Assembly (NCBI GenBank): GCA_017535725.1
Contig: JAFXTO010000031.1
Coordinates: 1-58,695 of the forward strand
Source: Bacteroidaceae bacterium
Lineage (GTDB): Bacteria; Bacteroidota; Bacteroidia; Bacteroidales; Bacteroidaceae
Length of the DNA: 58,695 bases
Reading direction: 5' to 3'
Below the pieces are notes generated by a model. The model worked only from the letters and a program-made list of their open reading frames with translations. It was not told the DNA's origin and made no database searches. Both the position numbers and the translations under genes were made by a program. Numbering within the stretch: the first letter of the stretch is position 1; each line of letters starts with the position of its first letter. Below are positions 1 through 58,695 of this stretch, piece by piece.

Positions 1-186
1 CATAAATTAATTGTCAACGTCGATGCGCATCAATAATTCATGGAAAATTCGTGGGGTAATTTGTGGATAATTTATGTGAGAAAGAGAGATTTATGGCTGG
101 GTTACTGATGAGACGGTTTCATCTTTACACAAATTAATCATTAATTAAACTGCGAATTAATCATAAATTAAAGAGGTCAGAGAATC

Positions 187-271
187 CCGCAGATTTTTTT
201 GTTCACTTTCAACTACATACTACACACTCTAAACTATTCCGCTCGAGCTTGCTCGCTTGATACTTCAAGAA
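187..271 (+). repeat. Left arm of 85-bp inverted repeat
   Basis: This 85-bp arm matches the reverse complement of 894-978 at 84 of 85 positions by eye; the one mismatch is C204. The arms enclose 622 bp. Near-identity of two long arms implies either recent insertion as an element with terminal inverted repeats, or homogenisation by recombination. No recombinase or transposase is visible nearby. Confidence 0.9.
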
Positions 272-315
272 TTTAACCCTGATTTTATCATAAATTTGTC
301 AAAATTTGTGTATTT

Positions 316-416
316 CGTCACTTCGTCACGCTCCGTCACACCTTTCGTCACACTTTTAAACTTCTAATAATCAATCTGTATAAATCTCCCTTGCACCCAT
401 TTGTGACGAAGTGACG
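316..416. repeat. CGTCAC repeats with 14-bp inverted copy
   Basis: CGTCACTTCGTCAC at 316-329 is repeated exactly in inverted orientation at 403-416. Two more CGTCAC units lie at about 334 and 346. The pattern could be a paired protein-binding site or a long hairpin. It lies inside the 85-bp inverted repeat. Confidence 0.8.
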
Positions 417-485
417 GGATTTTCTTTCTTTTCGTGCCCGCGCGAGTACGCGCGTACGAGAGTGAGTAGCGCTCTAAAGATGAAA

Positions 486-512
486 ACGTTATTACGTTAT
501 TACGTTAGTACG
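486..512 (+). repeat. CGTTATTA 9-bp microsatellite
   Basis: About three units of a 9-bp repeat (ACGTTATT followed by A or a variant) lie here. The same repeat family recurs at 55411-55442 in the gap beside rsmI, so it is dispersed in this genome. Confidence 0.75.
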
Positions 513-540
513 AAAGAATGAACACGTAAATACCAAAGCC

Positions 541-716
541 AATAAGATAAGTATCTTAGACAAATAAGATACGTATCTTAGGTCAATAAGATACGGACGT
601 GATGGCAATAAGATACGTATCTTAAATCAATAAGATTCGTATGTAAGTCCAATAAGATACGGCCAAGTTAGCAAACACGTACGGCCGAGTTGGCAAACAC
701 GTACGGACGAGTGGTC
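541..716 (+). repeat. Eight 22-bp tandem units with internal palindromes
   Basis: Eight consecutive units of exactly 22 bp start at 541, 563, 585, 607, 629, 651, 673 and 695. Units 1-6 begin AATAAGAT. Units 2 and 4 contain the perfect 16-bp palindrome TAAGATACGTATCTTA, and unit 1 a near version. Units 7-8 switch to AAACACGTACGG. A 9-bp inverted repeat, GACGAGTGG at 706-714 against CCACTCGTC at 739-747, closes the array. The period of about two helical turns places each unit on the same face of DNA, as in iteron-type or cooperative binding arrays. No adjacent replication gene is visible. Confidence 0.9.
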
Positions 717-893
717 CATTTGACATCTGTCGAACGATCCACTCGTCTATATCAATTTTTCAAGAGTAATTCAATAGTTTAGAGTGTAGAGCGAGAAAAA
801 ATTGAAATATTGAAATGTTCTTGAAGTGTCAAGCGTCGCAAGGCGCCGAGCGGAAACGTTGAAAATTCGTGTAGTGTTTAGAATGTAGAGTAG

Positions 894-978
894 TTCTTGA
901 AGTATCAAGCGAGCAAGCTCGAGCGGAATAGTTTAGAGTGTGTAGTATGTAGTTGAAAGTAAACAAAAAAATCTGCGG
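894..978 (-). repeat. Right arm of 85-bp inverted repeat
   Basis: This is the inverted partner of 187-271. A degenerate third copy of part of the arm (a TTCTTGAAGTGTCAAGCG-like stretch) lies just inside it at about 818-850, so the right side looks partly duplicated. Confidence 0.9.
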
Positions 979-1019
979 AACCTCTGCGCCTTAGCGTTGA
1001 AAAAATAGTAGCAGATTGT

Positions 1020-4000
1020 TTATATGCGATCGACGGAGGGGGTGGTGCCGTAGGTTTCCTTGTAGAGTCGGATAAAGTGGGAATGGTCGGTGAAACCGCA
1101 TCTTTCTGCGATGGTTGCAATCTTGATTTCTGGATAGGTCAGCAGGAGTTCTCGTGCCATTTCCATACGCACCTTCATAATGTATTTCTTGGGCGAGATA
1201 CCCGTGATGGCGTTCATCTTGCGCCGCAGTTGAGATGGAGTGACATATAACTGTGCGGCGATGGCCTCGACAGAGCAGGAGCCCTCGGAGAGGAGGCGGA
1301 GAGTGGTTGCGTGGACCTCATCCATGAAGTTACCAGAGAGCTGTGCAAAGGCAGCGCTCTTCTCGGTGGAATCGGTGGAATCGACAGAATGGATGATGGG
1401 CGACACGGGCGCAGGAAGTGCATATTTTTGTCGAAGGATATCCCGGAGTTCCAACAGTTTCTGGATGCGGATAATCAGTTCCTGCACACTGAAGGGCTTG
1501 AAGAGGTAGGCGTCGGCGCCCGCTTCGAGTCCCCTGATGCGGTCGTCCTCGGTGGTCTTTGCGCTGACGATGATGATTGGGATGTGGTTGATGAGGGGAT
1601 CCTCGCGCACGGTACGGCAGAGCTGCAGTCCGTCGGTATCGGGCATCATGATGTCGGTGATAATCAGGTCGGGCAGTTTCTGTCGCGCCTTCTTGATAGC
1701 CTCTTTGCCGTTAGAGGCGAGTAGGCAAACATAGCGCGAGAGGAGCTGTAGGGTGATGAGCCGCGCCACGTCGGCATTGTCTTCGACGATGAGGATGGTA
1801 GACTCTCCCCCCGCCCTCAAAGACTCTCCCCCCGCCCTCCCTGTTAGGGAGGGAGCAGAATGTTCTGAGCGGGCATCCGCATTATTAACGTCATTGGCTA
1901 CTTCTGAACGGACATCCGCATTATAAGAGTTATTGGTAACTTCTGAACGGGCATCCACATTACAAGAGTCATTGGTAATCGCTCCCTCCCTAACAGGTGG
2001 TTCGAAGACGGAACTATTAAGTGTTCCGGCTGGAGAAGCTGCGGGGGGAGAGTCTAGTCTCACCGTAAACTTACTCCCCTTCCCCAGCTCGCTCTCTACC
2101 TGCACCGTGCCACCGAGTGTTTCCACGATCTGACGCACCAGGGCGAGGCCGATGCCACTCCCCTGCCCTGCCGCATTGTCGGCCTGATAGAACGGTTCGA
2201 AGATACGGGGGAGGTCGCGGGGTGCGATGCCACGGCCGGTGTCCTTGACAGAGAGGACGAGATGGCGGCCCTGTGCATGGAGGGTGACCTGTACCTCGCC
2301 GGTGGAATCGGTAAATTTCACGGCATTGGAGAGCAGGTTGCCCACCACCTTCTCCACGTAGTCGGGGGTGAAGCTGGCAGGTATGGTGGTGGGAGTGGCC
2401 TGATAGCTGACAACGACACCCTTCTGTCGCGCCACCTCGCGCTGAACCTCCACGATCATCCCGATATATGCAGCCAGGTCTCCCTGTGTCTGCTGTTGCG
2501 GTCCTATGGCAGACTGCACCTTAGATATATCTAATAGTTTGTTGACGAGTGCCAGCAGCTGTTCGCCCTGCCGCTCGATGGCCGACCCCGCCTCACTCAC
2601 TATCTCAAGCGCTTGTTTGCCGTTGAGATCGGACAAATGCTGTATCTCGCGACTCATTCCGAGAATCACCGTCAGCGGTGTTCGGAACTCATGGGTGACG
2701 TTGGTGAAGAACTGCTCCCGCACCTCCGTCAGTCTCCGCAGCATATCCTCCCTGTGTTTCTTCTGCCGGAAGGCGAACCAGAGGGATGCGATGATGGCCG
2801 CGAGGAGGATGACAATGACGAGGGATGTGGCAATGATGATGCGGTTCATTCGTCGCGACTGCGTGTTGGCTTCCTTCAATTCGTCATTGTGGAACTCGGC
2901 GTTGGCCTGACTCATGAGCTCCTTCAGCTGTTCGGAATGGATGGAATCGGACATCTTCACGTAGCGGTTCAGGGCGGCGATAGCTCCCTGTGGGTCGATG
3001 GGTGTCTTGGCCTCGGCCAGCGTTCGGTAGTCGTACCATGCGGCATGTGTGTTACCCAGTTCCTCCTCCAGTTGTATGGCCTTTTCGAGCGATTCCACCG
3101 CGTCGGCATGCCTTCCGATGTCGATGAGGTTCCAGCTCTTGTACTCCAATGTCAGCGCCAGCTGGTTCCGATCTATCGGTTCCTGACTCATGACGATAGC
3201 AATAGCCGAATCCGCCATGCGTAGTCCCTGTTCGTAGTCCCCCTTGCGGTCGTAGGCGTAGCTGAGTTGTGTCAGGTGGTTGGCGACCCCTGGCAGGTAG
3301 CCTATCGCGTGCGCGGCGTCCACGGCCTGCTGGCCGTAGTCGATGGCCTTGTCCACCTCCTGTGCGCTGCAGAATATCTCACAGGCGATGCCCAGCGCGT
3401 TGTGCAGTTGTATATTGTCCTCTCCTATGAGCCGGTTGGTTTCGATGGCCTTCACCACAAGTGCCTTGGCCTCGTCGTATTTGCGGAGGGCGTGGTTGAC
3501 CAGCGATATATAAAGGTACGCGCGAGAGAGCTGCAAGGTGTTCCCCGTCTGCTGGCACAGGTGTATGGCCTGTTGTCCCGCCTCCACGGAGCCGGTGTAA
3601 TCGCTGGTTTTGTAAAGGCAGTAGGCCTTATCGCACAACAGAGTCTCATGAATCCCATTCGCCCCATTAATCCCATTAACCCCATCATCCCCCTCTCCCA
3701 GCGCCCTTTCGATACAGGTTAGCGCCTCCTTATAATAAGAGGTGGTGGTGAGGCATCGTGCGGCCGCGAACCAGACGATGAGGTCTCGCTCGGCGTCGGT
3801 GACGGCCGGTTCCAGCTTCGGTGCTTCGTCAAAGAACACCGCCTGTTGGCGGCAGTAGTCCAGCAGCCTGTCCGCAGTACGGCTCCGTTCAGCGCCTCGG
3901 CCGTTGTCGTAGGCCGTCAGCAAGGAATCCAACGGAGAGTGCGCCGCCTGTTCCTGCGCAGTCAGGAAACAGAGTGGGGACAGGAGCAGGAGCAGGAGAA

Positions 4001-4058
4001 ATAAGAGGCGACAGGCGGTGGTTCGCCTGCAAATTCTGTTCAAGAAGAGACTATTCAT
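1020..4058 (-). CDS. TPR hybrid histidine kinase / response regulator with AraC-type output
   Basis: This 1012-residue protein is a complete two-component system in one chain. In order it has a signal peptide (about 1-35), TPR-like helical repeats in the periplasm (about 80-395), a membrane span (about 405-430), a dimerisation/phosphoacceptor domain with THEFRTP (His456), and an ATPase domain with NLLSNAVKF, DTGRGI and GSGIGLAL. A repeat-derived linker follows (about 670-752), then a receiver with ITDIMMPD (Asp802) and the conserved Lys in LFKPF, and a C-terminal AraC-type helix-turn-helix (about 905-1005). All expected phospho-residues are present, so it should signal. The usual beta-propeller sensor of Bacteroides carbohydrate regulators is absent. 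It is transcribed divergently from the surface-protein cluster at 4322-29456, which I infer to be its target. The Gly-Asn-rich stretch at about 118-136 comes from a CCCATTAA repeat. Confidence 0.93.
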   Translation of the reverse strand: MNSLFLNRICRRTTACRLLFLLLLLLSPLCFLTAQEQAAHSPLDSLLTAYDNGRGAERSRTADRLLDYCRQQAVFFDEAPKLEPAVTDAERDLIVWFAAARCLTTTSYYKEALTCIERALGEGDDGVNGINGANGIHETLLCDKAYCLYKTSDYTGSVEAGQQAIHLCQQTGNTLQLSRAYLYISLVNHALRKYDEAKALVVKAIETNRLIGEDNIQLHNALGIACEIFCSAQEVDKAIDYGQQAVDAAHAIGYLPGVANHLTQLSYAYDRKGDYEQGLRMADSAIAIVMSQEPIDRNQLALTLEYKSWNLIDIGRHADAVESLEKAIQLEEELGNTHAAWYDYRTLAEAKTPIDPQGAIAALNRYVKMSDSIHSEQLKELMSQANAEFHNDELKEANTQSRRMNRIIIATSLVIVILLAAIIASLWFAFRQKKHREDMLRRLTEVREQFFTNVTHEFRTPLTVILGMSREIQHLSDLNGKQALEIVSEAGSAIERQGEQLLALVNKLLDISKVQSAIGPQQQTQGDLAAYIGMIVEVQREVARQKGVVVSYQATPTTIPASFTPDYVEKVVGNLLSNAVKFTDSTGEVQVTLHAQGRHLVLSVKDTGRGIAPRDLPRIFEPFYQADNAAGQGSGIGLALVRQIVETLGGTVQVESELGKGSKFTVRLDSPPAASPAGTLNSSVFEPPVREGAITNDSCNVDARSEVTNNSYNADVRSEVANDVNNADARSEHSAPSLTGRAGGESLRAGGESTILIVEDNADVARLITLQLLSRYVCLLASNGKEAIKKARQKLPDLIITDIMMPDTDGLQLCRTVREDPLINHIPIIIVSAKTTEDDRIRGLEAGADAYLFKPFSVQELIIRIQKLLELRDILRQKYALPAPVSPIIHSVDSTDSTEKSAAFAQLSGNFMDEVHATTLRLLSEGSCSVEAIAAQLYVTPSQLRRKMNAITGISPKKYIMKVRMEMARELLLTYPEIKIATIAERCGFTDHSHFIRLYKETYGTTPSVDRI
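1801..2054 (-). repeat. Element-like insertion translated as kinase linker
   Basis: The linker between the kinase and receiver domains is built of nested repeats. GACTCTCCCCCCGC occurs at 1801-1814 and 1822-1835, and its inverted copy at 2041-2054. CCTGTTAGGGAGGGAGC at 1840-1856 has an exact inverted copy at 1981-1997. Three 39-bp tandem units fill 1864-1980 and encode a 13-residue repeat rich in N, A, D, R, S and E. The reading frame stays open through all of it. A hairpin nearly identical to the inner one lies in cdsA at 44850-44866. Confidence 0.88.
3652..3693 (-). repeat. CCCATTAA-type 9-bp repeat inside kinase gene
   Basis: A run of 9-bp units of the form CCCCATTAA/TCCCATTAA reads on the coding strand as a Gly-Asn-Gly-Ile/Ala-rich stretch in the TPR region. 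The same repeat occurs in mnmA at 29674-29716. Because a unit is three codons, copy-number change keeps the frame. Confidence 0.82.
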
Positions 4059-4122
4059 AGAAAACGATTCATTTTAGTCATTTTTTAGGCCAAAAAGGGT
4101 TCTTTAACGTCCTTTGACGACT

Positions 4123-4130
4123 CAAAAGTA
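4123..4130 (-). promoter_or_regulatory. Candidate -7 element for the hybrid kinase
   Basis: On the minus strand this reads TACTTTTG, matching the Bacteroidales -7 consensus TAnnTTTG. It lies about 65 bp before the kinase start codon. No -33 TTTG is found at the ideal spacing, so the call is tentative. Confidence 0.4.
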
Positions 4131-4181
4131 CACAAAAAGTGCGTTAATATTTACACAAAGTTGATACTTTTCGTGTTTTTG

Positions 4182-4219
4182 TTCAAAAAATACACATTAT
4201 TATTCAGAAAATACACATT
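4182..4219 (+). promoter_or_regulatory. Candidate AraC-type operator: two 17-bp direct repeats
   Basis: TTCAAAAAATACACATT (4182-4198) and TTCAGAAAATACACATT (4203-4219) differ at one position. Their starts are 21 bp apart, two helical turns. AraC-family proteins characteristically bind tandem direct half-sites of about this size and spacing next to the promoter they activate. The pair ends 20 bp before the candidate -7 element at 4239. A weaker related stretch lies at 4122-4136. The divergent kinase carries an AraC-type domain, so it is the natural ligand. Confidence 0.62.
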
Positions 4220-4238
4220 CTTTTTATTAAATATAATG

Positions 4239-4246
4239 TATTTTTG
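4239..4246 (+). promoter_or_regulatory. Candidate -7 element of the surface-protein cluster
   Basis: TATTTTTG matches the Bacteroidales -7 consensus. Transcription would start near 4253 and give a leader of about 70 nt before the ATG at 4322. No clear -33 element is present; the direct repeats occupy that region, which fits an activator-dependent promoter. Confidence 0.55.
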
Positions 4247-4321
4247 TCGCGTAATTCTATTAAAAACGAACCTACCGAAGCGAAAAATCAAACAATTGTT
4301 ATACTTTTAAACCTAAAAATT

Positions 4322-7300
4322 ATGAAAAAAATCTTAACCCAATTAGTCCTGTTGTCCCTGTGCGCGATTGTCCAGGCTCAGAGTTGGTCTGGTACCGTCC
4401 CGACAGAGTACGACTACAATGACCAAACGATGGTGTGGGCATCGCTGACCGTAGAGAATGGCAGCGGCTCAGGCTATGTTATCGGTGCCTTTATCGATGA
4501 CGTCTGCCGCGGTGAATCCGAATTGATGACTTCCCCTACAGACGGTAGTCCCATTTACGTTATAACAGTACGTGGCAACAATGATGAGTCCGATTTAGGC
4601 AAAGCAATTACCTTCAAGGTCTATGATCCAGGTACGGGTCTGGAATATCCAATCACCCTTAACACGACCGCCCCGATTACCTTTGAACATGAAAAAACCT
4701 ACGGCTATCCTTCGGGCAGCATAGGGATGTCTGTCACGGTTCCGACGAGCTATAAACTGATCTTCAGCGAGGCCGAGGTTGGCAAGGCATACGAACTGAC
4801 GGAGTCGCTTCAAGTCAAGCCCACAGAGGCCACCCTGCCGCTGAACCTGGAGTGGTCCGTTACTCCTACGGAGGCAGCAGCAGCTGTCAGCCTGAAGGGT
4901 TCCACCCTGACCGCCCAGATGACGTACCCCTCCTCTCTGACCCTGTCCGTTTCAGGTCCCGGCAATCCTACCGCCGGTCCTTCCGCTCCCTTGGCTTCAT
5001 GCGAATTCCAAATCATTCGGCATGCCGATGCCATCACCCTTGTGCAGACGGAAAAACAAATCACCATTAATGACGTCGCTGAACTGAATGCATTCCTGAA
5101 GCAAGGCATCTCCTACCAGCTAACCCCCGGAGACGCGACCGACGAGGTGCTCTGGGAAGCAAACACTAATAACAGCTTAGTATGGAACGGCACAGGATTC
5201 GACATCGTGGGCGGCGGTGAAGCTCAGATTCGTCCGTACATCATGATAGGGGAACAGAAGCTCGTTCCGAAAGATCTCAACGGCAAAGAAGAGTGGATTA
5301 CGGTGACCGTGTTTGTTCCTGTGACGAGTATTGATGTGAGCTACACGCTGTGGGGCGGTGGAGATGACTCCTTCCGTGCCAACATGGGCGACGAGCACAT
5401 CTACGAACGTCTGTTGAAGATGATTAACGTGTATCCCAAGAATGCAACCGATACGACGTACACCATTTCCATCGTAGATGGTGACGGCACTGTGATTAAG
5501 AAGGAAGGGGAAACGCTGGTGCCTGTAAGCGCTGGTCCTTGTGTGCTGCGCATTACGTCCAACTACAATGCCCTCTCCGCCGCACCCAAGACCGCTGATG
5601 TCAACCTCACCATCGAGAATCCAGCTACGGACGCCATCATTCTGAAGCCCATCATCGATGTCATCTTGACCGATGGACAAAGTAAAGACATCACCAATGA
5701 AGTGTGTAACAATGTGACTTGGAATGGTGATACGGGAAATCTGGCAGCAGGTAGCTATGTGATGGTTTCCGGCACAACAGGATCTGTGACTGGTTCAGGC
5801 AGCTTCGGCAAAACAGGCATCGAAGGCACCTTCACCGCCGTGAAGGAAGGTATCTCTTCAATCTTAATGAATCTGGTATGGTATGACTATGACTCCTGGG
5901 GGATCACGAGTAATGAACTCAAGACAAAGAATAATTCGCCCATGTTCATAATCAATGTCCAAAATTATCTCACCCTATCCCGCTTCGAAGTCGCTGTTTC
6001 CAACCCCGTAGCTGGAGAGAACTGTATGATTATCCTCACTCCTAAGCCCGAAGGTGCCACCTTCGACCCGGCGGATATCACGCTGTCCTTCCATAACGGG
6101 TACGATGAAAATACCGAATGGGGACAAAAGTTCAAATTAGTACAGACAGCACCTCCTGCCCTCTTCTATCAGGTTACTTCCGAGATTCCCTGCCATGCCT
6201 TCATCGAAGTGAAGAACGGTGCTAAATTAGTTCCCCTGAACGACTCCGAGGCCACCCAATATGCGTTCCAGATTGGTTATCCCATGACCTTTGAAACAGG
6301 CTGGCAGTGGCGTTGTAACCCCTGGGGCTTTGTTTCCACGAATGACTTAGAAACCGTCTATTCCAAATCCATGATAGAGCTGCGCACCAGCAACAAATTA
6401 GTCTATAATGATCCTGCATGGGGTCTGTTCGGTACCCTCATGTCCACCCCGGGCATCCAACAGACGCAGTGCTACAAGATTAACATGGGCACAATGGAAG
6501 AACCGCAAACAACGGTGTTCTATAGCGTAACCGACAACACGCAAATCATGAACTGGAATGCTGAACAGAAGAAATACATCATCCCCATGAAGCCCGGCTG
6601 GAACTGGGTTGGTACTCCCTACTTCTTCGCCCATGATGTATCCTCCATCTTTGATAGTCCATCTGAACTTGATGGAGTTGTCATTATCGGAAAGACGGGT
6701 TCTACCGAATTTGGCAGCGGAACCTGGAATGGAGACCTTTCTGAAATTAAGCCTAATCAGGGCTATATCTTCTACAATCCCTCCACGGAGACCAAGAACC
6801 TGGTCTTAAAGCCAGAGGATCAGATCGTCGTTAACGCTGCTCCTGCTGGTGTTAAGGGCCTTGCACCTCTGCTCCAGATCTGGGAGTACGACCACACCCG
6901 CTTCATGAACAACATGTCGGTGGTTGCCGAACTGGAGGACATTGCCCATCCAGAGCAATACAGCATCGGTGCCTTTGTGGGCGACGAGTGCCGCGGCGAG
7001 GGCGTCATCAAGAATGGCAAGGCATTCATCACCGTTCACTGCGATGCCGGCGAGTATGTCACCTTCAAGCTCTACAGCCCCTACACCAATGACTTCTACA
7101 CCGTAGACGAAGGCCTGAAAGCCGTCACTCGCGTAGGTTCGCTGAAGGCTCCCTACAAGCTGCACTCCACAGGCGTGGTCGATGGCATCCGTTCCGTGGC
7201 GTCGTCATCCGATGATGCAAGTGCCGAGACCTACGACCTCAGCGGCCGCCGCGTCAACAACCAGCAGCAGGGCGTCGCTATCCGCCGTACTGCCGACGGT

Positions 7301-7327
7301 AAGGTACGCAAGGTGATCATCAAGTAA
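4322..7327 (+). CDS. Secreted type IX-sorted protein with GAF-x-x-x-CRG motifs
   Basis: This is a 1001-residue exported protein. The start at 4322 gives a clean signal peptide (MKKILTQLVLLSLCAIVQAQ); a TTG further upstream lies in the promoter and is unlikely. The mature part is beta-rich and divisible into immunoglobulin-like segments. IGAFIDDVCRGES near the N-terminus and IGAFVGDECRGEG near the C-terminus are two copies of one motif, which recurs in the lipoprotein at 25817. A Trp/Gly/Pro-rich pair, GWQWRCNPWGF and GWNWVGTPYFF, lies in the second half. The last residues (YDLSGRRV ... KVRKVIIK) resemble a type A C-terminal sorting domain of type IX secretion, predicting release or anchoring at the cell surface. 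It is the first gene after the putative regulated promoter. The substrate or partner is unknown. Confidence 0.82.
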   Translation: MKKILTQLVLLSLCAIVQAQSWSGTVPTEYDYNDQTMVWASLTVENGSGSGYVIGAFIDDVCRGESELMTSPTDGSPIYVITVRGNNDESDLGKAITFKVYDPGTGLEYPITLNTTAPITFEHEKTYGYPSGSIGMSVTVPTSYKLIFSEAEVGKAYELTESLQVKPTEATLPLNLEWSVTPTEAAAAVSLKGSTLTAQMTYPSSLTLSVSGPGNPTAGPSAPLASCEFQIIRHADAITLVQTEKQITINDVAELNAFLKQGISYQLTPGDATDEVLWEANTNNSLVWNGTGFDIVGGGEAQIRPYIMIGEQKLVPKDLNGKEEWITVTVFVPVTSIDVSYTLWGGGDDSFRANMGDEHIYERLLKMINVYPKNATDTTYTISIVDGDGTVIKKEGETLVPVSAGPCVLRITSNYNALSAAPKTADVNLTIENPATDAIILKPIIDVILTDGQSKDITNEVCNNVTWNGDTGNLAAGSYVMVSGTTGSVTGSGSFGKTGIEGTFTAVKEGISSILMNLVWYDYDSWGITSNELKTKNNSPMFIINVQNYLTLSRFEVAVSNPVAGENCMIILTPKPEGATFDPADITLSFHNGYDENTEWGQKFKLVQTAPPALFYQVTSEIPCHAFIEVKNGAKLVPLNDSEATQYAFQIGYPMTFETGWQWRCNPWGFVSTNDLETVYSKSMIELRTSNKLVYNDPAWGLFGTLMSTPGIQQTQCYKINMGTMEEPQTTVFYSVTDNTQIMNWNAEQKKYIIPMKPGWNWVGTPYFFAHDVSSIFDSPSELDGVVIIGKTGSTEFGSGTWNGDLSEIKPNQGYIFYNPSTETKNLVLKPEDQIVVNAAPAGVKGLAPLLQIWEYDHTRFMNNMSVVAELEDIAHPEQYSIGAFVGDECRGEGVIKNGKAFITVHCDAGEYVTFKLYSPYTNDFYTVDEGLKAVTRVGSLKAPYKLHSTGVVDGIRSVASSSDDASAETYDLSGRRVNNQQQGVAIRRTADGKVRKVIIK

Positions 7328-7567
7328 ATGAAAAATGAAAGAATGAAAAATGAAAAATAAAAAAAATGAATAAATGATAAGTGAAAAATGAAAAATGAAA
7401 AATTCGAGTTACATAGGTAACTTGCCCGACATATCCATAGTCATCAAAAGTAATTCTTATTTTTCATTTTTCATTCTTCACTCTTCATTAAGAACATTCT
7501 TCACTAATATTAGTAAGGTAATTCTTATTTTTCATTCTTCATTCTTTCATTTTTCACTCTTCATTAT
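7328..7567 (+). repeat. Inverted ATGAAAA/TTTTCAT arrays
   Basis: Just after the stop codon, 7328-7402 consists of ATGAAAAATGAA-type units on the sense strand. 7455-7567 carries the inverse (TTTTTCATTCTTCATT-type). Together they could form a long imperfect hairpin. Between them lies AGTTAC-ATAG-GTAACT (7407-7422), and ACTAATATTAGT at 7503-7514 is a perfect palindrome. I see no TAnnTTTG promoter in this gap, so the next gene may be read from the promoter at 4239. Confidence 0.75.
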
Positions 7568-7611
7568 TAATAAGGAACGCGCACCCGCGCGGAAAGAACG
7601 CATCCTGACGT

Positions 7612-9417
7612 ATGAGCAAAATCCTCCTCAGAAAATCCCTGATGGTACTCATAGCACTGGTCGCCATGTCTTCGGACATGGTGGGCCAGTCGCTTTCTCT
7701 CAACACCATCTCCACTATCGCCAAGAGCGACCCCCTCATCATCACGGGTGCCGTAGGTACACAGAATACGTACCGCTACAGCTCCATGGGCACGGGCTAT
7801 GCCTCGCCCATGAGCAACAGCATTTATGCGAACCTGAACATCAGCGTCTTTGGCATCTCCATGCCATTCGCACTCTACTTCACCAACGACGGACTGGACT
7901 GGAACTACCCACACCTGTCCTTCCACCTCACGCCGGTCTACAAGAACTGGCGTGGACACTTCGGCCAGAGCTCCATGGCCTTCAGTTCCTACGTCATGAA
8001 CACTTCGTTCAATGGCATCGGTCTGGAATACAACTCCGACAAGATTCGTGCAGGTGCCTTCTATGGCGTCCTGCGCAGTGCCGTCAACGACGACCCCACC
8101 GACCCCTTCGCCCGTCAGCCGCAATACAAGCGCGTGGGCTGGGGTTTCAAGGCCGGCTACGGCAATGGTCGTAACTACATCGACCTTTATGTTCTTCGCG
8201 CATACGACCGCCCCAACTCGCTCGACGAGCAGTGGCGACGCTATATATCCCCCCAGGAAAACGTAGCCATCGGCGTCAAGGGCGCCCTGGCTCCCACCAA
8301 GTGGCTCAGCTTCAGCGGCAACGTCGCCGCCTCGCTGTTCTCCACCGACACCGAAGCCCCGAAGATTGACTCACTCAACAACGCCTTGGCCAACCGCTTC
8401 AGCAACAGCATTATGGACATCCGCTATTCGTCCTTGGCACGCTTCGCGGGCGATGTCAACGTCAACCTCTCCTTCCCCGGAATCTCCGGCTCCATCACCT
8501 ACCGCATCGTTCAGCCCGACTACACGTCGCTCGGCACCTACTATATGGCAAACAACTACCACTCCTTGGGTGTGAGCCTGAACACGATGCTCTTCCACAA
8601 GGTTGCTTTGGCAGGTACCTTCTCCGGCCAGGCCGACAACCTCACCGACCAACAGATGTTCACCACCAAGGGTTTCATCTACTCCGCTATGGCCTCCACC
8701 AGCATCGGTCGCCACTTTAACATTTCTGCCGGTTACAACGGCTACACCCAGGTACAAAGCGACGGTACGGCTCGCATCAACGACACTATTCAGGTACACC
8801 GCCGCACCTCCAGCTTCACCTGTACCCCCTCCTACATGATTGACAACGAGACTCTGGGACACGTCGTTTCACTCTCCTTCAACTATACAGGCAACAAAGA
8901 CCTGAACAAATTCGCCATCGGCGAGAGCGATGTCAAGACCACCGCCATCGGTGCCAACTACACCATGAGCGTCAAGCAATGGAACACCGACTTCGGCTTC
9001 ACCTTCAGCAACCAGACCTCGCGCGGCTACAAGACGAAGTACACCAGCCGCATCGGCACCCTCTCCACGGGGCACACCTTCTTTGAGGAGAACCCGCTCA
9101 ACGTCTCTGGTTCCGTCTCCTTAATATATAATGAAGTGGAGCGCCAGAGCAAGAGCCTGAACATTGGCGGAGAGGTCAGCGCTTCCTACACCCTGAAGCA
9201 GTACCACGTCTTCTCCGCTTCCGCCTCCTTCTACAAGTACGGCGATGTCAACCCCACCAAACTCCGCAGCAACCTCGACCGCACGGACATCACCATTAGC
9301 CTGAACTACGCCTACACCTTCAGCCTCTTCGCCATCAAGCGCAAGGAGGATGCCAGCATCTACAAGAAGGACTGGCTGAAGAGGGTAACCGAAATCTCCG
9401 AAGGATTCTCGGAATAG
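7612..9417 (+). CDS. Outer-membrane beta-barrel protein
   Basis: This 601-residue protein has a signal peptide (about 1-26, ending MVGQ) followed by alternating polar/hydrophobic strands rich in Tyr, Phe, Ser, Asn and Gly, typical of an outer-membrane barrel. Examples are the GNGRNYIDLYVLRAY-, FSGNVAASLF- and SASYTLKQYHVFSASASF-like stretches. There is no plug domain and no TonB box, so it is not a TonB receptor. Its size also does not fit the shorter PorP/SprF family. It sits directly upstream of the giant surface protein, so it may anchor or export it; that is inference from position only. I do not recognise a named family. Confidence 0.75.
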   Translation: MSKILLRKSLMVLIALVAMSSDMVGQSLSLNTISTIAKSDPLIITGAVGTQNTYRYSSMGTGYASPMSNSIYANLNISVFGISMPFALYFTNDGLDWNYPHLSFHLTPVYKNWRGHFGQSSMAFSSYVMNTSFNGIGLEYNSDKIRAGAFYGVLRSAVNDDPTDPFARQPQYKRVGWGFKAGYGNGRNYIDLYVLRAYDRPNSLDEQWRRYISPQENVAIGVKGALAPTKWLSFSGNVAASLFSTDTEAPKIDSLNNALANRFSNSIMDIRYSSLARFAGDVNVNLSFPGISGSITYRIVQPDYTSLGTYYMANNYHSLGVSLNTMLFHKVALAGTFSGQADNLTDQQMFTTKGFIYSAMASTSIGRHFNISAGYNGYTQVQSDGTARINDTIQVHRRTSSFTCTPSYMIDNETLGHVVSLSFNYTGNKDLNKFAIGESDVKTTAIGANYTMSVKQWNTDFGFTFSNQTSRGYKTKYTSRIGTLSTGHTFFEENPLNVSGSVSLIYNEVERQSKSLNIGGEVSASYTLKQYHVFSASASFYKYGDVNPTKLRSNLDRTDITISLNYAYTFSLFAIKRKEDASIYKKDWLKRVTEISEGFSE

Positions 9418-9593
9418 AGAAAGTTGAAAAGTTGAAAGGTTGAAAAGTTGAAAGGTTGAAAAGTTGAACTTTTGGAGCAGCGAGCTCCATCAAGCTTGCT
9501 TGAAATGGCCGAGTCGTGACAAAAGTCAGCGAAGCTAAAGGTTGAAAAGTTGAAAGGTTGAAAATTGAGAGATGAAAGTTGAAAATTGAAACA
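9418..9593 (+). repeat. TTGAAAAG arrays between barrel and giant gene
   Basis: Two blocks of GTTGAAAAGTTGAAAGG-type units (about 9420-9466 and 9538-9592) lie in the same orientation on the sense strand. They flank a unique core with GGAGC-AGCGA-GCTCC and an ATCAAGCTTGCTTGA stretch that recalls the inverted-repeat arms at 187-271. The second block runs up to the start of the giant gene, which lacks an obvious Shine-Dalgarno sequence. Confidence 0.8.
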
Positions 9594-12500
9594 ATGAAAG
9601 ATATGACAACATACAGTTCACATAATGATAGACTGACTAGGCAAGCTAGACATACTAGACTAACTAGATTAACTAGACTATCTAGACAAACTAGACAAAC
9701 TAGACAAACTAGTCTCACTAGTTCTACTAGACAAACTAGTCTTTTCAGAACCTTCTGCGTTCTGTTCTGCTTGTTCGTGGCCTCTACCGCGGACATCCAC
9801 CTTTCAACTTGCAACTTGCGACTTTCAACCTGCGCAGCCCAGGACATCACGGTGACGGTGACGCCTTCGCAGACCGTGTTGCCTCCGCAGGTGATGCTCT
9901 ATATCACCGAGCCATCTAACTACTTTACTATCTCCTTGACCAATACGGGCAAGGACAATGCCAACATCTATCTCGTCATGCAGGTCGAGCAGGTCAATCC
10001 CGCTTCCGGCCTCAGCCTGAGTACTCCCCCCGCCCGTCAGCCCAAAGTGCCCATTGTGGTTCCTGCAGGCGGCTCGCGCATCCTCACCCCCGCCGAGGTT
10101 CGCGGCCTCTTCAACCATATCCCGCTCAATGAAATCAAGGCGCCACAGGACCTCTTTGATAACAACAACGGTTCCTTCGGTCTTCTGCCCGAAGGCCAGT
10201 ACGAGCTGCACATGACCGCCTACCGCTGGGATCCCCTGCTTCCCAGCCCTGTCGTCGCCAGTTCCCCCTCCGGCGGCTTCGCCAGTTTCAGCGTCTGCTA
10301 CAACGCCCAGGCACCTCAGTTCCTGACGCCGTCCACCATCAGCCAGGAACTTCTGGCCGTGGCCGAACTCGACCCCTTGGCTCCGCAGTTCACCTGGCGC
10401 GCACCCGTCGTGGCTTGTAACCCTGCAGCGCTCCAATTTACTTATTCCATGCGTATCGTTGAGGTGCTGCCCGGCCAGCAACCCGACCAGTCTATGACCA
10501 GCAACCCGGTCACCTATCAGGTATCCAACCTCGCCACCCCCACCTGCCTCTTACCCGCGTCCGTCATCATGCAGATGAAGGAAGGCAAGACCTACGCGGC
10601 ACAGGTGACGGCTACCCAAACCAATGTCAACAGGACGATGCTCAACTACGTCAGCATCGCCAACAACGGCAAGAGCACCTACAAACTCTTCCGGCTCAAG
10701 GAAACAAAGAAGAAACAGGAGCAAGAGGATAACAACGATAAGAATGATGACGATGACGACGAGGATGACGGAGATGAAAAAGGAGGAGAAGAAGAAGACG
10801 ATGACATTTCTATCATCATGGCGGGTTCCAAGTCGAGCGACTTGGTAGAAGACTCCCTCTACACCTTCCGCAACCCGCGCATCCGCGAACCGCTGTTTGC
10901 AGATGACAGCGGTGCCCGCAAACGCTTCTTGGAGTCCGACATCGAAGTGACGTGGGAAGCTTCCTTATTTATGGGCGGCGAAGGCCATCGCAGCGATACC
11001 ATAGAGATAGAATATGAACTTCAGTTCTTCGACAACGGCGATAACGCCGACAAGGAAGAAACCCTGAAGACAGACCCGTTCTACACCTACCGCACCAAGG
11101 AGCTGAAACATAACATCGAATGGGATGACATCGAAAAGCATGTCAAAGAAGGAGATTATATGCTCCTGCGCATTCAGCCCATTATCAAGAAGGGACGTTC
11201 CATCGCATTCGTAGGCGACGAGAACACGGTGGACTTCGCCCTCTGCCAACGCCTGAGCCGCGAATATTTCGAGTGCCAGAGTCAAATGGAGATTGAAGAC
11301 AGGAAGCCGACCACCAAGAGTGCCAACGACCTCAAGGGAAAGGTCGTTCATATTGGTCAGTACGAGCTCACCATCGACGACATCAAGGGTTCTGGCAGCG
11401 GAGGTTTCTCAGGCACGGGCCGCGTGGAATGGAACCCCTTCGGCTCCAGCATCATGGTCTGTGTGAAATTCGATAATCTGAAACTCAACCAAGACGATAT
11501 CGTCTATGACGGCATCGCCGAGACCGTGGCAGCCCCCGATATGCTAAGCAGCATGCAGGTCGTCGACAAACTCTTCTCCGACTGGGGCATCGACAACCTC
11601 ATTGCAGACTCCAAGATTCCTTATGCCAGCCAGATACAGAACAAGGTCGATGGCAAAATCAAGAGCTTGGCAGAGCAAATCAACCTCGGCGATTATTACA
11701 GCAAGATGCAGAAAGGTAAGGATGTCTTCAAGATCCTTACCACCGGCAAGATGGACAAGCTCTATATGCCCGTGAAGTTCCCGACGGAGATCCTTCCCGA
11801 CAAGTTTGATGTCGTGGACCTCCAGATTGTCAATATGAAGTTCGCGCCGACGTATGCTACGATGAATGTCTTGGGCGAAGCAGCCATGCCCGAATGCGAC
11901 ATCCTCAAGAGCAAGGTCCTCGTCTTCGGAGCACCGCGTCTGTGCATCTCCCCTGACACCTTCCTACCACAAGACGGACAGATTGCCCTCCTCGGTGACT
12001 TCACCCTGACGCCCAGCAATATGGAACTGACGTTCAAGGCCCCGAAGGATCCCTTGAAGCCGAAGGACGGCTGCTATATCTCCTGGCACCAAGGTAAGCT
12101 GGAACTCCTCGGCATCGATGCCGACCTGAAGGTTGACGGGATGTACAAGGAAGTGAACGGCAAGCTCACCGACGAACTCGCCACCATGTACCTCAAGGGC
12201 TCTGTCGGCAGCTGGGACGATTTCCTCATCGACCGCATCTCCGTCGATGACTTCCAGATGAAGGACCTCCCCGGCTGGACCTTCCAGGCCAGTGATGTCG
12301 TCTTCGACCACTCCATCTACCGCAACTCCGACCACATGGGCAAGTTCCCCGAGAAGTACAACAAGAAGGAAGCTGGCATCATCAGCGGTGACACCCAGTG
12401 GCAGGGAGTGCACATCGGCAAGGTCGGCGTAGCCTTCCCCAAGTCGTTGGAGTTAGGCGAAGTAGATAAAGAACACAACGACCGCCGTCTCTGGGTAGGC

Positions 12501-15500
12501 GCCAAGGAGATGTTCATCGACAAGTCCGGCGTCACCGTCACCATCGGTGCCGAGAACGTCTTCGCAGCCAAGGAAGGTACCCTCGGCGGCTGGGGCATCA
12601 GCCTTGACGAGGCCCATGTGCAGATTATCCAGAACGACTTCGACAACTGCGGCTTCACGGGACAAATCAACGTGCCTATCCTCAAGCGCCAGAAAGGCAG
12701 TGAGCATGAGGGTGAATTCGGCAACGTGAAATACACCTGCCAGATTCGTGAACTCAGTAATCCTAATAATGAGAAAGGCAAGAAGAACGCCAATGACAAG
12801 AATAAGCGATTATCTTATATCTTCCTCACCGAGCAGGTGGAGCCTTTGGACTTCAGCTTCCTCGTAGGGCAGGCTACGCTCGACCAAGACCAGACCTACT
12901 TCCTCGTCGACGCCTACGACGATCCCGATAAGCCCGGCAAAGTCAAGACACAGATAGAACTGTGCCTCGGTGGCGAAATCGGCATCGGTGCCATCGATAA
13001 AGCCAACGATTGGCTGGTCGAGAAGACGAAGTCCCTGCCGCTGGAACTGAAGATTCCGGAACTGCACTTCACCAAGATGCGTTTTTCCAACGTATCGGAG
13101 GCCGACGACTGGGTCATCAACGACAAGCGTGTGGAGGACAAGCGCAAGGCACGCGACGCTGCGGCCAAGGGCATCCACGACAAAGCCTTGAAAATACTGG
13201 TAGAAGGCAAGGAATTCAATGCAGGCACCGAACAGGAACCCTTCTACATCAACCTCGGCGAATGGTCGTTTGCTTCCGCTGATAAGCATATCGGCCCCTT
13301 CACCTTCAACCTCACTGAGTTCAAGCCGAACTTCGATTCCGGCACAAAGAAGCTTTCCTTGGAGGTCGGCGGCTCCATAGGACTCTGCGAGGTCATCGAC
13401 GTGGGGGCAACGGTCATTATTAGTGCCAAGGTGAATATTCCCGACTACTCGAAGCCGAAGACGTGGTCCATCAGCGACGGCGACGTGGAGTTCAAGGCAC
13501 TGCATCTGGATCTTGACTGGACGGCCCTTCACTTCCATGGTGATCTCGAGGCAACCAAAGCGCCCAACAAGGGCTATTCCGGTACGCTCGAAATCGATAT
13601 TGTCGGTTTCTTCAAACTCGACTGCAAGGGCGGTTACTACGAACACACGAAAGACGCCAAGGACAACAAAGACCGTGACTTTAGCTGGGGGTACTTCATG
13701 GCAAGTGTCGAGAGTAGTGCAGGCATACACGCCGATCCCGTTGTCATCAATCGCATTTCCGGTGGTTTCTTCTTCAACTGCCGACCCACTAAGGGCGAGA
13801 ACAAGTTCGATGGTGATCCAGAGGTCGCGTATGGCAATATCGGTGTTGCCCTCGGGCTCGGACTCTGCACCACAGCGGGTAAAGAGACTCTCAGCGCCGA
13901 CCTCGACTTGCTGGTAGTCTATGACAGTGACAATAAATGCCTCTCCACCTTCATGTTCAATGGCAAGATTGAGGCCGTTAGCGGCATCATCACGGCCGAA
14001 TGTTCGCTTATCTATGAGAACGAAAAGAACAGTGCGGGCGTCACCCAGAACCGCTACCTCTGCCTCAACGTCACCGCGGAGGCGGGTATGGATACGAACG
14101 CCCTCATAAATAAGGTCAAGGGCATGAATGAATCCCTGAAAAGCTTGCAAGGCAAACTCAATGAGTTCCAGGGGAAAATAGACGGAGTCTATCAGAAAGT
14201 GACAAATGCCGCCTCGGGTATGGGAGTCATGTCTGGCGACTATAACAAGCCGAAAAAAGACGGCAAGAACAAGGAAGAATCTGAAGAGATTGAAGCCTCC
14301 GCAGGAAGTGCCAAGATAACCCTGGAATTCAAAGTCACCTGGGTGAAAGACGGCAAGAAATATCCTACGCCCAAATGGCATCTCTACCTCGGAGAACCCG
14401 ACGAGGCGCATCGCTGTACCTTCACCTTCTTAAAGTTCAAGAGTCCCATCATCACTGTGGATATCGGTGCCAACGGCTACCTCTGCCTCGGTAACGAGCT
14501 GCCCAACAACGGAGCCCTGCCTGAGATTCCTCCCAAGATTACCGAGTTCCTCAGTGGCCACAAGGCCGACCAGGCCGATATGGGTGCCGACTTGGGCAAG
14601 GCCCAGCGCAGCCGCAAGGCAGCTGCCAAGGCCCTCCTCGACCCCAACAGCCTTAATGGCGGCATCATGGTGGGTGCCAGCGCCTGGGGTTCTATCACCC
14701 TCGACCTCGGCCTCCTCTATGGTTCCTTGGATGCCATTGCCGGTTTCGATGCCGCCCTGGTCAACTACGGCAACATGGCCTACTGTATGAACAGTGGCTC
14801 GTCCATGGGCTACGAGGGTTGGTATGCGATGGGCCAGCTCTATGCCTTCTTACAAGCCGACCTCGGCATACACGTACACATCGGAAACTTCATCAACGAG
14901 AAAATCAGCATCCTCTATGCCGGTATCGGCGGCGTCCTGGAGATGGGTCTGCCGAATCCCACCTGGATGGAAGGCTCCGCCCGCATCAAGATTAGCCTGC
15001 TTGGCGGCCTCTGCAAAATCAACAAGAAGTTCGACTTCTCCGCCGGTGACCACTGCGTGCCCTTCAAGGGCAATGCCCTCGACGGCTTCGAGATGTTCCA
15101 GGGCGTCAGCCACGGCTCCGACAGCCTCTATCAGGCACTCTTGGATCCCACCTTCGCCATCTCCCTCGACGATGCCAAGCACATGACCTTCAACACCCAG
15201 TCCTCCATTGGCAGCCACTACCGCCTCATCGATCCTTCCTGGGAGTCTGAGTTGAAGGACAAGGCCCAGACCACCCAAGCTGACGTTGAAAAGTCCATCG
15301 CTCTCAACGCCAGCCGCACCTACGTCTTCGATATGGATCAGGACTTGAACTACTACAGCATGAAGAAGGGTGTCCGTCTCTTCGACCTCGGCACCACGGC
15401 AACCGACCTCATCAATGCTGGCAAAGGCACGAAAGACAACTTGTACAAGGCCATGAAGACCAACACTTATGGGTCAATATTAAATAATGCGCAGAAAGGT

Positions 15501-18500
15501 AATCCCCTCTTTGAGAACCTAAGCGATTATATTATTAACAACATGAGTGAGCGTAGCGGCACCGTGGCCGAAACGAGTATGATCATGGGTAGCAAGGAAC
15601 TCAATTCCTCCGTATCAGACTATCTTGCGGACACATGGCAATCACGCATCGATGAAATGCTGGGCTCCAATACATTGACTGCCAAGGATGGCAAAAAAAA
15701 TGTCTCATTCTCCGCATTGAAGTACACGCCCACGGAGGTGAACTGTAGCTTCCGCGAGACGCAGGGCACCACCTTCCACCTAACAGGCATGAACCTCAAG
15801 GCCGGACACAGCTATGCCCTGTTCCTCATGGCCGATGCCTTCGAGATTGAGAACGGACGCCGCATCTGGTGCCAGTACATCAAGAACGGCAAGGAGAATC
15901 GTATCCACTGGCGGCAGACCAAGGCTTGGTTCTTCCGCGTCAAGAGCGACGAGGAAGAGAAGATTATCACCGACTCCCTGCGCAACCTCGAACCCTACAT
16001 CGCCCTGGCATATCCTTCTTATAATGGTACCCGCGTGCGCGACGAACGTGGTGAAGGCGACCTCCGCGCCTACTACAACGACATCTTGAAGCCCACCATC
16101 GCCCTCAACCGCGATATCCGGACTTCGCTGCCTGCAGACAAGATGAAGTGGGTGCTCGAAGGCTATACTGCCGCTGGCGACACCCTGAAGCCCCAGACCC
16201 GTGATGCCGTTTACAAAAAAAATGGAAACTGCATCAACCTCGAGCCTGCATCGGCCTTCAAGCCCTTCGAAGAGTTCACTAATACCGCCAAGGGTAACTC
16301 GAGATACGACTTCAACCAGGAGAAGTATCGGCTGAAGCTGCTCTACACCTACCGACACAAGGAACAGATTCCTACTTTCGGTGCCAAGGCCAGGTTTACA
16401 GGTATTCAATACAAAGAAAAGGGCGACAGCACCGTCGTACTCGTGGACCTGCCCATCATCACCCTGCCTCACGATGTGAAAATCATCAGCGACACTTACA
16501 CCGACTCGTGGAAGGAAGTGACCCAGGAGGCCAACGCCGAACTGCTGCCCTATTCCTTGCCCTTCGTGGGAGCCAGCATGGACAGCATTCCCCACATCCT
16601 CTATGAGAATGACTACCGAACCAAGAACCTGAGCGACGAGGACCTCGTCTTCAGGAACGTCACGTTCTCCGGTACCGATCTTCCCTACCGCCTCATCGAC
16701 CCGTACATGTACTTCGCCTACCTCGGCAAGTGGGTGTTCATCGGTGACCGCGAGATCAGTGCCTACGCTTTCGACAAGGTGCCCGTGAAGTTCGGCTCCG
16801 AGAGCCTCATCTTCAACTACAACGGAACCGTCGTCAACAGCGAGTTCCTCAAGGTCAGCAAGAAACTCGGCGAACGCAACAAGTCGCTCATCGAACTGCG
16901 CGACCAAATGTATTCCGTCTGGAACAACTGGAGCTACAACGACGACAGCCATCCCAAGTACCCGCTGCCCTCCGTCGGCAGTGCCATCGGCGGCATCACC
17001 GCCAACAACCAGGACGGCAAGACCAGCACCGTGACGCCCATCAACATCAACCACAACCTCCAGCGCGACTACACGTACGTTTTTGAGGACTTGTTGAAAG
17101 ACTATGTGGCGGTCTATAATGTGGCAGACACGATCAGCACCTATCTCTGGGCACAGTCGCGTACCCTCCTGGATAAGTTCTATTCGACCATGAAATCCAA
17201 GGGCACCTGCAGCGGCGATGCGTTCAACTCGTCCTTCAACAAGTCGGTCATGGACTATAACGAGCTACACCGTGGCCAGTATCTGGAGAGCAAGTCACGG
17301 GGCTACAGCGTCCGCCTGCCTTACTACCAGTTGCCGCTCATCTTTGGCGACTGCTTCGGTGGAGGTGCCACGTACAACGGAAAGAAGCTCGACCGCGCTG
17401 ACCGCACCTTCACGAAATCCATCGGCGAGAACGATCTCAGTTCCGGCGACGGAGATCCCGATGACGCCACCCTCAGCATGCGCTGGCCGTCAGAAGCCTC
17501 CAACCTACTGTTCTTCCGCCTCTGCGGAGCCAACGCGGGCGACAATATACGTGGCTTCAACAACCAGCTGTTCAAGACCTATTCCATTGACTACTCCAAC
17601 AACTATCCCAGCGCCAACCATGTGAACAGGGATCGGTTCCGGCGCAACAAGGCTCTGGAGCAGGTCACACGCTTCAAGGCCCGAATCTACCGCGTCGATG
17701 GCTACGATATTGACAAGGGTCTCTACGTGGTCACCAACAAGACCAACGGACGCGGTGGCGGCCCGTGGGAGGCAACTGTGAACATCGGTCTGGATACCAA
17801 AGGCACCAAGAACCTGTCAGACATGTACAAGGCTGTCGAGGAACAGGATGCCTATCGCGAGACCCACTATGACAAGCAGATACCGCAGGCAGCGTGGTGC
17901 GAAGATACCAAGACAATCCTTTTGTGCTACAGCAGCACCATTCTGAAAGTAGGAGAGCAAGCAATACCATTCACAGGCTCTAAATCCGCGGGAACCATCA
18001 CCAAGGTGTTCACCGGAGATGATGTGGTCAATGGACTCTGGCGCCGCACGACGTCCATCCGCGATAAATGTACGAAGGTAATCGTCCACCAGTCCATGAG
18101 TCTGTGCGTCAACGAGTGGTTCAAGAGCAGTCTGAAGAACTTCTTCTACGGCCTGAAGAATGTAACCACCATCGAGGGCATGAGGCACCTCTCCTCACCC
18201 GATACCAATGACATGACCCAGATGTTCTACAACTGCGAGAGCCTCACCACCATCGACTTCTCCGACTGGTACACGCAAGGGGTGACCAGCATGGCCTATA
18301 TGTTCGGCAACTGCAAGAAACTCAAGAGCCTCGACCTGAAGAAGTTCAACACGCAGAAGGTGACGAACATGCAAGGTATGTTCAAGGGCTGCGAGTCGCT
18401 GACCACTCTGAACATCAACAACTTCAAGGGCGATGCCGTGAAGGATTGCGGCTATATGTTCAATGGCTGTAAGAACCTCTACAGCCTTTCCATGTCCTCT

Positions 18501-21500
18501 ATGAACCTACCAGTGGTGGACGATGTTACCAATATGTTCGATGGTTGCGAAAAGCTCACCACCATCAACCTCGCAGGTCTGAACAGCAAGGAACTGAAGG
18601 ATATGGACAGCATGTTCAAGAACTGTAAGGCGCTCACGACGCTGTCCCTCCCCAACATCAACACCTCCAAGGCTGAGCTCATGGACAATATGTTCTCCGG
18701 CTGCTCGTCACTCACGTCGCTCAACCTGTCGAATTTCACCGGCGAGGCACTGGAGTCGTGTACCTTTATGTTTGCCGACTGCGTCAAGCTCTCCAGCCTG
18801 GATCTCCGCAACCTCGCACCAGAGGCCAGTATGACGTACACCCAGCACATGTTTTCCGGCTGCAAGGCCCTGAAGACCCTGCACATCGATATCTTCAACC
18901 CCAACATAGAAAAGTGGGTGGAATCGAATGGCTACATGTTCTATAATGTGCCCGGGACACTCACCACCTACTACTACTCTGAAATCAATCCCTTCATCCT
19001 CGATCAGATTCCCGGCACAAAGAAGGCCGTGGCAGACACCCGCGCCAAGGTCGTGCATGGTCGCTACAGCTCTGGCGACGAAGCCCTCTTCTTCATCTAT
19101 TCGGGCACCGACTATGTGAAGAACAAGAAATACACCATCACCACCAATATCACCGAGGACGGCTCCACCGAGACCAAGAACCACGAGATCACCGTCGTCG
19201 GAGCCTGGTCCGGCGACAATGTCATCAACACGGGCACTGCCCGTCCGGAATGGTGCAAGACCGGAACGAACGTGAGCAAAATCACTACCGCCTACATCGA
19301 CGACAAGTTCAAGGCCATGCCTCGTTCCCTCTATTGTTGGTTCTACCAGTTCACCAATCTGGAAACTGTCAAGGGCTTGAGGAACCTCAATATGGAGAAG
19401 GTGACCACCACCTCCTACATGTTCAAGCTCTGCAGCAACTTGAAGGATGTTTACATCAAACTAAACCAGGCTTCCAGCCTCACGAACATGAGTGGTATGT
19501 TCCACGGCTGCAAGGAACTCATCTCACCAACTGTCTTGTTGCAAAAGGATCATAAGGTTCGCTACATGGACTATATGTTCTATGGGTGCGAGAACCTGGA
19601 GACCTGCCCAGTAAGAGGCGGAAACGAAGTCACGACCACGAGCTACATGTATACCGGTTGCACCGGCCTGAGATACCCAGGTAGCACACCCTCCTTCACG
19701 ACGACCAAGGTGACAGACATGAGCTATATGTTCAAGGGTTGCTCCAATCTACGCAACCCGATGGGAATCTCTTCCACGGAAAACGTGACGAACATGAATG
19801 GTCTCTATCAGGACTGCAGTCGTCTGAACTCGGCCACCTTCTCCAATACGGAAAAGGTCACCAGCATGGACAATATGTTCTCGGGATGCACCTCGCTCTA
19901 CAACATCAACCTCGGCGAGATTACCACCACAGCGCTGAGGAGTTGTTCGAACATGTTCAAGGACGTGCCTCGCTCCAGTGTCATCTACATCGCCTACGAT
20001 GCCACCCGCGTCGTCAATGCATGTCCCGAATCGACCTGGCCTAACCGCGTGCTCATCTATCCCCTCAGCGCTGTTGTCCTGGGTTCCGGCAACCAGATGA
20101 AGCTGCATTTCTACGGTGGCAAGACCACCCAGAAGAAGGGTGATACCTACAACCGTTCGCCCTACAATGGATGGGTCATTGCAGACGTCTTCTCCGGCGC
20201 TCATGTCCAGAACCGAACAAGGAGCTCCATGAGCGGCACGTCTTACTCCAAGATGTGGAACGAGTATGCCGAAAAGATTATTGAAGTCACCATCGATGCC
20301 ACCTATAAGAAGGTCCAGTTGATCAACGCATACGGGTATTTCCAGAACATGAGCCAACTCACCGAAATCAAGGGTATCGGCAACCTGAACACCAAGTATT
20401 GTCAGGATCTCGGACGCTTGTTCAAGGGCTGCAAGAAACTGACGACCATCGAAGGTGGCTCCATCAGCACTGAAAACTGCATCTACACGGACTACATGTT
20501 CGCCGACTGCGAATCCCTAAGGAACATCACGGGCGTGCAGTTTGCCACTACCGACAACATCATAAAAGCGGAGCACATGTTCGAGAACTGCAAGAACATC
20601 TGGCAAATCAGTACGTCCAACTACCCGCATACGGGCAAGGTGCAGGATTTCTCTTACATGTTTGCCGGTTGCAGCTCGTTGACCAGTTTGTATCTTTCCT
20701 ACTTCAAGACCGGCTCCGCCTACTCGATGGCCAGCATGTTCGAAGGCTGCACCCAACTTAATTCCTTCAGCGGACTCAAGTACTTCGACGTGAAGAATGT
20801 CTATGAGTTCGACAATATGTTCAAAGACTGTGCTGCCGCCACCAGTATTGACATTTCGACGTGGCCCCTCAATACAAGTCTCAATGGAGCCAGCCGTCCT
20901 ATGGACGGCAGGAGGACCATCAACGGCATGTTTGCCGGCTGCACCAGCCTGCGCAAACTGACGCTGGGCACGAACTTCGACCTTGACTATGTCGAGACCT
21001 CCAAATCTTCGCCCTTCGCCTCGGTCAAGAATCTCAGTGTGATTGTTCCCAAGGACAAGCTTACGGCAATCAAGAAGGGGCTGACCACGTACCACAGCTT
21101 CCATGTGCCTTCCACCGGACAGTTTTACGACGAAACCGCCACAGAGACGGCACAGGTCATCTGGACGCCGCAATGCAGCACGCTGACCTTCTTCTACGGA
21201 ATGCCCGTACAGGTCGGCGGCACCTTCAACGGCCATCCCGTGAACGCCGTGTGGTCCGGCAAGGACGTACTGGACAACAACAGCGACTCGCCCAAGTGGT
21301 ACTCCACCGCTGCCGACAGGTGTACCGTCGTTACCTTCGACAACTCGTTTGCCAATGCCCGTCCCACCAGCACCCGCGCCTGGTTCTCCGGCTTCAAGAA
21401 ACTCAAGGTAATCAACAACCTCGAGAACTTGCATACCGTCAATGTGACCAACATGTCCCGCATGTTCATGAACTGTGAAAGTCTGACCAGCCTGGAGTTC

Positions 21501-23393
21501 ACCAGCGGCAACTGGGATATGCGCAAGGTAACCACCGTCTCCAACATATTCGCGGGATGCAAGGGACTCACCAGCATCACCCTGACGAGGTTCTGCGACA
21601 CCCGCAGTCTGACGGACATCAACAGTATGTTCAGCAATTGCCAGAAGCTGAAGGAAGTAAACCTCACCAGCTTCAGCACGGCCAGCGTGACGTCGGCTAA
21701 CTATCTCTTCAACGCCTGCTTCGCCCTGAAGACCCTGAAGGTAGGTTCTGGCTTCAACTTCCCGTCGATGTCATCCAAGGCCAGCTACGCCTTCTCCAGC
21801 GTCTCGAACTTGGAAATCATTGCCACGAGTTCCGTGCTCAGCTCCGTGCAGACGCCCATCAAGAACAAGCTCGGCTTCATCGAGAAGGAAGGCGGTACCA
21901 ACGGCGAGTTCGTCGCCACCGACAAGATGGGCATCCAAGCGCTGTGGTTCTCCTCCAAGAACCTGCTGGTATTCCTCTATGGCAAGGAGTACAAGAAAGG
22001 CGGCAAGTACGATGGCAACACCATCACGGAGGTATGGAAAGTCAGCGGCTCACCGTGGACGAGCACCGTCAAGGATAAGCTGACGACGGTGAGATTCGAC
22101 GAGAGCATGAAGGATCGCTACGTCTATTCCACCGCAAACTGGTTCCGTGACTGTTCGAAACTCACCACCATCAGCAATGCCAATTACCTAAACACCTCGC
22201 AATGCACCAATATGAGCTACATGTTCTATGGGTGTTCATCCCTGGCCTTCGTTTACTCGACCAACTGGGACACCAAGAACGTCACCAATATGTGCTATAT
22301 GTTCTACAATTGCGAAAGCCTCTACGGGATGGACTTCACCAAGTGGAACACCGCCAAGGTCACCAATATGGGTGCGATGTTCTATGGCTGTAAGAGCCTG
22401 AAGTCGCTGGACCTCAGCAACTGGAATACCGCCGCGGTGAAGGACATGTACGGAATGTTCCGCCTCTGCGAGAATCTGACCACCATCACCGGCTTAGACA
22501 AGTGGAACACCAGCTTCGTAAACAATATGTCCTACATGTTCTCCGACTGCAAGAAGCTGACCACCTTCGAACCCCTGTTCTTCAACACCGGCAACGTCAC
22601 CACCATGTACTCGATGTTCGAAAACTGCGAATCGTGGTACAGTAGCGGATACTCTGTGGAACTCGTACCCAAGTACGATGTGAGAAAGGTGACGAGCATG
22701 GGCTATATGTTCTCCGGATGCAAGTCCTTGAAGAGGATTTCACTGTCAAGCTGGGAGACCAGCAGTCTGACGAATATGTGCGCCATGTTCCAAAACTGCA
22801 ACGTATCAAGGATAAAGTTCGGCGACAAGTGGAATACCAGTAAGGTAACCGACATGTCCAAGTTATTCAAGGGTTGTTCGAATCTACTCTCCGAAAGCGG
22901 AGCCTACTTAGACATGTCCATGTTCAATACATCCAACGTGACGACGATGTACCAGATGTTCATGGGCTGTGCGAAGATTGTCTCTCTTGATTTAAATAAC
23001 TTCAATGTTTCCAAGGTGACAAGCATGAGTTCGATGTTCGAGAATTGCGACAAACTCCGCGAACTGAAACTCCGCTTCAAGGGCACCATGAAGAGCGGTG
23101 TCTATGTCTCGAGCATTTTCAAGAAAGCTGCAAGCAATACCACCAGCCTCATGGTAGAAATCAACTCAACATTCAGGGTAACGACGAGCCACCGGAGCAG
23201 TGGGTGCTTTACTAACAATAAAGTCATTTTTGACTTCTATAGCAGCTATAACAGTGAGAATTCAACGGAGAAGAGCAACGTAAAGACCGCGCTCTACAAT
23301 ATGGGCTACCAGTATCCCAAGGATTCCACCTCCGGCATTGCATATTATTACAACTTCGCGAACGGGACTTACAAATTCCTCTCCAAACAATGA
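9594..23393 (+). CDS. Giant surface protein with five BspA-like LRR modules
   Basis: About 4,599 residues from the ATG at 9594 (ATG 9603 is an alternative). A Thr/Arg/Gln-rich stretch (about 14-49) from a 9-bp repeat precedes the hydrophobic signal core (about 50-66); cleavage is likely after Ala-Ala near 82. Next comes an N-terminal beta domain (about 83-230) that recalls, from memory only, the TANFOR-type domain of Bacteroidota surface proteins. Then follow an acidic run (about 372-405), a long region of Gly-rich amphipathic strands (about 550-1900) interrupted by a short coiled coil (about 1500-1541), and a mixed region to about 2770. The rest is five modules, each a leader of roughly 80-90 residues plus LRRs of about 23-25 residues with the motif MxxMFxxCxxL and T-x-x-V-T-x-M joints. 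There is no type IX sorting tail. BspA-like LRR proteins include adhesins; here binding is inferred, not shown. The next gene starts 17 nt downstream. Confidence 0.88.
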   Translation: MKDMTTYSSHNDRLTRQARHTRLTRLTRLSRQTRQTRQTSLTSSTRQTSLFRTFCVLFCLFVASTADIHLSTCNLRLSTCAAQDITVTVTPSQTVLPPQVMLYITEPSNYFTISLTNTGKDNANIYLVMQVEQVNPASGLSLSTPPARQPKVPIVVPAGGSRILTPAEVRGLFNHIPLNEIKAPQDLFDNNNGSFGLLPEGQYELHMTAYRWDPLLPSPVVASSPSGGFASFSVCYNAQAPQFLTPSTISQELLAVAELDPLAPQFTWRAPVVACNPAALQFTYSMRIVEVLPGQQPDQSMTSNPVTYQVSNLATPTCLLPASVIMQMKEGKTYAAQVTATQTNVNRTMLNYVSIANNGKSTYKLFRLKETKKKQEQEDNNDKNDDDDDEDDGDEKGGEEEDDDISIIMAGSKSSDLVEDSLYTFRNPRIREPLFADDSGARKRFLESDIEVTWEASLFMGGEGHRSDTIEIEYELQFFDNGDNADKEETLKTDPFYTYRTKELKHNIEWDDIEKHVKEGDYMLLRIQPIIKKGRSIAFVGDENTVDFALCQRLSREYFECQSQMEIEDRKPTTKSANDLKGKVVHIGQYELTIDDIKGSGSGGFSGTGRVEWNPFGSSIMVCVKFDNLKLNQDDIVYDGIAETVAAPDMLSSMQVVDKLFSDWGIDNLIADSKIPYASQIQNKVDGKIKSLAEQINLGDYYSKMQKGKDVFKILTTGKMDKLYMPVKFPTEILPDKFDVVDLQIVNMKFAPTYATMNVLGEAAMPECDILKSKVLVFGAPRLCISPDTFLPQDGQIALLGDFTLTPSNMELTFKAPKDPLKPKDGCYISWHQGKLELLGIDADLKVDGMYKEVNGKLTDELATMYLKGSVGSWDDFLIDRISVDDFQMKDLPGWTFQASDVVFDHSIYRNSDHMGKFPEKYNKKEAGIISGDTQWQGVHIGKVGVAFPKSLELGEVDKEHNDRRLWVGAKEMFIDKSGVTVTIGAENVFAAKEGTLGGWGISLDEAHVQIIQNDFDNCGFTGQINVPILKRQKGSEHEGEFGNVKYTCQIRELSNPNNEKGKKNANDKNKRLSYIFLTEQVEPLDFSFLVGQATLDQDQTYFLVDAYDDPDKPGKVKTQIELCLGGEIGIGAIDKANDWLVEKTKSLPLELKIPELHFTKMRFSNVSEADDWVINDKRVEDKRKARDAAAKGIHDKALKILVEGKEFNAGTEQEPFYINLGEWSFASADKHIGPFTFNLTEFKPNFDSGTKKLSLEVGGSIGLCEVIDVGATVIISAKVNIPDYSKPKTWSISDGDVEFKALHLDLDWTALHFHGDLEATKAPNKGYSGTLEIDIVGFFKLDCKGGYYEHTKDAKDNKDRDFSWGYFMASVESSAGIHADPVVINRISGGFFFNCRPTKGENKFDGDPEVAYGNIGVALGLGLCTTAGKETLSADLDLLVVYDSDNKCLSTFMFNGKIEAVSGIITAECSLIYENEKNSAGVTQNRYLCLNVTAEAGMDTNALINKVKGMNESLKSLQGKLNEFQGKIDGVYQKVTNAASGMGVMSGDYNKPKKDGKNKEESEEIEASAGSAKITLEFKVTWVKDGKKYPTPKWHLYLGEPDEAHRCTFTFLKFKSPIITVDIGANGYLCLGNELPNNGALPEIPPKITEFLSGHKADQADMGADLGKAQRSRKAAAKALLDPNSLNGGIMVGASAWGSITLDLGLLYGSLDAIAGFDAALVNYGNMAYCMNSGSSMGYEGWYAMGQLYAFLQADLGIHVHIGNFINEKISILYAGIGGVLEMGLPNPTWMEGSARIKISLLGGLCKINKKFDFSAGDHCVPFKGNALDGFEMFQGVSHGSDSLYQALLDPTFAISLDDAKHMTFNTQSSIGSHYRLIDPSWESELKDKAQTTQADVEKSIALNASRTYVFDMDQDLNYYSMKKGVRLFDLGTTATDLINAGKGTKDNLYKAMKTNTYGSILNNAQKGNPLFENLSDYIINNMSERSGTVAETSMIMGSKELNSSVSDYLADTWQSRIDEMLGSNTLTAKDGKKNVSFSALKYTPTEVNCSFRETQGTTFHLTGMNLKAGHSYALFLMADAFEIENGRRIWCQYIKNGKENRIHWRQTKAWFFRVKSDEEEKIITDSLRNLEPYIALAYPSYNGTRVRDERGEGDLRAYYNDILKPTIALNRDIRTSLPADKMKWVLEGYTAAGDTLKPQTRDAVYKKNGNCINLEPASAFKPFEEFTNTAKGNSRYDFNQEKYRLKLLYTYRHKEQIPTFGAKARFTGIQYKEKGDSTVVLVDLPIITLPHDVKIISDTYTDSWKEVTQEANAELLPYSLPFVGASMDSIPHILYENDYRTKNLSDEDLVFRNVTFSGTDLPYRLIDPYMYFAYLGKWVFIGDREISAYAFDKVPVKFGSESLIFNYNGTVVNSEFLKVSKKLGERNKSLIELRDQMYSVWNNWSYNDDSHPKYPLPSVGSAIGGITANNQDGKTSTVTPININHNLQRDYTYVFEDLLKDYVAVYNVADTISTYLWAQSRTLLDKFYSTMKSKGTCSGDAFNSSFNKSVMDYNELHRGQYLESKSRGYSVRLPYYQLPLIFGDCFGGGATYNGKKLDRADRTFTKSIGENDLSSGDGDPDDATLSMRWPSEASNLLFFRLCGANAGDNIRGFNNQLFKTYSIDYSNNYPSANHVNRDRFRRNKALEQVTRFKARIYRVDGYDIDKGLYVVTNKTNGRGGGPWEATVNIGLDTKGTKNLSDMYKAVEEQDAYRETHYDKQIPQAAWCEDTKTILLCYSSTILKVGEQAIPFTGSKSAGTITKVFTGDDVVNGLWRRTTSIRDKCTKVIVHQSMSLCVNEWFKSSLKNFFYGLKNVTTIEGMRHLSSPDTNDMTQMFYNCESLTTIDFSDWYTQGVTSMAYMFGNCKKLKSLDLKKFNTQKVTNMQGMFKGCESLTTLNINNFKGDAVKDCGYMFNGCKNLYSLSMSSMNLPVVDDVTNMFDGCEKLTTINLAGLNSKELKDMDSMFKNCKALTTLSLPNINTSKAELMDNMFSGCSSLTSLNLSNFTGEALESCTFMFADCVKLSSLDLRNLAPEASMTYTQHMFSGCKALKTLHIDIFNPNIEKWVESNGYMFYNVPGTLTTYYYSEINPFILDQIPGTKKAVADTRAKVVHGRYSSGDEALFFIYSGTDYVKNKKYTITTNITEDGSTETKNHEITVVGAWSGDNVINTGTARPEWCKTGTNVSKITTAYIDDKFKAMPRSLYCWFYQFTNLETVKGLRNLNMEKVTTTSYMFKLCSNLKDVYIKLNQASSLTNMSGMFHGCKELISPTVLLQKDHKVRYMDYMFYGCENLETCPVRGGNEVTTTSYMYTGCTGLRYPGSTPSFTTTKVTDMSYMFKGCSNLRNPMGISSTENVTNMNGLYQDCSRLNSATFSNTEKVTSMDNMFSGCTSLYNINLGEITTTALRSCSNMFKDVPRSSVIYIAYDATRVVNACPESTWPNRVLIYPLSAVVLGSGNQMKLHFYGGKTTQKKGDTYNRSPYNGWVIADVFSGAHVQNRTRSSMSGTSYSKMWNEYAEKIIEVTIDATYKKVQLINAYGYFQNMSQLTEIKGIGNLNTKYCQDLGRLFKGCKKLTTIEGGSISTENCIYTDYMFADCESLRNITGVQFATTDNIIKAEHMFENCKNIWQISTSNYPHTGKVQDFSYMFAGCSSLTSLYLSYFKTGSAYSMASMFEGCTQLNSFSGLKYFDVKNVYEFDNMFKDCAAATSIDISTWPLNTSLNGASRPMDGRRTINGMFAGCTSLRKLTLGTNFDLDYVETSKSSPFASVKNLSVIVPKDKLTAIKKGLTTYHSFHVPSTGQFYDETATETAQVIWTPQCSTLTFFYGMPVQVGGTFNGHPVNAVWSGKDVLDNNSDSPKWYSTAADRCTVVTFDNSFANARPTSTRAWFSGFKKLKVINNLENLHTVNVTNMSRMFMNCESLTSLEFTSGNWDMRKVTTVSNIFAGCKGLTSITLTRFCDTRSLTDINSMFSNCQKLKEVNLTSFSTASVTSANYLFNACFALKTLKVGSGFNFPSMSSKASYAFSSVSNLEIIATSSVLSSVQTPIKNKLGFIEKEGGTNGEFVATDKMGIQALWFSSKNLLVFLYGKEYKKGGKYDGNTITEVWKVSGSPWTSTVKDKLTTVRFDESMKDRYVYSTANWFRDCSKLTTISNANYLNTSQCTNMSYMFYGCSSLAFVYSTNWDTKNVTNMCYMFYNCESLYGMDFTKWNTAKVTNMGAMFYGCKSLKSLDLSNWNTAAVKDMYGMFRLCENLTTITGLDKWNTSFVNNMSYMFSDCKKLTTFEPLFFNTGNVTTMYSMFENCESWYSSGYSVELVPKYDVRKVTSMGYMFSGCKSLKRISLSSWETSSLTNMCAMFQNCNVSRIKFGDKWNTSKVTDMSKLFKGCSNLLSESGAYLDMSMFNTSNVTTMYQMFMGCAKIVSLDLNNFNVSKVTSMSSMFENCDKLRELKLRFKGTMKSGVYVSSIFKKAASNTTSLMVEINSTFRVTTSHRSSGCFTNNKVIFDFYSSYNSENSTEKSNVKTALYNMGYQYPKDSTSGIAYYYNFANGTYKFLSKQ
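9633..9740 (+). repeat. ACTAGACAA 9-bp microsatellite in signal region
   Basis: About eleven units of ACTAGACAA or close variants (ACTAGATTA, ACTAGACTA) encode Thr-Arg-Gln/Leu triplets before the hydrophobic core of the signal peptide. Each unit is three codons, so copy-number change would lengthen or shorten the cationic N-region without a frameshift. The next coding stretch (about 9800-9830) is a CTTTCAACTTGCAACTTG-type repeat in the C-region of the same signal peptide. Confidence 0.85.
17900..23090 (+). repeat. Five-fold module duplication in the giant gene
   Basis: Five leader-plus-LRR modules start near 17905, 19083, 20098, 21176 and 21950. Leaders share a pattern of the type L-x-F-x-YG...G-x-x-Y-x-G...VWSG, then T-x-V-x-FD-x-S and a W-F-x-x-F-x-x-L segment. 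Each is followed by LRRs: roughly 18165-18930, 19355-19990, 20340-21000, 21400-21790 and 22150-23090. Four modules end in a valine-rich cap such as VPGTLTTYYY or LSVIVPKDKL. Divergence between copies makes this an old duplication. Confidence 0.82.
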
Positions 23394-23410
23394 GATAACA
23401 GGAAATGACT

Positions 23411-25786
23411 ATGAAGATACAATCAAGCATATTGAGTCTGGTACTTCTCGCCAGCAGCCTCACGGCGGTGGCGCAAGAGGTCGATACCACCGGCATAGAT
23501 CCACATACCGCCGTCAAGGAGAAGCGGGTGCTGCCCCGTGTGACATCAAAGATACACCTGATGACCCGAGCCTACGGCGACAGCATCGTGCTGCGCTGGG
23601 TGGCAGAGGACTACGTGTCCTTTAACTACCTGGCTCGCCTGGGAGTGAATGTGCTGCGTGTGCCGCGCGCCATGGTGGGCGACACCCTCGACCTCTCTGA
23701 GTTCCGCATCGACACCCTCGCCTACGAACTCATGCCGCTGACGCTGGAACAGTTCCGTGCCAAGTACGCCGAGAACGACAGCAACGCCTACGTCGCCATG
23801 GGGGTGCTCTACGGCGAGAAGGAGAACTACCACAAGCAGAACGAGGGCTTTGCGGACGAGACCCAGAACCGAAGCAACGACCAGGACCTCAACTACGGTC
23901 TCTCGATGCTGATGGTTGACTGGCGTAAGGACATCGCCGAGGATATGGCGGTGCGCTTCACCGACCGACAGGTAGAGCGCGGCCGCATCTATGACTACTA
24001 CATCCAGCCCACGGTGTGGGACAACGGCGGCAAGCTCATCTTCGAGCCGGGCGTGGCAGAAGGGGTGGCCAATGTGCCCTACAAACCCGCTCCCTATCAG
24101 CCCAGCATCACAGACTCCGTCAAGCCCAACAGCTCTGTACAGATTGGCTGGTGGGACAAGGCACACTCCAGTTTCGAGGTGGAACGCCGGCAGGTCACCG
24201 ACCTGAAAGGACAGGCAGTCAACGGCAGCTGGGAGCGCGTCACCAAAAAGCCCTACGTGCCCATGGTGCAACAGGGCGACGATGAGGACTACTGCCTCAT
24301 CGTGGATTCCGTGCCGCAGCTTGGACTCTGGAACTACCGCATCCTGGGCCACGACCCCTTCGGTGAACTGACAGAGCCCGCCGAATACAGCGTGATGGTG
24401 CCGGATATGGATCCGCCCTCGCCACCCACCCTGAAGTACATCGTCATCGAACGACCGGACAGCACAGACCTCATGGCGAAGGTCATCGCGCACGTCGTCT
24501 GGGAGAAAGGCATCCACGAAGAAGACCTCGCTGGCTACCGAATCTTCTACCAGCCCATGCGCGACCACGCCGAAGGTTGGAAGATGCTGACGCCGAACCT
24601 GATTGCTCCCACCGACACGCTCTTCTCCGTCGATATGACGGGCAGACGCACCGGCATGATGTACATCTCCGCCTACGACGACACGGGCAACGAGTCGAAG
24701 TCCATGCTGCAACAAATTCGGCTGACGGACTACAAGGCACCGGGCATCCCAGACAACTTCCACGCCACCGTCCGCAAGATTGATATCGAGAAGGACACCG
24801 CCGTGTTGCGTTCCAAGTGGGCATACGTCGATCTCTACTGGCAGCCAAAAGCCGAAGACGATGACATCGACTACTTCGACGTCGCCTTTGCCAACGACAG
24901 CACCCACGAATTCCTCAACCGCAACGAAGGCGGTATCCGACAATCGACCTTCACCGATTCACTCTCGCTGAACGCCAACCAGAAATATATATATTATAAG
25001 GTACGCGCGATAGACCAGAGCACGAACATCGGCGAGTGGAGCGACTGGATTCAGGTCGAACGCCCACACATGACACCGCCTACGGCACCCCACCTCGGCA
25101 AGTCCGAACACAGCGATGAGAAGGGCATGCACATGGAATGGATTGTGGGTGCCGACGCTGACATGAAGGAGCACGTGCTCTACCGCCGCCTCGGCGAGGA
25201 GGGCGAACCGGAGGTCATCGGGACCTGGGATGCAGACTCCGTGAAGTTGAAGAACAACATCATCATTGTCGATGACAATCCACCCTACGTGCAGCGGCAA
25301 CGTTACTACTACTGGATGTCGAGCGAGAACGCCTCGCCCTTCATCAGCAACAGCCTGGCGGTCAGTTGGAAGCACCAGGGACCGCGCGTCCTGGATATCT
25401 TCGTCAGACTGGAAGGCCGATTCGACTTCGACGACCAAGCCGTAGAACTGACCTGGCAGACGGGTGAAGAGAACCTCCCCGATGCCGACTGGCACTGGGC
25501 CATCTTCCGCAAAGGTCCCGGCGACGAGGGCTTCAAGTACTATATGTCCGCCGCAAAGACCGACCGCACCTACACCGACCACAGCCTCAGCGCTGGCGAG
25601 ACCGCAGAGTACTACGTCCGCCTGCAATTAGACGACGGACGCAGCAGCGACAACTCCGCCTCAGTGGAGATCCGCGCCATAGACCCGAGCCTGCCGGAAG
25701 TTCCAGAAGCACAAGAGGAAACGGTAATTCCGGAATCACAAGAGGAATCGGAAACTCCAGAAGAAGAGGCTCCCGCAGCCCCTTAA
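23411..25786 (+). CDS. Secreted fibronectin-III-like multidomain protein
   Basis: About 791 residues. AGGA at 23400-23403 lies 7 nt before ATG 23411, favouring it over ATG 23405. A signal peptide (MKIQSSILSLVLLASSLTAV-) is followed by a unique N-terminal region (about 30-220). Then come about five fibronectin-III-like beta sandwiches, each recognisable by a Trp on strand B: SVQIGWWDK, IAHVVWEKG, VDLYWQPK, MHMEWIVG and VELTWQTG. The tail is Pro/Glu-rich (EVPEAQEETVIPESQEESE) and could be a flexible linker. There is no lipobox and no sorting tail. It sits 17 nt after the giant gene, so the two are surely co-transcribed; a partner or assembly role for the giant protein is inferred from that. Function unknown. 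Confidence 0.8.
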   Translation: MKIQSSILSLVLLASSLTAVAQEVDTTGIDPHTAVKEKRVLPRVTSKIHLMTRAYGDSIVLRWVAEDYVSFNYLARLGVNVLRVPRAMVGDTLDLSEFRIDTLAYELMPLTLEQFRAKYAENDSNAYVAMGVLYGEKENYHKQNEGFADETQNRSNDQDLNYGLSMLMVDWRKDIAEDMAVRFTDRQVERGRIYDYYIQPTVWDNGGKLIFEPGVAEGVANVPYKPAPYQPSITDSVKPNSSVQIGWWDKAHSSFEVERRQVTDLKGQAVNGSWERVTKKPYVPMVQQGDDEDYCLIVDSVPQLGLWNYRILGHDPFGELTEPAEYSVMVPDMDPPSPPTLKYIVIERPDSTDLMAKVIAHVVWEKGIHEEDLAGYRIFYQPMRDHAEGWKMLTPNLIAPTDTLFSVDMTGRRTGMMYISAYDDTGNESKSMLQQIRLTDYKAPGIPDNFHATVRKIDIEKDTAVLRSKWAYVDLYWQPKAEDDDIDYFDVAFANDSTHEFLNRNEGGIRQSTFTDSLSLNANQKYIYYKVRAIDQSTNIGEWSDWIQVERPHMTPPTAPHLGKSEHSDEKGMHMEWIVGADADMKEHVLYRRLGEEGEPEVIGTWDADSVKLKNNIIIVDDNPPYVQRQRYYYWMSSENASPFISNSLAVSWKHQGPRVLDIFVRLEGRFDFDDQAVELTWQTGEENLPDADWHWAIFRKGPGDEGFKYYMSAAKTDRTYTDHSLSAGETAEYYVRLQLDDGRSSDNSASVEIRAIDPSLPEVPEAQEETVIPESQEESETPEEEAPAAP

Positions 25787-25816
25787 GACCATTCGCTCAT
25801 AAACCCCATCACTCCT

Positions 25817-26686
25817 ATGAGAAAGATTTCCAAGATACTCCGCCTGCTATTCTGCTCGGCTCTGCTCGTGCAGATGGCGAGCTGCGAATTGATAGACTTC
25901 GATGTCGATAGCGACCTCTCGCAGATAGCTGCCCAGATGAAGCTGAACTTCGACACGGCTTACGTCTATCAAGGCTATATCGTACATGTGACACCGACCT
26001 TCGAGCCCGACTCGCTGAACATCAGCGATGTCTATATCACCACATCGGACTCCTCGGTGGTGAACGTGAATATGCTGACGGGACAGATCAAGGCCGTAGG
26101 TGTCGGCTGGGCCACGCTCTACGTGGAGTCGGTGTCCGCCCAGATTCAGGACAGTTGCCATGTCTATGTCATGGCACCCTGGGAAGTGGCAGCGGAGACC
26201 TTTCCCTACGAAACCGTATTCTACGCCGATGTCACCGTCAAGGGCGAACCCTTGAACGAGAATATGGTGGTGGCCGCTTTCGTCAACGGCGAATGTAGGG
26301 GTGTGGGCGAAGCCCTGTCGTTCCATGGTATCGACCTCATGCAACTACGAGTGTGGGCGGAAAACATCTATGATGATTCAAAGGTGCCCAATATCCCAGA
26401 CGTGACAGGGAACGACGATGATGATGAAGACGATGAAGACGAAGAAGATGAAGATGAAGAAGATGAAGACGAAGACGAAGAGGAGGAGGATGACGAAGAA
26501 GATGACAACAGCCCGCTGGAACCCGAAGATGGTGTCGATCCCACGCCAACCCTTTATAAGCCTATCATTACATTTCGGTGCTACGATAAGAAGAAACTCA
26601 AACTCTACGAATCCGATATCACTGAGGAGTTCGACTGCGAGACCCACGGAACACTCTCCAAACTGTATAAGATAAACTTTAAGTAG
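25817..26686 (+). CDS. Lipoprotein with Ig-like (Big_2) domain and acidic run
   Basis: This 289-residue lipoprotein has its lipobox at QMASC (Cys about 23), followed by acidic residues, as in Bacteroidota lipoproteins exported to the surface. A bacterial Ig-like group 2 domain (about 45-115) is marked by DSSVVNVNMLTGQIKAVGVG and ATLYV. A second domain carries VAAFVNGECRGVGEA, the same motif as in the protein at 4322. Residues about 200-235 are almost all Asp/Glu, which may bind cations or act as a stiff spacer. It starts 30 nt after the fibronectin-like gene. Its role is inferred to be in the same surface assembly. Confidence 0.8.
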   Translation: MRKISKILRLLFCSALLVQMASCELIDFDVDSDLSQIAAQMKLNFDTAYVYQGYIVHVTPTFEPDSLNISDVYITTSDSSVVNVNMLTGQIKAVGVGWATLYVESVSAQIQDSCHVYVMAPWEVAAETFPYETVFYADVTVKGEPLNENMVVAAFVNGECRGVGEALSFHGIDLMQLRVWAENIYDDSKVPNIPDVTGNDDDDEDDEDEEDEDEEDEDEDEEEEDDEEDDNSPLEPEDGVDPTPTLYKPIITFRCYDKKKLKLYESDITEEFDCETHGTLSKLYKINFK

Positions 26687-26726
26687 AGGGAAACGAAACT
26701 GAGTCAAATATAAAATACAACATAGT

Positions 26727-29456
26727 ATGAAAAGGTTTTATATTATATATCTTTTAGGTAGTCTTTCCCTGTTCGCTGGCTGCACCCTCTCTATGGAAGA
26801 ATGGGAAATCTCCGAAGAAGACCGGGGCAAGGACGAGATTTACACCGAAGAGACTGAATACGGAGACATCTCCTACCAGTTCGCGGACAGCGTGCTCTAT
26901 GTCACAGACAATATTCAGGAACAGTATCTCGTTCGCGTGGAGCGCGATAGCATCCTGTACTTCAGCGACCTGCTTCCCGACGAGTGGCGTCCCTACGTCG
27001 GCATGAAGATGGCTGCCGGCATCTCGCACATGTTGCCATACGGTCTTAACCACCGCGTCATTTCCGTACAGAATGTGGGAGGTTTCTACAAGGTGGTCAC
27101 CACAAAGACCTCCATCGAGGATGTATATAAGCACCTCAGCTATTGCATCGACATGGACGTGGCAGCCCCCGACCTCGGAGGCATGGACAGTACGGAACTG
27201 GCGGACTACGGCTACCAGATGCACATTGACCCCGTGACGGGCGATACCACCATTATTGACTGGAACGACTACGACATCGCCCAGGGCGAACGACCGGCAT
27301 ACGCCCGACGCAAATCACTCATTCGCACTCGCGCTGAGAAAGAGATGGATGAGAAGAAGGCCGACGAGAGCGGTGTAGAAACCACTACATGGTTCGATGT
27401 AATGCTTGACACACGCGATGTCAGTAAAATCAAAGAAGGCGCAGGATTTGCGGCCAAGGCCTGGCACGGAATCAACACGGCATTTTTGGACAAAGTGAAG
27501 GCGGCATCAGCAAAGGCCGCGAAAAAGAAAATTGACTGGGATTTCTACGCCGGCTTTGGCATGAAGCTGACAAGTTTTACGCATGTTCATGCTGAACGCG
27601 ACGAGGAAAAGAACTATGAATGTGACTATACGGATACCTGGACGGAATTTGATTTCCGTGCCGAAGTGGGTTTTGAAGCAAAGAATAATTCAAATTATGA
27701 CAAACAACCCAATCTTGCATACTACGACAACGTAAACTTTGGCATTCCTGCTCGCGAGTTCATCGATGGCATGAAGGATGCGATGAAGGGAAAAGCAATA
27801 CCCTCCAAGCTGTCTGATGCCAAGAAGTCCTGGAATAACCTGAAGGTTCGCATCATACTCCCTTTAGCATGTCCTGTTACCGTTGCCATTATCCTCGAAG
27901 GATCCATCACCCCACAAGTGGTGCTCAACGGTTGCCTCTGTGCTAAATTCAAATATACCAGTGACAAAGTCCGTTCCGGACAGGAGGTAAGGAATGGTGA
28001 ACCCAAGAAATACGAGGATGAAGTCATTGAGGAAGGTAAATTCGAGAACGACGGACTGGTCGGCAAAGGCAGCTTCAAGGTGGGAGCGAGCTTCCGTGCT
28101 GCTGTCGGTTTCGAGGTGGCTTCGTCAGTAGGCCTTACCGTGGGTGCTAACATGGATGTCTTCCTTGAAGGAAATATCAGTGCCGACATTGGTAAGATGA
28201 TTGTGGACCAGCAGGAGGAACACAACGTCATCAACAACATTAAAGGCGACGTCAGATTCTATTGCGACATCTATGGGGATATACGCATCTTTGTGGCTCC
28301 ATTGGGCATCAGCCTCTGGGAAAAACAGACAAATAAATTCCTTGTTAAAAACCTTTTCAACTATGCCTACTCCGTGAGCCCAAGTGTCATTGCGAAAAAT
28401 GCCGAAGGGAGGTTCCAATTCGGGAACGTCGCTGACACAGAGATTCCTGACCAGTTTGGTTATGTTGACCAATGGATTTGCTACCGTAACCTCGACGGCA
28501 TCAATTCCTTCTTCTCCAAAGGTCTGAGATATGCAGGCGCTAAGTGCTACTTCGGTCCTATCAAGGACAATAAATGGATTTTGATGACACCTGTGGATAA
28601 CAACTATGATCCCTATTCAAATGTTGGGAAATACGGTTTGGCATCAGCTGGGCCAACCTACCGATTCCGCTCATTCGTGGATTTGGCAAAATATGCCGAC
28701 AAACCCAATGAACCTATTCAAGAGCTACACGTCGTGCCAGTGTTCTACAGCTATAAATCAGACTACAACCCTACTTTTTCTGCAAATAACTTTGAGCAGT
28801 CATTGAAATACATCGACTATGATAACATCATTGAACTCACCAGCGAAGACATCATTGTAGATACGGGCAAACCCCTCATAACTACGCTGCATGCAGGACA
28901 CATCGAAAGCATGGATATCGATGAGATGGTGGACAAAGGACAGTATATCGGGTGGAATGGTAATAGCGACGGCAACAAAAACGGCATCAACCAGATTGAA
29001 AAAGGAAAATCAAAAGCCCTGCGATTATATACGTTCTATACCACCGTCAAGGTGCAAGGCGGTAGCCTCATGGATGGATGGGGACTTACTGTGTACATCC
29101 TTAGTCCTAAGAAGAAGACGTTGTTGAAACAGGTGATTCCCGTCAACAAACTCCGAACTGGAACTTACTCCTTCCTATTCAGTTTCTACTCCGACTGGGC
29201 ACCACAGAGTATGGTCGCCAACCCAGAAGACGAGGAGGATTTGCAGACTGACGAATCCAAACTCTACTTCCAAGTAACGCCCTATTGGAACGTATCCGCA
29301 GGGAACGAGATGATGACCGTACCCGCAGCAGACAAGAAATCGCTCCGCAAGTTCCCCATCACCTATTTCAAGGATGATGACAGTAACATGTGGACAAAGA
29401 TTACGAAAAACCCAGGCACCTACGGAGAGAGCGACAACATCAACCTCACTCAGTAG
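26727..29456 (+). CDS. Large lipoprotein, last gene of the surface cluster
   Basis: This 909-residue lipoprotein has a signal peptide with the lipobox LFAGC (Cys about 19), followed by a Glu-rich stretch (MEEWEISEEDRGKDE) that may act as a surface-export signal. Residues about 240-620 alternate short helices and Gly-rich strands (VGASFRAAVGFEVASSVGLT), somewhat like the central part of the giant protein. I cannot name a family. It begins 40 nt after the Ig-like lipoprotein. No clear terminator follows it, and mnmA converges from the other strand 21 bp later. Confidence 0.75.
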   Translation: MKRFYIIYLLGSLSLFAGCTLSMEEWEISEEDRGKDEIYTEETEYGDISYQFADSVLYVTDNIQEQYLVRVERDSILYFSDLLPDEWRPYVGMKMAAGISHMLPYGLNHRVISVQNVGGFYKVVTTKTSIEDVYKHLSYCIDMDVAAPDLGGMDSTELADYGYQMHIDPVTGDTTIIDWNDYDIAQGERPAYARRKSLIRTRAEKEMDEKKADESGVETTTWFDVMLDTRDVSKIKEGAGFAAKAWHGINTAFLDKVKAASAKAAKKKIDWDFYAGFGMKLTSFTHVHAERDEEKNYECDYTDTWTEFDFRAEVGFEAKNNSNYDKQPNLAYYDNVNFGIPAREFIDGMKDAMKGKAIPSKLSDAKKSWNNLKVRIILPLACPVTVAIILEGSITPQVVLNGCLCAKFKYTSDKVRSGQEVRNGEPKKYEDEVIEEGKFENDGLVGKGSFKVGASFRAAVGFEVASSVGLTVGANMDVFLEGNISADIGKMIVDQQEEHNVINNIKGDVRFYCDIYGDIRIFVAPLGISLWEKQTNKFLVKNLFNYAYSVSPSVIAKNAEGRFQFGNVADTEIPDQFGYVDQWICYRNLDGINSFFSKGLRYAGAKCYFGPIKDNKWILMTPVDNNYDPYSNVGKYGLASAGPTYRFRSFVDLAKYADKPNEPIQELHVVPVFYSYKSDYNPTFSANNFEQSLKYIDYDNIIELTSEDIIVDTGKPLITTLHAGHIESMDIDEMVDKGQYIGWNGNSDGNKNGINQIEKGKSKALRLYTFYTTVKVQGGSLMDGWGLTVYILSPKKKTLLKQVIPVNKLRTGTYSFLFSFYSDWAPQSMVANPEDEEDLQTDESKLYFQVTPYWNVSAGNEMMTVPAADKKSLRKFPITYFKDDDSNMWTKITKNPGTYGESDNINLTQ

Positions 29457-29477
29457 CCGATTTGATGTAAGAAAGGT

Positions 29478-30611
29478 TCACAACCGAATTTCGCCGGAGC
29501 CGTAGCAGCGGTGCTTCTGCTCGTCGTAGAGCACACAAAACTGACCGGGCGCCACACCTTGCAGGGGGCGCTCGGTTTGTATTTCCAGTCGTCCGTCGGG
29601 AAGTTGGGTGACGACGGCTGGGCAGAAGTCAGGGGTATGGCGAATCTTAAGGGTCACTGGCAGATTGAGATGACTCCCATTAGCCCCATTAAGCCCATCA
29701 AACCCATTAGACCCCTCAACCTCAAAGGGATTCACCGTCAGCCAGTGCGGTGCCGTCACATGGAAGTGGTCAGAGTAGGCGGCGATGGGGTCGTAGCCAT
29801 GGGCCACCCAGAGGATGTTGCGGCGCATGTCCTTCTCCACCACATACCAGGGGCCACCGCTGAAGCCGAGACCTTTGCGCTGGCCAATGGTGTGGAACCA
29901 AAGACCACGATGGAGGCCGAGGACACGACCCGTCTCGCGGTCGATGACCTGACCAGGATTGTCACCCAAGTATTTGCGGATGTAGTCGTTGTAGTCTATC
30001 TTGCCGAGGAAGCAGATGCCCTGACTGTCCTTGCGGTGAGCAGCAAGCAGGTGCTCACGCTCCGCAATGGCACGCACTTCTGCTTTCGGCAGATGGCCGA
30101 TGGGGAAACAGGCTTTCTGCAACTGCCAGGGCTGGAGTTGCGCGAGGAAATCGGTCTGATCCTTGACTGGGTCGGGACTCGTACAGAGCCATGTGCGTCC
30201 TGCTGCATCTTCCTCGGTCTGGGCGTAATGCCCCGTGGCGATGATGTCGTAGTCCTTCCCCACCCGTTCATCGAAGACTCCGAACTTGATGAGGCGATTG
30301 CACATCACATCGGGATTGGGCGTCAGGCCCTGACGAACCTGCGTGATGGTATAGTCAACGACTTTTTCCCAGTAGTCACGATGCAGGTCAATGACTTCCA
30401 AGGGCAGGCGGTACTTGGCGGCCACGGCACGCGCCATCTCCATATCTTCCTCGATGGTACACGTGAAGTCGGTCTGATCGCGGTCGGGGCCTATCTGAAT
30501 GTACCACAGATCCGGTCGTACGCCCTGCTCTACGAGCAAGGCGACCGCAACCGAACTGTCGACACCGCCGCTAAGCAACGCGGCAACCTTCTTCCCACGC
30601 AGATCCTTCAT
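29478..30611 (-). CDS. mnmA: tRNA-uridine 2-sulfurtransferase MnmA
   Basis: MnmA thiolates U34 of tRNA Lys, Glu and Gln using ATP and a sulfur-relay partner. The 377-residue protein shows the PP-loop SGGVDSS near the N-terminus, the first catalytic Cys in NPDVMCNRLIKFG and the second in SQGICFLG. The C-terminal beta barrel is present but carries an insertion, GSNGFDGLNGANGS (about 299-313), encoded by a CCCATTAA-type repeat. It lies 46 bp downstream of alaS on the same strand and is probably co-transcribed with it. The window also holds tRNA-Gln and tRNA-Lys genes, whose products include substrates of this enzyme family. Confidence 0.95.
   Translation of the reverse strand: MKDLRGKKVAALLSGGVDSSVAVALLVEQGVRPDLWYIQIGPDRDQTDFTCTIEEDMEMARAVAAKYRLPLEVIDLHRDYWEKVVDYTITQVRQGLTPNPDVMCNRLIKFGVFDERVGKDYDIIATGHYAQTEEDAAGRTWLCTSPDPVKDQTDFLAQLQPWQLQKACFPIGHLPKAEVRAIAEREHLLAAHRKDSQGICFLGKIDYNDYIRKYLGDNPGQVIDRETGRVLGLHRGLWFHTIGQRKGLGFSGGPWYVVEKDMRRNILWVAHGYDPIAAYSDHFHVTAPHWLTVNPFEVEGSNGFDGLNGANGSHLNLPVTLKIRHTPDFCPAVVTQLPDGRLEIQTERPLQGVAPGQFCVLYDEQKHRCYGSGEIRL
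29674..29716 (-). repeat. CCCATTAA-type 9-bp repeat inside mnmA
   Basis: The units CCCATTAGC, CCCATTAAG, CCCATCAAA and CCCATTAGA stand in a row within the coding frame and yield a Gly-Asn/Asp-Gly-rich loop. This is the same family as at 3652-3693. Confidence 0.85.
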
Positions 30612-30657
30612 GGACGAATGAACGGGGTTAACAATGAATAATTAAAAAGGAACGGAT

Positions 30658-33351
30658 TTAGGCCAGAGCCAGTTCAAGGAACTTGTCGATGGCAGCGCCG
30701 AGGCCATCGGGGTTCTTACCACCAGCCGTGGCGAAGTGAGGCTGACCGCCTCCACCGCCCTGGATGAGCTTGGCAGCATCGCGGATGACCTTACCGACAT
30801 TGACACCGTGCTCCTTGACGAGCAGGTCGGAGGCGGCACAGGTGAGCAGCGGCTTGTTCTCATTCAGGGAACCGATGCAAACGAGGGCATTCTCCACTTC
30901 GGCACGCAGTTGGAAGGCGATATCCTTCACTGCCTCGGCCGGTAGGATGCACTTACCGCTGAGGATGCAGATGCCATCACGCTCCACAGCCGTACGCATG
31001 AGTTCTGCCTTGTACTGCTGAGCCTTCTCGTGGATAAACTCCTCTGCCTGCTTCTTCATGCCAGCATTCTCACTGACCAGTCGGTCGATGGCACCCTTCA
31101 GGTCTGGGGCACCGTTGAACATCGAGCGGAGAGCTTCGATGGTGTCTTGCAGCTGGTAGAGGCATTCCTCCACCTTGGCGCCCGTGATGGCCTCTATTCG
31201 GCGGATTCCAGCGGCCACGCTACCCTCAGAGGTAATTTTGAACATGCCTATCTGACCCGTTGCCTTCACGTGACAGCCGCCACAGAACTCCACACTCTGT
31301 CCGAACTGGACGACACGGACGCGGTCACCATATTTCTCGCCGAAGAGGGCGATGGCGCCCAGTTCCTTAGCCTCCTCGATGGGCACGTCGCGGTGATCCT
31401 GAAGAGGAATGTTCTCGCGAATGCGTTGGTTGACAATACGCTCTACCTGGCGCAGTTCCTCGGCGGTCACCTTCTGGAAGTGGCTGAAGTCAAAACGGAG
31501 ACCTTCGGACGAGACGAGCGAACCCTTCTGCTCGACATGTGCTCCCAGGACTTCGCGCAGGGCCTGATCAAGGAGATGCGTGGCGCTGTGGTTGGCTTCG
31601 CTAGCATGACGCTTGTCGGTGTCCACGCAGGCCATGAACTCAGCCTCGGGATGTTCCGGCTGTTTCTTGGCAATATGCACGGTTTGACCATTCTCGCACT
31701 TGGTATCAATAATCTCAATGGTCTCAAACTCGCTGACAAGGACACCTTGGTCGCCCACCTGTCCACCCATCTCGGCATAGAAGGGGGTGTTGTCAAGGAC
31801 AATCTGATAGTAGGTCTGCTTCTTCTGCACGGTCTTACGGTAGCGCAAGATATGGCAGGTGTATTCAGTATTGTCCCAGCCGACGAATTTAGTTGAAACG
31901 TTGAAAGGTTGCAACGTTGAAGGATTGTCCGTAGCTGAAGTGTCTTTCAACGTTTCAACATTTCCACTTTTCCACTTTACCACTTCCACCCAGTCATCGG
32001 TCTCGACGGCAGCGGCATTGCGTGCACGTTCCTTTTGTTTCTGCATTTCGACATTGAAACCAGCTTCGTCGACGGTCAAGCCGTTCTCGCGACAGATGAG
32101 TTCCGTCAGGTCGAGGGGGAAACCGTAGGTGTCGAAGAGGGTGAAAGCCTGCACGCCGTCAATCTCGGTCTTACCAGCAGCCTTCGTGTCGGTCATCACC
32201 TTGTCCAACAGCTTGATACCCGTTTCCAGTGTACGCAGGAAGCTCTCTTCCTCCTCCTTCATCACCTTGTCAATAAGTTCCTTCTGGGCGATGAGTTCTG
32301 GATAGGCGCCACCCATCTCTTCCGTCAGAGTGGGCAGGAGCAGGTGCATGAAGGGACGCTTCTGACCGAGGAAGGTATAAGCATAGCGGACAGCACGACG
32401 CAGGATGCGGCGGATGACGTAGCCAGCCTTGGCGTTGGAAGGCAGTTGGCCATCGGCAATGGAGAAGGCCACGGCACGAATATGGTCGGCAATGACGCGC
32501 ATGGCGACATCGATTTCCTCCGTCTCGCCGTATTTCTTGCCGGACAGCTGCTCGATAGCCTTGATGACGGGCTGGAAGACGTCAGTGTCGTAGTTGGAGT
32601 GCTTACCCTGCAGGGCACGGACCAAGCGTTCAAATCCCATACCCGTGTCAATGACATTCATGCCTAAGGGTACGAGGGAACCGTCGGCCTTGCGCTCGAA
32701 CTGCATGAAGACGATGTTCCAGATTTCGATGACCTGCGGGTCGTCCTTGTTGACGAGTTCGCGACCGGGCACCTTGGCTTTCTCCTCGGGCGTACGGCTG
32801 TCGAGATGGATTTCTGAGCAGGGACCACAGGGGCCCGTCTCACCCATCTCCCCGAAGTTGTCGTGCTTGTTGCCCTCGATGATGTGGTCTGGTGCAACAT
32901 GCTTTGCCCAGTAGCCAGCGGCCTCATCGTCGCGAGCGATGCCTTCTTCGGGCGAACCCTCGAAGATGGTGACATAGAGGTCCGCAGGGTCGAGGCCAAT
33001 AACATCGACGAGGTATTCCCACGCCATGTCGATGGCACCCTCCTTGAAGTAATCACCGAAGGACCAGTTTCCCAACATCTCGAAGAGCGTGTGGTGGTAC
33101 GTGTCGTGTCCCACCTCTTCGAGGTCGTTGTGCTTTCCGCTGACGCGGAGGCACTTTTGGGAGTCGGCACGGCGGCGCGGTTCTGGGTCCTTGGTACCGA
33201 GAATGATATCTTTCCACTGGTTCATACCGGCATTGGTGAACATCAGGGTGGGGTCGTCCTTGACGACAACCGGGGCGGAGGGCACGATGGTGTGTCCCTT
33301 CTGGGCGAAGAACTGCTTGAAGCTCTCGCGGATTTCGTTTGCAGTACGCAT
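30658..33351 (-). CDS. alaS: Alanyl-tRNA synthetase
   Basis: AlaS charges tRNA-Ala and edits mischarged Ser and Gly. The start at 33351 ([15 protein letters not shown]) fits the family; eight further upstream codons are unlikely. The 897 residues contain class II core motifs ([12 protein letters not shown] near 40), the editing-domain zinc ligands in HSATHLL and [13 protein letters not shown], and the C-Ala glycine motif [15 protein letters not shown] near the end. Residues about 458-487 ([20 protein letters not shown] and following) look foreign: they are encoded by an inverted pair of TTGAAA-type repeats and add about 27 residues just before the editing region. A TACCTTTG promoter lies upstream. 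Confidence 0.96.
31891..31980 (-). repeat. Inverted TTGAAA-type repeat pair inside alaS
   Basis: On the plus strand, GTTGAAACGTTGAAAGGTTG-like units (31892-31922) are followed after a short loop by TTTCAACGTTTCAACATTTCC-like units (31944-31980). The pair could fold as a hairpin. It keeps the alaS frame open and resembles the intergenic arrays at 33952-34155. Confidence 0.82.
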
Positions 33352-33440
33352 ATCGTTGGATTTACAGATTATCAATATTTCGACATTTCAGCATTCCGAA
33401 ATTTCGACATCATGGATTATTGAATTTTTCAAATCGGGCG

Positions 33441-33448
33441 CAAAGGTA
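33441..33448 (-). promoter_or_regulatory. -7 element of alaS-mnmA
   Basis: The minus strand reads TACCTTTG, followed by GCGCCC in the initiation region as in many Bacteroidales promoters. It lies about 90 bp before the alaS ATG. A -33 TTTG is not clear. Confidence 0.6.
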
Positions 33449-33574
33449 CAAAAAAAAGTTCACGCGCGCGTACATATTCTCTCTTTTTCTTCACGGAGCG
33501 AAAGAAAAACCATCAAAAAGGAGTCTATAGAAAAGAAAAAAGATGAAATAGGGTGCAGAGTGCATAAAAAGAGT

Positions 33575-33582
33575 TATCTTTG
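33575..33582 (+). promoter_or_regulatory. -7 element of the MerR-type gene
   Basis: TATCTTTG followed by CACCC matches the Bacteroidales -7 consensus. The predicted transcript start is near 33589, 17 nt before the ATG. Confidence 0.6.
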
Positions 33583-33605
33583 CACCCGAAACCAAAAAGA
33601 AGTCT

Positions 33606-33953
33606 ATGGCACTGAACACAAACAAAGAGCTGAAGCAATTCTATTCTATTGCCGAGGTGAGCGAGATGTTCTCCCTGCCGGCTTCGCTGTTGCGCTATTG
33701 GGAGAAGGAATTCCCCACCATCCATCCGAGGAAGAGCAGCAACGGACAGCGCTTATACACCAAGGAGGACATCGAGGAAATCAGACTCGTCTATGACCTG
33801 GTGAAAGGGCGCAACATGAAGTTAGCAGCTGCCCGAGAACTGATAACGCAGAACCGCGAGGGCGCCAAGAACAGCAGCGACCTGCTGCAACGCATGTTAA
33901 GTGTGCGCGAGCAACTCATTGCCCTCAAGAAGGAACTGGACGGTTTAAATTGA
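33606..33953 (+). CDS. MerR-family transcriptional regulator, small
   Basis: This is a 115-residue DNA-binding protein. The winged helix-turn-helix covers about 12-80 (YSIAEVSEMFSLPASLLRYW, then GQRLYTKEDIEEIRLVYDLV), and a short C-terminal helix (about 88-113) would form a dimerisation coil. There is no effector domain and no Cys cluster, so it is not a metal sensor of the classic kind. Single-domain MerR proteins of this size are common in Bacteroidales; their targets are mostly unknown. It is a single gene, convergent with rel. Confidence 0.88.
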   Translation: MALNTNKELKQFYSIAEVSEMFSLPASLLRYWEKEFPTIHPRKSSNGQRLYTKEDIEEIRLVYDLVKGRNMKLAAARELITQNREGAKNSSDLLQRMLSVREQLIALKKELDGLN

Positions 33954-34155
33954 AAGGTTGAAAAATTGAAAAGTTGAAAGGTTGAAAAATTGAAAAGTTG
34001 AAAGGTTGAGAAGTTGAAACGTTGAAACGTTGAACAGCTCTGTTTCTTTACGAATAGGGGGGCTGCAAGTCTATATTTCAACTTTTCAACATTTCAACTT
34101 CTCAACCTTTCAACCTTTCAATTTTTCAACTTTTCAACATTTCAACTTTTCAACC
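33952..34155. repeat. Inverted TTGAAA arrays between convergent genes
   Basis: 33952-34033 carries TTGAAAAGTTGAAAGG-type units on the plus strand directly after the MerR-type stop codon. 34075-34155 carries the inverse directly after the rel stop codon (rel is on the minus strand). Each array is therefore in sense orientation to its own gene, and the pair can form a long hairpin. It may serve as a two-way transcription end. Confidence 0.85.
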
Positions 34156-36450
34156 TTAGTTCACTCTCGTTATTTCCTCGATTCCATCGACTTTCTTCAG
34201 GTCTTTGATGATGGCATTCAGGTTATCCGTATCGTGAACGCTGAGTTCGATGTCTCCCTGGAAAATGCCGTCGTTGGCTGCGATGGACAGCTGATGCACG
34301 TTGACATTCAGCTGGCCCGTGATGATATCCATGAGGCTCTTGATGATACCCACCCGATCGATGCCTTCGAGGTGAAGGGTTGCGGAGAAGTTCAGTTGTT
34401 GGTGAGTATCCCAGAAGACGGCGAGGATGTGATTGCCATCGACGTTCTTCAGTCTGTCGGCGATGTCGCAGCGACGCTTGTGGATAATCACGCGATTTTG
34501 GTCATCGATATAGCCCAGAACCTCATCGCCGGGAATAGGATGGCAATGGGGACACATGGTCACACGGTGAATGTTCTCCTCGTTGAGGTACAGCGGTTTC
34601 TTGCGATCCACGACTAACGGTTCTCCCTGCGGTGCAGGCATCAGCGGCTCGTCCTGCACGGGCTTGCTCTTGTAGAAGGGAACGAAACGTTTCCACCCCT
34701 TTCCTTTCTTCTTGTTCTGCTCAGGTTTGCGGTGGAGGGCTTCGACGTCCTCGTCTGTCAGTACAATCGTTCCTGCTCCGATACCCGCATAAAGATCCTC
34801 GCGCAAGTCCACCTTATGAATCATGCACAGGCGGTCGAGCACATAGCTGTTCTGCTCGAAGTCGTGGTCAGTACACCACTGCGCCACAAGTTCCTCACCC
34901 TTCTTCTGCTGCTCGCGACGCTGGCGGCGCAGGTGAATGGCAATTTTTCCACGTGCCTTGCCCGTCGTTGCAACGTTAATCCACGCTGGTTCTACACGTA
35001 CCTCCTTTGAAGTGAGGATTTCCACCTGGTCGCCACTCTTCAAAACGTAGCTATAGGGCACCAGCTGGTGGTTCACCTTGGCGCCCATACAGTGGGTGCC
35101 AACGACAGAATGGATAAGGAAAGCGAAGTCCAGCACCGTACTGCCAGTAGGCATTGTCTTGAACTCGCCTTTCGGGGTAATGACAAGAATTTCAGAGGAA
35201 TATAAGTTCAGCTTGATGGTAGAAAGGAAGTCCATAGCCGATGGTTGCGGGTCATCGAGGATTTCCTTGATAGTGAGAAGCCACTTGTTGAGTTCTGTCG
35301 CCTTGGTGTCCGTGGCATCGATATCGTCCTCACCATCCTTGTAGCGCCAGTGTGCGGCAAAGCCGCGCTCAGCAACATCGTCCATGCGGCGGGAACGAAT
35401 CTGCACCTCCACCCAGCGTCCACCAGGACTCATCAGAGTCGTATGAACGGCACGGTAGCCATTGGACTTGGGGTTCGAAAGCCAGTCGCGGAAGCGGTCG
35501 GGGTGTGCCTTATAGATAGACGTACAGATGGCATAGATACGCATACACTCGGCATTTTCGACGTCCTGGTCATCGGGATTGCTGGAATCAAATACAATGC
35601 GCACCGCCAGCAGGTCATAGATTTCCTCGAATTCCACATGCTTGGTCTGCATCTTGTTCCAAGCGCTAAAGGGTCGTTTGACGCGAGCACTGATATCATA
35701 GGGCAAACCCAGTTTGTCCAGCTTCTCACGGATGGGTCGGATGAAAGAGTTGAACGTCTCGTCCAGATGCGGGCGTATTTCGTTCAACCGCTGGCTGATT
35801 TCCTTATATGACTCTGGGTGTTCGTACTGGAAACTGAGATCCTCCAGTTCTTCCTTGATGCGGTTGAGTCCCAGACGATGGGAGAGCGGAGCATAGATGT
35901 ACAGCGTCTCGCCAGCAATCTTGTACTGCTTATGAGGAGGCTGAGAGCCCAAGGTTCGCATATTGTGCAGACGGTCGGCAATTTTGATGAGGATGACGCG
36001 GATGTCATCGCTCATCGTCAAGAGTAATTTCTTGAAAGATTCGGCCTGCGCCGATGCCTTGTCGCCAAAAATACCTCCTGAGATTTTCGTCAGGCCGTCC
36101 ACAATCTGTGCAATCTTGTCGCCGAAGACGTTCTTCAAATCCTCAACCGTGTACTCTGTGTCCTCCACGACGTCGTGGAGGAGTGCGGCACAGATGCTGG
36201 TTGAGCCAAGACCTATTTCGCCACAGACAATCTGTGCGACGGCAAGCGGGTGTGTGATATAGGGTTCCCCCGAGAGGCGTTGCACCCCCTCGTGGGCCTT
36301 GCGGGCAAAGTTAAAGGCTTTAGCAATAAGTTCGGTCTTCTTCCGATGGGGAGAGGCGAGATAGGTGTCAATGAGGTGTTGGTAAGCTTGCTGTACCATG
36401 TCCTCGTCCTTTTGCTGTTGCAGCTGGGTGTGGGCTTTTTCTTCTTCCAT
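34156..36450 (-). CDS. rel: Bifunctional (p)ppGpp synthetase/hydrolase
   Basis: Rel/SpoT enzymes make and break the stringent-response alarmone. The 764-residue chain has an N-terminal HD hydrolase domain with ligands intact (HEGVQRLSGEPYITHP, LLHDVVEDT, KIADRLHNM). The synthetase domain (about 220-380) contains ISARVKRPFSAW, IYDLLAVRIVF and NGYRAVHT. A TGS domain (about 420-480) and a C-terminal ACT domain (about 690-760) follow. Both activities are predicted. It is the last gene of the parA-parB-DUF5683-transglycosylase-rel operon, 85 bp after the transglycosylase gene. Confidence 0.95.
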   Translation of the reverse strand: MEEEKAHTQLQQQKDEDMVQQAYQHLIDTYLASPHRKKTELIAKAFNFARKAHEGVQRLSGEPYITHPLAVAQIVCGEIGLGSTSICAALLHDVVEDTEYTVEDLKNVFGDKIAQIVDGLTKISGGIFGDKASAQAESFKKLLLTMSDDIRVILIKIADRLHNMRTLGSQPPHKQYKIAGETLYIYAPLSHRLGLNRIKEELEDLSFQYEHPESYKEISQRLNEIRPHLDETFNSFIRPIREKLDKLGLPYDISARVKRPFSAWNKMQTKHVEFEEIYDLLAVRIVFDSSNPDDQDVENAECMRIYAICTSIYKAHPDRFRDWLSNPKSNGYRAVHTTLMSPGGRWVEVQIRSRRMDDVAERGFAAHWRYKDGEDDIDATDTKATELNKWLLTIKEILDDPQPSAMDFLSTIKLNLYSSEILVITPKGEFKTMPTGSTVLDFAFLIHSVVGTHCMGAKVNHQLVPYSYVLKSGDQVEILTSKEVRVEPAWINVATTGKARGKIAIHLRRQRREQQKKGEELVAQWCTDHDFEQNSYVLDRLCMIHKVDLREDLYAGIGAGTIVLTDEDVEALHRKPEQNKKKGKGWKRFVPFYKSKPVQDEPLMPAPQGEPLVVDRKKPLYLNEENIHRVTMCPHCHPIPGDEVLGYIDDQNRVIIHKRRCDIADRLKNVDGNHILAVFWDTHQQLNFSATLHLEGIDRVGIIKSLMDIITGQLNVNVHQLSIAANDGIFQGDIELSVHDTDNLNAIIKDLKKVDGIEEITRVN

Positions 36451-36535
36451 AGCATTGCGTCTTTAATAGTTTCGTGTACATCTTTCTTTATACAGGAGCC
36501 TTCTTCGTCATCTTTTCTATCAGCAGAATGGTGAA

Positions 36536-37807
36536 CTATTTCACCCTGATTGTCTGTCCAGCCCGAATATTGTTACCCCTGATGCCATTGAGTCTTCGTA
36601 TTTTGGCCACGGTGGTATGATTGCGTCTGGCTATCGCACCAAGGGTGTCTCCTTTTCGGACCGTCACACGCTTGCCTCCCCGTCCACCCCTGCTTCTGGA
36701 TGCCACGGCCTGATTGACCTCGACCTCACGACGACTGGTCAGCAGCTCTGTGGCACGCCAATTGTAGACGCTGTCGCCAGCACTCACGAAGGATGACATG
36801 GTGGTGGTAGGCAGTCGCAGGGTGCAGACGTGACTATCACCGGGAATAAGAGAGGTGCGATACTGCGGATTCAGGGCACGCATCTCATCGGGGTTTGCAT
36901 TGCACATCCCAACAAGCTGGTCGAAGTGGAGGTTGCGAGTGACGCTGACGGTGTCCGTTGAGGCCGGCAGAGTGGTACTGGCAGGACAGATATTATGGTC
37001 GCAGTAGTAATTCATCACGTAGTTGGCAGCGATAAAGGCGGGCACATAGCCACGTGTCTCAGCTGGCAAGTAGGGATATATCTGCCAGTAGTCCTTGACA
37101 CCACCGGCACGGCTGATGGCCTTGCGGACGTTATTCGGTCCGCAGTTGTAGGAGGCAATAACAAGGGTCCAGTCGCCGAAGATGTCATAGAGATCCTTCA
37201 AATAGTGGGCGGCGGCATAGCTGGACTTGATGGGATCCCGGCGCTCGTCGATGAGGCTGGTGACCTCCAGCCCGTACTGCTTGCCAGTGGTAATCATAAA
37301 CTGCCAGAGTCCAACGGCTCCAGCCCGACTGACGGCCGAAGGATTCAGCGCAGACTCGATGACCGGCAGGTATTTCAATTCCAGGGGCAGCTGGTATGCC
37401 TCCAGGGCCTCCTCGAAGATGGGAGTGTAGAAGTTGCTGGCTCCAAGGATGATACTCACGGTGCGACGAAGGCGCCCAGTATATTGATCTATGAATTTCC
37501 GGACGACCTCATTATAGGGCATTTCGATAACGTTGGGCAGCCGCTGTAGACGATGGATGTAAGTATCGCGATCAAATTCAGGGTTGATGCCATAGTCCGT
37601 GCAGTCTCCTTCAGGAATGAGGTAACTCTTGTTGTTCCATTCCTGCAAGAGACTGTCAAGTTCCGCGTTCATGGCATCTGGCAGTGCAATGTCCTCAGCC
37701 TCTATTTCCTCTTCTTCGTCGTCCTCCACCTGAGCGTGAAGGGCGAGAGGTGTCGCCACAAAATGTGTAGCGAGTAGTAACGTCATTATGGTTCGATACT
37801 CTTTCAT
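36536..37807 (-). CDS. mltD: Membrane-bound lytic transglycosylase with LysM
   Basis: This enzyme cleaves peptidoglycan glycan strands to 1,6-anhydro products. The 423 residues comprise a signal peptide (ending LALHAQ), an acidic linker (VEDDEEEEIEAED) and an SLT domain (about 140-270). The catalytic Glu is in VIESALNPSAVS, with GLWQFM and YNCGPNNVRKA as further family motifs. A C-terminal LysM peptidoglycan-binding domain (VTVRKGDTLGAIARRNHTTV to the end) completes it. There is only one clear LysM, although a degenerate one may lie at about 300-350. Its place between DUF5683 and rel is conserved in Bacteroidales as far as I recall. Confidence 0.92.
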   Translation of the reverse strand: MKEYRTIMTLLLATHFVATPLALHAQVEDDEEEEIEAEDIALPDAMNAELDSLLQEWNNKSYLIPEGDCTDYGINPEFDRDTYIHRLQRLPNVIEMPYNEVVRKFIDQYTGRLRRTVSIILGASNFYTPIFEEALEAYQLPLELKYLPVIESALNPSAVSRAGAVGLWQFMITTGKQYGLEVTSLIDERRDPIKSSYAAAHYLKDLYDIFGDWTLVIASYNCGPNNVRKAISRAGGVKDYWQIYPYLPAETRGYVPAFIAANYVMNYYCDHNICPASTTLPASTDTVSVTRNLHFDQLVGMCNANPDEMRALNPQYRTSLIPGDSHVCTLRLPTTTMSSFVSAGDSVYNWRATELLTSRREVEVNQAVASRSRGGRGGKRVTVRKGDTLGAIARRNHTTVAKIRRLNGIRGNNIRAGQTIRVK

Positions 37808-37822
37808 TGTCGTTGTCTTTTT

Positions 37823-38503
37823 CTAAAAATTAAGCCGCAGTGCCACGCCAAAGGCTCTGTCAGCGTATGGAATTGCCACCGGCTGAGTGCCACGGGAGGC
37901 TGGGTTTGTGGCGACTACCGCTGGAGCCCACTCCAAGGAGAGATCCGGGCTGATATCGAAAGTTGAAAGCTCCGCGTCGACGTAAGCGTCGATGACCGCT
38001 ATGGCGTACACGGCAGCGAAAGCCAAAATGCTCATATCCCGATACTTGCGATAGTAGTTCTTCTTGTTCTTGAAGATAGTCTGGAACTGGCTCTCACGTC
38101 CGCTGATGTTGTAGTTCAGAGGGAGCATCTTCTCGTAGGACTTGGTGTTAGGGTCATCGTCCATGATGTCAAGGTATGCCTGTGAGTAGTCGCGCAACAT
38201 CTGATTGTTCCATGAAAGGGCGTAGTAGCATCCAAGGAATCCTCCGTAGACGATGGGCAGCTTCCAATACTTCCTATTATAAATCTGTCCACCGCCGGGA
38301 AGGACCAGCGCAAGCCATAATGCCCGCTTGGGATTAGGGACAAAGTCATTGCGCTTCTTAAAGAGTTCCTGGGCTTGCAAGGCGAGGGAGTCCACTCGGG
38401 CAAGCAGCAGGCTATCTCTTTCCTCCTGCGCCCCTGCGCCCGCTGGCAGCAGAATCAGCAGTAGGAGGACGAGAATGGTTATCACTTTTCTGCCCTTCGC
38501 CAT
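37823..38503 (-). CDS. DUF5683-like membrane protein
   Basis: This 226-residue protein has a signal peptide or anchor (about 1-25) and a conserved core NPKRALWLALVLPGGGQIYN followed by a hydrophobic segment (YGGFLGCYYAL). A second hydrophobic segment is SILAFAAVYAIAVIDAYVD. The GGGQ-x-YN pattern and the operon position match the Bacteroidota family I know as DUF5683. The function is not established; the location between parB and a transglycosylase hints at envelope work linked to growth or division. It starts 15 nt after parB ends. Confidence 0.8.
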   Translation of the reverse strand: MAKGRKVITILVLLLLILLPAGAGAQEERDSLLLARVDSLALQAQELFKKRNDFVPNPKRALWLALVLPGGGQIYNRKYWKLPIVYGGFLGCYYALSWNNQMLRDYSQAYLDIMDDDPNTKSYEKMLPLNYNISGRESQFQTIFKNKKNYYRKYRDMSILAFAAVYAIAVIDAYVDAELSTFDISPDLSLEWAPAVVATNPASRGTQPVAIPYADRAFGVALRLNF

Positions 38504-38517
38504 GCTTTCGTTGGTGC

Positions 38518-39411
38518 TCAGTGTTTGAGCTTATCAAGCAGTCCCACAATACGTTCAAGTTCCACCTCGTTAGCAAAAGGGATGGTGATTTTGCCCTTGC
38601 CCTTTTCGGAGCACGTGAATTGCACACGGGTGTGGAAGCACTGCGAGAGGCTCTCACGCAAAGCGGTGTAGTCCTCGCTGAGCTGCGCCTTGCGCGGACG
38701 CAGTTTCTGGCTTTTTGTGCTGACGGTCTCTCCTTCCATCAATCGCTTGACGATTTCCTCGACCTTGCGAACGCTGAGATGGTCACGCTTGATTTCTGCG
38801 AAGACCTTCAGCTGGAGGGCAGGATTGTCTAAAGAGAGGAGTGCGCGCGCGTGGCCCATATCTATTTCGCGGTTCTGCAGCGCCATCTGGATGGTAGCAG
38901 GCAGCTTCAGCAAACGGAGGTAGTTGGTGATGGTGGCTCGCTTCTTGCCCACACGCTCGCTGAGACGATCCTGCGTCAGCTCGTACTGTTCCAGCAAGTG
39001 TTGGTAGGCGAGAGCTATCTCCACCGCATTAAGGTCCTGGCGCTGGATGTTCTCGATGAGTGCCATCTCCATGACATTCTCGTCATCAGCTGTACGAATA
39101 TAGGCCGGGATGGACTCCAAACCAGCCATTTGCGAGGCACGCCAGCGGCGCTCACCAGCGATAATCTCATAGGTTCCATCATCCATCTTGCGGAGGGTGA
39201 TGGGCTGGATGATGCCTATCTCACGAATGCTGCTTGCCAGTTCCTGCAGGGCCTCAGCATCGAACTCGCGACGCGGCTGGTTGGGGTTGGGGTGTATTTT
39301 CGTCAGGGCAATTTCGTTGATGGAGGACGAGCCCTCGGTCTGAACTTCGTCCTGCTGTATCAGTGCGTCAAGCCCTCGTCCGAGGGCAGGATATTTCTTG
39401 TGAGGAGCCAT
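38518..39411 (-). CDS. parB: Chromosome partitioning protein ParB
   Basis: ParB is a CTP-dependent clamp that loads at parS and helps segregate the origin. The 297-residue protein has the N-terminal ParA-contact region (GRGLDALIQ), the CTP-binding core with IHPNPNQPRREFD and GERRWRAS, and a helix-turn-helix (LSERVGKKRATITNYLRLLK). The C-terminal dimerisation domain follows. It is 60 bp downstream of parA. I found no convincing parS palindrome in the window. Confidence 0.95.
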   Translation of the reverse strand: MAPHKKYPALGRGLDALIQQDEVQTEGSSSINEIALTKIHPNPNQPRREFDAEALQELASSIREIGIIQPITLRKMDDGTYEIIAGERRWRASQMAGLESIPAYIRTADDENVMEMALIENIQRQDLNAVEIALAYQHLLEQYELTQDRLSERVGKKRATITNYLRLLKLPATIQMALQNREIDMGHARALLSLDNPALQLKVFAEIKRDHLSVRKVEEIVKRLMEGETVSTKSQKLRPRKAQLSEDYTALRESLSQCFHTRVQFTCSEKGKGKITIPFANEVELERIVGLLDKLKH

Positions 39412-39471
39412 ACGATTTATCTATTAATGAAAAAAGGAGAGGGTGAAAAAAGATAATAGTTAATTCATCTT

Positions 39472-40239
39472 TCACTTTTCATTCTTTTCAATGATTTCCT
39501 TAGCAAGTTCCAGATGGTTACGGGCGCCCGTGCTGTCCGCATCATAGAGGATAGCGGGAAGTCCGTGGCTGGGAGCTTCGGAGAGTTTCACGTTGCGATT
39601 GATGACAGCCTTGAAGACCAGTTCCTGAAAATGTCGCAACACCTCGTCCTTTATCTGGTTGGCCAGACGGAGGCGGGAGTCATACATCGTCAGCAAGAAG
39701 CCTTCAATGGCCAGGGCTGGATTCAGTTTCTGCTTGATGAGCTTGATGGTGTTCAGCAGTTTGGAGATTCCTTCGAGGGCGAAGTACTCACACTGCACAG
39801 GGATGATGACGGAGTCTGCTGCCGTGAGGGCGTTTACGGTGATGAGTCCCAGCGAGGGCGAACAGTCGATGAGGATGTAGTCATAGTCCGAAAGCAGGGG
39901 GCGCAACAGTTTACGCATGACCTGCTCGCGATTCTTCATATTAAGCATCTCTATTTCAGCCCCTACCAGGTCGATGTGGCTAGGGATGACGTCAAGGTTT
40001 GGTATGTCAGACTCATAGATGGCCTCGCGAGGGTCTACTTGGTTGATGAGACAGTCGTAAATGGAGCTTTCTACCTCCTGAACGTTAAGACCTAACCCGC
40101 TGGAAGCGTTGGCCTGCGGGTCGGCGTCGATGAGCAACACCTTTTTCTCCAAGGTGGCTAATGAAGCGGCAAGGTTCATAGACGTGGTGGTCTTACCCAC
40201 GCCGCCTTTTTGATTGGCTAAAGCGATTATTTTACCCAT
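39472..40239 (-). CDS. parA: Chromosome partitioning ATPase ParA
   Basis: This is a 255-residue ParA/Soj-type ATPase. The deviant Walker A is KGGVGKTTT with the signature Lys (ANQKGGVGKTT), followed by LLIDADPQANAS and the Walker B-like LIDCSPSLG. No DNA-binding N-terminal extension is present, as expected for the chromosomal type. It is the first gene of the operon and its promoter element lies 19 bp upstream of the start codon. Confidence 0.95.
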   Translation of the reverse strand: MGKIIALANQKGGVGKTTTSMNLAASLATLEKKVLLIDADPQANASSGLGLNVQEVESSIYDCLINQVDPREAIYESDIPNLDVIPSHIDLVGAEIEMLNMKNREQVMRKLLRPLLSDYDYILIDCSPSLGLITVNALTAADSVIIPVQCEYFALEGISKLLNTIKLIKQKLNPALAIEGFLLTMYDSRLRLANQIKDEVLRHFQELVFKAVINRNVKLSEAPSHGLPAILYDADSTGARNHLELAKEIIEKNEK

Positions 40240-40257
40240 GATTACCTAAGTGAGGCG

Positions 40258-40265
40258 CAAAGATA
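40258..40265 (-). promoter_or_regulatory. -7 element of the parA operon
   Basis: The minus strand reads TATCTTTG followed by CGCC, 19 bp before the parA ATG, so the leader would be very short. No -33 TTTG is found at standard spacing. Confidence 0.55.
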
Positions 40266-40329
40266 GCCATTTCTGATGAGAAAAACTCACTTTTAAGCCT
40301 TTTTATGCTTATTTACGACAAATTCTTGC

Positions 40330-40337
40330 TATCTTCG
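40330..40337 (+). promoter_or_regulatory. -7 element of tadA
   Basis: TATCTTCG followed by CCCGC is one base from the consensus TAnnTTTG. It lies about 30 bp before the tadA ATG. Confidence 0.45.
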
Positions 40338-40367
40338 CCCGCTAAAAGTACCAGTTTGCCATAAATT

Positions 40368-40820
40368 ATGGAAGAAATACAACAAGTACAACAGGACGAG
40401 TACTTCATGCGTCAGGCACTCCTTGACGCCCGTGCCGCCTTCGCAGAAGATGAGATTCCCATTGGCGCCGTGATTGTCTGCCAAGGACGGGTTATCGCAC
40501 GGGGGCACAACCTGACCGAACGGCTGACCGACGTCACAGCACACGCTGAGATGCAAGCCATCACCGCCGCCTCGACCTATCTCGGCGGCAAGTACCTGAC
40601 AGAGTGTACGCTATATGTGACCGTAGAGCCTTGTGTGATGTGTGCCGGAGCCATCGGATGGGCACAGGTCGCGCGGGTGGTCTACGGCGCCGCCGACCCC
40701 AAGCGAGGATTCCGCCGCTTTGCACCCGATGCACTCCATCCACGGACAACTATTCAGGGCGGCATCCTCGAAGAGGAGTGTGCCGCCCTGATGCGTGAGT
40801 TCTTTCAGAAAAGGAGGTGA
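40368..40820 (+). CDS. tadA: tRNA adenosine(34) deaminase TadA
   Basis: TadA converts A34 of tRNA-Arg(ACG) to inosine. The 150-residue protein has the zinc and proton-shuttle motif HAEMQAI and the zinc Cys pair PCVMCAGAI, plus ARVVYGAADPKRGF, all typical. Length fits the family. The gene ends 34 bp from a convergent outer-membrane protein gene, with no obvious terminator between them. Confidence 0.94.
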   Translation: MEEIQQVQQDEYFMRQALLDARAAFAEDEIPIGAVIVCQGRVIARGHNLTERLTDVTAHAEMQAITAASTYLGGKYLTECTLYVTVEPCVMCAGAIGWAQVARVVYGAADPKRGFRRFAPDALHPRTTIQGGILEEECAALMREFFQKRR

Positions 40821-40854
40821 TTATCCCAAATCGGTCATCAGGATTGATTTAGGA

Positions 40855-43842
40855 TTATCTGCGTCCTGGACCACCGAATCCGCCACCTCCACCACGGTTG
40901 CCGCCGCGATTACCTCCACCGCGGTTGCCACCGCCACCTGGGAAACCACCAGGGAACATTCCATCGAATTCGGAACGTGCTTCCTTACTACCCATGAGGC
41001 TGAAATTGTAGGTCAGGCGCAACATGCCGTAGCTGTAGATGGCATTCGTCCAGGTGTCGCTGCGCTGTGTAGCGTTGATGACACGGCTGATATTTGAGCG
41101 TTGGCCCAGGATGTCATACCATTCGAGGCTGACAATGAGATTCTTCTGTTTGAGGAAAGTCTGCTGCAACTGGGCATTCCAGATAAGTTCATTGGTATTC
41201 ATGGACTCGTCGGCGTAGCCGCGACGCACCTGTTCACTGATATCGGTGCTGAATGTCATACCCCACGCCATGGAGAACTGGACGTTACCACCGTAGTCAT
41301 AGTTCCAGGTATCGAGGTTCGCAGAACTCTGGATGTCGTTACGTGCCCAGCGATAGTTGATACCACCATTGGCTCCGACTTCAATACCATAGCCCGTCTC
41401 GCCCCAGTCATAGCGGAAGTTCAGACGGGGATTGTAGCCGAGGTTCAGACTCTTGGTAGTAGCCTTCACAGACTGCATATTTCCGCTCTCCTGCATGTAG
41501 CTGACGCTGTTGCTGTAGTTCACATTGATGTTGTTATATAGGTTCCAGTACTTCTTGGGACCGAGAGCAGTGTTGAATCCGGCCCATCCCCAGGTGTTCC
41601 AGTTACCATTGATATTCTCTGGACGCGAGGTGCGTACACCCGTGGTGGTGTCATAAGTCACGGCAGTACTGATGCTGTTGTTGGTCTGCGAGAATCCAGC
41701 ACTGACGTTCCACCCCATCTGCTTGTCGGGCAGATAGTCGTTGTACCAAGTGTTGAAGCTGTTGGTCCACGAAGGTTTCAGCCCTGGGTTACCCAGCGAG
41801 CGGTTGAGGGGGTCGCTGGTGTCCTCCACATCGAGGAGGTTGGTCATGGAGGGCTGGCTCATGCGTCCGTTGTAGCGCACACGCCACTGACTGGTGTTGC
41901 TGATTTTCCAGCGTAGGTCCACTCGCGGAGCCCAGTTGAAGACATCGCGGGTGACATCGAAATCCTGGTTGTTCTTCTGGTAAATCATGTGCGTGCGTTG
42001 TGGCTGTAAGCTCACACCTGCATTCAGACGGAAGTCACCCAATTGATAACGAAGCATGATGCTGGCATCGTGATTGTATTCATTGTACTTGGCGTACTGC
42101 GAGTTATAGAGGTCTTTCTCAAGTTGTAGGGAGTCCACGCCACCTAGGAATCCAGCGTAGAGCTGAGAGGCAATAACCTCATCTGTCATGCCAGCAAACT
42201 GCGAAGAGAGCATATCCTTCACGCTGGAGTAGAGGGCACGGTCACTGTCTGAGAATCGACGTTGGAACTGGTAGCTGAATTGCAGGTTGGCACCCTTGAA
42301 GATAGGCTCCGAATAGGATAGACGCGCACGATAGTTCCAGTTGTCGGAGGGGTTCTCGTTACGCTGATTATTGAATGTGAGGTCTATCTGCTTCTTATAA
42401 TAATGGATAAGGCTTCGACTGTTACTGGTACCGTCACTGCCGGAGATGTTTCCACCGAGGTCAAGGGTGATGTTACGTCCCGCCTTGGCCAGTCGACGGT
42501 TTACCTGCAACCAGCCGTTAACGTTGTAGTTTTTAGAGTCCCCAAAATTATTGCGGGTATTGGCATTCACGCGGATGGAGTCGCGATCTACAAAGTTATC
42601 ATATTCATCCAGCGGGTTGGTCATTCCTGCAGCGTAGGGGTCATCGTTAAAGGTGACATTGTGGCTGTAGCCTTCCGAATCATTGGTGCTGTAGGAGAAG
42701 TTCGGACGGAACTGGATGTTCGTCATGGAGTCTGGCTGCCACTCTAAACGGAAGTCTGTATTTAAGCTACCATTTTTGCCATAGTTCTGGCTGAGACTAT
42801 TGACATACTGCGATACCGAGGAAGTAATGAATGTCTGGGAGTTGGAGCGCGTGAGGTTGTCCGTGGAGGTATGGTTGTAGCGTACATTGCCTCCCAGTTC
42901 GAAGAAGCCGGCGTCGCCCTCGTCCTTACCATTCATCCACACAAAGTCACCGCCCACCATCTTGCTAGTAATCAATCCGCCTCCGCCACCTCGGCCGAAG
43001 CCACCCCAGCCGCGGTCGCCAGTATTGTTGGCATTACCGAAAACAGCCACACGCCAGGTATCCAAGAAGCGGGTCAGACGCAAATTACTGGTGAAGCGTT
43101 TCTCCGTACCATAGCCTCCGTCAAGGTTCAGTCGCCAGCCTTCACCCATTCCCTTGCGGATTGTCAGATCCAAAACGGTCTCTTCTTCCCCGTCATCAAT
43201 ACCGGTAACACGGCTGTAGTCGCTCTGACGGTCGTAGGCCTTGACCTGACTGACCATGCTTGCCTCGAGGTTCTTCAAGGTCGTCTTCGTATCACCGCCA
43301 AAAAACTCCTTTTTGTTGACCAATATCTTCTTGACTTCCTTACCATTGATCTTGATGGTTCCCTCCTCCGTTATTTCCGCACCGGGGAATTTCTTCAGCA
43401 GTGCTTCGAAGTTAGAGCCAGCAGGGACGCGGAAAGCATCGGCATTGTAGACGAAGGTATCAGCCTTCATCTCCATCTGAGCCGCCTGTGCAGTGACCAC
43501 GGCGTCTTTCATCAGCTTGGCGTTATCCATCAACACAATCTGCCCGAGGACAATCCTACGGTTTTGCTTCGACAGGTTCAGAGAGCGCCAAGCCGTCTTA
43601 TAACCTATATAGGACGCACGCAGCAGGTAATCACCCACTTGGAAACCGCTGATACTGAACGAGCCGTCGTCCTTGGTAGACTGACCGGTCACCTGGGTAC
43701 TATCAAGGCGCATGATAACCACGGTAGCACCAGGCAAAGGTTCACCATCGCTGTCGACAACGGAGCCAGCGACGGTAGCTTTCTGGGCGCTGGCGGCCAC
43801 TGCAAGGCACAGCGCAAAGAGGGAAGTAAGGAGTCTATTCAT
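40855..43842 (-). CDS. TonB-dependent-receptor-like outer-membrane protein with Gly/Arg tail
   Basis: This 995-residue protein has a signal peptide (ending AVAASAQ) and an N-terminal carboxypeptidase-regulatory-like domain (about 22-105: VAGSVVDSDGEPLPGATVVI). A plug-like region (about 120-235) and a long barrel of Tyr/Asn/Trp-rich strands follow. This matches the OMP_b-brl type of TonB-linked family seen in Bacteroidota, with no clear substrate. The last barrel-like strand (MLRLTYNFSL) is followed by about 40 residues of GGFPGGGG, NRGGG and GGFGGPGRR. A barrel normally ends at its final strand, so this basic glycine tail is unusual. It is transcribed alone; the terminator of cdsA lies upstream. 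Confidence 0.85.
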   Translation of the reverse strand: MNRLLTSLFALCLAVAASAQKATVAGSVVDSDGEPLPGATVVIMRLDSTQVTGQSTKDDGSFSISGFQVGDYLLRASYIGYKTAWRSLNLSKQNRRIVLGQIVLMDNAKLMKDAVVTAQAAQMEMKADTFVYNADAFRVPAGSNFEALLKKFPGAEITEEGTIKINGKEVKKILVNKKEFFGGDTKTTLKNLEASMVSQVKAYDRQSDYSRVTGIDDGEEETVLDLTIRKGMGEGWRLNLDGGYGTEKRFTSNLRLTRFLDTWRVAVFGNANNTGDRGWGGFGRGGGGGLITSKMVGGDFVWMNGKDEGDAGFFELGGNVRYNHTSTDNLTRSNSQTFITSSVSQYVNSLSQNYGKNGSLNTDFRLEWQPDSMTNIQFRPNFSYSTNDSEGYSHNVTFNDDPYAAGMTNPLDEYDNFVDRDSIRVNANTRNNFGDSKNYNVNGWLQVNRRLAKAGRNITLDLGGNISGSDGTSNSRSLIHYYKKQIDLTFNNQRNENPSDNWNYRARLSYSEPIFKGANLQFSYQFQRRFSDSDRALYSSVKDMLSSQFAGMTDEVIASQLYAGFLGGVDSLQLEKDLYNSQYAKYNEYNHDASIMLRYQLGDFRLNAGVSLQPQRTHMIYQKNNQDFDVTRDVFNWAPRVDLRWKISNTSQWRVRYNGRMSQPSMTNLLDVEDTSDPLNRSLGNPGLKPSWTNSFNTWYNDYLPDKQMGWNVSAGFSQTNNSISTAVTYDTTTGVRTSRPENINGNWNTWGWAGFNTALGPKKYWNLYNNINVNYSNSVSYMQESGNMQSVKATTKSLNLGYNPRLNFRYDWGETGYGIEVGANGGINYRWARNDIQSSANLDTWNYDYGGNVQFSMAWGMTFSTDISEQVRRGYADESMNTNELIWNAQLQQTFLKQKNLIVSLEWYDILGQRSNISRVINATQRSDTWTNAIYSYGMLRLTYNFSLMGSKEARSEFDGMFPGGFPGGGGNRGGGNRGGNRGGGGGFGGPGRR

Positions 43843-43902
43843 TGTTGCTTTAGTTTTATAGATTCTATAATTGCTATAGTTTCTATTGTCTCTATTGTGT
43901 TC

Positions 43903-43930
43903 AAAAACAAAGACCGCCTCAGCGGCCTTT
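43903..43930 (-). terminator. Terminator after cdsA
   Basis: On the minus strand, AAAGGCCGC and GCGGTCTTT (43909-43917 with 43922-43930) pair around a 4-nt loop and are followed by a T-rich tract. It lies about 57 bp downstream of the cdsA stop and closes the rsfS-ftsH-cdsA run. Confidence 0.8.
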
Positions 43931-43986
43931 CGTTTAATGGATGAGTGTTCTTTTAACGTTTATTTAGAGCGGTCGAAGGGTGGATC

Positions 43987-44898
43987 CTACAACACAGCCA
44001 ACGTGAAGAGGTAAGCAACCACGGCAGGGATGGCGAGCAGACTGCTGTCAAAGCGGTCGAGCATACCGCCATGACCAGGCAGGATGTTGCCACTGTCCTT
44101 GATGCCCAATCGGCGCTTCAGCAGGCTCTCCACTAAGTCACCCCAAGTACCAAAGACCACGACGACCAAGGCAAAGCCGGCCCACTGCCAAGCGCTGAGT
44201 ACTGGAAAATAAGCTGCCACGAGCTGAGAAGCACCCACCGTCAGCAGAGCACCTCCAATAGAACCTTCCCATGTCTTGCCAGGTGACACGCTGGGAAACA
44301 ACTTATGCCGCCCAAGCAGCGAGCCACAGCAGTAGGCACCCGTGTCGGAACACCAAAGAAAAACGAAGATAGATAATATAAGGTACGCGCCCGCACGTGA
44401 ATAGTCTTGCGACAAAAGGCCACCTTCCTGGGGAAATAGCAACAAGGGTAGCAAGGCAAAGGGCAGGGCGACATAAATCTGAGACCACATCGTGTAGGCC
44501 CAGTTGCCCAACGGGTTCTCCCGGCCGAGATAAAGTTCAGAGATTAGCAAGTAAATCATGCTAAGCAACCAAGGGACGAAGAGGGGGACGGCGGCGGCAA
44601 CGCCTGCGGCATAACCGAAGAAGCCCAAATAGAGACAAGCGGCAGCGACGGTAGTGATAAAACGATTGACTTGTACATCCTCGCGCAGATTGGCAAGCCC
44701 TGTGAACTCCCAGACACTGAGGATGGTGATCAACAGGAACAACAGGGAGCAGGTCAGAGGTGAATAGAGGATACCACCGACCATAACGACCACGAAGACG
44801 ATGCCTGTGAGGGCACGAATAAAGAGATTACGGACTTTCCCCGCGCCCTCCTTGTTAGGGAGGGAGTTATTACTAAGACTATTTGTAGTATCTTGCAT
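43987..44898 (-). CDS. cdsA: Phosphatidate cytidylyltransferase
   Basis: CdsA makes CDP-diacylglycerol from phosphatidate and CTP at the inner membrane. The 303 residues include about eight membrane helices and the family signature near the C-terminus (LLKRRLGIKDSGNILPGHGG, then MLDRFDS). The first 20 or so residues (NNSLPNKEGAGK) are encoded by a CCTTGTTAGGGAGGGAG-type hairpin, so the native start may once have been nearer the first helix. It follows ftsH by 50 bp. Confidence 0.93.
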   Translation of the reverse strand: MQDTTNSLSNNSLPNKEGAGKVRNLFIRALTGIVFVVVMVGGILYSPLTCSLLFLLITILSVWEFTGLANLREDVQVNRFITTVAAACLYLGFFGYAAGVAAAVPLFVPWLLSMIYLLISELYLGRENPLGNWAYTMWSQIYVALPFALLPLLLFPQEGGLLSQDYSRAGAYLILSIFVFLWCSDTGAYCCGSLLGRHKLFPSVSPGKTWEGSIGGALLTVGASQLVAAYFPVLSAWQWAGFALVVVVFGTWGDLVESLLKRRLGIKDSGNILPGHGGMLDRFDSSLLAIPAVVAYLFTLAVL

Positions 44899-44948
44899 TT
44901 CTGAATGAATAAGCTATAAGAATACGAAGCGGATACCTGCTACACATC

Positions 44949-46943
44949 CTACTCTCCCTCTTCAGGGGAAGCGGGGAGCGGGTCTTCTTCCATCAGCAAC
45001 TCTTCTGTACGGCTGGCCCACGGGCGTTTGCCGAAGATTTTCTCGACATCCTCCGCATAGATAACTTCGCGTTCTACCAGAAGGGTAGCCAAGGCATTGT
45101 GACCTTCCTTCTTTTCGAGGAGCAATTGTTTGGCGCGTTCGTACTGTTCGGCAATCATCTTCTTTACTTCCTGGTCGATTAGCTCCGCAGTTGCTTCGCT
45201 GTAGGGACGTTGCCAGGAATATTCCTCGTTGCTGTAGTAGCAGAGGTTGGGCAGTGCTTCGCTCATACCCATATAAGCAATCATGCCGTAGGCCTGCTTC
45301 GTCACACGCTCCAGATCGTTCATAGCACCGCTGCTGATATGTCCCGTGAAAAGTTCCTCAGCAGCGCGTCCTCCAAGGGTGGCACACATCTCGTCGAGCA
45401 TCTGCTCACGGGTGGTAATCTGTCGTTCCTCGGGCAGATACCATGCAGCTCCCAAAGCACGGCCACGCGGCACGATGGTCACCTTGATGAGCGGGTTGGC
45501 ATACTGCAGATTCCACGAAATCGTGGCGTGTCCAGCTTCGTGAAGTGCGATGGTTCGCTTCTCCTCCTCGGTCATCACCTTGGTTTTCTTCTCCAATCCG
45601 CCCACGATGCGGTCCACGGCAGCCAGGAAGTCTTCTTTCGTCACAGCCTGCTTACCGTGGCGGGCAGCGATGAGGGCTGCCTCGTTACAGACATTGGCGA
45701 TATCGGCGCCACTAAAGCCCGGCGTCTGACGAGCAAGCAGATCAACGTCCAAGGATTCGTCAACCTTGATGGGACGAAGATGTACCTTGAATACGGCCTT
45801 ACGCTCGTTCAAGTCGGGCAAATCCACGTGAATCTGACGGTCGAAACGTCCCGCACGGAGCAAGGCCTTGTCGAGAATATCAGCACGGTTGGTTGCTGCC
45901 ATGATAATGACACCCGAGTTCGTACCAAAACCGTCCATCTCCGTCAACAGCTGATTCAGGGTGGATTCGCGTTCGTCATTGCCACCCATCATGGCATTGC
46001 GCGAACGGGCACGACCTACGGCGTCAATCTCATCGATGAAAATAATGCAGTGAGCTTTCTCCTTCGCCTGACGGAAAAGGTCACGCACACGGCTGGCACC
46101 GACACCCACAAACATTTCTACAAAATCTGAGCCGCTCATGGAGAAGAACGGGACATCAGCCTCACCAGCCACAGCTTTGGCCAACAGCGTCTTACCCGTT
46201 CCCGGAGGGCCTACAAGCAGGGCACCTTTGGGAATCTTACCACCCAGGTCTGTGAACTTGCTGGGGTTCTTCAGGAACTCCACGATTTCCTGCACTTCTT
46301 GCTTGGCGGAAGCCTGTCCAGCCACGTCCTTGAACGTCACCTTAGACTCGTTATCTCCACCTTTTTCTACTAATTGTGCGCGCGAACGTCCCACATTGAA
46401 GATGCTACTCATGCCGCCTAAGCCACCACCAGACCCCATACGCCGCATAATCAGGATCCACACAAAGATAATGAACAACAGCGGGAAGATATTCCAGAAT
46501 ATCTGCATCAGCGTGTCGTCCGAACGTTTGTAGCTCAACTCGCCTTTGAAATTGCCAAGCTCCTGCTGAGTGGAAATAAACTCGTCCAATTTCTCGGCCG
46601 AGCCGTATTCAGCTTGCACGAAAGGTTGTTTGCCCGTCTGCTCCAGGCCCTGCTGGAAGACATCGCGTATGTGCTCTGGCTTCACGTAGAGGCGCACAGT
46701 CCCCTCGTCCTTGTTCGCCACAATCCGAGTGGCATAACCTTGTTCCACATACTGCTTAAAAACAGTGTAGGTAACACTCTTGGATGAACCAGACTTGCTC
46801 GAATCGCCGCCGGCAAAGAAGAGGTAGCCGAGCGCTACTGCGATAGCGATGTACAGCCACGTGAGATTGAAACGCGGCATCTTGTTCTGGCGGTTGTCGC
46901 GATTAGAACTACCACCCTGGGAAGTATTGTTTTGCTCGTTCAT
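44949..46943 (-). CDS. ftsH: ATP-dependent zinc metalloprotease FtsH
   Basis: FtsH degrades membrane and short-lived cytosolic proteins. The start at 46943 ([11 protein letters not shown]) is chosen because upstream residues do not fit the family; this gives 664 residues. There are two membrane spans (about 28-45 and one near 145-165, [18 protein letters not shown]), Walker A GPPGTGKT, Walker B IIFIDEID, the second region of homology [19 protein letters not shown], and the zinc motif HEAGH. Its place between rsfS and cdsA is common in Bacteroidales. Confidence 0.96.
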
Positions 46944-46981
46944 GATCTTTATTCTTATTTGAGGTAAGGCACGAATGATAA

Positions 46982-47344
46982 TTAAAATACATTGGGAATT
47001 TCTGTGATTTCCGCATCTGCCCAAAGATGTTCTAAATCGTAGAACTCACGTGCCTCCTGTAAAAAAAGGTGCACGATGATTGTTCCATAGTCCATCGCCA
47101 CCCACTGTGCATTACGCAGTCCTGCGATGGCTGTGGCATGAGCTGCAGCTCCCTTACGGGCAAATTCCTCCACGCTGTCCGTCAGCGCCTGCAGATGAGT
47201 GGGTGAGTTGCCCGTGCAGATGACGAAGGCCTGGCAGATTGCTTCTGGAATATTCGAGAAATCAGCCACGACGATGTCGCGCCCCTTCTTTTCTTCGATG
47301 CCAGCCTGAATGTGGCCGATAAGCTGTTCTGTCTGTTGATTCAT
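46982..47344 (-). CDS. rsfS: Ribosomal silencing factor RsfS
   Basis: RsfS (Iojap) binds uL14 on the large subunit and blocks subunit joining in starvation. The start at 47344 (MNQQTEQLIG) gives 120 residues. Family motifs are KGRDIVVADFS, ICTGNSPTHLQALTDSVEE and WVAMDYGTIIVHLF followed by REFYDLEHLWADAE. It is 38 bp upstream of ftsH on the same strand. Confidence 0.93.
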   Translation of the reverse strand: MNQQTEQLIGHIQAGIEEKKGRDIVVADFSNIPEAICQAFVICTGNSPTHLQALTDSVEEFARKGAAAHATAIAGLRNAQWVAMDYGTIIVHLFLQEAREFYDLEHLWADAEITEIPNVF

Positions 47345-47368
47345 TGATAAAGCATACGTTTTGGAGTG

Positions 47369-47376
47369 CAAAGATA
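47369..47376 (-). promoter_or_regulatory. -7 element of rsfS-ftsH-cdsA
   Basis: The minus strand reads TATCTTTG followed by CACTCC, about 25 bp before the rsfS ATG. Confidence 0.55.
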
Positions 47377-47436
47377 CGACCTTTTCCGCAAACGCGAGGA
47401 AAAATCAAGCGTTTTTTCATTTTTTTTAGGGAAAAG

Positions 47437-47468
47437 TTTGTCTGTTTCATAAAAAGTACCTACTTTTG
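47437..47468 (+). promoter_or_regulatory. Promoter of the tRNA-Gln pair
   Basis: TTTG at 47437-47440 and TACTTTTG at 47461-47468 are separated by 20 bp, a full match to the Bacteroidales two-part promoter. CACCC follows the -7 element. The first tRNA begins about 40 nt downstream. Confidence 0.75.
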
Positions 47469-47507
47469 CACCCGCAAAACGGCATAAAACCGCAATGCAA
47501 TGTCGAT

Positions 47508-47578
47508 TGGGCTATGGTGTAATGGTAACACTGCAGATTCTGGTCCTGCCTTTCCTGGTTCGAGTCCGGGTAGCCCAA
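47508..47578 (+). tRNA. tRNA-Gln(CTG), copy 1
   Basis: A 71-nt cloverleaf. The acceptor TGGGCTA pairs with TAGCCCA, the discriminator is A, and CCA is not encoded. The anticodon loop TTCTGGT gives anticodon CTG, which reads CAG (Gln). The T arm GGTTCGAGTCC is canonical. The last pair of the anticodon stem is A-C rather than Watson-Crick. Confidence 0.93.
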
Positions 47579-47627
47579 CGACCTTCCACGGAGGCAGGCT
47601 TGTGGAATAGCGGCCTCGCAAAAAGAT

Positions 47628-47698
47628 TGGGCTATGGTGTAATGGTAACACTGCAGATTCTGGTCCTGCCTTTCCTGGTTCGAGTCCGGGTAGCCCAA
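47628..47698 (+). tRNA. tRNA-Gln(CTG), copy 2
   Basis: An exact duplicate of copy 1, 120 bp downstream with a 49-nt spacer, and therefore likely on the same transcript. The spacer is not duplicated. Confidence 0.93.
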
Positions 47699-47715
47699 CC
47701 AACTTCGGAATCACT

Positions 47716-47795
47716 CATTAACAGATTAACGAATTAACAGGTTGCACAATGCTCCGTTGATTGTTAATCTGTTATTCTTTTAATCCGTTAAATTC
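47716..47795. repeat. Inverted GATTAAC repeats before birA
   Basis: AACAGATTAAC at 47720-47730 pairs exactly with GTTAATCTGTT at 47763-47773. Further degenerate TTAAC units lie on both sides. The structure could end the tRNA transcript. It resembles the other paired arrays in gaps of this window. Confidence 0.7.
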
Positions 47796-47808
47796 GTTCA
47801 TCCTAAAC

Positions 47809-48651
47809 ATGCTCGATTCCTCTCCTCACTTCCAGTTAATAGAACTCGATGCCGTAACGTCCACCAATACGTTCCTCGCAGCATACCAGCCACAACAGGG
47901 CACCGACCTCACCCTCGTCACCGCAGAATACCAGACAGCAGGACGCGGACAAACGGGCAACACCTGGGAATCGGAACGAGGGAAAAACCTTCTTTTCAGC
48001 CTCCTGCTCCACCCCACCTTCCTTCCACCCTCACATCTCTTCCTGCTTAGCGAGGCCATCGCACTCGCCATCCGCAACGCCGTTGACTCCTTCCTTGGCA
48101 ATCCCCAGTTTCCCTTAGAGACCAACGCCTCAGCAACCCCTTGTCACCCTGCCGTTTCCGTCAAATGGCCAAACGACATTTATGTAGGTGACCGTAAGAT
48201 TGGCGGAATCCTCATGGAGAACGAGCTCAGCGGCAGATATGTCGAGCGCTGCATCATCGGTTGCGGAGTCAACATCAACCAAGCAGACTTCCACAGCGAT
48301 GCCCCCAACCCCGTTTCGCTCCGTCAGCTCCTTGGGCACGACACGACACGGATGCTGGTTCTCGATACAATCATCACTCACTTCCGCCACTACTACGCTG
48401 ACCTCCAGACTTCTTTCGCGGCCTCTACTTCCGCCCAAGATCAAACGGCCAGCCTGACCTCTTCCCTACACACGGCCTACCGCTCCTTCCTATACCGCCG
48501 CGAAGGACTGCATCCTTACCTCGATGCCTCCTCCCCCACCCCGTTTCTCGCCGAGATAGCCGACGTAGAACCCTCCGGCCACCTGCTCCTTCGCGACACT
48601 TCCGGCCATATTCACCGCTATGCTTTCAAGGAAGTCTCTTTCGTTGTATAA
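47809..48651 (+). CDS. birA: Biotin-[acetyl-CoA carboxylase] ligase
   Basis: BirA attaches biotin to carrier proteins through biotinyl-AMP. The start at 47809 (MLDSSPHFQLIELD) gives 280 residues without an N-terminal helix-turn-helix, so it is the monofunctional type with no repressor role. Motifs are STNTFL, AGRGQTGNTWES (the adenylate-binding loop) and VKWPNDIYV with KIGGILMEN. A C-terminal SH3-like domain is present. It is transcribed away from the tRNA-Gln genes. Confidence 0.92.
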   Translation: MLDSSPHFQLIELDAVTSTNTFLAAYQPQQGTDLTLVTAEYQTAGRGQTGNTWESERGKNLLFSLLLHPTFLPPSHLFLLSEAIALAIRNAVDSFLGNPQFPLETNASATPCHPAVSVKWPNDIYVGDRKIGGILMENELSGRYVERCIIGCGVNINQADFHSDAPNPVSLRQLLGHDTTRMLVLDTIITHFRHYYADLQTSFAASTSAQDQTASLTSSLHTAYRSFLYRREGLHPYLDASSPTPFLAEIADVEPSGHLLLRDTSGHIHRYAFKEVSFVV

Positions 48652-48690
48652 TTTAGTTCCATCTATATCCAGAATTCCCATTAATGACGA

Positions 48691-50535
48691 ATGAAACGGT
48701 CATTCCTCTTACTCTTGCTCGTTCAAGCGACAATGATCTTGCAGGCCAACACTTGGAACAACCCCTCGGCCTACAGGCTGCAACTGAATACGCAGCCCAC
48801 ATTGTCCTTGTCCTTGGTTAGCGAACAACAGCAAGCCCGCCAGATGATCATAGAAGCCCACCGCCAGATGAAACAACAGCTGACGGAACCGCTCTCGCTG
48901 GGCACCACACCTGCAGAGAAGAAAAAGTGGCATCCAGACGTCAGCCTGTTCCGCCTGCGCACGAACCCAGGAGTGACACCCTATAAGTTCATGGATGACA
49001 TGACGTTTGTAGGTGTGCCCGTCTTCATAGCGGGAATCCTCATCAAGGGCGACAAAGCTTCGTTCCGCCAAAATTACAATGACGAACTTCATCCCAACAC
49101 ACGCCTCATCACCTCCTTCAAGACCTCCATCGATGACTATACACAATACTTCGGCCCGGTAATGACAGTGGGCTTGAAGCTGGGTGGCTACGAGGGACGC
49201 AGCGACTGGCCTCGACTGCTGGCCAGTGCCGCCATGGCCTATGGCTCAATGGCCATCCTTGTCAACGGCATTAAATACACGGCCAGAGAGAGGCGTCCCG
49301 ACAGCTCTGCAACGAACTCCTGGCCCTCGGGACACACAGCGACATCGTTCGTGGGTGCCACCCTCCTGCACAAGGAATATGGTCTGACACGCTCGCCCTG
49401 GTTCTCTATCGCAGGTTACGGAGTGGCCACTGCCACAGGTATCATGCGCGTGCTGAACAACCGGCACTGGGTCAGTGATGTGTTTTCAGGCGCCGGTATC
49501 GGCATCTTCTCCGCAGAGCTGGGCTATGCCCTGAGCGATGTCATCTTCAAAGGGAAAGGTCTGTTGCGAAACGATCTCCCAGAGACCTGCTACAGTCCCA
49601 CTTTCTTCGGTATCAATATGGGCTTCGGACTGGGTACCCACAATCTTTCCTTTGGAGTCGAAGACCTGCTTAACGAGGCATACAAGGAGGACTTTCAGGA
49701 TTTGGATCTGAACGTCTCGTTCCGCCCTGCCACGACCGTGGACGTGGAAGGTGCTTACTTCCTTAATAAATATATAGGTTTGGGCGGGCGCCTCCGCGTG
49801 CGGGCCATGACAGCCAAACGATGGGGCGACTTTGCGGAGAACATCCGTAAACACAACATCAGCCCGAGCCAACACCTGCTCCATTATTATCAGATGAGCA
49901 ATCCCTCACTCACTCCTGCAGAAATGTCCTCAAAGACTCAGATTGTGCAAAACCAGCTAACAGGATCTAATCCCTTGGTGGCAAGCGAAGAAATCACAAT
50001 CGAGAGTGACTACCTCACCGAATTCACAGCCAGCGCCGGACTGTATTTCAACATTCCTCTCAGCAAACGATTCGCACTGGGCACCAAGGTTCTCATCGGC
50101 CCAAGCCGAACACAGGAATTGGACGTGGACGCACACATTACCGGCGACCAAAAGAATCTGGAGTACACGGCAACCATTACACAAGACGGAGTACAACAGC
50201 TGAACATCAACAAGCTGGAGTCCACCGGACAAACCTACGACACACAATGGAGCTGCATCACCCTCGGCACCCGAGGTTCCACCAGCTACAGCACGGGACT
50301 GAGCCTGACGTACCGTTACAAGGCCCACTTCTCCTGGCGCATCTTCGCCGACTACGACTACACGAAGAAGGACTTCCAGCTCAAATATGACCCCTATCAT
50401 TACATGAAGGAAGGCGTTCCATCCCTGGAAACACTTTTTGCCGGGACTGGGACAGGCCTTATGCCATACGAGTTCGAGAAGAGGAAACACATGCACCATT
50501 TTACCCTCGGAGGGTCGCTGGTCGTCAATCTCTGA
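48691..50535 (+). CDS. PAP2-family phosphatase fused to outer-membrane-like barrel
   Basis: This 614-residue protein has a signal peptide (ending ILQA) and a PAP2 acid phosphatase domain with all three motifs: K195-x6-R202-P203, PSGHT (212-216) and R253-x5-H259-x3-D263. These predict a working lipid or pyrophosphate phosphatase, active on the periplasmic side. From about 305 the chain changes to Gly/Tyr/aromatic alternating strands (FGINMGFGLGTHNLSFGVED, then SASAGLYFNIPLSKRFALGT) that look like an outer-membrane barrel of about 300 residues. Similar fusions exist in Bacteroidota to my knowledge. The substrate may be a lipid A or undecaprenyl phosphate; I cannot tell which. Confidence 0.85.
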   Translation: MKRSFLLLLLVQATMILQANTWNNPSAYRLQLNTQPTLSLSLVSEQQQARQMIIEAHRQMKQQLTEPLSLGTTPAEKKKWHPDVSLFRLRTNPGVTPYKFMDDMTFVGVPVFIAGILIKGDKASFRQNYNDELHPNTRLITSFKTSIDDYTQYFGPVMTVGLKLGGYEGRSDWPRLLASAAMAYGSMAILVNGIKYTARERRPDSSATNSWPSGHTATSFVGATLLHKEYGLTRSPWFSIAGYGVATATGIMRVLNNRHWVSDVFSGAGIGIFSAELGYALSDVIFKGKGLLRNDLPETCYSPTFFGINMGFGLGTHNLSFGVEDLLNEAYKEDFQDLDLNVSFRPATTVDVEGAYFLNKYIGLGGRLRVRAMTAKRWGDFAENIRKHNISPSQHLLHYYQMSNPSLTPAEMSSKTQIVQNQLTGSNPLVASEEITIESDYLTEFTASAGLYFNIPLSKRFALGTKVLIGPSRTQELDVDAHITGDQKNLEYTATITQDGVQQLNINKLESTGQTYDTQWSCITLGTRGSTSYSTGLSLTYRYKAHFSWRIFADYDYTKKDFQLKYDPYHYMKEGVPSLETLFAGTGTGLMPYEFEKRKHMHHFTLGGSLVVNL

Positions 50536-50594
50536 CACCCAGTCCACCGTCCATGCCACTCATGGACATATCCACACAACACATAACAAGAACG

Positions 50595-53132
50595 ATGAAA
50601 AAAAGCCACCTCCTATTATTCAGTTTGCTAATTACGGCCACCAACTCCGGAGCCACCGACTTCAATCGAAAGGGCGCCGAGGAGTTTCAGGACACACTAC
50701 GGACGACGGATATCGAGGAAATCGTTGTAGCTGCCACCCCCAAAGAGAACACACGACTGCGGCAACAGCCTCTGTCTGCGACGTCACTGGCACACAACGA
50801 AATGCTTACACAAGGAGTAAAAGGCATAACAGACCTCTCAGCGCAGGCCCCCAACCTATTCATCCCTAATTATGGTTCACACCTGACCACCAGCGTTTAC
50901 ATTCGCGGCGTAGGCTCACGAACGGGCACGCCAGCTGTGGCTCTATATGTCGATGGGGTACCTCAGGTATCGCCTGCAGGCTACGACTTCAACCTGGCAG
51001 GAGTAGATCGCATCGATGTACTCAGTGGTCCTCAAGGGACGCTGTATGGACGAGGCAGCATGGGTGGAGTCATCCGCGTGTTCACCAAGAACCCATTCCA
51101 CTACCAGGGTACAGAAATTGACTTCGATGCCAGCCACGCCGCCTCCAGCTTTTCGGCCGACGGAGGACGAGGACGCGGCCGGTTATCGCTGACACATTAC
51201 CACCGCATCTCGGAACACTTCGCCTTCAGCGGACACCTGTTCGGGACATTGGACGGAGGCTATTTCCGCAATGCCGGACGCGATAACGAACTCATAGACG
51301 ACGAAAAAGATGCAGGAGCGCGCGTCAGACTCGTTATCAAGCCCAATAACACCCTAAATATAGATATCACGGCCACACACGAATGGCTGAACCAAGGTGG
51401 ATACCCTTACGAATATGTGGGGACTGTAGGAACGCCCTCTACACCTGAGCCTCTGACACAACGCGGTCAGATAGCCTACAACAACCACAGCGGATACCGA
51501 CGTAACCTCACCAACCTGGGAGCCACGCTCAACAAACAATGGAAACACGTGGAACTCAACAGCATCACAGGTTACCAGCACCTGCACGACCGCATGGACC
51601 TCGACCAAGACTTTACCACCACGAACCTCTACACCCTCATGCAGCGACAGAACTCGAACTTGCTGACAGAGGAGCTCATCGTCCACAACCGAAGGGAGGA
51701 CGGAAGGAAGGGCGGAAACGTTTACGACTGGCTACTGGGAGCCAGCTTCCTGCAAGGCTGGAACACCACGGAAGGCCCAGTGACTTTCCACGCAGACGGC
51801 ATGGATTGGCTCAATGGACTTATCAACCGACAGGCAAATACTCACCTGCCCACCATCAACAGCCGCAACGAGGCCGGCGAGGTGCAATACACCATGAACT
51901 TCGTCTTCAATAACCTTATCGCCGGCCAAGAACTGGGCTTCCCCGGAACATACAAGACGCCAACCTCCAACGCAGCCCTCTTCCACGAGAGCACAATCAC
52001 CAATCTTTTTGCCATCCAGAGACTAACACTTACCGCCGGACTGCGCGCCGAATTGGAACACTTTTCAATGGACTATGACACACGCTACACGTTCATCCAA
52101 CGCTATGGTCTGGACGGACGCCTCACCTATCCCGATGGACACGTCCGTGAAGGAATGACGCTGGTGCCTGCATCCGACTACGAAGTCACAGACGGCCTGA
52201 AGGGGACGACCTCAAAGACCACTCTACAACTGTTGCCCAAGGCCACTCTGACCTACTCTTTCCGCACGAAGCGCCTTTCAAATATCTATGCTGCCGTCTC
52301 ACGCGGACACCGCTCTGGCGGATATAACTTCCAGATGTTCAGCGACCTGCTGCAGGCACGCATGCAAGCGGCCATCATGAAGAATGTGGCCGATGCCACC
52401 GTACCTGTCGTGGATGGGGTAACCATGATTCCAGCAGATGTCAAGACGACCGTGCGCGACATGCTCATCTCCATGGGCACCCAGCAACCCACGGACATCC
52501 AGCAGTACACCTGGTACGAACCAGAAACAGCCTGGAATTATGAGCTGGGGACCCACCAGACGCTGTGGGACGGACGCCTTCAAGCTGACGCCGCCCTCTT
52601 CTGGATGGAGACGAGTAACCAACAGGTATCTAAATTCTCGGAAGGAGGTCTCGGCCGCGTAACGGTCAACTCCGGTCGTAGTCGAAGCATCGGAGGGGAA
52701 ATACGCTTGCGAGCACAGTTCACAGACCAGCTCACAGCCTACACCTCTTATGGATACACGCGCGCGAAGTTCCGAAATGACGGTGAAGAAGGCAACAACT
52801 ACGTGCCCTTCACCCCTCAACACACCCTGGCAGTCGGTATCAACCAGCGATGGGCACTGCGCCAAAGCTGGCTGGAAGCCATCAGCCTGCATGCGGACTA
52901 CCACGCTGCAGGACGTATCTATTGGACAGAAAGCAACACCGCTTACCAAAACTTCGCCGGACAAATGGCCATAGCACTGGGCCTCCACAAGAAGGCCACG
53001 GAACTATCATTCTACGTCCGCAACATCCACCTCCACCGCCAACAGGTCTTCTACTTCGAGACCATGCAACGCGCCTTTGCCCAGTACAACCGACCTGCAG
53101 AAATAGGTCTACGATTACACTGCGCCTTCTGA
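50595..53132 (+). CDS. TonB-dependent receptor
   Basis: This 845-residue outer-membrane transporter starts at 50595 (MKKSHLLLFSLL), 59 bp after the PAP2 gene. It has a TonB-box-like EEIVVAATP after the signal peptide and a plug domain (about 50-170) with SVYIRGVGSRTGTPAVALYV and LSGPQGTLYGRGSMGGVIRV. A 22-strand-type barrel runs to the C-terminal aromatic FGLRL-like end (EIGLRLHCAF). There is no N-terminal carboxypeptidase-like domain and no SusD partner, so a siderophore or cofactor is more likely than a glycan, but the ligand is unknown. I see no riboswitch in the short upstream gap. Confidence 0.92.
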   Translation: MKKSHLLLFSLLITATNSGATDFNRKGAEEFQDTLRTTDIEEIVVAATPKENTRLRQQPLSATSLAHNEMLTQGVKGITDLSAQAPNLFIPNYGSHLTTSVYIRGVGSRTGTPAVALYVDGVPQVSPAGYDFNLAGVDRIDVLSGPQGTLYGRGSMGGVIRVFTKNPFHYQGTEIDFDASHAASSFSADGGRGRGRLSLTHYHRISEHFAFSGHLFGTLDGGYFRNAGRDNELIDDEKDAGARVRLVIKPNNTLNIDITATHEWLNQGGYPYEYVGTVGTPSTPEPLTQRGQIAYNNHSGYRRNLTNLGATLNKQWKHVELNSITGYQHLHDRMDLDQDFTTTNLYTLMQRQNSNLLTEELIVHNRREDGRKGGNVYDWLLGASFLQGWNTTEGPVTFHADGMDWLNGLINRQANTHLPTINSRNEAGEVQYTMNFVFNNLIAGQELGFPGTYKTPTSNAALFHESTITNLFAIQRLTLTAGLRAELEHFSMDYDTRYTFIQRYGLDGRLTYPDGHVREGMTLVPASDYEVTDGLKGTTSKTTLQLLPKATLTYSFRTKRLSNIYAAVSRGHRSGGYNFQMFSDLLQARMQAAIMKNVADATVPVVDGVTMIPADVKTTVRDMLISMGTQQPTDIQQYTWYEPETAWNYELGTHQTLWDGRLQADAALFWMETSNQQVSKFSEGGLGRVTVNSGRSRSIGGEIRLRAQFTDQLTAYTSYGYTRAKFRNDGEEGNNYVPFTPQHTLAVGINQRWALRQSWLEAISLHADYHAAGRIYWTESNTAYQNFAGQMAIALGLHKKATELSFYVRNIHLHRQQVFYFETMQRAFAQYNRPAEIGLRLHCAF

Positions 53133-53174
53133 CTCGGCGCAGCACATCGTCCACATAACATTTTCAGAAGATTA

Positions 53175-54452
53175 TTAATCAACTTCCACCTCAGGAGTTT
53201 CCCCTTCCTCGTAGTGCTGATAGAGGAAGTCATTATAGGGGTATTTCTGTACGTGGAGTTCCCGTACACGAGCGTAGAGAACCCGACGAAGTTCATCGAT
53301 ATTCGTACGTTGCGCAGCGCTGATAAACAAACAGTCACCACCCAGCTTGGCCATCCAAGTCTTCATGAGTTCTGGCAGCGACATATTTGCCCGCGTGACA
53401 GGAGTGAGGTCGTCGGCATCTTTCGGGGTGAAGGTGTAGGCATCGATTTTATTGAAAAGAATCATCGAGGGTTTGTCTGCACAACCGAGATCACCCAGCG
53501 TCTTATCCACGACCTTTATCTGTTCTTCGAAATCAGGATGCGAGATGTCCACGACATGCACAAGCAAATCGGCCTCCCGCACCTCATCAAGAGTGCTCTT
53601 GAAGCTATCGATGAGGTCGGTGGGCAGCTTGCGAATAAAACCAACGGTGTCAGAAAGCAGGAAGGGGAGATTATCTATTATGACTTTTCGGACGGTAGTG
53701 TCGAGTGTAGCAAAGAGTTTGTTTTCTGCGAAGACCTCGCTCTTGGAGAGTAAGTTCATCAGCGTGCTCTTTCCCACATTCGTATAGCCTACAAGTGCGA
53801 CTCGGATCATGCGTCCCCGGTTACTGCGCTGGGTGGACTTCTGGCGGTCTATATCTGCGAGACGCTGTTTGAGAAGACTCATGCGGTTGAGGATGATACG
53901 GCGGTCCATCTCCAACTGTGTCTCACCTGGACCACGAAGGCCCACGCTACCCTTGCCGCCACCGGAGCCGGAACCACCACCCTGACGCTCGAGGTGTGTC
54001 CAGAGGCGCTGCAGGCGAGGAAGCATATAGCGATACTGGGCCAACTCCACCTGGGTCTTGGCGTTAGCCGTCTGAGCACGCATGGCGAAGATATCGAGGA
54101 TGAGCGAAGTACGATCCAAGATCTTCACCTGCAAGACCTGCTCAATGTTACGCAGCTGCTTGGCGCTGAGTTCGTCATCAAAGATGACCATGCCCACTTC
54201 GCGGTCGGCATCTTCCTCCGCCACGATGAAAGCGCGGATTTCTTCCAGCTTGCCCTTGCCGACATAGCTGACCTGACTGGGACCCTGCACACGCTGTGTA
54301 AAGCGTTTGATAGTCACGGCCCCTGCCGTGGTGGCCAGAAACTCCAGCTCGTCCAGATACTCGGTAGTGCGCCGTTCGTCCTGCTGGGGAGTAATCAAGC
54401 CTACAAGTATCGCTGTCTCAGCCTTTGCCTCTGTGATTACAAATTCCTTCAT
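53175..54452 (-). CDS. hflX: Ribosome-associated GTPase HflX
   Basis: HflX splits stalled or heat-damaged 70S ribosomes. The 425-residue protein has the N-terminal HflX domain with a Gly-rich loop (GGGSGSGGGKGSVGLRGPGE), G1 GYTNVGKSTLMN, G3 DTVGFIRKLP and G4 NKID. The C-terminal extension beyond the G domain is about 70 residues and acidic at the end. The start codon overlaps the stop of the upstream lipoprotein gene by 4 bp, so translation is probably coupled. Confidence 0.94.
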   Translation of the reverse strand: MKEFVITEAKAETAILVGLITPQQDERRTTEYLDELEFLATTAGAVTIKRFTQRVQGPSQVSYVGKGKLEEIRAFIVAEEDADREVGMVIFDDELSAKQLRNIEQVLQVKILDRTSLILDIFAMRAQTANAKTQVELAQYRYMLPRLQRLWTHLERQGGGSGSGGGKGSVGLRGPGETQLEMDRRIILNRMSLLKQRLADIDRQKSTQRSNRGRMIRVALVGYTNVGKSTLMNLLSKSEVFAENKLFATLDTTVRKVIIDNLPFLLSDTVGFIRKLPTDLIDSFKSTLDEVREADLLVHVVDISHPDFEEQIKVVDKTLGDLGCADKPSMILFNKIDAYTFTPKDADDLTPVTRANMSLPELMKTWMAKLGGDCLFISAAQRTNIDELRRVLYARVRELHVQKYPYNDFLYQHYEEGETPEVEVD

Positions 54453-55303
54453 TTCACCAGAATAACCAGGTACTTGCTGGCGCTCCAGAACTTATCGGGA
54501 TCCGTGATTTTCAGGGAGTACTGCTTCTTGGCATCACGCACCAGCTCATAGCTGCCAGCGGGATGGCTGGTGAGGAGTTCTGCGCTCTTGCTGTAAAGCT
54601 TGATTTCCTTGTCGATGCGTGTATCAATCTTGGTGAAGTAGTCCTTATTGAAATCACCGTTACGGAGTACATCACCCTTTTGCAGGATTTTCTGCTCCTT
54701 CAGTTCATTCTTGGTGCCGAAGACAAACCAAGCAGTATGCAGATCCTTGTCCTGCGACTGAATGGTCTCCTGTTTCTGCTTGTTCTCAGCCTGCAGGTCG
54801 CTGACGTTTTCGTTCAGCTGACTGATTTGTTCGTCCTGTTCAGCCAGCTTCACATCTTTCTCCGCCAGCTGTGCTTCAAGTTCCTGCACCCGGATATTCT
54901 GCTCCTCCAACTGCTTCTGCAAGTTCTCAATGGTCTTTGTCAGACGCTCGACATTCACGGTGGTCGTCTTCAGCCGTTGCTGCAACTGTGCAATCTTGTC
55001 ACGGTTCTGCTGCATGGTTTGCTGGATGAACTGCATGTTTTCGCGGATGACCTCGCGCGAGGATGCCACTTCAGGATTTCCGTTGGCCACCGTGATACGG
55101 CCTTCTGCTTCATTTATCTGGCGGAATCCTTCCTGAATTTCATTGATGGAGCCCATAATGTCATTCAGCTCTGTCTCTTTCTCGTCTATAACCTGCATGA
55201 GGGAATCTCGCTCATGTTGAGCACGTTCCTCAGCAGCTTTCTTTCCATCATTGCAAGCCGACAGAGCCAGGAGGCAAAGCGGCAGTAGGAATAGTTTTTT
55301 CAT
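54449..55303 (-). CDS. Coiled-coil lipoprotein, function unknown
   Basis: This 284-residue lipoprotein has its lipobox at LSAC (Cys 17). A long coiled coil with heptad Leu, Gln and Glu (about 25-195) is followed by a globular C-terminal domain (HTAWFVFGTKNELKEQKILQ and on). Similar lipoproteins occur in other Bacteroidales. It is co-transcribed with hflX through a 4-bp overlap. A periplasmic scaffold or spacer role is plausible, but nothing shows it directly. Confidence 0.82.
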   Translation of the reverse strand: MKKLFLLPLCLLALSACNDGKKAAEERAQHERDSLMQVIDEKETELNDIMGSINEIQEGFRQINEAEGRITVANGNPEVASSREVIRENMQFIQQTMQQNRDKIAQLQQRLKTTTVNVERLTKTIENLQKQLEEQNIRVQELEAQLAEKDVKLAEQDEQISQLNENVSDLQAENKQKQETIQSQDKDLHTAWFVFGTKNELKEQKILQKGDVLRNGDFNKDYFTKIDTRIDKEIKLYSKSAELLTSHPAGSYELVRDAKKQYSLKITDPDKFWSASKYLVILVK

Positions 55304-55316
55304 ATTATTTTGATAT

Positions 55317-55445
55317 TGTTAAACTTTTCAACTTTTCAATTTTTCAACTTTTCAATCTTTCAATCTTTCAATTTTTCAATTTTTCAATTTTTCAACCTTA
55401 CCGGCCTTCGTTATTACGTTATCACGTTATTACGTTATTACGACA
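55317..55445 (-). repeat. TTGAAA array next to a CGTTATTA array
   Basis: On the minus strand (sense to rsmI) the region after the rsmI stop codon first carries 9-bp CGTAATAACG-type units (55411-55442) and then TTGAAAAATTGAAAAG-type units (55317-55397). Both families recur elsewhere in the window. Confidence 0.82.
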
Positions 55446-55447
55446 AA

Positions 55448-56110
55448 TTACTGGCCTCCCACGATGATGACGAACTCACCTCGAGGCTCATTCTCTGTGA
55501 AGTGGGCCAGCAGTTCGGTCAACGTCCCGCGCACGCATTCCTCATGAATCTTGGATAGTTCCCGACAGACGGCAGCTGGGCGTTCTGGTCCAAAGACCTC
55601 CACGAACTGCTGCAGAGCCTTCACCACCCGATGCGGTGATTCGTAGAACACCATCGTCCGCGGTTCCTCAGACAACTGGGCAAGTCGTGTCTGTCGTCCC
55701 TTCTTCTGCGGGAGGAAGCCCTCGAAGCAGAACTTATCGCAGGGAAGGCCAGAGGCAACCAGCGCTGGAACAAACGCAGTAGCACCCGGCAGACAGGTCA
55801 CATCCACGCCAGCTCTCACAGCCTCACGCACCACCAGGAAGCCAGGGTCGCTGATACCCGGAGTGCCGGCATCGCTGACCACTGCCACCTGCTCACCCGC
55901 CAACAGACGCTCCACAATACGTTGCACCTGCTGGTGCTCATTGAATTTATGGTAGGACTGCATAGGGCGTTTGATGTCAAAATGCTTCAGCAGGAGGCCA
56001 CTCGTACGGGTGTCTTCCGCAAGTATCAAATCTGCTTCGCGCAATACCTTCAGCGCACGCAGCGTGATATCTTCGAGGTTCCCCACGGGAGTGGGCACGA
56101 CATATAACAT
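55448..56110 (-). CDS. rsmI: 16S rRNA 2'-O-methyltransferase RsmI
   Basis: RsmI methylates the ribose of C1402 in 16S rRNA with SAM. The start at 56110 (MLYVVPTPVGNLEDIT) matches the family; nine upstream codons are unlikely. The 220 residues include the SAM-binding tetrapyrrole-methylase fold motifs AEDTRTSGLLLKHF, VVSDAGTPGISDPG and the YESPHRVVKAL segment. The short C-terminal HTH-like extension of E. coli RsmI is absent, as usual in this phylum. It is divergent from tdk. Confidence 0.94.
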   Translation of the reverse strand: MLYVVPTPVGNLEDITLRALKVLREADLILAEDTRTSGLLLKHFDIKRPMQSYHKFNEHQQVQRIVERLLAGEQVAVVSDAGTPGISDPGFLVVREAVRAGVDVTCLPGATAFVPALVASGLPCDKFCFEGFLPQKKGRQTRLAQLSEEPRTMVFYESPHRVVKALQQFVEVFGPERPAAVCRELSKIHEECVRGTLTELLAHFTENEPRGEFVIIVGGQ

Positions 56111-56194
56111 GGCGCAAAGTTCGGTATAAATCTTCATTCTTCGACAAATAAGAGGTGGAAATTAACAAAGTTTTTACTTTTTCTTGCATTTTCT

Positions 56195-56225
56195 TTGGTC
56201 GGAAGCAAAGAAAACGGTAATTTCG
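56195..56225 (+). promoter_or_regulatory. Promoter of tdk
   Basis: TTTG at 56195-56198 and TAATTTCG at 56218-56225 are separated by 19 bp and followed by CACCC. The transcript would start near 56232, 15 nt before the ATG. Confidence 0.65.
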
Positions 56226-56246
56226 CACCCGAAAAAAGACTCTTTT

Positions 56247-56825
56247 ATGCCCAATCAGAAAGATTATAGTGGAGAATTCATGCGTCGAGGCCGCGTGGAA
56301 GTTATTTGTGGATCGATGTTTTCCGGCAAAACGGAAGAACTCATCCGCCGCATGAAGCGTGCAAAGCTTTCGCGACAGAAGGTGGAGATTTTCAAACCTT
56401 CCATCGATGTGCGCTACAGCGAAGAAGATGTCGTCAGCCACGAAGGCAACGTGATTCCCTCCACGCCGGTAGAAAGTGCTGCCAGCATCCTACTCATGGG
56501 ATCTGACGCCGACGTCCTCGGCATTGATGAGGCACAATTCTTCGACAGCCAGATTGTGGACGTCTGCAACGAACTGGCCAACCGGGGAACACGCGTCATC
56601 GTTGCAGGATTAGACCTTGATTTCAAAGGGAAGCCTTTTGGTCCTATGCCGCAGTTGTGTGCCATCGCGGACGATGTGACAAAGGTACACGCTATCTGCG
56701 TCCGTTGTGGAGCATTAGCATACGTCAGCCATCGCATCGTCGAAGGCGAACGGCAAGTCCTGCTCGGCGAGACCCACGAATACGAACCTCTCTGCCGGCA
56801 ATGCTACGCAGAAGTTACGGCATAA
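56247..56825 (+). CDS. tdk: Thymidine kinase
   Basis: Tdk phosphorylates thymidine in the salvage pathway. The start at 56247 ([15 protein letters not shown]) lies just after the promoter and gives 192 residues. It has the P-loop [12 protein letters not shown], the catalytic GIDEAQFF, the [10 protein letters not shown] loop and two zinc Cys pairs (CVRCG and CRQC). These fit the type II TK family. Confidence 0.95.
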
Positions 56826-56857
56826 TTCCACATACTATTCATTGTTAATACATTAAT

Positions 56858-57958
56858 ATGTTCAAGCAGCCCATCACCTTCGACTCCTTCATCCGTAGCC
56901 TGCTCGGGCTGCTTATTCTGGTTGTCATCGGACTCATCATCAACCGGCTGAGTAGCGTTCTCCTGCCCTTTTTTATTGCCTGGTTACTGGCCTACCTGAT
57001 GTATCCACTGGTGAAGTTCCTGCAATACCGTTGCCGGCTGCGCAACCGTACGCTGAGTATCATTGTAGCAGCACTCTTAGTGGTGGCTGCGCTGACAGGT
57101 TTCTTCATCCTCGTCATCCCTCCCACGATTGACGAGTTCTCCAAACTCAGCGGACTCCTCAAGGAGTTCTCTAACAAATACTTGAATGGAACAGACATAG
57201 CTCCGTACGTGGCAAGTTTCATCGAACAATATGGCTCCCAGTACCAGAAGACGCTGATTGACCTGGTGCAGGAGAAGAGTTTCCTCGATGCCGTGCAGGT
57301 CATCGTTGCACAGCTATGGAATATCCTCTACCAGACCGTGGACTTCGCCATCGGCCTCGTGGGTTCACTCATCGTGCTACTGTACATGTTTTTCATCCTT
57401 CAGGATTACGAGCTGATATCTGAGGGCTGGATAGGACTCGTTCCCAAGAAGCACCGTCCCTTCGCCACCCAGTTGTCCAACGATGTGCAAAAAGGCATGA
57501 ACAGCTATTTCCGCGGACAAGGAACGGTGGCGTTCATTGTCGGCGTGCTCTTCTCCATTGGTTTTCTCATTGTCGGAATGCCCATGGCCATTGGCCTTGG
57601 AATGTTCATGGGATTCCTGAACCTGGTGCCCTACCTGCAGACACTGGGCTTCATTCCCATGGCGTTGCTATCCCTGCTGAAGGCGGCGGACACTGGAGAG
57701 AACTTTTGGTGGATTTTCTTCCTGGGATTCCTCGTCGTGGCTGTGGTACAAGTATTGCAGGACATGGTACTCGTACCCCAAATCATGGGGTCGGCAATGG
57801 GGCTGAATCCAGCTGTCATTCTCCTCGCGCTCTCCATCTGGGGCTCCCTTCTGGGATTCATTGGACTCATCATAGCCCTCCCTCTGACAACCATTCTCAT
57901 CTCTTATTATCGCCAATTTATACTCGAAGAGGTGCCTGAAGAAGAAAAAAGTGCTTAA
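56858..57958 (+). CDS. AI-2E family transporter
   Basis: This 366-residue inner-membrane protein has about eight hydrophobic helices and the family pattern PFFIAWLLAYLMYPLV near the N-terminus. A periplasmic helical region (about 90-150) follows, then a conserved C-terminal half with GMFMGFLNLVPYLQTLGFIP and GLNPAVILLALSIWG. The AI-2E family is named after TqsA, but most members have other or unknown substrates, so autoinducer export should not be assumed. It starts 32 bp after tdk and probably shares its transcript. Confidence 0.9.
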   Translation: MFKQPITFDSFIRSLLGLLILVVIGLIINRLSSVLLPFFIAWLLAYLMYPLVKFLQYRCRLRNRTLSIIVAALLVVAALTGFFILVIPPTIDEFSKLSGLLKEFSNKYLNGTDIAPYVASFIEQYGSQYQKTLIDLVQEKSFLDAVQVIVAQLWNILYQTVDFAIGLVGSLIVLLYMFFILQDYELISEGWIGLVPKKHRPFATQLSNDVQKGMNSYFRGQGTVAFIVGVLFSIGFLIVGMPMAIGLGMFMGFLNLVPYLQTLGFIPMALLSLLKAADTGENFWWIFFLGFLVVAVVQVLQDMVLVPQIMGSAMGLNPAVILLALSIWGSLLGFIGLIIALPLTTILISYYRQFILEEVPEEEKSA

Positions 57959-57961
57959 AAG

Positions 57962-57993
57962 TTTGGTCATATCGCAGGAAAGTACTACCTTTG
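57962..57993 (+). promoter_or_regulatory. Promoter of tRNA-Lys
   Basis: TTTG at 57962-57965 and TACCTTTG at 57986-57993, with 20 bp between them, are followed by CACCCGC. This is the same arrangement as at the tRNA-Gln pair. The tRNA starts about 65 nt downstream. Confidence 0.75.
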
Positions 57994-58057
57994 CACCCGC
58001 AAAACAAGAGATGGCCCTTCAAGGGGTACAGACAACACACTTTGCAACATCTGGTCA

Positions 58058-58133
58058 GATCCGTTAGCTCAGCTGGTAGAGCACAACACTTTTAATGTTG
58101 GGGTCTTGGGTTCGAGCCCCAAACGGATCACCA
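58058..58133 (+). tRNA. tRNA-Lys(TTT)
   Basis: The acceptor GATCCGT pairs with ACGGATC, the discriminator is A, and CCA (58131-58133) is encoded, unlike in the tRNA-Gln genes. The anticodon loop CTTTTAA gives TTT. The D arm (AGCTCAGCTGGTAGAGC) and T arm (GGGTTCGAGCCCC) are canonical. Confidence 0.95.
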
Positions 58134-58143
58134 AAAAGAAACG

Positions 58144-58180
58144 AAAGCCACTGAATATCAGCGGCTTTTATTTTTGTCTT
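58144..58180 (+). terminator. Terminator after tRNA-Lys
   Basis: AAAGCCACTGA (58144-58154) and TCAGCGGCTTT (58158-58168) pair with one mismatch around a 3-nt loop, followed by TATTTTTGTCTTTTTG. It is a strong intrinsic terminator by appearance. Confidence 0.85.
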
Positions 58181-58211
58181 TTTGTTTTGTCCCTTTTTTG
58201 TCCCCCTATGC

Positions 58212-58695
58212 TTACTCCTCTATCTTCCAGTCCTCAATAGCAAGTTTATCGGTGGAGAAGCGGATGCCGACCTTCACCACCTTGCGTCTGTCGGTCTGAT
58301 ATGGGATGGCATAGCCTTTAGAGTTAATCTGGTCAAGGGCCTGCTGGGCGGTACCATTGATCTTCAACTCGAACACATAAATGGTGTCGGGCATGTGCAC
58401 AACCATGTCTGCACGGCCATTGATGGTCTTAACCTGAGTTCGAACGAACGAGTTCAGCATAGAGAAGATGAGATAGAATGTCCACTCGTAGAAACCCTCC
58501 GCCTTCACGAATTCCTCCAACGTCTTCTTGATGCCCTCCACGTATGGCAACCCGGCGAAGAAAGCCTGCATTTCGCGAAGAGCGAGGTCAATTGCGTTCT
58601 TCTTCAAGGCGAGATAGAACTTAACGGCAAAACTCTGGCGGATAATCTCCGAATTAAGGCCGAGATATGTAGGGATAAGCCCATCTGTCATTCCG
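58212..58695 (-). CDS. PD-(D/E)XK nuclease-family protein, C-terminal part
   Basis: The window cuts this gene; only the last 160 or so codons are here. They show a helical stretch (FYLALKKNAIDLALREMQAF) and the nuclease-like core GRADMVVHMPDTIYVFELKI, in which Asp, Glu and Lys occupy the PD-(D/E)XK positions, then ALDQINSKGYAIPY. This is the typical C-terminus of a Bacteroidales family with an N-terminal AAA-ATPase-like domain, usually about 500 residues. Many copies per genome are common, and the function is poorly known. The Met at 58691 is probably internal. Confidence 0.85.
   Translation of the reverse strand, partial: GMTDGLIPTYLGLNSEIIRQSFAVKFYLALKKNAIDLALREMQAFFAGLPYVEGIKKTLEEFVKAEGFYEWTFYLIFSMLNSFVRTQVKTINGRADMVVHMPDTIYVFELKINGTAQQALDQINSKGYAIPYQTDRRKVVKVGIRFSTDKLAIEDWKIEE

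Follow-up and report, generated by a model that had tools for sequence, protein, structure and literature searches.

SprB is a giant surface protein with PorP/SprF as its outer-membrane helper, and a Sus-type locus typically has a hybrid two-component regulator and surface lipoproteins. Closer to the locus described here are the TANFOR proteins, polymorphic toxins of Bacteroidota that form a published class (Jana, Salomon and Bosis 2020, PMC7073777). They are large Sec-exported proteins with a conserved N-terminus and a variable C-terminus. According to the sections of that article used here, genes for Fn3-domain proteins and for substrates of the type IX system (T9SS) are enriched near TANFOR genes, and the T9SS was proposed as the export route. 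A further class is that of the DUF285/PARCEL surface proteins, exported proteins in which, in the part of the description drawn on here, repeats of about 25 residues stand in tandem (Roske et al. 2010, PMC2996958).

The window, meaning the whole 58,695-nucleotide stretch of DNA analysed, is one complete contig of a 2.9-Mb assembly that is 76% complete. It carries six consecutive plus-strand genes at 4322-29456 (Table 1), each with a product that has a Sec signal peptide or a lipobox as judged by eye. This layout had been read from the sequence in an earlier note, and its main elements hold. The protein given there as about 4,600 residues has 4,599, both lipoproteins have acidic residues after the lipid Cys, and the divergent gene upstream is indeed a regulator, by Pfam of the TPR hybrid two-component type with an AraC-type HTH. 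The last four genes, described as 17-40 nt apart, are separated by 11 nt, or 17 nt if the FN3 gene starts at its second ATG, then by 30 nt and 40 nt. The gap from gene 1 to the barrel gene is 284 nt, and from the barrel gene to the giant 176 nt.

Table 1. Features of the six-gene cluster and its divergent regulator, in window positions.
Feature	Position	Strand	Basis
Hybrid two-component regulator, divergent from the cluster	1020..4058	-	Pfam: TPR, HisKA, HATPase, receiver, AraC-type HTH
Gene 1, secreted protein, possible T9SS substrate	4322..7327	+	Signal peptide by eye; homologues 5' of the barrel in genus loci
Gene 2, outer-membrane barrel, predicted 26 strands and C-terminal helix	7612..9417	+	Structure model
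Gene 3, giant of 4,599 residues: TANFOR-like domain, core, tail and DUF285 array in a single chain	9594..23393	+	
TANFOR-like N-terminal domain (giant residues 84-375)	9843..10718	+	Profile of 65 other-family domains, E 5e-11
Core (giant residues 740-1930), a separate gene in many other loci	11811..15383	+	Profile of 28 other-family cores, E 3e-87
Tail between core and repeats	15384..17897	+	Without Pfam family; weakly common to other genus giants
DUF285/PARCEL LRR array	17898..23123	+	PF03382, TIGR02167; 32 MFxxC motifs
Gene 4, FN3-like secreted partner	23405..25786	+	Weak fn3 match; other-family profile; phylum search
Gene 5, lipoprotein with acidic residues after the Cys and a long acidic run	25817..26686	+	Homologues in genus loci
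Gene 6, large lipoprotein with conserved acidic residues after the Cys	26727..29456	+	Homologues in genus loci

Two of the earlier assignments call for qualification. Gene 1 had been called type IX-sorted; a profile made from the tail at its C-terminus is also matched (E<1e-5) right at the C-terminal end of two further proteins in one genus locus, but the curated T9SS sorting models are all negative, with no match to PF18962 or TIGR04183 at E 0.1. The product of gene 4 had been described as fibronectin-like, and a match to PF00041 (fn3) is present, although weak and under the cut-off (E 0.015, 15.9 bits against 25). Gene 6 keeps the motif C-[TV]-L-x-[ML]-[ED] in the window and in the five relatives compared. 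Acidic signals soon after the lipid Cys mark surface lipoproteins in Bacteroidota, as reported in the part of PMC5080379 used here. Among the 98 loci compared, relatives of genes 1, 5 and 6 were seen only in the genus.

The predicted fold of gene 2 agrees with its earlier description as a barrel: we counted 26 strands in the model, followed by a C-terminal helix. Its top structural neighbour by Z (21.0 vs 17.0 for the next) is the Mtr-complex barrel, 6r2q chain B, at 11% identity and a Foldseek TM-score of 0.52. This chain is MtrB, the sheath of the Mtr complex, and it is similar to the window barrel in fold and size. It differs in having multihaem cytochrome partners, whereas no cytochrome family of Pfam or NCBIfam was found among the six products at E 0.1, and we make no claim of electron transfer here. 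Against NCBIfam the barrel matched no family at E 0.1, including PorP/SprF (TIGR03519), from which it also departs in its approximately 26 strands. From the model, the barrel is perhaps wide enough for holding or passing a protein.

We searched the own genome and 60 relatives with the barrel, and 10 of the 61 genomes proved positive. These are the own genome, with two copies, 5 of the 36 others of the genus, and 4 of the 24 from other families. The own genome's second copy repeats the full order, gene 1, barrel, giant, FN3 gene and two lipoproteins, and so do G018:C22, G032 and G016. The G003 locus runs from gene 1 to the FN3 gene and has no recognisable genes 5 and 6, the G033 locus runs from the barrel, where the contig begins, to the last lipoprotein, and two further loci of G018 end at contig ends inside the giant. 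Chance grouping is excluded, because the same gene order recurs in relatives. The FN3 gene lies directly 3' of the giant in all seven genus loci that have both, at a spacing of 6-78 nt. Since nothing stands between the two, a classical immunity gene is missing at that place. In a barrel tree built by a quick method, with long branches flagged, the genus forms a single clade. The G018:C152 copy has a 52% identical homologue of the regulator in the divergent upstream position, which in G018:C22 and G000:C28 is taken by shorter genes with partial regulator matches.

As for the giant, about 1,800 C-terminal residues, some 40% of the protein, consist of DUF285/PARCEL (BspA-like) leucine-rich repeats (LRR). 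PF03382 of Pfam matches in 11 stretches (E 3e-146, 479 bits, cut-off 25) and TIGR02167 of NCBIfam gives E 6e-91 (297 bits, cut-off 30). This repeat content was absent from the earlier note. By our own division, the array comprises five modules starting at residues 2769, 3162, 3500, 3860 and 4122. Pfam and NCBIfam place no families on the giant beyond the DUF285 and LRR models, neither recognises a C-terminal toxin domain in it, and the tail is without any Pfam family. The core is predicted to be all-beta by a weak model (pLDDT 71, pTM 0.49).

Among genus copies the TANFOR-like part and the core are fused wherever seen, and residues from about 70 to 1920 are conserved at 31-66%. Beyond that point length and content are variable, and complete giants of the genus span 2,459 to 4,599 residues. 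Tail residues 2067-2720 are weakly common to three other genus giants. The repeat array is common only to G018:C152 among the genus copies that reach that far, and identity to this copy passes from 62% in the N part to 43% in the array. Matches to DUF285 occur in 15 of the 61 genomes; besides G018, the cluster-bearing relatives among the matches listed are G003, G016 and G033, and their listed matches are on different contigs from the cluster. Compared with DUF285/PARCEL surface proteins, the giant has the same tandem repeats in an exported protein, but here they terminate a TANFOR/core giant inside a conserved gene order.

At its other end, the giant is distantly homologous to TANFOR domains, as judged by sequence comparison through intermediates; this kinship, too, was absent from the earlier note. 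The window domain gives no match to TIGR02542 at E 0.01, and the own genome none at E 0.001, so the kinship rests on the intermediates. TIGR02542 is matched at E 0.01 by 39 of the 69 domains of the joint alignment. One intermediate is the G041 giant, directly 3' of a barrel, which matches TIGR02542 at E 5.6e-17 (63 bits, below the 67-bit cut-off) and the N-terminus of the window giant at E 3e-14 or 3e-8, depending on the direction of comparison. Profiles made from other-family named loci only, without any sequence of the window's genus, also hit the window: TANFOR-like domain (65 domains) at 5e-11, core (28) at 3e-87, barrel at 5e-66 and FN3 (3 proteins) at 2e-45. The TANFOR-like link is the weakest of them, with the other-family profile reaching 5 of 9 genus giants or fragments at E 0.01, and a profile of the genus alone finding 26 of the 65 named domains at E 1e-3.

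The earlier statement that no named system has this composition is therefore correct in one part and not in the other. The giant is distantly a member of the TANFOR group (PMC7073777), while the barrel and the core are not described in the parts of that article considered here: the word "barrel" is absent from its text, and these parts name no core partner of TANFOR proteins.

The association was then followed over the phylum. One genome for each of 84,980 species was scanned with the barrel alignment, which confirmed at least 520 barrel relatives among at least 571 candidates, and the best 80 of 520 loci were kept as named loci. HMMs for the TANFOR-like domain, the core and FN3 were made from the window's genus and six other-family sequences (G060, G041, G054, Emticicia, Runella and Persicobacter, not all in each model), none from the 80 named loci, and were run on all genes of these loci with 10-kb flanks.

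Among the best 80 of 520 loci, the gene next after the barrel is TANFOR-like in 59 of the 72 that have at least 1.5 kb downstream. In 54 of these 59 it is TANFOR-like alone, at a median distance of 10 nt from the barrel, and in 5 the same gene also has a core signal; in the remaining 13 the next gene is a core (3) or unlabelled (10). When at least 9 kb is available downstream, again within the best 80 of 520, a TANFOR-like gene is found anywhere in the locus in 57 of 61 cases, a core in 51 and either one in 58. A TANFOR-like gene followed by a core gene is seen in 48 named loci, with 0-5 genes between them, mostly 1 or 2. FN3 relatives are present in 10 of the 80 named loci (the best 80 of 520), where the 10-kb flanks often stop inside the core gene. 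The other side of the barrel serves as a built-in control and is variable: only L125 has an adjoining upstream TANFOR-like gene, on the opposite strand, and the upstream same-strand neighbours, as compared, belong to many families.

For the reverse test, 296 genomes were drawn over the phylum. Hit lists were kept to about E 1e-14 for the TANFOR-like domain (97 hits), 4e-20 for the barrel (101) and 2e-109 for the core (36), and weaker rows were dropped. A barrel lies within 10 kb of 74 of the 97 TANFOR-like hits, all on the same strand, where a position picked at random in 4 Mb containing a single barrel would give about 0.5%; a barrel is likewise that close for 30 of the 36 core hits. Hence the giant is not regularly found without the barrel, an outcome that the earlier note had named as one that would count against a single system. 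Seen from the barrel, 75 of 101 hits have a TANFOR-like hit within 10 kb, 78 have either partner and 23 have neither. Hits without a partner of the other kind within this distance amount to 23 of 97 for TANFOR-like and 26 of 101 for the barrel.

By genome, every one of the 65 on the TANFOR-like list is on the barrel list as well. Of the 70 genomes with a barrel hit, five are without a TANFOR-like hit at the threshold kept, and two of them (G200 and G276) have weaker ones. Core hits come from 31 genomes, all within the 65, and 22 of the 36 have the core and the TANFOR-like domain in one ORF. In about half of the TANFOR-like genomes no core is recognisable, and so not every set is a quartet.

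The TANFOR-like alignment used here (A4) is biased to barrel neighbours, with 65 of its 69 rows from barrel loci, and for this reason we also quote TIGR02542, a curated model independent of our alignments, as a fairer witness. It gives 11 hits in 8 of the 296 genomes, with a barrel within 10 kb for 5 of the 11 and within 12 kb for 7, and 4 not near one. FN3 relatives occur in 64 of the 296 genomes at E 1e-20. For hits with E<1e-100, 32 of 34, counted by eye, have a barrel, TANFOR-like or core hit no further than 10 kb away, the exceptions being G345:C21 and G284:C11.

The order thus repeats in the genus and a kernel of it repeats across the phylum, and the idea that these genes are one system is strongly supported. 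Sequence comparison shows homologues of the barrel, TANFOR-like domain, core and FN3 protein grouped in loci across the phylum, some with recognised toxins. Like TANFOR toxins, the window has a large Sec-exported protein with a homologous N-terminal domain and a C-terminus that varies, and possibly also nearby genes of the Fn3 and T9SS-substrate kind (in the window, the fn3 match is weak and gene 1 is negative with T9SS models). It is unlike them in having no recognised toxin, an LRR end and a core fused to the TANFOR-like part. Antibacterial TANFOR toxins also differ from the window, where the FN3 gene follows the giant by 11 nt and there is no immunity gene directly downstream.

We consider it reasonably probable that this cluster represents a form of the Bacteroidota TANFOR system that binds a ligand and has no toxin, made for display and bearing an LRR tip. 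A TANFOR chassis ending in a binding array is the most economical account. In such a scheme, Sec would take the giant to the periplasm, from where either the wide barrel of 26 strands or the type IX system would bring it to the surface. It would be held at the outer membrane by the barrel together with the two lipoproteins, and the LRR array would be the outward tip, binding a partner cell, a host protein or a glycan. The hybrid regulator would switch the set on upon a sensed signal. Surface display, export route and ligand binding of the giant, and the role of the barrel, are inferred. A role as an adhesin, or in host or glycan binding, as suggested in the earlier note, is plausible, because the tip appears to be an LRR array and not a recognised toxin.

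The route of export is where the most serious alternative arises. The T9SS alone might export and anchor the giant, with the barrel as an accessory, as PorP/SprF is for SprB, and not a conduit. The own genome carries SprA (TIGR04189, at G000:C45), as do 53 of the 61 genomes searched, and so a T9SS is probably available. Of 4 loci tested, 3 have a PorP/SprF-OmpA fusion 5' of the barrel, which is a tie to the T9SS. SprB/SprF resembles the window in pairing a giant surface protein with an outer-membrane helper, and resembles some relatives in the PorP/SprF-OmpA genes beside their barrels. T9SS export of TANFOR proteins was also the proposal of Jana et al., in the sections used here (PMC7073777). 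However, the giant has no match to any T9SS sorting model at E 0.1, and the PorP/SprF family is found in 11 of the 98 loci compared, against a barrel within 10 kb of 74 of 97 TANFOR-like hits. We hold this alternative to be possible, somewhat short of an even chance; it would alter the route, and not the identity of the system.

We put forward, tentatively, a broader proposal: that a dedicated, unnamed outer-membrane machine, widespread in Bacteroidota, is built of the 26-strand barrel, core and FN3 protein, and exports TANFOR proteins or fires them at neighbours. Its payload slot would hold toxins in some lineages and an LRR adhesin tip in the window's genus. The published suggestion for TANFOR export is the T9SS, as far as the sections used here go (PMC7073777), and the barrel is a concrete alternative candidate: a wide barrel, regularly found directly beside TANFOR-like genes and accompanied by two more partners. 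The same chassis, which in the window appears to bear an LRR tip in place of a toxin, would link interbacterial weapons to surface adhesins in one phylum. What appears to be new here is the association of barrel and core with TANFOR-like genes, and the fused giant with an LRR end; the TANFOR class and the DUF285/PARCEL repeats were known already. We found no report of the barrel/core association in the open-access journal literature searched.

The ends of related proteins bear on another explanation, that of an active polymorphic toxin system. Mean column identity is 47% for TANFOR-like domains (69 rows) and 9% for the last 300 residues (48 rows). Pfam toxin families are found on at most 11 of 48 ends of TANFOR-like proteins: WHH (2), Endonuclea_NS_2 (2), ART (2), ADPrib_exo_Tox (2), Toxin-deaminase (1), Colicin-DNase (1) and EndoU (1), with overlaps possible; at least 37 of 48 are without a recognised toxin. 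The genes that follow were counted for 73 of 75 cases, two of 548 and 588 residues being excluded. Two of the 73 have immunity families (SUKH and Imm3) and 71 have no recognised one, toxin families (TNT and EndoU) occur once each, and the other short genes mostly matched nothing or other families. The toxin character of these loci consequently rests on a minority of recognised ends and on published work. Barrel relatives were also found in 4 of 72,556 plasmid records. On the Emticicia plasmid the barrel is followed by a giant annotated as an HNH endonuclease, with a SMI1/KNR4 gene, which we read as toxin and immunity.

With such relatives on the same chassis, the giant could hide a toxin, for example in its tail (residues 1930-2770); delivery would take place on contact, and the LRR array would serve to bind the receptor. 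This fits with the tail being without a Pfam family, and with most ends in other loci being likewise unrecognised by Pfam. Against it, nothing lies between the giant and the FN3 gene in 7 of 7 genus loci, the tail stretch at 2067-2720 is weakly shared with three other genus giants and not swapped, and genes 5 and 6, which are conserved along with the cluster, encode exported lipoproteins. We therefore regard a hidden toxin as possible, yet unlikely, and less likely than a TANFOR chassis with a binding array. Such a toxin might be an unrecognised one, or one aimed at eukaryotes, for which no immunity gene would be needed.

More improbable still is a Sus-type machine for nutrient or glycan uptake, built of the barrel and lipoproteins, with the giant as a substrate-capturing arm; in its favour, the cluster has a hybrid regulator and lipoproteins, both typical of such loci. 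Finally, that the six genes are only exported neighbours without shared function would agree with the 284 nt and 176 nt gaps on either side of the barrel gene, but is contradicted by the repeated order in genus and phylum and deserves next to no credence.

Lastly, 8 genes 3' of the window cluster were compared with the surroundings of other copies. No relative of mnmA or alaS was found in the stretches compared around other copies, the G003 stretch contains a relative of relA at 31% identity, and one of the 8 genes matches the ParA genes of two plasmid loci. The gene set is thus found in differing surroundings, as far as the stretches reach. Barrel relatives were also seen in some contigs titled Chlorobiota.

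Close to barrels in other genomes lie ORFs that are TANFOR-like at the N-terminus and ~3,600-4,200 residues long (genome and contig G172:C1, G082:C29, G082:C86 and G168:C1), with further examples in G219:C34, G295:C7, G326:C1 and G291:C1. None of these barrel-side ORFs has a core match, and they are another branch of giants. The barrels of loci L115, L123, L130 and other Flavobacteriaceae are ORFs of ~810-850 residues, including an extra part of ~250 residues. Barrel relatives are also present in loci L110 and L145, on contigs titled Chlorobiota/Chlorobi.

In locus L126, a gene upstream of the barrel and a short way downstream of an FN3 relative encodes an LRR-like protein that bears a T9SS sorting tail (TIGR04183). 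Perhaps LRR proteins accompany such loci repeatedly.

Within the cluster, the first lipoprotein appears to have a domain in common with gene 1, bearing the motif AF[IV]xxxCRG, and it matches the gene 1 homologue of the genus relative G003 at E 6e-6. Both this lipoprotein and the giant contain Asp/Glu runs.

Before the signal peptide, the giant ORF opens with residues translated from a tandem repeat with a 27-base unit, so the true start of the protein may be further downstream.

Arrays of 7-8-base repeats flank the barrel gene on both sides, and are also found elsewhere in the window. Their units are AAATGAA, AAAGTTGA and TTGAAAAG / TTTCAACT, and some of the repeats are pairs of opposite orientation.

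Lastly, a G-rich palindromic repeat of ~25 bases, absent from the stretches of relatives that were scanned, is present in the cluster's own genome. In the regulator gene, and close to the beginning of two second-copy lipoprotein genes, the repeat is coding sequence and contributes to the protein.

Location of the repeats, acidic runs and genes discussed
Feature	Position	Setting
Gene 1	window 4322-7327	
First lipoprotein	window 25817-26686	
LRR-like gene	L126:7711-9183	
27-base tandem repeat	window 9629-9739	
7-8-base repeat array	window 7326-7565	intergenic
7-8-base repeat array	window 9419-9602	intergenic
7-8-base repeat array	window 33950-34157	intergenic
7-8-base repeat array	window 55315-55442	intergenic
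G-rich palindromic repeat	window 1829	inside regulator gene
G-rich palindromic repeat	window 44840	
G-rich palindromic repeat	L042:6354	
G-rich palindromic repeat	L043:11022	
G-rich palindromic repeat	L043:11829	
Asp/Glu run	window 26414-26499	first lipoprotein
Asp/Glu run	window about 10730-10820	giant, after TANFOR-like domain
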